DNA of 22,728 bases from a virus, in IMG/VR virus record IMGVR_UViG_3300047552_000195, positions 1-22,728 of that record. The stretch is one strand, 5' to 3'. The notes under the pieces were generated by a model. The model worked only from the letters and a program-made list of their open reading frames with translations. It did not search any database and was not told where the DNA came from. The position numbers and the translations under genes were made by a program. Below are positions 1-22,728 of the stretch, piece after piece. Within the stretch, counting starts at the first letter, position 1, and each line of letters starts with the position of its first letter.

Positions 1-65
1 ATCGATCCGTAATGCTGTTCGTAGATTTTACGATAGTCTACTTTTGTTCTTTTGTGCCTACTCAT
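1..65 (-). CDS. N-terminus of a probable HNH homing endonuclease (cut by window edge)
   Basis: Only the first 21 codons lie in the window. They read MSRHKRTKVDYRKIYEQHYG and continue off the left edge. A basic start followed by YRKIYEQHYG is typical of phage free-standing HNH endonucleases, in which it is usually followed by IPxD and the HHIDG core; that core is outside the window. A TTGACT-N17-TATTAT promoter ends six bases before the ATG, so the message would be leaderless, and I see no Shine-Dalgarno sequence. The HNH family call is from memory of the N-terminal pattern. The presence of a start codon with a promoter is seen directly. Confidence 0.5.
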   Translation of the reverse strand, partial: MSRHKRTKVDYRKIYEQHYGS

Positions 66-100
66 CAATACATAATACACTGATTTTACTAATCAGTCAA
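66..100 (-). promoter_or_regulatory. Sigma-70-like promoter of the partial HNH gene, with palindrome in the spacer
   Basis: Read on the minus strand, the -35 box TTGACT is at 100-95, the spacer is 17 bases and the -10 box TATTAT is at 77-72. Six bases then lead to the ATG at 65. A perfect 7-bp inverted repeat (ACTGATT / AATCAGT, 79-85 and 91-97, 5-base loop) fills most of the spacer and touches the -35 box, so it could be an operator. It could also be a weak hairpin closing the upstream 124-aa gene. Confidence 0.6.
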
Positions 101-109
101 GTATTCTGG

Positions 110-484
110 TTATTTGAACTTGACTCGTTTGGTAGTCGGCACTGGACTCTTCTTTTGTGTGTCTTCTAGTTCACGAGATAGCATATCACCATTGTTCAAG
201 TCGTGATGTTCACTGCCAATAGCCTTGTATGCTTTTTCTAGCATCTTTTGCTCGGCTTCGGTGTATGGATGAGCAGTGTTGAATCGACCACTCCAGCTTT
301 CTTGGCTAACTAATGGATCGATTTCACCGTCTGTGGCGGCAACTGCCATCATCACCCGATTGAGTTCGTAGATGCGATCATATCCATTAGGGTCTCTGAA
401 CTTTGCCAGCCCCCTAGTAGATTGACTGTTTCTCTTGCTGATTTTCGCAGCCTTAGATTCGCCTACGAACTCTCGCGCTCTCAT
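110..484 (-). CDS. Conserved phage protein of unknown function, 124 aa
   Basis: I do not recognise a biochemical function. The sequence has a basic start (MRAREFVGESKAAKISKRNS), a helical middle containing YELNRVMMAVAATDG (about residues 40-54), then SWSGRFNTAHPYTEAEQKMLEKAYKA and a polar Lys-rich tail. From memory this layout, including an acidic DLNNGDMLSRELEDT segment, is a recurrent small protein of marine T4-like phages. There is no signal peptide or membrane segment. Its ATG shares one base with the stop of the 746-aa gene upstream (TAATG at 486-482), so translation is probably coupled and the two proteins may be made in related amounts. It is the last gene of the minus-strand virion block before the HNH gene. 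Confidence 0.75.
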   Translation of the reverse strand: MRAREFVGESKAAKISKRNSQSTRGLAKFRDPNGYDRIYELNRVMMAVAATDGEIDPLVSQESWSGRFNTAHPYTEAEQKMLEKAYKAIGSEHHDLNNGDMLSRELEDTQKKSPVPTTKRVKFK

Positions 485-2724
485 TACTTGATACCAGCTA
501 GTTTACGCATTTCAGCAGCTACATCGATGTTGTAGCCTTCACTGACTTTTACACTAGTATGTGGCAACACTGTTTGATCCTTCTTCTGACCGTTGAGTCC
601 GCCTGAGATTGCCTTAGTAAAGTACTCGATTGTTGCTGTAAAGTCTTCGTCTTCACTCTGACCTTGTGGTGAGTTTGCCCACTCATTTAGTTGCTCTTCG
701 TCGCCGTGTGAGCACTCGTGATGATCACCTTCGTACATAGCGCCACATTCGTTACACTGTGTCTCTGCTGATTCTTCGACCTTTTCTTCGTCTTCTGAAT
801 CTTCGATTGCGTTACCGACAGCACCTTCGTGCTCTTCTTCTTCGCTTTCAACTTCGCCGTCTTTGTCGTAGTCTTCATCAGCCTTTTCGTCGCTCCACTC
901 TTCGTCTACGACTACTTCTTCACTGTCTTCTTCGTCGGAAGTTTCTTCTTCACTGTCGCTGCCAGCGTCGAACTCGTTGTGCTTAGGCTCAGGAGCAGCA
1001 TCACTGCCAATACCCATTGCTGCTAGCATCTGCTTCATCGCTGACATACCGCCGTCATCTTCACCAGACAACTCTTCTTGTGCGCCGTCGAAGTCAGTAA
1101 CTTCAACATCGCTTGGCTCTTCTGTACCGGCTGTTGAGAATGAACCACCCTCTTGACTTGCGCCGTGTGCTTTTAGTAAGTCTTCAACTGGGTTAGTTTT
1201 GACTGCGTGACCTGGTACACCACTGCCCATGCCAGCGTTGTTTAGTAGCGCTAGTAATTGATGTGCGTCTTCGTCGTTAGCAGTGATACTAACTGAGTCT
1301 GATGCGCCTTCTTGGCCTACTGATGTAGATACTGATAGACCTTCTTTGACTACTTGCTTACTCTCAGTGATTTGCTTGCCTTCTAGTAGTGTCTTTAGTT
1401 GAGCATCCCACTTAGAGATTGACTCATCGATTTCTTCACTATCAGCTTTAGTTTTGATTCGGTGCTTGGCAGATAACTTACCAACTTCTTTCTTTGGCTT
1501 CTTGCTGCCGCCGAATGCGCCGCTTAGAGCATCGAAGTTGTATTCTTTCTTTTCGCCAGTCTCACTGTCAGCATCTTTCTTAGGACGACCACGGCCTTTT
1601 TTAACTGCTGTTGACTTGACTTTCTTACCTTCGTCGTCTGTATCATCTTCGTGTTTACGACCGTAACCGCCTGCGTCAGCAGTATGCTTGACACCAGTCT
1701 TTGTCTTTACTGTAGCTTCATCAACCTTCTTAGCACGTAGGGCTTCGAAGTCTGACTTTTCTAGCTTGCCATTTTTGTTAGCGTCTAGCTTAGCTTGACC
1801 GCCCTTTAGTTTTTTACTTTCGTACATTGTGCTTTCCTCTGTTGGTTGTTTTAGTCTTTTCTCTAGTTCACTTACTTCTTCTAGTGTGTCTTCTGGTAAT
1901 ACTTGGCCTTGACCAGTATCTGTGTTGAATGTGCCGTAGCTACGGTCTTGGCCCTTTACTTGTGCTGATAGTTCAGCGCTGTCTGGCTTAGATGTAGTTC
2001 TGATACCTTGAACGCCTGGATGTGCTTTAGCGATGTCTTGTTTCCACTTGTCGTGTTGAGCGTCTAGTTCATCATTCTCTGTAACTAGTTGTGTATCTTG
2101 AGCATAGCACTCTTCTACATGCTTGCGTAGTTCTTCACTGGGACCCGTCCAGATTGAACGAGGGATGCGACCTTCTGCGTGATAGTGATCTGTTAGTGCT
2201 TCAATCAAGCTAGCGTCCATGCCCCAGCCTTCTTGAGCCATCTTGTGCTCGTGAGGATAGTTACTTAGAATAGCGTCTAGTTTACTAGCAGTCATGATAC
2301 TCTCATTGAGTTGAGTAGTGTCGTCAGTTTCTTCTTCGACTTCTTCTGCTAGTTCTTCTTCATCCCAACCAACTAGGCCCATTTTTCTTGGAGCTGCGCT
2401 AGATAATCCTTCTCCATCATCTTCTTCTAGTGGCTCACCAGTTTGTGGATCCATCAGCGTGACGTTGCCCGCATTCACTAAGTCACCTAGTTTCTTAGCG
2501 TCAGCAGCATCTGCTTGAGCGATTACTTTACCAGCTTGATTAGTGATCGTTGCTTGAGGTTGAGTTGATTGCTGTTGTGGTTGACCTGGCTTGACTAGAA
2601 CTTTCTGACCTTGTTGAGGAGTAGTAGCAGTTGATGTAGTAGTGCCGATGGTGGGTGCCATAGCAACCGCTTCGCTTACTTGTTGATTCGCTTCTACTTG
2701 AGCGATGAATGATTTTAGACTCAT
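484..2724 (-). CDS. Very acidic, low-complexity phage protein with EF-hand-like loop and zinc-type Cys/His cluster
   Basis: Function unknown. The first ~90 residues are Gln/Thr/Pro-rich. About residues 310-325 carry DANKNGKLEKSDFEAL, which fits a calcium-binding EF-hand loop (D1, N3, N5, G6, D12). Residues ~365-400 include a basic KKGRGRPKK patch. Around 465-500 is a compact segment (GLSVSTSVG...SDSVSITANDEDAHQLLALL) of a kind I recall from other marine T4-like phages. Residues ~575-650 are almost entirely Glu/Asp/Ser. Residues ~655-675 hold a CNECGAMYEGDHHECSHG zinc-ribbon-like cluster. The protein ends with DVAAEMRKLAGIK. AGGAG lies 14 bases before the ATG, inside the upstream gene, whose stop is 3 bases away. 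High charge and position among head genes would suit a scaffold or internal head protein, but that is inference only. Confidence 0.8.
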   Translation of the reverse strand: MSLKSFIAQVEANQQVSEAVAMAPTIGTTTSTATTPQQGQKVLVKPGQPQQQSTQPQATITNQAGKVIAQADAADAKKLGDLVNAGNVTLMDPQTGEPLEEDDGEGLSSAAPRKMGLVGWDEEELAEEVEEETDDTTQLNESIMTASKLDAILSNYPHEHKMAQEGWGMDASLIEALTDHYHAEGRIPRSIWTGPSEELRKHVEECYAQDTQLVTENDELDAQHDKWKQDIAKAHPGVQGIRTTSKPDSAELSAQVKGQDRSYGTFNTDTGQGQVLPEDTLEEVSELEKRLKQPTEESTMYESKKLKGGQAKLDANKNGKLEKSDFEALRAKKVDEATVKTKTGVKHTADAGGYGRKHEDDTDDEGKKVKSTAVKKGRGRPKKDADSETGEKKEYNFDALSGAFGGSKKPKKEVGKLSAKHRIKTKADSEEIDESISKWDAQLKTLLEGKQITESKQVVKEGLSVSTSVGQEGASDSVSITANDEDAHQLLALLNNAGMGSGVPGHAVKTNPVEDLLKAHGASQEGGSFSTAGTEEPSDVEVTDFDGAQEELSGEDDGGMSAMKQMLAAMGIGSDAAPEPKHNEFDAGSDSEEETSDEEDSEEVVVDEEWSDEKADEDYDKDGEVESEEEEHEGAVGNAIEDSEDEEKVEESAETQCNECGAMYEGDHHECSHGDEEQLNEWANSPQGQSEDEDFTATIEYFTKAISGGLNGQKKDQTVLPHTSVKVSEGYNIDVAAEMRKLAGIK

Positions 2725-2727
2725 AGT

Positions 2728-3339
2728 TTACTTTCTAGCTCCTGTTGCTGGTAAAGCTGGACGCTTTACTAAACTCATAGGGCTCTTTGTATTCATAGCG
2801 GCTTGTTGTTTGTTCACATCGAACGGTGAGAATGCGTCTGTTGTTTTCTTACCAGCGAACTCTTGTTTGATTTCTTTGCCCTGTTCTTGGGCTCTAATGC
2901 GTGATAGATAACTATCGCCGTATTCTTTACTTGCTTCTTTACCGTTATCTTCTAGGGAGTCGTTGCCTATTAGGGGACTAGGTTGATTAGCATACATTTC
3001 AGCTTCTTGCTCAGCGCTGTCAGCATAATCTGCTTGAGTCATACGAACTAGATTTTCATCTACGCCTAGTAATTGAGCCATCTGTCTGACCATAGGTTCA
3101 GTAGCTGGGTATTTGAACTCAACATCGAAGATTGCAACTGATTGATCTTTTAGTTCAGGGAATCCGTGAGGTTGTGCTTGAACTGGCGTAGTCTTAACAT
3201 CCCCAATTTTTACAGGATCGAACTTTTGTAAGTTGTGTTTGAACAACTCAAGGAATTGTTTTGGAGTTTCGCCAGCGATACGGATTTTGTATCTGTATGT
3301 TCTGACCGACTCTGCTAGGTATTTACGAAATGATTTCAT
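2728..3339 (-). CDS. Conserved phage protein of unknown function, 203 aa
   Basis: I chose the ATG at 3339 rather than an in-frame TTG at 3399. The TTG would overlap the terminase-like gene by 35 bases, and the protein from 3339 begins MKSFRKYLAES, a start seen repeatedly in T4-like virion genes. The first ~100 residues look like a compact alpha/beta domain (TYRYKIRIAGETPKQFLELF, then VAIFDVEFKYPATEPMVRQM, then LLGVDENLVRMTQ), which resembles a small domain with alternating strands and helices. The rest is polar and probably disordered. A GATAAATA late-promoter box lies 27 bases upstream. The 746-aa gene starts 3 bases after the stop, so the two are co-transcribed. The function is not known to me. 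Confidence 0.75.
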   Translation of the reverse strand: MKSFRKYLAESVRTYRYKIRIAGETPKQFLELFKHNLQKFDPVKIGDVKTTPVQAQPHGFPELKDQSVAIFDVEFKYPATEPMVRQMAQLLGVDENLVRMTQADYADSAEQEAEMYANQPSPLIGNDSLEDNGKEASKEYGDSYLSRIRAQEQGKEIKQEFAGKKTTDAFSPFDVNKQQAAMNTKSPMSLVKRPALPATGARK

Positions 3340-3364
3340 AGGGCGTTTTATTCCAGTGTATCTC

Positions 3365-3883
3365 TTATTTATCTTTGGCGGCTGATTTACTTTGCTCAAG
3401 AATCTGCTTAATGAGTTCGTTTCTGTCGAGTACTGTGCCTTGACCTAGAGGAGTAGTCTCAGTGTTTGTTTCGCCTTTGGCTGCGGCCGCTGCTAGTTTT
3501 CGTTCAAGTTCTGCTTGTTGTAGCTGTAGGGATAGCATTTTGAGCTTTTTATTGACTTTTGCCGTCTTTGTTGTGATAGCGTGACCTAGCATTGAACTAG
3601 CTGAATTGAAGATTTCACTAGCGAATCTAGAATCTACTTGCATTCCTAAGTCCATAAGATTCTCGAACGCTTCTTTTGCTAATGCTCCTAGCTCGTCCAT
3701 CTCTTGATCAGATGCTTCAAGCCCCCTAACAGCTGGCAGTGCTGATTCTACCTTTTCGATTGTGTTTAGTGTTTCTTCGGATATGTAGCTTTGCGGGATT
3801 TCTTCCGGCACTTCTGGCGTGATGTCGTCTTGGATTTCATCATCGATTGGCAGGTTAAACAGGTCTTGTAGTTGTCTGGTCAT
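3365..3883 (-). CDS. Probable terminase small subunit (gp16-like DNA packaging protein)
   Basis: T4 gp16 is about 164 residues, with an acidic start, a central helical oligomerisation region and a polar tail; this 172-residue protein has the same build. It has an acidic N-terminus (DDEIQDDITPEVPEEIPQ), a long helical core (EMDELGALAKEAFENLMDLG, then SRFASEIFNSASSMLGHAIT and KVNKKLKMLSLQLQQAELER, residues ~60-130) and a Gln/Thr/Lys tail. The helix pairing LGMQVDSRFASEIFNSASSM...KTAKVNKKLKML parallels the gp16 pattern in which a helical segment precedes a lysine-rich helix. Small terminases form rings that recognise viral DNA and regulate the gp17 motor; gp17 is not in this window. The gene sits just downstream of the gp4-like gene. 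The ATG follows a CTAAATA box by exactly six bases, with no Shine-Dalgarno site. The call rests on architecture rather than on a catalytic motif. Confidence 0.6.
   Translation of the reverse strand: MTRQLQDLFNLPIDDEIQDDITPEVPEEIPQSYISEETLNTIEKVESALPAVRGLEASDQEMDELGALAKEAFENLMDLGMQVDSRFASEIFNSASSMLGHAITTKTAKVNKKLKMLSLQLQQAELERKLAAAAAKGETNTETTPLGQGTVLDRNELIKQILEQSKSAAKDK
3366..3373 (-). promoter_or_regulatory. Late promoter box GATAAATA for the 203-aa and 746-aa genes
   Basis: On the minus strand GATAAATA overlaps the last codons and stop of the gp16-like gene (GAT AAA TAA). It lies 27 bases before the chosen ATG at 3339. Because it is also coding sequence the match could be chance, but it agrees with nine other copies placed before genes. 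Confidence 0.5.
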
Positions 3884-3889
3884 AGTAGT

Positions 3890-3898
3890 TATTTAGAC
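3890..3898 (-). promoter_or_regulatory. Late promoter box GTCTAAATA, six bases before the gp16-like ATG
   Basis: The 15-base gap between the gp4-like and gp16-like genes consists of GTCTAAATA plus ACTACT and then ATG. There is no room for a ribosome-binding site, so transcription starting six bases after the box would begin at or beside the A of the start codon. The identical 9-mer GTCTAAATA occurs at 11485-11493 before the HNH-like gene. Confidence 0.6.
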
Positions 3899-4333
3899 CT
3901 ATTTAGAACCATTTCTAAAAATGTCTTTCTCTGTGATTACTCTGAATACTACACCCGCTCTTTTACACCAGGCTTGCGCTGCTGCCCACTTTGCTTGATT
4001 CACTACCGCTGCTGCCTGAGCGTGTCTTGATTTGCCTGCTTCCTGTAAGCTAGTTTGCTTTAGTGGTTTTATTTCAATCAGTTCTGCTACTTGTCTACCG
4101 GTCTTGTTTTGATAAACTACTAAGAAGTCTGGCACATAGATTGTTTGCTTACCGGTCAGTGGGTTCCGATATGGGATACGAATACTTTCACTAGCCCACT
4201 GTAACACATGATCGTTGTTATCACAGAACATCATGAATGTCATCTCCCAGCCGCTACGATATCTTGGCTTGCCTAACCCTACATACTTTTGAGGGTTCTT
4301 GATTTCATAGATACCTTGAGCAAACTTGGCCAT
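3899..4333 (-). CDS. Head completion nuclease, T4 gp4-like (TnsA-type fold)
   Basis: This 144-residue protein matches the T4 gp4 (gp50/gp4) head-completion family in length (about 150) and motifs. It has YRSGWEMTFMMFCDNN near residues 26-41, then ASESIRIPYRNPLTGKQTIYVPDFLV (~48-73), then AELIEIKPLKQTS (~85-97). E29, D69 and the E-I-K triad at ~87-89 fit the acidic residues and lysine of restriction-enzyme-like (TnsA N-terminal) nucleases. In T4 this protein acts at the filled head before neck assembly and is thought to trim DNA ends. The start codon shares a base with the stop of the 111-aa gene (TAATG), so translation is coupled. The fold assignment is from family knowledge. Activity is inferred from the conserved residues. 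Confidence 0.82.
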   Translation of the reverse strand: MAKFAQGIYEIKNPQKYVGLGKPRYRSGWEMTFMMFCDNNDHVLQWASESIRIPYRNPLTGKQTIYVPDFLVVYQNKTGRQVAELIEIKPLKQTSLQEAGKSRHAQAAAVVNQAKWAAAQAWCKRAGVVFRVITEKDIFRNGSK

Positions 4334-4668
4334 TACTGTACGATGTTTCTTGCTACGGGTTGATTAGCTTGAATGATATTGTTCACTCCATACATCACTG
4401 TCTTATCACTGAATGAGTTTAGATAATATGCCATGGTCATAGTCATCGACATCTTATCAGTGCCTTCGAATGATTCAAGTAGTGTTAATACATCGATTTC
4501 TGTCTGCTGGGAGATTCTGTACAAATTCTCAGTAAATGACTTCGCTGTCTTTTCAGAAGTGGTCATGTCTTTGAAGAACGCTAACACTATTTCATATGTG
4601 TTTGGATCTATTTTCAGATTGACTGAATTGAATGTATCAGATAAACTGACTGTTTTAGTATTTGCCAC
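4333..4668 (-). CDS. Small conserved virion-region protein, 111 aa
   Basis: The start codon is GTG at 4668, supported by AGGAG seven bases upstream and a GATAAATA box before that. The protein is mostly helical: a strand-like start (TKTVSLSDTFNSVNLKIDPN), then YEIVLAFFKDMTTSEKTAKSF, a segment TEIDVLTLLESFEG, and a C-terminal AYYLNSF...ARNIVQ. There are no cysteines, membrane segments or catalytic motifs. I recall similar ~100-residue proteins beside virion genes in marine T4-like phages, but their role is unknown to me. It is the first gene of a short operon with the gp4-like nuclease, to which it is joined by a TAATG overlap, so a role in head or neck completion is possible. Confidence 0.7.
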   Translation of the reverse strand: MANTKTVSLSDTFNSVNLKIDPNTYEIVLAFFKDMTTSEKTAKSFTENLYRISQQTEIDVLTLLESFEGTDKMSMTMTMAYYLNSFSDKTVMYGVNNIIQANQPVARNIVQ

Positions 4669-4686
4669 GATTGTGCTCCTGTGATT

Positions 4687-4694
4687 TATTTATC
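4687..4694 (-). promoter_or_regulatory. Late promoter box GATAAATA before the 111-aa gene
   Basis: On the minus strand GATAAATA is followed by an 18-base leader with AGGAG seven bases before GTG. The box abuts a perfect 7-bp hairpin (4692-4710). Confidence 0.7.
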
Positions 4695-4710
4695 AGTATT
4701 TTTTACTGAT
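4692..4710. repeat. Perfect inverted repeat ATCAGTA / TACTGAT overlapping a late promoter
   Basis: ATCAGTA (4692-4698) pairs with TACTGAT (4704-4710) around five T residues. It lies between the tube-fold gene (stop 4727) and the late box of the 111-aa gene, and shares three bases with the box. It has no clear U-tract on the minus strand, so it is more likely a protein-binding or RNA-processing site than a terminator. Confidence 0.55.
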
Positions 4711-4726
4711 GCTGGAGTTTGACCGT

Positions 4727-5779
4727 TTACTTGTTGTCGCCGCCGCCGAACGAAGGCAATTTGAACTGAGATGGATTTGATAGGGCTGAGAATGCTGCGT
4801 TTTTGACTTCACGTTTTACCGCATCTACTACCTCAGATGTGTTCTTGAATGTCTTAGATACAGCAACTGCTTTTTGTACAGCGCCCAGATAGTTCTTACC
4901 ATCAACATCAGCGATGATACCGTCTAGAGCATCAACGAGCCCGCCTTGACCCATAATGGATTTATTACTACCGGCTGTGGCAATCGGACTTAGGGTTCTA
5001 TCATAATAAGTTTCACTGCCGAATGTAGGAACTGTTGCTCCTGGATTAGTGCCGTTGATAGCGCCTTCTTGATAAGTGACTGTCTCGTATCGAACAGTCA
5101 TTTTATTTTCCATGGTGCCTGTTGCTTGTGAATAGTCATATGTATCATGATCGAAGCGTTCGATGATGGGGTTGACTAAGGTGTATGTACTAAAGCTATG
5201 CTGGTTAAAGCCAAAAATTTTAATTGACTTGAAGAAGTTTGGTTTAGGCTGACCAACTGCTGCTGCTTGAGCACTTGTAGTAGGTTCCCCAAGATAACCC
5301 CAGTTTGCCTCCGCACTGATGTCTTCTTTGTACATGTACTTCTTATTTACTTGATCGGGGTTCAGTCTTGCTGTCGTCGTATCGTTGTAGTAATAAGAAT
5401 AGTAGTTGTGCCAGATTTTTTTGATGGAGCCTAAGCTATCATCATGGAATGCGATTTGAACAGGATCGTACTTGATTTTAGTTTGAACATAACGAGTTCT
5501 GTTGTACTGATTGAGTTCTGCTAACTGCATCGAATACTTAGGCAACGAGATATTTTTGACTAACAGTCCTGCTAAGTCTTTTTCAGGGAATGCTGCTGGG
5601 TTCGACGCAACTAAAGTATCGTTGATCTCAAAGTAGACATGGAATAAGAACTTTAGCTTTGGCGCATTGCCAAAGCCGTTAGTTCTAAATGTCTTACTCG
5701 CATGTTGGACATCACGTAAGTTGGGCGTTCCTTTTAACCCAACTACGCCTTCAATATATTGTTGAAAGAATCCAGCCAT
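4727..5779 (-). CDS. Tail-tube-fold protein, 350 aa (gp19 relative; possibly baseplate-tube junction)
   Basis: The protein has the alternating features of contractile-tail tube proteins. These are LKFLFHVYFEIND (~43-55), LLVKNISLPKYSMQLAELNQ (~71-90), then RTRYVQTKIKYDPVQIAFHDD (~94-114) with IKKIWHNYYSYYYND, and later KSIKIFGFNQHSF and NKMTVRYETVTYQEGA. Strands around 'V(K)N(I)SLP' and a late 'M(T)VRYE(T)VTY' strand are the same elements seen in the adjacent gp19-like protein. At 350 residues it is much longer than gp19 and near the size of T4 gp48 (364) and gp54 (320), the tube cap and initiator. The C-terminal ~90 residues are Ala/Val/Ser-rich and end FGGGDNK. Nine bases separate it from gp19, so they are co-transcribed. 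No good ribosome site is visible. The exact T4 counterpart is uncertain. Confidence 0.7.
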   Translation of the reverse strand: MAGFFQQYIEGVVGLKGTPNLRDVQHASKTFRTNGFGNAPKLKFLFHVYFEINDTLVASNPAAFPEKDLAGLLVKNISLPKYSMQLAELNQYNRTRYVQTKIKYDPVQIAFHDDSLGSIKKIWHNYYSYYYNDTTTARLNPDQVNKKYMYKEDISAEANWGYLGEPTTSAQAAAVGQPKPNFFKSIKIFGFNQHSFSTYTLVNPIIERFDHDTYDYSQATGTMENKMTVRYETVTYQEGAINGTNPGATVPTFGSETYYDRTLSPIATAGSNKSIMGQGGLVDALDGIIADVDGKNYLGAVQKAVAVSKTFKNTSEVVDAVKREVKNAAFSALSNPSQFKLPSFGGGDNK

Positions 5780-5788
5780 AGCTATTAG

Positions 5789-6418
5789 TTAGTTGACGCC
5801 AGTACTACCAGCGATGTGCCCAGCAGTAGCTACGGGATTATCGCCACCTAAGCCATACTGAATAGCATTGTCATAACGGACAGTAGCACTGATTGTCACA
5901 GCTTCATTTGTACCGTAGTTTAATGTGTTGTAGTTTACAGCACTTAGATAACAACCATAGAGTTGCCATTCTTCTAGTATTGATGCTCCTGACCCTTTAT
6001 TATCAGTACCATTGCCACCATCCAAGATTTGAATTTGCATGTTGAACTTGTAATCGATGCCTGCAGCAGCACTTGATTGTTCTTGGAAGTCCATTTGCAT
6101 TTGAACTTGTTTGCCAATAATTCCAGCTACTGTACCATTAACATCGTCACGAACGTTGAATGTGATTGGTTCCCAAGTTGGCTTACCGGCTAGATACACA
6201 CGACTGTTGTAGATTTCTAGTGGAATTTCTGGGAATGATACGTTAGGACGTGTTACGTCGATAACTTGTCTAGTTAGTGATAAAGGGTCCTTTTCGTTAC
6301 CGATGTTACTGAAAAGTACTCTAAAACGATACTGTAGTTTGGGCATCAATAGTCCCTGACCTGTACTTACGCCATCCGCTCCCGGTACAGTCATGTTGTT
6401 TAATGATGAAAATGCCAT
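5789..6418 (-). CDS. 19: Major tail tube protein, T4 gp19-like
   Basis: This protein forms the inner tube through which DNA passes after sheath contraction. At 209 residues it is slightly longer than T4 gp19 (163). The recognisable elements are LLMPKLQYRFRVLFSNIG (~23-40), then LTRQVIDVTRPNVSFPEIPL (~48-67), a YNSRVYLAGKPTWEPITFNVRDDVNG segment (~70-95), and a late EEWQLYGCYLSAVNYNTLNY...VTISATVRYDNAIQY (~146-189). The 'RPNVSFPEIPLEIYNSRVYLAGKPTWEPITF' region is the typical marine T4-like version of the gp19 first sheet. It follows the sheath gene, as gp19 follows gp18 in T4. AGGAG lies nine bases before the ATG, and a GATAAATA late promoter lies 22 bases before it. Confidence 0.88.
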   Translation of the reverse strand: MAFSSLNNMTVPGADGVSTGQGLLMPKLQYRFRVLFSNIGNEKDPLSLTRQVIDVTRPNVSFPEIPLEIYNSRVYLAGKPTWEPITFNVRDDVNGTVAGIIGKQVQMQMDFQEQSSAAAGIDYKFNMQIQILDGGNGTDNKGSGASILEEWQLYGCYLSAVNYNTLNYGTNEAVTISATVRYDNAIQYGLGGDNPVATAGHIAGSTGVN

Positions 6419-6440
6419 TGTTTATTTCTCCTGTTAATCT

Positions 6441-6448
6441 TATTTATC
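6441..6448 (-). promoter_or_regulatory. Late promoter box GATAAATA for gp19
   Basis: On the minus strand the box sits just after the gp18 terminator hairpin. It is 22 bases before the gp19 ATG, with AGGAG between. It gives the abundant tube protein its own promoter in addition to any read-through from gp18. Confidence 0.75.
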
Positions 6449-6450
6449 TT

Positions 6451-6480
6451 TAAAATAGTGAGTGGTTGCCCACTCACTAT
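6451..6480 (-). terminator. Terminator-like hairpin after gp18
   Basis: ATAGTGAGTG (6455-6464) and CACTCACTAT (6471-6480) form a perfect 10-bp stem with a 6-base loop, starting 10 bases after the gp18 stop. On the minus strand it is followed by TTTTAAAG, a short T-run. The late promoter of gp19 begins three bases later, so transcription can stop and restart here. Confidence 0.7.
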
Positions 6481-6489
6481 GTAGTCTTC

Positions 6490-9400
6490 TTAGAGTCCAG
6501 CGATCTCGCCTGTATTCATAATACGGACTGGGATGTAGATAAACTCGACTGCTTTTACTGGCTCGATAGCAATATCGATCCATAGTTCACTACGGTCGAT
6601 ACGAGCAGCAGTGTTGTTAGATTCATCACAAACAACTAGATAGTCATACACACCGCGTTTAGTTTTGATATCTGCTAGAAGCGTTTTCACAACATCACGA
6701 ACTTGAGTTCTTGTCATTGAATCGTTAGGTTCGAAGATGAACGGACGTACAGCTACCTGTAGACGATCACGGATGTAACAGATTAGACGAGCAACGTTTG
6801 TTCTGTCTAGAGCACTTTGACTGTCGTAACTGTTCTTGTTACCGTAGTTCAACAAGCCAATGTTTTGGAAGTAAGCGATCGGGTTGATGAAGTTTGTGTA
6901 CTGAACATCACGTAAGGCAACACGGTTCTTAGTTGTCTGGAACTCACCACTAGCAGCATCGATATAACCGATGTTTGTAGCGTTGTCGATGGTACCGCGG
7001 CGCATACCTGCTGGGGCAAACCATGGGTAAGCAACAGTGTCGTTGTGAATAATTGTACGTAACATCATGTGTGACGCTGGTACAACAACAGTACTGCCAG
7101 TCAAGTCAGTAGTGATGCCACTTGGATAGTAGATACCCAAGTAAGTGTTGCGTGATACTAGACCATCTTCGCCAGTTGCTACCGCACCCTTAGCGTTCGT
7201 TGCCCATGCGGTTAAGGCATTAGCATCATTCTCTAAGCGTAGTGGCGTGTCACCGATGATGTAAGCTGTTTCGTTACGATCATTGTTGAGACTGACCATG
7301 TTAGGCTGTAGTTCTGGGTAACCTGGAGCAGCGATCAAGTTGAAACTTGTTGCTTCTTCACGTAACTCACTACTTGTATCTACTACAGATTTCATAGCAG
7401 CAACTACCATAGCACGTTGAGCTTTGCGGCCCATGTATGGGCTACCGTCAGCTTTGTTACCACTAGCAGTTACCCAAGTATATGATACTTTTGGTAGATT
7501 AGCAATGTTTGTTGTCGCACTAGCATTATAATCACCAGCTTCGCCGTATGTAGCACTTGTAAAGTAGTTCGTAGCGAACTTCTTAACGTTGTAACCACTA
7601 CGACGAGTGTTAAACAACAATGTGCCTTGTGGGTATGTTGATGCGTCAGGAGCATCTAAGTCAACGTAGTTACTAGATAGTAAACTTACGATGGTAGGGA
7701 TAGAGTCGCCCACAGGGTCAATACTACCATTACTTCCCCAACGTGCGTCAGCGAATACAATACCATTTTCAGTTTGTTGATCAGTATTGTCAATTAGAAC
7801 CCACTGATCTAAACCACTTACACTTTCCCAGCGATAGATGACTGGGTAGTTTTCTAGGTCACCAGTATCTAACCACAAGTCACCATGAACTAGATCACTA
7901 CCATCAGTCTGTAGTGTTGGTTCACTAGCAGAGCAGATTGGACCAGTAGCGTTAGTGGCGTTAGTACCAGCAGCATAAGCAATACCAGTAGTATCGAACA
8001 TAACGTTTTGATAGCCTTTCCATACACTACCAACATTGACCATGATATCGACTTGATTGACCACACTGTAGAACCAAGGAGTGCCGTTAGCGGCGGTGTT
8101 GACTGGCTCGGTCGTTGAGCTAATATAGTCGAACGGTTCCCAAGCACTTAGCTCGATAGCTCTGTATGGAGTTGCTAAACCAGAGTGCCATTCTAAAGAT
8201 AAGACACCACCAGCACTATCAACTGATGTTACCTTTACCTGATATGCGCCAGATAGTGGGTTACCGCCTGTAACAGTGACAATATCTCCGACAGCATACA
8301 ATGTTCCAGGGGTGCTGATTACAAAAGTAGGTGTATGACCTAATGTGCCGATATCAAGCGTCAAGTTAATACCGTTACCAGTCGTAGTAGTAGCTAATGG
8401 TCCAGTAGGATTTGTTATCGTAACGATTGTCGATGTGCCGTATTTTACACCAAGAGTGCCACTAGCAGCAGCCATATTGTATGGTTGGAAGCCAGCATCA
8501 ATCAGCGGACTAGTGAGCGGTGTTTCCGCATATACACTATAGGAGTCAGTGATTCTAATCGTTCCGCCTTCAGTGTGAGTCAGTACAATAGCGCCAGTTA
8601 CACTATCTAATGAACAAGTAGTGTATTTGATGTCTGCCGTTGTCCATGCTGTTACGAAGTCTGACGCAGTTGGTGTACCAGTAGATGGCAGTTGAACCGC
8701 ATATGTGGTACTATCAGATGGCAAGTATGTACTTGAACCCGGCTGACTTACTTGAACACGGAGCACTGCGCCCGCGTCGAATGTAGGATTAGATACCGTA
8801 CCTGTCCATGAGCTTTCTCCGGTTTGTGCTCTATAGAACAATTGTAATGGCGCTGCTGGGTCAGAATCAACTTTAGCATATACAGTGTTTAATGGAATAG
8901 CTTTGCCGCCAGTACTATCTAATGAATTGTTGACTGTCTTATCATCTACCGCTACTGATACTGTTTTAGCAGTGTATGTTCCAGTAGTTGTACTGTATTG
9001 AGACATCACAATCGATGTGCCATTATTAACAGAATTAGTCTTGACCCATACACTACCCGTTGGACGAGGACTATTATCTTTCTCTCTCCATAGCGGCTGT
9101 GCTGAACTTGCTCCATACGACATTGCTGGAGCATTATATGTACCAGCAGTGAGCCCCAAAGAGCCTAAAGTAGTGTCGGTGCCACCAATAACGATGCTGC
9201 CGCCAGCTTTAGTGAGTTTTAAGTTGACTTTACTATCAACTACACTAGTAGATAGGAACGAAATTAGTTCATCATCAATTAAGTTTTTGATACTAGCCGC
9301 TGTAGTGGCATTAACTGAATTCAATGTAATCGAAGTTGCATCTTGACCAGACATACTAGCCTGATATCCAGTTACTGTGCCGAATGTAACATATTGATCT

Positions 9401-11379
9401 GTACTAACCGTATAAGTGCCTGTGCCGCCTGTACCTGTGCCTAGAGCAGTGATGTATGTACCGTCGGCGATTGATGTAGTTGCCTTACCTGTGGTACCGC
9501 CTGTGCCTACACCTTGAGCAATAAATGATGTGCCCACCGCTGGCTGACCTTGGATCACTGATAGTGTCGCTTTGTTCTGGGATACGTTGGTAGCGTAAAT
9601 ACCTAATTTGCCGTTTGCCGCAGTAGGATCAGTGATCGGCGTATAGAAACGATATACAGTGGTGCTATTTGTGTGAGCAGCGGCGAATGGATTACTTAGA
9701 GTGATCGTATTAGAGCCGTCTGTACTAACGTCTGTTACCGTAGTGCCAGCAGGGATACCAGCTAATGTTGTGCCATCAGAATTGTAGGCAATAATGGTTT
9801 GACCAACTTGAATGCCAGTTAGAGCAGATAACGCTAGAGTGTATGAAGATAATGCGGCACCACTTACGTATGTTGGAGCAATTCCAGCATCGTTGTGAGT
9901 CTGACTAGTCACTAGAGTGCCAGCAGTTACGCCGACTCCGGATAAGTACATTCCCGCTTTTACTAGACCGTCATTGCCATTTGTTAGTGCTGTCCATCCA
10001 GTGATGACTAGCTTACTCTGAGCTGTACCAGAATTGGCATCTGCCGTGTCTGCTAGACCGGAACCAGCGTAACCAACCACATCAGCAGTTTGAATAGGGT
10101 CACTAGAAAGAGCAACGAAGTCAGTGTTACCCACTACTGAAATCTTGTATGTTTTGCCGATGACAAAAGAACCAGCAGATACGACTTCTGATACACCAGT
10201 CAATAGAGTACCAACACTTAGTTCGCCACTGGTAACAGATGTTACCGTAAGAACTGAACCAGCTGTGGTTGAGCTATTTGTACCATCATCGATTCGGCCG
10301 TCAACTGTAGCAACTTTTGCGCCAACTAGAATAGGCTTATTGATCGTATATGTACCTGTGCCACCGACGTTGACTGTACCTAGAGCAGTGATGTAAACCA
10401 CGTGCTTGGTGCCAGACGTGTCAGTTACGTTAAGTAGTGTTCCTACTTTTAGAGCAACTGTAGAAGAGATTGATGTCACTGTTAACGTAGTACCAGCAGT
10501 TGTCGCAGAACTACCATTATTGATTGTGCCAGTGAATGTAGCAGTAGTTACGTTATTAGAAATGATTAGACTGCCATCGACGATAGTATCTGCTGCGATC
10601 GTGCTGGTTTGAGCCACTGGCCATGCATCTTGCCATGCGGCGCTGCCTACAGCTACCCACTCAGATGAAGGCGCAACGTAATCAGACGATGGTGTTGAGC
10701 CGTTGAGTGTACCAACCGCAGGAATTAGCTTTTTATACCAGTAAGTACTGTATAAATCAGGTGAACCCTCTGGAATATTGACATCTGTCGGTGTCTGAAT
10801 GGCACTATCTGTCAGCACTACCGCATAGTCTCCAGTATTACCAACCGATGCCTTAGGAGCACCAGATTCTACTTGAGTGTAATCAGTAATTACGATAGGA
10901 GTCTTACTAGTGAAAGTGCCAGTAGTTGCGTTGAATTCGAAGATACCCCACTGACTAGCATCGGTATCTAGCCACCAACTACCATTATCAGGAGCACTAC
11001 TAGGACGACTTGTTTTACCAACTAGAGCAGCCAAGTCAATATCAGCACGAATAGCATACACTAGGTTAGTGCTACCTAGAGTACTGTAGGCAGCTAGTAG
11101 GCCGTATTCGTTTAGTTCGTAGCCTTGAATTGGTGTACCGTTAGTTGTCTTGTAGAAGAATGGGTTACCGAAGTATGTGATCAAGTCACGTTGACTTGTT
11201 ACAGCATATAACTTACCAGCGTTTGCTTTGGTAGTTGCTGCTGCTACGCCTGTGCCACTAGCATTGATTTTATTTTGTGCTGTAGCAATGACGACTAGTG
11301 GGATTGAATTCGGTGCGGCTGGCAGATATTGTGATTCGTCGATGATCGTAATCTGGGTGCCTGGAGATGATAAAGCCAT
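6490..11379 (-). CDS. 18: Giant tail sheath protein, T4 gp18-like with ~950-residue insertion
   Basis: This is the contractile sheath subunit. The N-terminus (residues 1-120) is sheath-like: MALSSPGTQITIIDESQYLP, then RDLITYFGNPFFYKT and GYELNEYGLLAAYSTLGSTN ending AIRADID. The conserved C-terminal part runs from about residue 1200 to the end. It includes GRKAQRAMVVAAMKS, NLIAAPGYPELQPNMVSLNN (~1345), VVVPASHMMLRTI, WFAPAGMRRGTIDNATNIGY, LDRTNVARLICYIRDRL (~1525) and DESNNTAARIDRSELWIDIA with a final VEFIYIPVRIMNTGEIAGL. T4 gp18 has 659 residues; this has 1629. Between the conserved ends lies Gly/Thr/Ser-rich beta sequence. It contains repeats of the 'TLTVTSxxxxxLxVGTLL' and 'YITALGTGTGGTGTYTVS' types, plus four short 'GxxWxxT...W' units. 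The frame is open throughout. AAGGA lies near the ATG, and a CTAAATA box about 47 bases upstream is the likely late promoter. Confidence 0.93.
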   Translation of the reverse strand: MALSSPGTQITIIDESQYLPAAPNSIPLVVIATAQNKINASGTGVAAATTKANAGKLYAVTSQRDLITYFGNPFFYKTTNGTPIQGYELNEYGLLAAYSTLGSTNLVYAIRADIDLAALVGKTSRPSSAPDNGSWWLDTDASQWGIFEFNATTGTFTSKTPIVITDYTQVESGAPKASVGNTGDYAVVLTDSAIQTPTDVNIPEGSPDLYSTYWYKKLIPAVGTLNGSTPSSDYVAPSSEWVAVGSAAWQDAWPVAQTSTIAADTIVDGSLIISNNVTTATFTGTINNGSSATTAGTTLTVTSISSTVALKVGTLLNVTDTSGTKHVVYITALGTVNVGGTGTYTINKPILVGAKVATVDGRIDDGTNSSTTAGSVLTVTSVTSGELSVGTLLTGVSEVVSAGSFVIGKTYKISVVGNTDFVALSSDPIQTADVVGYAGSGLADTADANSGTAQSKLVITGWTALTNGNDGLVKAGMYLSGVGVTAGTLVTSQTHNDAGIAPTYVSGAALSSYTLALSALTGIQVGQTIIAYNSDGTTLAGIPAGTTVTDVSTDGSNTITLSNPFAAAHTNSTTVYRFYTPITDPTAANGKLGIYATNVSQNKATLSVIQGQPAVGTSFIAQGVGTGGTTGKATTSIADGTYITALGTGTGGTGTYTVSTDQYVTFGTVTGYQASMSGQDATSITLNSVNATTAASIKNLIDDELISFLSTSVVDSKVNLKLTKAGGSIVIGGTDTTLGSLGLTAGTYNAPAMSYGASSAQPLWREKDNSPRPTGSVWVKTNSVNNGTSIVMSQYSTTTGTYTAKTVSVAVDDKTVNNSLDSTGGKAIPLNTVYAKVDSDPAAPLQLFYRAQTGESSWTGTVSNPTFDAGAVLRVQVSQPGSSTYLPSDSTTYAVQLPSTGTPTASDFVTAWTTADIKYTTCSLDSVTGAIVLTHTEGGTIRITDSYSVYAETPLTSPLIDAGFQPYNMAAASGTLGVKYGTSTIVTITNPTGPLATTTTGNGINLTLDIGTLGHTPTFVISTPGTLYAVGDIVTVTGGNPLSGAYQVKVTSVDSAGGVLSLEWHSGLATPYRAIELSAWEPFDYISSTTEPVNTAANGTPWFYSVVNQVDIMVNVGSVWKGYQNVMFDTTGIAYAAGTNATNATGPICSASEPTLQTDGSDLVHGDLWLDTGDLENYPVIYRWESVSGLDQWVLIDNTDQQTENGIVFADARWGSNGSIDPVGDSIPTIVSLLSSNYVDLDAPDASTYPQGTLLFNTRRSGYNVKKFATNYFTSATYGEAGDYNASATTNIANLPKVSYTWVTASGNKADGSPYMGRKAQRAMVVAAMKSVVDTSSELREEATSFNLIAAPGYPELQPNMVSLNNDRNETAYIIGDTPLRLENDANALTAWATNAKGAVATGEDGLVSRNTYLGIYYPSGITTDLTGSTVVVPASHMMLRTIIHNDTVAYPWFAPAGMRRGTIDNATNIGYIDAASGEFQTTKNRVALRDVQYTNFINPIAYFQNIGLLNYGNKNSYDSQSALDRTNVARLICYIRDRLQVAVRPFIFEPNDSMTRTQVRDVVKTLLADIKTKRGVYDYLVVCDESNNTAARIDRSELWIDIAIEPVKAVEFIYIPVRIMNTGEIAGL
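9440..9456 (-). repeat. 17-bp repeat unit inside gp18 (second copy at 10379-10395)
   Basis: The 17-mer CCTAGAGCAGTGATGTA (plus strand) occurs identically at 9440-9456 and 10379-10395. It encodes part of the YITALGT motif. Flanking sequence is similar at the protein level (TYITALGTGTGGTGTYTV and VYITALGTVNVGGTGTYTI), pointing to duplicated domains about 940 bp apart. Confidence 0.75.
10379..10395 (-). repeat. 17-bp repeat unit inside gp18 (partner of 9440-9456)
   Basis: This is the second exact copy of the 17-mer described at 9440-9456. It lies in the segment encoding gp18 residues of about 328-334. Confidence 0.75.
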
Positions 11380-11426
11380 TGTCTTTTCCTTTTTCTAAAT
11401 AGTAGTGTGATTATCTTCACTAAGAG

Positions 11427-11433
11427 TATTTAG
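11427..11433 (-). promoter_or_regulatory. Late promoter box CTAAATA for gp18
   Basis: On the minus strand ACTAAATA lies about 47 bases before the gp18 ATG. The leader has an AAGGA ribosome site about 8 bases before the start. Two direct copies of TTTTTTACT lie just upstream of the box. Confidence 0.65.
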
Positions 11434-11464
11434 TAAAAAACAGTAAAAAATGGTCGATAACGGC

Positions 11465-11478
11465 CTCTACTAGTAGAG
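11465..11478. repeat. Perfect 14-bp palindrome between gp18 and the HNH-like gene
   Basis: CTCTACTAGTAGAG is a perfect palindrome centred between the divergent promoters of gp18 (minus) and the HNH-like gene (plus). It sits nine bases before the plus-strand CTAAATA box. It could be a dimer-binding operator. No partner protein is identified, and the abundance of CTAG in this genome weakens the case. Confidence 0.4.
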
Positions 11479-11484
11479 TTGGTA

Positions 11485-11493
11485 GTCTAAATA
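11485..11493 (+). promoter_or_regulatory. Late promoter box GTCTAAATA before the HNH-like gene
   Basis: The box is followed by only four bases (CATT) and then the ATG at 11498. No ribosome site is present. A second CTAAATA on the same strand at 11395-11401 is an alternative start that would leave a leader of about 90 bases. Confidence 0.5.
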
Positions 11494-11497
11494 CATT

Positions 11498-11842
11498 ATG
11501 AGGCCTATCTGTCCAGTGTGTAATAAAAACCCCAGAGCACCTGCTTACTATCGTAACAATAAACGTTATTACCGTAGCAGATGTAACGACTGTATTCGTC
11601 GAAATAAGGATGTAAAGCCTCAGATACCTCGCTGGCAGTTAGACGGTTACAAGAAGAAGATGACTTGTGATATCTGTAAGTTCAAAGCCAAGTACTCTAG
11701 TCAGATCACCGTATGGCACGTAAACGGTAAGTTGAATGATAACTCTCTGACTAATCTACGTAGCGTATGCCTGTGCTGCGTAGAAGAAGTCAAGCGGAAT
11801 AACTTTACTTGGCGCCGGGGTGACCTAGAAGTTGATCCTTGA
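11498..11842 (+). CDS. HNH-like zinc-binding protein, 114 aa
   Basis: There are two zinc-type clusters. The first is C5-x2-C8 with C29-x2-C32 (CPVC ... CNDC). The second is C57-x2-C60 (CDIC) with C91 and C94 (CLCC). Between C60 and C91 is VWHVNGKLNDNSLTNLRSVC, which matches the HNH pattern of His, xNG, DN and NL followed by a Cys pair, but the usual final CH is CC here. It may therefore be a structural or DNA-binding relative without nuclease activity. Similar short proteins are common in marine T4-like phages, from memory. It is the only plus-strand gene among minus-strand neighbours, and its 3' end overlaps that of dNMP kinase by 38 bases. The ATG was chosen because the first cysteine pair follows at once. 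Confidence 0.65.
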   Translation: MRPICPVCNKNPRAPAYYRNNKRYYRSRCNDCIRRNKDVKPQIPRWQLDGYKKKMTCDICKFKAKYSSQITVWHVNGKLNDNSLTNLRSVCLCCVEEVKRNNFTWRRGDLEVDP

Positions 11843-12455
11843 TTTGCTGATGAAGCTGATCGATTGTACCGTTATTGTCTATATGGTAGTCATATTCTAG
11901 ACCCACTGAACTATACTCACTAGCGTGAATATTGAGTTCGTCTAGTCGGCGCTTGCTGGTAGCCCAGGTAAGATTGCCTCGGTCGCCTCGATTGTAGGAT
12001 ACAGCAGCATCATACCAGCTAGGTTGGGGCCCACGATTTGCTCTGACTGTAATGCCACCTGCTCGTTTGATTGCGTCTAGTTCGTTTTTGAAGCGGCCAT
12101 CAGTGATTACGATATCGTCTTTTACATGGAGTAGTTTGCGTTCTACTGAGGCAATCCATAGATCATCGTGGAAGTGTTGCCTGAGAACGTCAGTACCCCA
12201 CTGTTGAAGAATGTATCTAGGCGTAAGATTAGGTATATCAAGACGCTTGGCCCACCATGTATCTACTTGTTCGCGCCACTCTCTACTTGACTTTGTGCTA
12301 CCCTCAAGTAGTTCTCTGTCCCATGAGAAGATTGCTGCTACCGCATCTTTGAGTGATGCCGCAAAACTCATTCGCTTGAATCCGTGTTGAGTACACAGAT
12401 AATCTGCAATGGTATCTTTGCCTGAACCCATAAGGCCCGTTATTCCTACTAGCAT
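11805..12455 (-). CDS. 1: Deoxynucleoside monophosphate kinase, T4 gp1-like
   Basis: T4 gp1 phosphorylates dGMP, dTMP and hydroxymethyl-dCMP to diphosphates for phage DNA synthesis; this 216-residue protein is close to its size (241). The P-loop GLMGSGKDT is at residues 7-15. It is followed by IADYLCTQHGFKRMSFAASLKDAVAAIF, the typical gp1-family helix and 'SFAxxLKD' substrate segment (~34-41). Later elements are YILQQWGTDVLRQHFHDDLW (~80-99) and DIVITDGRFKNELDAIK (~112-129), which holds the Walker-B-like strand VITDGRF. The C-terminus YDYHIDNNGTIDQLHQQI is also family-like. A terminator-like hairpin sits just upstream, and its right arm (GGGAG) is the ribosome site nine bases before the ATG. 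The gene's 3' end overlaps the HNH-like gene. Confidence 0.88.
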   Translation of the reverse strand: MLVGITGLMGSGKDTIADYLCTQHGFKRMSFAASLKDAVAAIFSWDRELLEGSTKSSREWREQVDTWWAKRLDIPNLTPRYILQQWGTDVLRQHFHDDLWIASVERKLLHVKDDIVITDGRFKNELDAIKRAGGITVRANRGPQPSWYDAAVSYNRGDRGNLTWATSKRRLDELNIHASEYSSVGLEYDYHIDNNGTIDQLHQQIKDQLLGHPGAK

Positions 12456-12457
12456 AA

Positions 12458-12494
12458 TAAAAAACTCCCGTATTACTTATCATAACACAGGAGT
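12458..12494 (-). terminator. Hairpin with T-run after gp13; its arm carries the dNMP kinase ribosome site
   Basis: On the minus strand ACTCC (12494-12490) pairs with GGAGT (12468-12464). Inner pairs are AC/GT and TAA/TTA, and the loop is 7 bases. Six T residues follow the right arm. This is a credible rho-independent terminator for gp13, whose stop is 21 bases upstream. The GGGAG of the right arm is also the only Shine-Dalgarno sequence for dNMP kinase. Confidence 0.7.
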
Positions 12495-12506
12495 CTAGTT
12501 TGTAAA
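12479..12506 (-). promoter_or_regulatory. Sigma-70-like promoter of dNMP kinase inside the hairpin
   Basis: On the minus strand TTTACA (12506-12501), a 16-base spacer and TATGAT (12484-12479) match the -35 and -10 boxes at five of six bases each. The -10 box lies at the hairpin loop, so a transcript starting here lacks the left arm and leaves GGGAG unpaired. Confidence 0.5.
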
Positions 12507-12514
12507 GATGGTAG

Positions 12515-13270
12515 TTATCCAATTACCCAGGTCATTGGCATTGAACCGTCAGTGTAGGTTTTGAGTTCTAGTAGGAGGTCTTCATGTATCTTCTGGCCTT
12601 CGGCCTTCATTTGAGCGCCGTTGAGTGTTGTGCCGCCGCCGGGGCCAGCGATTGTTGCGAATCTCTCACGGGCTTCACCGATCATCATCTTGCACTGACC
12701 TAATGTCCATGAATAGATCCAGTTAGAGATCATCGCGTCTTGTAGTAGAATAATCTCGGGCTTCAAGTTATCTGTCCATAAGAGGATTTGTTCGCCGCTA
12801 CCCTTGAAGTCCCGAACGAACTTGATTTCTTTGGTAACAGGGTTGAATGTATAGATAACGTATCCGCCGAACATACGAGCTGCAAGTTCGATGTAACCAG
12901 CATATAAGTCATATGTAGCCATACCGCCTGCTTGATTGTAGTTGAGCAAGTATGTGTTTAAGATAGCACTAGAGAACGGGTCGAATGATGATGATGCCGG
13001 GCCGGTTTCTAGGCCGACTGTTCTTCTAAACACTTGTCGTACTCTACTGATCTCTTGGGGTAGAATGTAGGAGTTTTTGTCTTTTTCTACAGTGAGTAGA
13101 TTATAACTCTCTTCGTAAGCGTTAGCGGCGCGTTGTCTGTATGTAGCGATAGCGTATTGGTAGGCCGACTCGTAATGTTCGCTGTCCAACTCGATGTCGA
13201 TCATGCCGCCGCCTAAGCGTAGCTCGATGTTTTTGAAGAGTTGCTGTTTCAGTTCTGTGAGATTGGCCAT
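12515..13270 (-). CDS. 13: Neck protein, T4 gp13-like (head closure)
   Basis: gp13 joins gp14 to close the filled head and provide the tail-docking surface; T4 gp13 has 309 residues and this has 251. Diagnostic parts are ELKQQLFKNIELRLGGGMID (~5-24), then LDSEHYESAYQYAIATYRQR (~28-47), YNLLTVEKDKNSYILPQEISRVRQVFRR (~56-83) and a late IYSWTLGQCKMMIGEARERF (~185-204) followed by GPGGGTTLNGAQM. The 'YxLPxEISRVxxVFRR' strand and the 'GxxK...GPGG.TLNG' loop are shared by gp13 proteins of marine T4-like phages. The GATAAATA late box is 26 bases before the ATG, and the transcript start falls inside a 10-bp hairpin. The SD-like AGGG is nine bases before the ATG. Confidence 0.82.
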   Translation of the reverse strand: MANLTELKQQLFKNIELRLGGGMIDIELDSEHYESAYQYAIATYRQRAANAYEESYNLLTVEKDKNSYILPQEISRVRQVFRRTVGLETGPASSSFDPFSSAILNTYLLNYNQAGGMATYDLYAGYIELAARMFGGYVIYTFNPVTKEIKFVRDFKGSGEQILLWTDNLKPEIILLQDAMISNWIYSWTLGQCKMMIGEARERFATIAGPGGGTTLNGAQMKAEGQKIHEDLLLELKTYTDGSMPMTWVIG

Positions 13271-13274
13271 GTAA

Positions 13275-13301
13275 AAATACCCTAGTGTTAGTAGGGTATT
13301 T
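13275..13301 (-). terminator. 10-bp hairpin before gp13, overlapping its late promoter and ribosome site
   Basis: AAATACCCTA (13275-13284) and TAGGGTATTT (13292-13301) form a perfect 10-bp stem with a 7-base loop. It lies between the MazG-like stop and the gp13 ATG. On the minus strand the right arm ends in a run of five T residues. The left arm shares bases with the GATAAATA box, and the right arm contains the AGGG ribosome site of gp13. Confidence 0.72.
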
Positions 13302-13304
13302 ATC
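13297..13304 (-). promoter_or_regulatory. Late promoter box GATAAATA for gp13
   Basis: On the minus strand the box overlaps the base of the hairpin at 13275-13301. Initiation about six bases downstream would remove most of the left arm from the RNA. Confidence 0.7.
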
Positions 13305-13305
13305 G

Positions 13306-13674
13306 TTATTTGACGAACGGCACGAGGTTAGGTGGTTGCCAGTCAGCAGGTTTGAGTACTTTACCGTCCTCACGTTTGCGTACTTTGCCAGTCTCTGGGT
13401 CGATCTTAGCGAAGTTTGTCCGCATCACTTCGTTCCATGCTCCCTCTACGTCGAAGCCGCCGGAGTGTAGTGCGCCGATAGTCACTACTAAGATGTCGAT
13501 GAGAGCATCTAGTTGTTCCACGCGGTCATTGTTGGCCAGTGCTAGTTTGAACTCGTCGTTGTACTCTTCCTCGATTAGGTCACAGTAGAGTTTGTACTGT
13601 GCTTCGTTTAGTGTACCGGTTGTTTGGTCACAAGCGGTCATAAATCGGTATTGATCTGCGATTGGTGTGGTCAT
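13306..13674 (-). CDS. MazG-like nucleotide pyrophosphohydrolase, 122 aa
   Basis: The protein fits the all-alpha NTP pyrophosphohydrolase (MazG / phosphoribosyl-ATP pyrophosphohydrolase-like) family. It has a metal-binding EEEYNDE at ~35-41, a partner helix QLDALIDILVVTIGAL (~53-68) with D56 and D60, then EVMRTNFAKIDPETGKVRKR (~81-101) and a conserved end KPADWQPPNLVPFV. Such enzymes hydrolyse (d)NTPs to monophosphates plus pyrophosphate. In phages they are thought to clean or redirect nucleotide pools, sometimes including alarmones. The start is two bases after the methyltransferase stop, so both are in one operon driven by the TTGACT/TACAAT promoter. The substrate cannot be told from sequence. 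Confidence 0.8.
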   Translation of the reverse strand: MTTPIADQYRFMTACDQTTGTLNEAQYKLYCDLIEEEYNDEFKLALANNDRVEQLDALIDILVVTIGALHSGGFDVEGAWNEVMRTNFAKIDPETGKVRKREDGKVLKPADWQPPNLVPFVK

Positions 13675-13676
13675 TG

Positions 13677-14264
13677 TTATGCTTTCTGTAATACTAGTCC
13701 GTGTTGATCGAACTGTTGTTTGAACTTCTGGATGTTAGGTCCGAAGTAGATGAACACTTGGCCGCGAGTATTGCCGCCAAGTGATTTGCCGTCAGGCGCG
13801 TTGAATCCTATTCTGTGATCAGTAAAGCACCAAGCACTAGCGTGAGTGGCTAGTCGTTTGAACCACTTTGTATCAGTTGAGTTGTTGACTAAGATGATGC
13901 CTTCTTTGAAGTGCTTGAGTGTGAACTGTTCGATGAACTTGTCTACAGCGGCACCGCATAGTGGGCCGTAGGGCGGATTCATCCATACCGAATGGGCTAC
14001 CCAGTCAACTTCTAGTGAGCTATCTTCCTCGGAGTGATACTTGGTAGCTCGTACTACGTCATTAGCAAGGGCACTACTAAATGGATCTAAGTCGATAGTG
14101 CCTAGTACTAGTCTGGCGCTTTCGATGTACTCGGGTGGCGTGTACCAACTGTCGCTATCACGCCCTGCTTTAAGTTTTGTTACCGGCGCGCCGACGTAGC
14201 CTAGATTTTTTGCTACCGCCTTATTAGACGGTTGCTCTTCTGTAAACTCGAATAAGTTAGTCAT
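13677..14264 (-). CDS. Phage N6-adenine DNA methyltransferase (Dam-type, PF05869-like)
   Basis: The protein has the hallmark order of the phage DNA N-6-adenine methyltransferase family. It has SWYTPPEYI at ~39-47, then TIDLDPFSSALAN (~56-68) in the cofactor-binding position, and WMNPPYG (~94-100), the catalytic NPPY motif. These are followed by DKFIEQFT, a hydrophobic strand IILVNNSTDTKWF (~123-135) and GFNAPDGKSLGGNTRGQVFIYFG (~148-170). The length of 195 residues is usual for the family. It transfers a methyl group from S-adenosylmethionine to adenine in DNA, probably to shield the phage genome from restriction. The target site is not visible; GATC occurs in the window and is one candidate. 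It has no ribosome site, and its -10 box ends six bases before the ATG. Confidence 0.87.
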   Translation of the reverse strand: MTNLFEFTEEQPSNKAVAKNLGYVGAPVTKLKAGRDSDSWYTPPEYIESARLVLGTIDLDPFSSALANDVVRATKYHSEEDSSLEVDWVAHSVWMNPPYGPLCGAAVDKFIEQFTLKHFKEGIILVNNSTDTKWFKRLATHASAWCFTDHRIGFNAPDGKSLGGNTRGQVFIYFGPNIQKFKQQFDQHGLVLQKA

Positions 14265-14299
14265 TTTACCATTGTATCTTGTATTTCAGTCGAAGTCAA
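14265..14299 (-). promoter_or_regulatory. Sigma-70-like promoter of the methyltransferase operon, predicted leaderless
   Basis: On the minus strand TTGACT (14299-14294), a 17-base spacer and TACAAT (14276-14271) are followed by six bases and the ATG. The A of the start codon is at the expected +1. Confidence 0.65.
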
Positions 14300-14301
14300 T
14301 G

Positions 14302-14316
14302 TATAATGGATAAATA
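14302..14316 (+). promoter_or_regulatory. Overlapping early-type TATAAT and late-type GATAAATA boxes for the GIY-YIG gene
   Basis: TATAAT at 14302-14307 has a weak TTGTAT 17 bases upstream. GATAAATA at 14309-14316 is a full late box. Both would give leaders of about 55-65 bases containing a possible pseudoknot and the AAGGAG site. Confidence 0.55.
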
Positions 14317-14321
14317 AAAGT

Positions 14322-14360
14322 GTGGTTCACGAGCGTAGGAACTCTAACCACTCTAACGCT
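14322..14360 (+). ncRNA. Possible H-type pseudoknot in the leader of the GIY-YIG gene
   Basis: Two complementary pairs are interleaved. GTGGTT (14322-14327) pairs with AACCAC (14346-14351), and AGCGT (14332-14336) pairs with ACGCT (14356-14360). The connecting stretches are 4, 9 and 4 bases. The AAGGAG ribosome site starts three bases after the last stem. This is a paper fold only; it has not been tested against shuffled sequence. Confidence 0.4.
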
Positions 14361-14377
14361 ACAAGGAGCAATCAGCA

Positions 14378-15079
14378 ATGTTATTTAGTAGAAGAAATCC
14401 ACCACCTGGGTTTTATCATTACCTGTATCTAAGAGAAGACGGGTCGCCGTATTACTCAGGCAAGGGTAAAGGCGCTAGGGCATGGAAAGAACACGGGGTA
14501 TCTATACCTCCCGATGAACGAATAGTATTCACTCACTGGAATCTAACTGAGTTGTGGGCATTTGCCTTAGAACGATGGTATATTCGTTGGTATGGTCGTA
14601 AAGATATAGGCACCGGTATTCTTAGAAATAGAACTGACGGCGGCGAAGGTGCCAGTGGGCATCGACAGACCGAACAAGATAAGAAAAAGAAAAGCATCGC
14701 TCAACTAAAAGCAAGAGCGGAAGGTAAGGGTCCTAAGCCTGAAAATATCAGCGCTGGTAGAAAGGGCATAATACCTAAAAATCATCCATCATTTTTTGGA
14801 AGCGATAATCATAAGAAAAAGATGATAGAAAAATATGGGGTTGATAACCCATCATTGATTCCGGAAATCGTAGCTGGTAAGATTGGCAGCGGGAATGGCA
14901 GGTTCGATCATCGGGTGTATGAGTGGAATAACGTCCGAACTAATGAAACTATTCACTCCACTAGATACGATATGATACAGAGATTTGGTATAAATGTGAA
15001 TGTAATGGTGAAAATAATAAAGGGCGTCAGAAAGACACCCTGTAAAGATTGGATTTTAGTTACCACGCCTTTAGAATGA
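14378..15079 (+). CDS. GIY-YIG homing endonuclease, free-standing (copy A)
   Basis: The N-terminal nuclease domain reads [20 protein letters not shown] (~5-24), then [15 protein letters not shown] (~25-39), with the catalytic-type arginine in RAW. This is followed by [20 protein letters not shown] (~65-84), which supplies the usual glutamate, and [14 protein letters not shown]. The C-terminal part is Lys-rich with a [21 protein letters not shown] segment and an ending of the DNA-binding NUMOD1 type ([17 protein letters not shown]). It is closely related to the endonuclease at 21505-22158 over the first ~100 residues but differs in the DNA-binding half. It has AAGGAG nine bases before the ATG. 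It is inserted between two minus-strand genes, and its last 20 bases overlap the end of the 401-aa gene. Such enzymes spread themselves into sister phages lacking them. Confidence 0.87.
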
Positions 15080-16265
15080 TAATGTTATCATTCATTCTGC
15101 CATTGGGCTCGATGCCAACGGTAGTTAGGTCAGTGAAGAACTTTCTACTTGCCGGTTTACCAACTTTCATAAGTTCATTCAGTGTTGTTGGCTTTCTCAT
15201 TGTCTTTGTTTGACTTTTTACTTTATCGAAGCCTAAGATAGTATTGCCTTTTACTGATAATGACTTAGCATAATCATCTGCTGTTAGATAAATGAGTTTT
15301 CTTTTGGCAGTGTCGTATAAGAAACACTCCGTACAGCCGTGTAGTTTAGTCGGTGAGATACTTTCGAGCTTGAGTTTGTGTGTGGCGTCTTCGAACTTTT
15401 TGAGGTACTTGAGATTTTTGACGATTTTCTCAACAGGTACTGCTTTACGTGCTCTTGGCGCTTTGCTTGCTTTTTTAACTGATGAGTATCCGTTCAAGTC
15501 AGCGATGATTGCTTCGCAGAACTTGATAAGTGCTTTCATTTGTGTCTTGTTATAGTGAGCGTATGCTTCACGGAGTTGCTTGTCGTCTGTGTCTAGTACT
15601 TCCGTGAACTCTTTGATCTTCTTTTGCCAGATTTCTACTAGCATTGAGATGTGTTGGGGCAAGATGTTGCGTTCACTCAGCTCTTTCATTACCTTGCCGT
15701 CTGTTTTGAGTTTTAGATCAGCGCCCATGAACTCATCAAGTACGCCTTCTAGTTCGCCCTGTGCTTCACGAGCGCGTTCTCTCATAATCTCTTGTACGTT
15801 CGGTCGATTTGATTGAGGTGCTTCTTCGACTTTAGGTTTGAATGCGTCTGTTGTTTCTGGTGCTGATAGGGTAACTACTAGTCTCGTGATTTCGTTGTCT
15901 AGTCGTTGCTGTTCGTCCGATAATAAGTCTAGACCGCGTAGCGACAGTCGTGCTAGCCAAGCGTATGTAGTAATGATCTCGCCTTCGCCTACTTTGGCCA
16001 TCTTTTTAGCGAGTTCTTCTCGATCATTGTACAGGAGATAGTCACACAAGATTTCTTTTGCTTGTTTTGTGCCATAGAACCTGCTGTACCAGTTGAAGCT
16101 CATAGCAAGAGCGCCACGGCGATGCTCGATCTCTGGTTGCACGTTGAACACAGGCTCACTACCAGCGTATTTTGTCTCTGTATCGCTTGGACGCAAGTCT
16201 TTTGCGATGGTGCGTTCTGTTGGGTCAGCACTTTTCTTTGAAGTTTTTGTTGATTTGGTAGCCAT
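15060..16265 (-). CDS. Unknown phage protein, 401 aa, lysine-rich and helical
   Basis: I do not recognise a function. The N-terminal 45 residues are polar ([20 protein letters not shown]). Then comes a helical region [20 protein letters not shown] (~49-68) with [20 protein letters not shown], and [20 protein letters not shown] (~103-122). A charged coiled-coil-like middle (~150-260) includes [20 protein letters not shown] and [20 protein letters not shown]. The C-terminal third (~285-400) is more compact, with [29 protein letters not shown] (two cysteines). There are no Walker or nuclease motifs. I recall proteins with a similar RRGxxLxxNWY helix in marine T4-like phages, always uncharacterised. 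It lies alone between two endonuclease genes, with its own TTGACT-type promoter. Confidence 0.7.
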
Positions 16266-16292
16266 AGTTGATTATTTTGAATAATAGTAGTG

Positions 16293-16321
16293 AGTGTAGC
16301 AGAATGGTCAGTTCTAGTCAA
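16293..16321 (-). promoter_or_regulatory. Sigma-70-like promoter of the 401-aa gene
   Basis: On the minus strand TTGACT (16321-16316), a 17-base spacer and TACACT (16298-16293) lie 27 bases before the ATG. No strong ribosome site is seen. A closer TATTAT on the same strand is an alternative -10 without a good -35. The -35 box is part of an inverted repeat shared with the divergent promoter. Confidence 0.45.
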
Positions 16322-16347
16322 TAGAGAATGGAACTATTCACTATTGA
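16318..16347. repeat. Inverted repeat TCAATAG / CTATTGA joining two divergent promoters
   Basis: TCAATAG (16318-16324) and CTATTGA (16341-16347) are exact reverse complements 16 bases apart. Each half overlaps the -35 box of one of the divergent promoters (minus TTGACT at 16321-16316, plus TTGATT at 16344-16349). One regulator could touch both. Confidence 0.45.
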
Positions 16348-16378
16348 TTTTATATTGTCCAAATGATATAATACATAT
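16344..16378 (+). promoter_or_regulatory. Strong sigma-70-like promoter of the second endonuclease, predicted leaderless
   Basis: TTGATT (16344-16349), a 17-base spacer and consensus TATAAT (16367-16372) are followed by six bases and the ATG at 16379. There is no Shine-Dalgarno sequence. Confidence 0.72.
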
Positions 16379-17059
16379 ATGAAAAAGATTTATCTAATGG
16401 TCAAGACACATAAAGTTACTGGGTTGAAGTACTTATGTAAGACTATCAGATCAGATTATATAAAGTATCAAGGCTCAGGCATTTATTGGCGTAAGCACCT
16501 CAAGATACACGGCAATCTAGTAGATACAGAAGTTCTTATGATACTTGATACCGATGAAGAACTAAAGAAGTGGGGCTTGTACTACAGCGAATTGTGGAAT
16601 ATAGTCAATGATGTCGATGAGAATGGTAAGAAGACTTGGGCGAACGAGAAGCCAGAGAGCGGAGACGGTGCTGCCAGTGGTAAATATCATCATAGTAGCG
16701 ATAAGACCATCTATACATTCTATCACGATGACGGGAGAGTAGAAGTGTGCTCTAGATCCGAACTACAAAGCAAATACGGCCTACATCGTGGGGCAGTGTC
16801 TAGTATATTACGTGGAGAATATCATACGGTTAATGGCTGGAGAATAACCGAGGCCAAACAGAAGTGGAAGATATCACAGGTCGCCGAGAAGAACAATAAC
16901 TACGACAAGAATATATACTCATTTATTCATGATGATGGCAGAACAGAAGATTGCACAGCGTATGATCTACGAACCAAATATAACCTCAATGCCGGTAGCG
17001 TTAGCGGCGTAATCAATGGCAATCAGCATCGTGTTGGTGGCTGGAGGCTAGTCAAGTAG
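16379..17059 (+). CDS. Probable GIY-YIG-type homing endonuclease with two NUMOD1-like repeats
   Basis: The N-terminus (MKKIYLMVKTHKVTGLKYLC, then YQGSGIYWRKHLKIHG and EELKKWGLYYSELWNIVND) is the divergent GIY-YIG type found in SegE-like phage endonucleases, with WANEKPESGDG closing the domain at ~100. Two DNA-binding repeats follow: TIYTFYHDDGRVEVCSRSEL...NGWRIT (~110-158) and NIYSFIHDDGRTEDCTAYDL...GGWRLV (~176-225). The same helix pattern (KYGLHRGAVSSILRGEYHTV and KYNLNAGSVSGVINGNQHRV) appears in each. The gene lies between the 401-aa gene and gp14, and its stop is one base before gp14's late promoter. Cleavage activity is inferred from family likeness, since the GIY motif itself is degenerate (IYLMV). 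Confidence 0.72.
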   Translation: MKKIYLMVKTHKVTGLKYLCKTIRSDYIKYQGSGIYWRKHLKIHGNLVDTEVLMILDTDEELKKWGLYYSELWNIVNDVDENGKKTWANEKPESGDGAASGKYHHSSDKTIYTFYHDDGRVEVCSRSELQSKYGLHRGAVSSILRGEYHTVNGWRITEAKQKWKISQVAEKNNNYDKNIYSFIHDDGRTEDCTAYDLRTKYNLNAGSVSGVINGNQHRVGGWRLVK

Positions 17060-17060
17060 A

Positions 17061-17068
17061 GATAAATA
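17061..17068 (+). promoter_or_regulatory. Late promoter box GATAAATA, six bases before gp14
   Basis: The box begins one base after the endonuclease stop and is followed by CATGAT and the gp14 ATG. No ribosome site lies between, so a leaderless late transcript is predicted. Confidence 0.68.
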
Positions 17069-17074
17069 CATGAT

Positions 17075-19237
17075 ATGCCACGCCTTAGCCTTTATTCCCC
17101 AACTAAATCCAATAACTTCCGATACCTAGATCGTATGATCAAGGCTCAGTTCGAAGTGGGTGGCACTGATTTACTGATCCATAAGTATCTTGGTCCCGCT
17201 AATACCGGTCCAAGCTCTAGCTTAGTTCAACCGCAGATAACGAAGCCAGATCCATTGGCTATTCAAGACCTATTATTCTTAGAGAATAGAGATCGCAAGT
17301 ACGACAGCGATGTTTATCGCTTGAGAGGGCATTATTCCGTAGCTAACTTGGACTTCGACTTGTCTCAGTTCGGTCTGTTTCTAACTAATGACGTTATTTT
17401 CGTCACTGTTCACTACAACGATATGATTGATTTAGTCGGACGTAAACTAATGGTCGGTGATGTGTTCGAACTGCCGCATCTAACTGACTATCACCCGCTT
17501 AATGACGCTATCCCTGTTGGCCTACGCCGTTATTATCAGATCACTGACGCTAACTATGCGTCGGAAGGCTTCTCTCAGACATGGTACCCTCACCTATGGC
17601 GTATCAAGTGTGAACCCCTAGTTGATAGTCAGCAGTTTGCTGGTATCTTATCTACGCCAACGAACACAGACACTTACATGGGTGATTGGGATGAGACTAA
17701 GACGTATGGTGAAGGATATACAGTGACTTACGGTGGTAAGACTTACACACCTGTCATCGGTAAGGGTCCTGTTCCTGCTGGCACACTGCCGACCGATACT
17801 ACCTACTGGCAAGTTGATACTGCCGGTACTCTAAAAGATTTGATCAGCACCTACAACAAGAATATCGAAATCAATGATGCTGCACTTGCCGAGGCTGCTA
17901 GATTAGTGCCTCAGACCGGCGTTGATCGTTCACAGTTGTACTTAGTGCCGTCCGGCACCGATAATGCTCCTGCTGCGCCAATCAACATCATTACTACTAA
18001 AGATGGTGGACCACAATTGGGCACTGGTACTCTTGCTATGTTCAGGAGTCGTCGTTACAAGAATGCTGGCGTCGGTATCAAGGTCGGCAGAACAGCTAGT
18101 GAGCAGCTAAAGGCTGGCGCTCGTGTTGTTCTTAGCACTGGAACTACTAGTGCCGGTAGAAATGCTGAGGGTAGCGGTCGTGTCAACGGTGATACTGTAC
18201 TAACAGCAACAGTTTACACTGGAACAACTAAAACTGGACCATACGGCACATCAGACAACATCTACTCTACTGCTGACCAAGTGCCTAACTTCTATATCAC
18301 AACAGTAGACACTGTTGCTAAGAGCACTACGGTGTCACTATTAGAGTGGAGTGATGATTTGAAGGTTGGATTGACTATTGCTGGCACTGTTTATAGCGCT
18401 AACGGTACACCTGCTAGTGTTTTTGACGCTGGTACTCGTATCACAGGCTTGAATAAGACAGCCAAGACGGTAACAGTAAGTAGTGCTACTAGAGTTGATA
18501 TGATTGGTGGCGTACAACTCGAAGTTGCTACTGATTTTAGCGGCATCTTCAAGAGTGTATTAGTTGAGCGGACTGGAGTAAGTCAGACTAAGATTATTCT
18601 TGCTTCTTATAATAAAGATTTAGCAGTAGGCAGTGTAATTCGTGCTACGGTAGTAACTACTGACGGCGGCACTACTAGTATTTTCAAGTCAGGCACTACT
18701 ATTACTAGTATCATTGCTGATATCGACAATGATGACTTGACTAACCCGTTGAATACTATCACTATCACTACTAGCAGTGCTACACTTGCTGGTATGAATG
18801 CGGGCGATCGTATTGAGTTCGCGTTTGACGACGGTAAGTTGATCGATGGTACTATGGACTTCCGAGCTGACGAAGATCCACGCTTTCAGTTCATTCGTCG
18901 TGCTAGTCCACGTTCATTCGGCTATCTCGCCGGCTATGGTAGCGGTGATGGTACTGCTCCTAACGGTGAACCTACTGGCAAGGGCATCGTGTTCCCTGCT
19001 AATCCTACCCTGGGCGACTACTTCCTACGCACTGACTACTCACCACAGACCTTATTCCGTTGGGACGGCAGTCTATGGATCAAGATCAGTGAGAAGGTAC
19101 GAACAGCAACTGGATTCGGCGCTGATAGTAAGAACCAGAAGGCTGGATTTATCAACAACACTGCTACAGTTACTCTAGCAGATGGTTCAACTGTACCAAG
19201 TCGCCAGAGTTTGTCGAGTGGGCTCAGGGCTGATTAA
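17075..19237 (+). CDS. 14: Neck protein, T4 gp14-like, enlarged by carbohydrate-binding-like and repeat domains
   Basis: gp14 closes the head with gp13; T4 gp14 has 256 residues and this has 720. The conserved N-terminus (1-195) includes FRYLDRMIKAQFEVGGTDLL, DRKYDSDVYRLRGHYSVANL and a VGDVFELPHLTDYHPLN strand that parallels the gp14 'EGDLIYFP' segment. The conserved C-terminus (~605-720) has EDPRFQFIRRASPRSFGYLA, PTLGDYFLRTDYSPQTLFRWDGSLWIKI and AGFINNTATVTLADG, as in cyanophage-type gp14. The inserted middle has a WDETKTYGEGYTVTYGGKTY unit at ~205-224 ending in TTYWQV, like carbohydrate-binding module 5/12. Two homologous beta repeats follow (~417-476 and ~506-569) with 'LxVGxxI ... GTxITxx ... 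TVTxS' patterns. The last 14 bases overlap the 69-aa gene on the other strand. Confidence 0.82.
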   Translation: MPRLSLYSPTKSNNFRYLDRMIKAQFEVGGTDLLIHKYLGPANTGPSSSLVQPQITKPDPLAIQDLLFLENRDRKYDSDVYRLRGHYSVANLDFDLSQFGLFLTNDVIFVTVHYNDMIDLVGRKLMVGDVFELPHLTDYHPLNDAIPVGLRRYYQITDANYASEGFSQTWYPHLWRIKCEPLVDSQQFAGILSTPTNTDTYMGDWDETKTYGEGYTVTYGGKTYTPVIGKGPVPAGTLPTDTTYWQVDTAGTLKDLISTYNKNIEINDAALAEAARLVPQTGVDRSQLYLVPSGTDNAPAAPINIITTKDGGPQLGTGTLAMFRSRRYKNAGVGIKVGRTASEQLKAGARVVLSTGTTSAGRNAEGSGRVNGDTVLTATVYTGTTKTGPYGTSDNIYSTADQVPNFYITTVDTVAKSTTVSLLEWSDDLKVGLTIAGTVYSANGTPASVFDAGTRITGLNKTAKTVTVSSATRVDMIGGVQLEVATDFSGIFKSVLVERTGVSQTKIILASYNKDLAVGSVIRATVVTTDGGTTSIFKSGTTITSIIADIDNDDLTNPLNTITITTSSATLAGMNAGDRIEFAFDDGKLIDGTMDFRADEDPRFQFIRRASPRSFGYLAGYGSGDGTAPNGEPTGKGIVFPANPTLGDYFLRTDYSPQTLFRWDGSLWIKISEKVRTATGFGADSKNQKAGFINNTATVTLADGSTVPSRQSLSSGLRAD

Positions 19238-19433
19238 GAATAGCCGTAATTTCTTCGACAGTCTCGCTTACTTCCCATGTACCGTGAGGTGGACAGAACA
19301 TAAACGTTACGTCTTCGATTGTTTCGTCTTCACGGGTAACTGTGTTACGGAAGATTGATACGATTACTTTTGAATCGATTGCTACTTTTTGTCCTCTTAG
19401 CGCTGGACTAGCGTTTGTTAGTGTAATGTACAT
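19224..19433 (-). CDS. Small conserved phage protein, 69 aa
   Basis: This compact protein has strands MYITLTNASPALRGQKVAID, SKVIVSIFRNTV and EDVTFMFCPPHGTWEVSETV, then a terminal helix EEITAILNQ. The layout (strand, turn, 'ID...IVSI', hairpin, 'EVSETVEEI' helix) resembles small FlbD-like proteins, and I recall very similar proteins in marine T4-like phages; no function is known to me. It is antisense to its neighbours: its 3' end overlaps gp14 by 14 bases, and its start is divergent from gp15, 40 bases away. Upstream is AAGTAAGAGC, a poor ribosome site. The strong protein-like pattern and conservation argue against it being a chance frame. Confidence 0.68.
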   Translation of the reverse strand: MYITLTNASPALRGQKVAIDSKVIVSIFRNTVTREDETIEDVTFMFCPPHGTWEVSETVEEITAILNQP

Positions 19434-19461
19434 GCTCTTACTTATTCAGAGCAGATAGGGC

Positions 19462-19469
19462 GATAAATA
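19462..19469 (+). promoter_or_regulatory. Late promoter box GATAAATA, four bases before gp15
   Basis: The box is followed by AAGC and ATG. The ATG is firmly placed because the protein start MSTYFYDQQCRRF aligns with T4 gp15 (MFGYFYNSSFRRY). There is no space for a leader, so translation would begin at or almost at the transcript end, or transcripts come from further upstream. Confidence 0.6.
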
Positions 19470-19473
19470 AAGC

Positions 19474-21090
19474 ATGAGTACATACTTCTATGATCAACAA
19501 TGCCGTCGATTTCTCACTCAATTCGGCGCTATCTTCTCACATCTCGACGTTCAATACGGCAGTGACCCTAAGGGCAACCCTATTCTACATCGTGTGCCCG
19601 TGATTTACGGCGATGCCTCTCGTCAGGCTGCTGCCGTCATCAATAATAACAGCCCGAGCACTATGACCAGTGTACCTATGATTGCGTACTATGTGTCCGG
19701 TATGGAGTATGACCAGAAGCGTACCCAAGACCCGTATTTTATCGAGAAGAAGAACATTCGTCAGCGTACATACAACCGTGATACAGGCACATACGAGACA
19801 ACACAGGGCAATGCGTTCACAGTTGAGCGATTGATGCCAGTGCCGTACACTATGCGAGTGACTGTAGACATTTGGACATCATCCACTCAGCAGAAGTTTG
19901 AGATTTTTGAGCAACTAGGTGTTCTATTCAACCCATCACTAGAGATCCAGAGCACTGATAACTTTATTGACTGGACATCTCTATCTGTAGTGTATCAAGA
20001 TCGTCTCAACTGGTCTAGTCGCACTGTACCACAGGGTACCTCTAACAATATCGATATCACTTCATGGACGTTCTACATGCCAATCTGGATTTCAAGTCCT
20101 GTCAAGGTTAGTAAGTTGGGCATGATCCAGAAGGTCATTGCCAGTATCTACAAGGGTAGTGCCCTTATAGATATGCAGAATGATAGTTTGTTATTAGGCA
20201 CTCGTCAGAAGATTACGCCGTATGGTTATCAACTGTTGTTGGTTGGTAATCGCTTACAGATCCTACCCGCTAGTTTGCCTATTACTGATAATCAGGAGAT
20301 TGACCCTGTAGATATCGGCCCAGACACGGCAGTCTACTGGCACAGCGTACTCAATGCTTACGGCGTTATCAAGCCAGGCGTAAGTCAGATCGTACTTGAG
20401 AATGAGTACATGGCAACTGAGATTGTTGGCACTATCGACTATGATCCTAGTGATGACCGCTTGCTTGTGTACACGCTTGACCCTGATACTCTTCCTAGCA
20501 ACACTCTGACTAGTGTTAGTATGATTATCGATCCTAACGTCAAGTACCCCGAGAACGGCCAAGGCGCTAACGATACCTTACCAGCGGCGGCTGTCGGTCA
20601 ACGTTATCTCTTAGTTGACGACATCTCTCAACAACGAGTAATAGCTACGGGCACTGTGTTACCATGGCAGGGTCTTACTCGTGGTGCTCGTGCTAATGAG
20701 ATTATCGAGTATGGCTCAAGTACTTACACAGTACTCACTAGCGGCACTCAAGTTATCGGCGGTACTACACTGACGCTCAATGACGTTGGTGATATTGATG
20801 TCGGCTATGAAGTCAAGGATAAAGTCAGCGGCACATCACTTGGTTTTGTTACTGTTGTCTTGTACGATAGTAATCAAGTTATCATCGATACCTCACTACC
20901 GGCGGCTATTAGTAACGGTGTTGAGTTGAATGTTATTGGCACTGGTTGGTACGTTGACTATACTCCTGGCAGTTCTGTTGAGTATGTAACGAACACTACG
21001 TCAGGTATTCAGTATCGTATCAACGACGGTGTATGGCGAAAGTCCTATGACGGCTACTACAACCAAGGTGACTGGCGAGTGGTGATCTAA
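19474..21090 (+). CDS. 15: Tail terminator / sheath stabilizer, T4 gp15-like, with enlarged C-terminus
   Basis: gp15 forms the hexameric ring that caps the tail and joins it to the neck; T4 gp15 has 272 residues and this has 538. The first ~225 residues are plainly homologous: MSTYFYDQQCRRFLTQFGAI (1-20), then HRVPVIYGDASRQAA (~39-53), TERLMPVPYTMRVTVDIWTS-like strands (~120-142), FEIFEQLGVLFNPSLEIQST (~147-166) and NIDITSWTFYMPIWISSPVK (~197-216). The C-terminal half contains GQRYLLVDDISQ and NEIIEYGSSTYTVL segments seen in marine T4-like gp15. A beta-repeat insertion (~429-489, GGTTLTLNDVGDIDVGYEV) follows, then the closing VEYVTNTTSGIQYRINDGVW and SYDGYYNQGDWRVVI. Its stop and the Nudix start share one base (TAATG). 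Confidence 0.87.
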   Translation: MSTYFYDQQCRRFLTQFGAIFSHLDVQYGSDPKGNPILHRVPVIYGDASRQAAAVINNNSPSTMTSVPMIAYYVSGMEYDQKRTQDPYFIEKKNIRQRTYNRDTGTYETTQGNAFTVERLMPVPYTMRVTVDIWTSSTQQKFEIFEQLGVLFNPSLEIQSTDNFIDWTSLSVVYQDRLNWSSRTVPQGTSNNIDITSWTFYMPIWISSPVKVSKLGMIQKVIASIYKGSALIDMQNDSLLLGTRQKITPYGYQLLLVGNRLQILPASLPITDNQEIDPVDIGPDTAVYWHSVLNAYGVIKPGVSQIVLENEYMATEIVGTIDYDPSDDRLLVYTLDPDTLPSNTLTSVSMIIDPNVKYPENGQGANDTLPAAAVGQRYLLVDDISQQRVIATGTVLPWQGLTRGARANEIIEYGSSTYTVLTSGTQVIGGTTLTLNDVGDIDVGYEVKDKVSGTSLGFVTVVLYDSNQVIIDTSLPAAISNGVELNVIGTGWYVDYTPGSSVEYVTNTTSGIQYRINDGVWRKSYDGYYNQGDWRVVI

Positions 21091-21518
21091 TGACTGCGGT
21101 AAAGCGACCTATCAATGCTATCGGCGTCCTATTCTATGCCCGTTCGACTGGCCGCATCTTGTACCTGTTGCGTAATAGTCGTGAGCAGAACTGGGGCATA
21201 CCGGGCGGCAAGATAGAGCGTGGTGAGACCCTACGTGAGGCACTACTACGTGAGTGTCGGGAAGAGATTGGTCACGTGCCTGATAGTCGCTTGTATCCGC
21301 TTGATTGCTATCGGAGTAGCGACGGTAAGTTCACTTACCATACCTTTTTCTCAATATTAGATGACGAGATAAAGATAGAGATGAATGATGAGCATATTGG
21401 CTACTGCTGGATTGATGCCTCTGTATTACCAAGACCGCTACATAGTGGATTGTATGCTACTATGACTGATAAGACTATACAACAGAAGATTAGTATTATT
21501 TTGTCTACGATTGAATAG
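21090..21518 (+). CDS. Nudix hydrolase, 142 aa
   Basis: The Nudix box spans residues 39-61: GGKIERGE (GxxxxxE part), seven residues TLREALL, then RECREEIG (REUxEExG part). All metal-binding positions are intact, including R54, E55, E58 and E59. The start IGVLFYARSTGRILYLLRNS and PGGK are the usual first strands. Nudix enzymes hydrolyse nucleoside diphosphates linked to another group; in T4, NudE.1 acts on ADP-ribose, diadenosine polyphosphates and FAD. The substrate here is unknown. Coupling to gp15 by a TAATG overlap means it is expressed late, with virion genes. Its 3' end overlaps the endonuclease on the other strand by 14 bases. Confidence 0.87.
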   Translation: MTAVKRPINAIGVLFYARSTGRILYLLRNSREQNWGIPGGKIERGETLREALLRECREEIGHVPDSRLYPLDCYRSSDGKFTYHTFFSILDDEIKIEMNDEHIGYCWIDASVLPRPLHSGLYATMTDKTIQQKISIILSTIE

Positions 21519-22158
21519 GTTCTTTATAAAGTTCCCAGCCGCAACATGATTTAAACTCACCACTGATAATTCTACCAATATTCGAGACACGGTGGGTGGT
21601 GAATAATTGATGTCGAGTCATCTCAACTACTTCACCTGTTTTAATATTTCGCCATTTATAAACTGTCTTATCTCTACGATTGGTATTACCCTTTAAACGT
21701 TGCTTATTCTCATCTGATCTTTTCAACCCCATCATGGTTTGGCTACGTAATTTATTTGACTCGTCGTCCTGTGTCTTTCCAAACAACGGGTGTTTCTCTC
21801 CCATAAGTGATTCACTTCTAATCTTACGTTCATGGTCACTCACGACTCTTCCTGAACCACCTTCTCCACCATCAGTGAAGTTCAGCAAGATTCCTGTTCC
21901 ATTATTCTTTCTACCGTACCAACGAATGTACCATCTCTCCATTGCGAATGCCCATATCTCGGTGAGATCGTAATACACTATTATTATTTTACTCGTATCA
22001 ATTGGGGTGTGAACTCCCTTACCGTTATGGCGATGCTTTTTCCACGCTCTATTACCATGTCCTTTACCGACATAATATATCGTATCATCTTCCCTAAGAT
22101 AACAATAAACATAGTACCCCGGTGGAGGATTTCTTCTATTAAAGTAGACGCTCATCAT
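21505..22158 (-). CDS. GIY-YIG homing endonuclease with NUMOD3/NUMOD1-type tail, free-standing (copy B)
   Basis: I chose the double ATG at 22158/22155 instead of a TTG at 22173, because the protein then starts MMSVYFNRRNPPPG, matching copy A ([11 protein letters not shown]). The nuclease domain has YYVYCYLREDDTIYYVGKGH, then GNRAWKKH with the arginine, [20 protein letters not shown] with the glutamate, and NFTDGGEGGSG. The middle has HERKIRSESLMGEKHPLFGK, a NUMOD3 pattern, repeated loosely as LRSQTMMGLKRSDENKQRLK. The C-terminus (TVYKWRNIKTGEVVEMTRHQ...IGRIISGEFKSCCGWEL) is NUMOD1-like. No ribosome site is visible upstream. It is inserted between the Nudix gene and the 141-aa gene, on the opposite strand to copy A. 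Confidence 0.87.
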   Translation of the reverse strand: MMSVYFNRRNPPPGYYVYCYLREDDTIYYVGKGHGNRAWKKHRHNGKGVHTPIDTSKIIIVYYDLTEIWAFAMERWYIRWYGRKNNGTGILLNFTDGGEGGSGRVVSDHERKIRSESLMGEKHPLFGKTQDDESNKLRSQTMMGLKRSDENKQRLKGNTNRRDKTVYKWRNIKTGEVVEMTRHQLFTTHRVSNIGRIISGEFKSCCGWELYKEPIQS

Positions 22159-22203
22159 ATTATGATGACACAATTATCAATAAATAGCAAGTATTTTGGA
22201 TAT

Positions 22204-22233
22204 TAAAAAGCCCCAATAAAGGGGCTTCTTTTT
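22204..22233. terminator. Bidirectional rho-independent terminator
   Basis: AAGCCCC (22208-22214) and GGGGCTT (22221-22227) form a 7-bp GC-rich stem with a 6-base loop. CTTTTTT follows on the plus strand and TTTTTAATA on the minus strand. It lies 17 bases after the stop of the 141-aa gene and upstream of copy B, so it separates the two minus-strand genes and would also stop plus-strand read-through. Confidence 0.88.
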
Positions 22234-22249
22234 TGTGTTAGCTAGTTGA

Positions 22250-22675
22250 TTAGCCGTTGTTGACCGTCGCAACTTCGTACAAGCCGGGTGATGGCATTGT
22301 AGCACTAGCACTACCGAATGTTAGATAGAAGCCGGTACCAGCGAATGTTACACCGAAGCCGTCACCTAGTTTTGCTAAGCGATGTGTTGCTGTAGCAGCG
22401 TCAGTGACTGTGATAGTCATTGTGTTGTCTGTTAGTGAACCGTCTGCTAGGTCAGCTAAGGTACAGACCCCCGTATTCGTTCCGTCACTAACAAGGAACC
22501 GTCTCGCTCCTTTTTGTCTAATGATGTAGCCAGTTGCTTCTGCGTTTGTGCCAATCTTTACTTGGCAGATGATTTGATTACCAGCTAGTGCTGTATTGCC
22601 GCCTACTACACCGTAGTGACCTGATTCGTAGCCTTGTTGTGCGGCTAACTTTTGGATTTTGATTGGACGTCCCAT
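22250..22675 (-). CDS. Probable virion surface or decoration protein, 141 aa, function unknown
   Basis: The protein starts MGRPIKIQKLAAQQGYESGH, then VVGGNTALAGNQIICQVKIG, then AEATGYIIRQKGARRFLVSD (~47-66), TGVCTLADLADGSLTDNTMT, ITVTDAATATHRLAKLGDGF and FGVTFAGTGFYLTFGSASA. It is all beta-like, Gly/Thr/Ala-rich, with no signal peptide. Proteins with the same MxRPIKI start and a YIxRQKGxxxFLV strand recur beside virion genes of marine T4-like phages, from memory; I cannot name a function. AAGGAG lies six bases before the ATG. The terminator at 22204-22233 closes it. Confidence 0.75.
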   Translation of the reverse strand: MGRPIKIQKLAAQQGYESGHYGVVGGNTALAGNQIICQVKIGTNAEATGYIIRQKGARRFLVSDGTNTGVCTLADLADGSLTDNTMTITVTDAATATHRLAKLGDGFGVTFAGTGFYLTFGSASATMPSPGLYEVATVNNG

Positions 22676-22728
22676 GTTTTTCTCCTTATGTGGCGTTCTA
22701 GGCCATACGCCTGGTGAGCGTAAGAACA

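Follow-up and report, generated by a model that had tools for sequence, protein, structure and literature searches.

The window is a fragment of a T4-like phage and makes up an entire IMG/VR record (22,728 bp). Seven of its genes have a promoter box only four or six bases before the start codon, three of them sigma70-type and four late-type (Table 1). No nucleotide match to the window sequence was found among 50,697 phage records searched, and its closest named relatives by protein are PA5oct, Atu_ph07, Phosso and SCTP-2, all distant large phages. A first-pass annotation had listed five such genes, each with its box six bases from the ATG. All five boxes are present at that spacing (three sigma70-type, two late-type) and all five genes are real members of the class, but the total is seven.

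Table 1. Promoter boxes and genes in the window, with two leadered late promoters for contrast.
Feature	Position	Strand	Details
Partial HNH-like gene, promoter	63-100	-	-35 TTGACT 100-95, 17 bp, -10 TATTAT 77-72, six bases, ATG 65-63
172-aa late gene, function unknown	3365-3883	-	phrog_16202; predicted leaderless
172-aa gene, late box CTAAATA	3881-3896	-	six bases, ATG 3883
111-aa gene, leadered late promoter (contrast)	4669-4695	-	TAAATA 18 bases before GTG, SD CAGGAG
209-aa gene, leadered late promoter (contrast)	6419-6450	-	TAAATA 22 bases before ATG, SD ACAGGAG
114-aa gene, late box CTAAATA	11487-11500	+	four bases, ATG 11498; absent from first-pass annotation
HNH endonuclease-like gene, 114 aa	11498-11842	+	phrog_2255; predicted leaderless
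DNA N6-adenine methyltransferase gene, 195 aa	13677-14264	-	PF05869 Dam; predicted leaderless
Dam-type methyltransferase, promoter	14262-14299	-	-35 TTGACT 14299-14294, 17 bp, -10 TACAAT 14276-14271, six bases, ATG 14264
Endonuclease-like gene, promoter	16344-16381	+	-35 TTGATT 16344-16349, 17 bp, -10 TATAAT 16367-16372, six bases, ATG 16379
Endonuclease-like gene, 226 aa	16379-17059	+	weak NUMOD-like match; predicted leaderless
gp14-like gene, late box GATAAATA 17061-17068	17061-17077	+	six bases, ATG 17075
gp14-like virion structural gene, 720 aa	17075-19237	+	phrog_11591; predicted leaderless
gp15-like gene, late box ATAAATA	19463-19476	+	four bases, ATG 19474; absent from first-pass annotation
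gp15-like tail sheath stabiliser gene, 538 aa	19474-21090	+	phrog_227/11196; predicted leaderless in window only

The three sigma70-type sites also have the -35 boxes first reported for them, TTGACT or TTGATT at 17 bp, and the full pattern TTGAnT-N17-TAnnAT-N6-ATG occurs three times in the window compared to 0.01 expected, a count reached in none of 100 shuffles. The homologue of the 226-aa endonuclease-like gene in the related contig G001 (205 aa) has the promoter TTGACA-16-TATAAT-6-ATG. No family match was found for the partial HNH-like gene, for which the query was only 22 codons.

Late-type sites at a gap of six were not significant in the window alone (2 versus 0.40 expected, equalled in 6 of 100 shuffles) and became so only once relatives were added, and the two late-type sites at a gap of four were weakly unusual (4 of 100 shuffles). 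The box spacing of the 172-aa gene is kept at 4-8 bases across many relatives, and the homologue of the 114-aa HNH-like gene in G014 likewise has its late box four bases from the ATG. We dropped the name 'gp16-like' originally given to the 172-aa gene, whose sole family match is a PHROG of unknown function. The G001 counterpart of the leadered 209-aa gene is a tail tube protein.

Two other features of the window were recorded. At 13271-13310, a 251-aa gp13-like gene with a late box has a leader that could fold into a hairpin, CCCTA...TAGGG, in place of an SD. Two GIY-YIG-like endonuclease genes (14378-15079 and 21505-22155) form a related pair in opposite orientations between late genes, and share the motif FxRRNPPPGxYxYxYLREDxxxYYxGKG.

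Promoter spacing and Shine-Dalgarno sites across related contigs

Because only a 22.7-kb fragment of this phage is on record, a spacing test on its own genome was replaced by one on relatives, comprising the window and 11 related contigs (35 to 239 kb; 1,238 genes). The test measures the gap from promoter box to called start on these metagenomic contigs, with starts called by a simple hexamer coding model that is blind to upstream signals. Sigma70 promoters were searched with at most one mismatch in the -10 and two in the -35 at a spacing of 16-18, and the late box was searched as TAAATA.

A sigma70 gap of 6 was found for 20 genes compared to 1.5 in shuffled sequence (Poisson P about 4e-16), which is the genome-wide enrichment at N6 on which the first-pass annotation had made its proposal depend. 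Gaps of 5-8 accounted for 33 genes compared to 5.3 shuffled, gaps of 10-19 were close to background, and a second broad mode lay at 25-34. For the late box, gaps of 4, 5, 6, 7 and 8 were found in 29, 36, 8, 17 and 6 genes, respectively, with about 1.5 expected for each (96 in total versus about 7). Counts were low at 9-14 and a second mode followed at 16-26; enriched at both 4-8 and 16-26 bases from starts, the box has a T4-type late octamer consensus of roughly [G/C/A]ATAAATA. The proposed spacing of exactly six thus holds for the sigma70 class but not for the late class, which peaks at 4, 5 and 7. The signature of the promoter-near class exceeds dinucleotide shuffles as well. The clade contains 131 near genes spanning 85 protein families, so the peak is not made by redundancy, and 17 families are represented at the sigma70 gap of 6 itself.

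Near and far genes differ in their SD sites. Across the 12 contigs an SD precedes 1 of 33 near sigma70 genes versus 63 of 97 far ones, and 1 of 89 near late genes versus 105 of 164 far ones. With the 11 relatives taken by themselves, the fractions are 1/31 versus 62/96 for sigma70 genes (Fisher p 4e-10) and 2/94 versus 108/169 for late genes (Fisher p 1e-26). The two modes of initiation originally suggested are therefore borne out, with promoter-near genes lacking an SD and promoter-far genes having one, in early-type and late-type genes alike. The start codon is ATG in 127 of the 131 near genes; far late genes also mostly start with ATG, and a preference for AUG alone does not discriminate between the two.

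Predicted transcription starts and alternative explanations

Leadered genes of the same phages were used to calibrate the position of +1. In these, A reaches its highest frequency at the seventh base past the -10 (51%) and at the fifth past TAAATA (60%), so that a gap of 6 from the -10, or of 4 or 5 from the late box, would set +1 on the A of the ATG. Together with the peak at a gap of 6, this calibration would place +1 at the start codon, as in TA-led leaderless genes. A pyrimidine stands just before the ATG in 83 of 94 near late genes (88%) versus 112 of 169 far ones (66%, p = 6e-5), as expected for a bacterial transcription start site; the corresponding excess in the sigma70 class was not significant. 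Where the late gap is 7-8, 82-100% of genes conserve an A at the third base ahead of the ATG, while gap 6 is rare; this conserved A suggests that transcripts from gaps of 7-8 may carry a 3-nt leader.

Judging from promoter position, mRNAs of the near class are very probably truly leaderless and used alongside SD-led ones. The analysis shows promoter position, SD loss, alignment of starts with SD-led orthologues and distribution in the clade. Real promoters would place the transcription start on the A of the start codon or no more than about three bases from it, early and middle near genes being transcribed by the host sigma70 RNA polymerase and late ones from the T4-type late box; the 5'-terminal AUG would then be used by 70S ribosomes or by IF2/initiator tRNA without a Shine-Dalgarno site. 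We infer the exact 5' ends and this mode of ribosome loading.

It is extremely improbable that the arrangement of box and ATG reflects chance in an AT-rich genome combined with sites picked by eye. The weakly unusual late-type counts in the window alone would fit such an account, but the sigma70 sites far exceed expectation there, the relatives show a sharp peak at a single spacing followed by a trough, the SD is missing in the near class only, and the AT-rich controls PA5oct, SCTP-2 and T4 give no peak in the same analysis. It is also very unlikely that the promoters are real while translation begins at a downstream codon, which would make the ATGs miscalled and leave a short leader. Of the 106 near genes that have orthologues in other genomes, 84 match them at the N-terminus; the 22 without an orthologue ending at the same residue are what this account has in its favor. 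Against it, the N-terminus is shared for 33 of 48 near genes with an SD-led orthologue: in alignments, the ATG of the window's gp14-like gene coincides with SD-led ATGs in PA5oct and G022, and that of the 172-aa gene with SD-preceded ATGs in G014 and PA5oct. The starts deposited for Pelagibacter phage HTVC008M are identical to the called starts in all three leaderless genes checked.

A further alternative is that the near promoters yield a minor transcript and that the main translation comes from longer upstream read-through mRNA. T4-like phages read through extensively and late genes are arranged in same-strand runs, but read-through mRNA would offer the near genes no ribosome-binding site, as almost none of them has an SD, and we regard this explanation as very unlikely for the class. 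Some near genes could nevertheless be translated from read-through transcripts with 5' leaders.

Distribution and functions of the promoter-near genes

The late near class was found in all 11 uncultured relatives and in HTVC008M (13 genes versus 1.5 expected), where an SD precedes 2 of 13 near genes versus 9 of 10 far ones. The largest share of near-class genes is about 16%, or roughly one gene in six (20/128 in G001). At late gaps of 4-8, observed versus shuffled counts were 0 versus 1.8 for T4, 0 versus 0.8 for Syn9, 0 versus 0.3 for phiM12, and, over 200 kb each, 0 versus 0.4 for Phosso and 5 versus 3.9 for SCTP-2; PA5oct gave 2 versus 3.4 and lacks the whole class. The class is accordingly absent in T4, Syn9, phiM12, PA5oct and the examined parts of Phosso and SCTP-2.

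Within the lineage the arrangement varies by gene. In the gp4 tree the leaderless form of the 172-aa gene, a gp4 neighbor, maps to the well-supported half containing the window, and the gp14-like gene is near-class in 8 of 13 family members. The gp15-like gene is leaderless in the window, and its orthologues in relatives are SD-led; the window gene and the SD-led G001 gene have the box and next bases CGATAAATAAAG[T/C]AT in common, and the window gene looks as if its leader had been deleted relative to the G001 gene. Conversely, the dNMP kinase gene is leadered in the window and leaderless in G008. The methyltransferase promoter was considered as a conserved unit and rejected, since the orthologues in L111 and L112 lack it, which shows the arrangement coming and going by gene. 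From these comparisons, the leaderless arrangement appears to belong to the lineage and to have been acquired and lost by individual genes.

Sigma70 near genes include primase (G001, G008 and G014), homing-type endonucleases, the Dam-type methyltransferase of the window and a 485-aa protein in G008 and G017 that we take to be UvsW-like. Endonuclease-like genes are common among sigma70 genes at a gap of 6 (in the window, and genes of 205, 225 and 264 aa in G001). The trait is not limited to homing endonucleases, as primase, UvsW-like and other genes have it too, and an SD precedes the homologues of the window endonuclease in L106-L110. Late near genes of G001 include those for the terminase large subunit, a baseplate wedge protein, the ribonucleotide reductase small subunit and a gp14-like protein. 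Those of HTVC008M include genes for the tape measure (at 16007), the DNA end protector (at 18916) and a baseplate protein, and the gene at 19456 belongs to the near class. Leaders are found on the genes for tail tube, sheath and baseplate hub. This distribution hints that leaderless starts serve low-copy products.

Several candidate causes of the class were rejected. Phage-encoded bS21 fails as a simple correlate: it is present in G008, G014 and HTVC008M, but also in PA5oct, where the class is absent, and in Atu_ph07, and it was not found in G001. Phage-encoded IF3 occurs only in Atu_ph07 among 20 records. A habit taken over from the host was examined in one Pelagibacteraceae genome (280 kb), which represents the host of HTVC008M at the level of the family; it had no peak at 6 (0 versus 0.7), and the -10 alone at gap 6 gave 5 versus 3.1.

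Lambda cI and other single phage mRNAs are leaderless, with a 5'-terminal AUG and no SD, and leaderless initiation has mostly been studied on a few mRNAs such as lambda cI. The genes described here resemble cI in their predicted 5'-terminal AUG without an SD, but they are both early and late and span 85 families. Leaderless mRNA is a known oddity; a class so large and recurring was not seen in T4 or the five other cultured relatives examined for comparison. In bacterial leaderless genes, a TA-like signal (TANNNT) precedes the start by about 10-12 bp (Zheng et al. 2011, PMC3160421). Like these TA-led genes, the phage genes lack an SD and keep their -10 box at a constant, short spacing from the start codon; they differ in belonging to a lytic phage lineage and in also using a T4-type late box, for which the polymerase is directed by the phage. 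In T4 late promoters, TATAAATA and the start are separated by about one helical turn (PMC2988020); box and geometry are alike here, with leadered late genes at 16-26 bases from the start, whereas in T4 itself the late box lies 4-8 bases from the start codon in 0 of 247 genes. A search of open-access full text turned up no description of such leaderless genes in these phages, HTVC008M included, and papers on the related phages Mosig and Melnitz mention 'leaderless' only in a gene-finder reference. HTVC008M (Kyanoviridae), which shares the late near class, is cultured, infects SAR11 and is thus a phage in which 5' ends can be mapped, and the lineage offers many natural pairs of leaderless and leadered orthologues for asking what leaderlessness does.

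AUU and AUC starts and a possible role of IF3

In some SD-led relatives, the codon at the conserved start of genes that are leaderless in the window is ATT or ATC. For the 172-aa gene, the codon that aligns with Met1 is ATT in L012, L013 and L015 (GGAG-N7/8-ATT-ACT-AAA) and in L078 (ATT-ACT-AGA). For the gp14-like gene, the Met1-aligned codon is ATT in L066, L074 and L075 (AGGAG-N8-ATT-CCA-CGT) and ATC in L021, L025 and L029 (AGGAG-N7-ATC-CCT-CGC). In the ATT cases, the upstream reading frame ran into a stop without any ATG, GTG or TTG being found; in the ATC case the sole in-frame ATG further upstream lies across the promoter box and is expected to go untranscribed. An SD followed by ATT at a conserved N-terminus, with no other in-frame start, occurs in two more families (L148:10786 and L103:18478), and ATA was never seen as such a start in the same survey. 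The gp4 phylogeny gives at least two origins for the AUU state. Start prediction in these genomes will go wrong with gene callers that depend on an SD or exclude AUU.

IF3 discriminates against AUU. Reported effects of IF3 include inhibition of leaderless translation and discrimination against start sites that are non-canonical (PMC9031893). We tentatively raise the possibility, which we consider doubtful, that certain low-copy late genes are deliberately kept on initiation that IF3 disfavors, with a leaderless AUG or, where an SD leader has been regained, with AUU or AUC. The link between AUU/AUC starts and IF3 is a hypothesis built on small numbers. If it were true, the level of IF3 or the state of the ribosome during infection would set translation of this late gene set. 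Its products would then be made in low stoichiometry or late, and strong SD leaders would stay with the high-copy tail and head genes.

In L020, L021, L028, L038 and other relatives, the leader of the 172-aa gene contains a short ORF, ATGGATTGGACCCATGACTAA, which ends in a stop overlapping the main ATG, suggesting translational coupling in the leadered clade. Separately, L092 and L093, which correspond to 160-184 kb of G001, the closest long relative, encode about 27 tRNAs, and strong TTGACA-17-TACAAT promoters lie between the tRNA genes.
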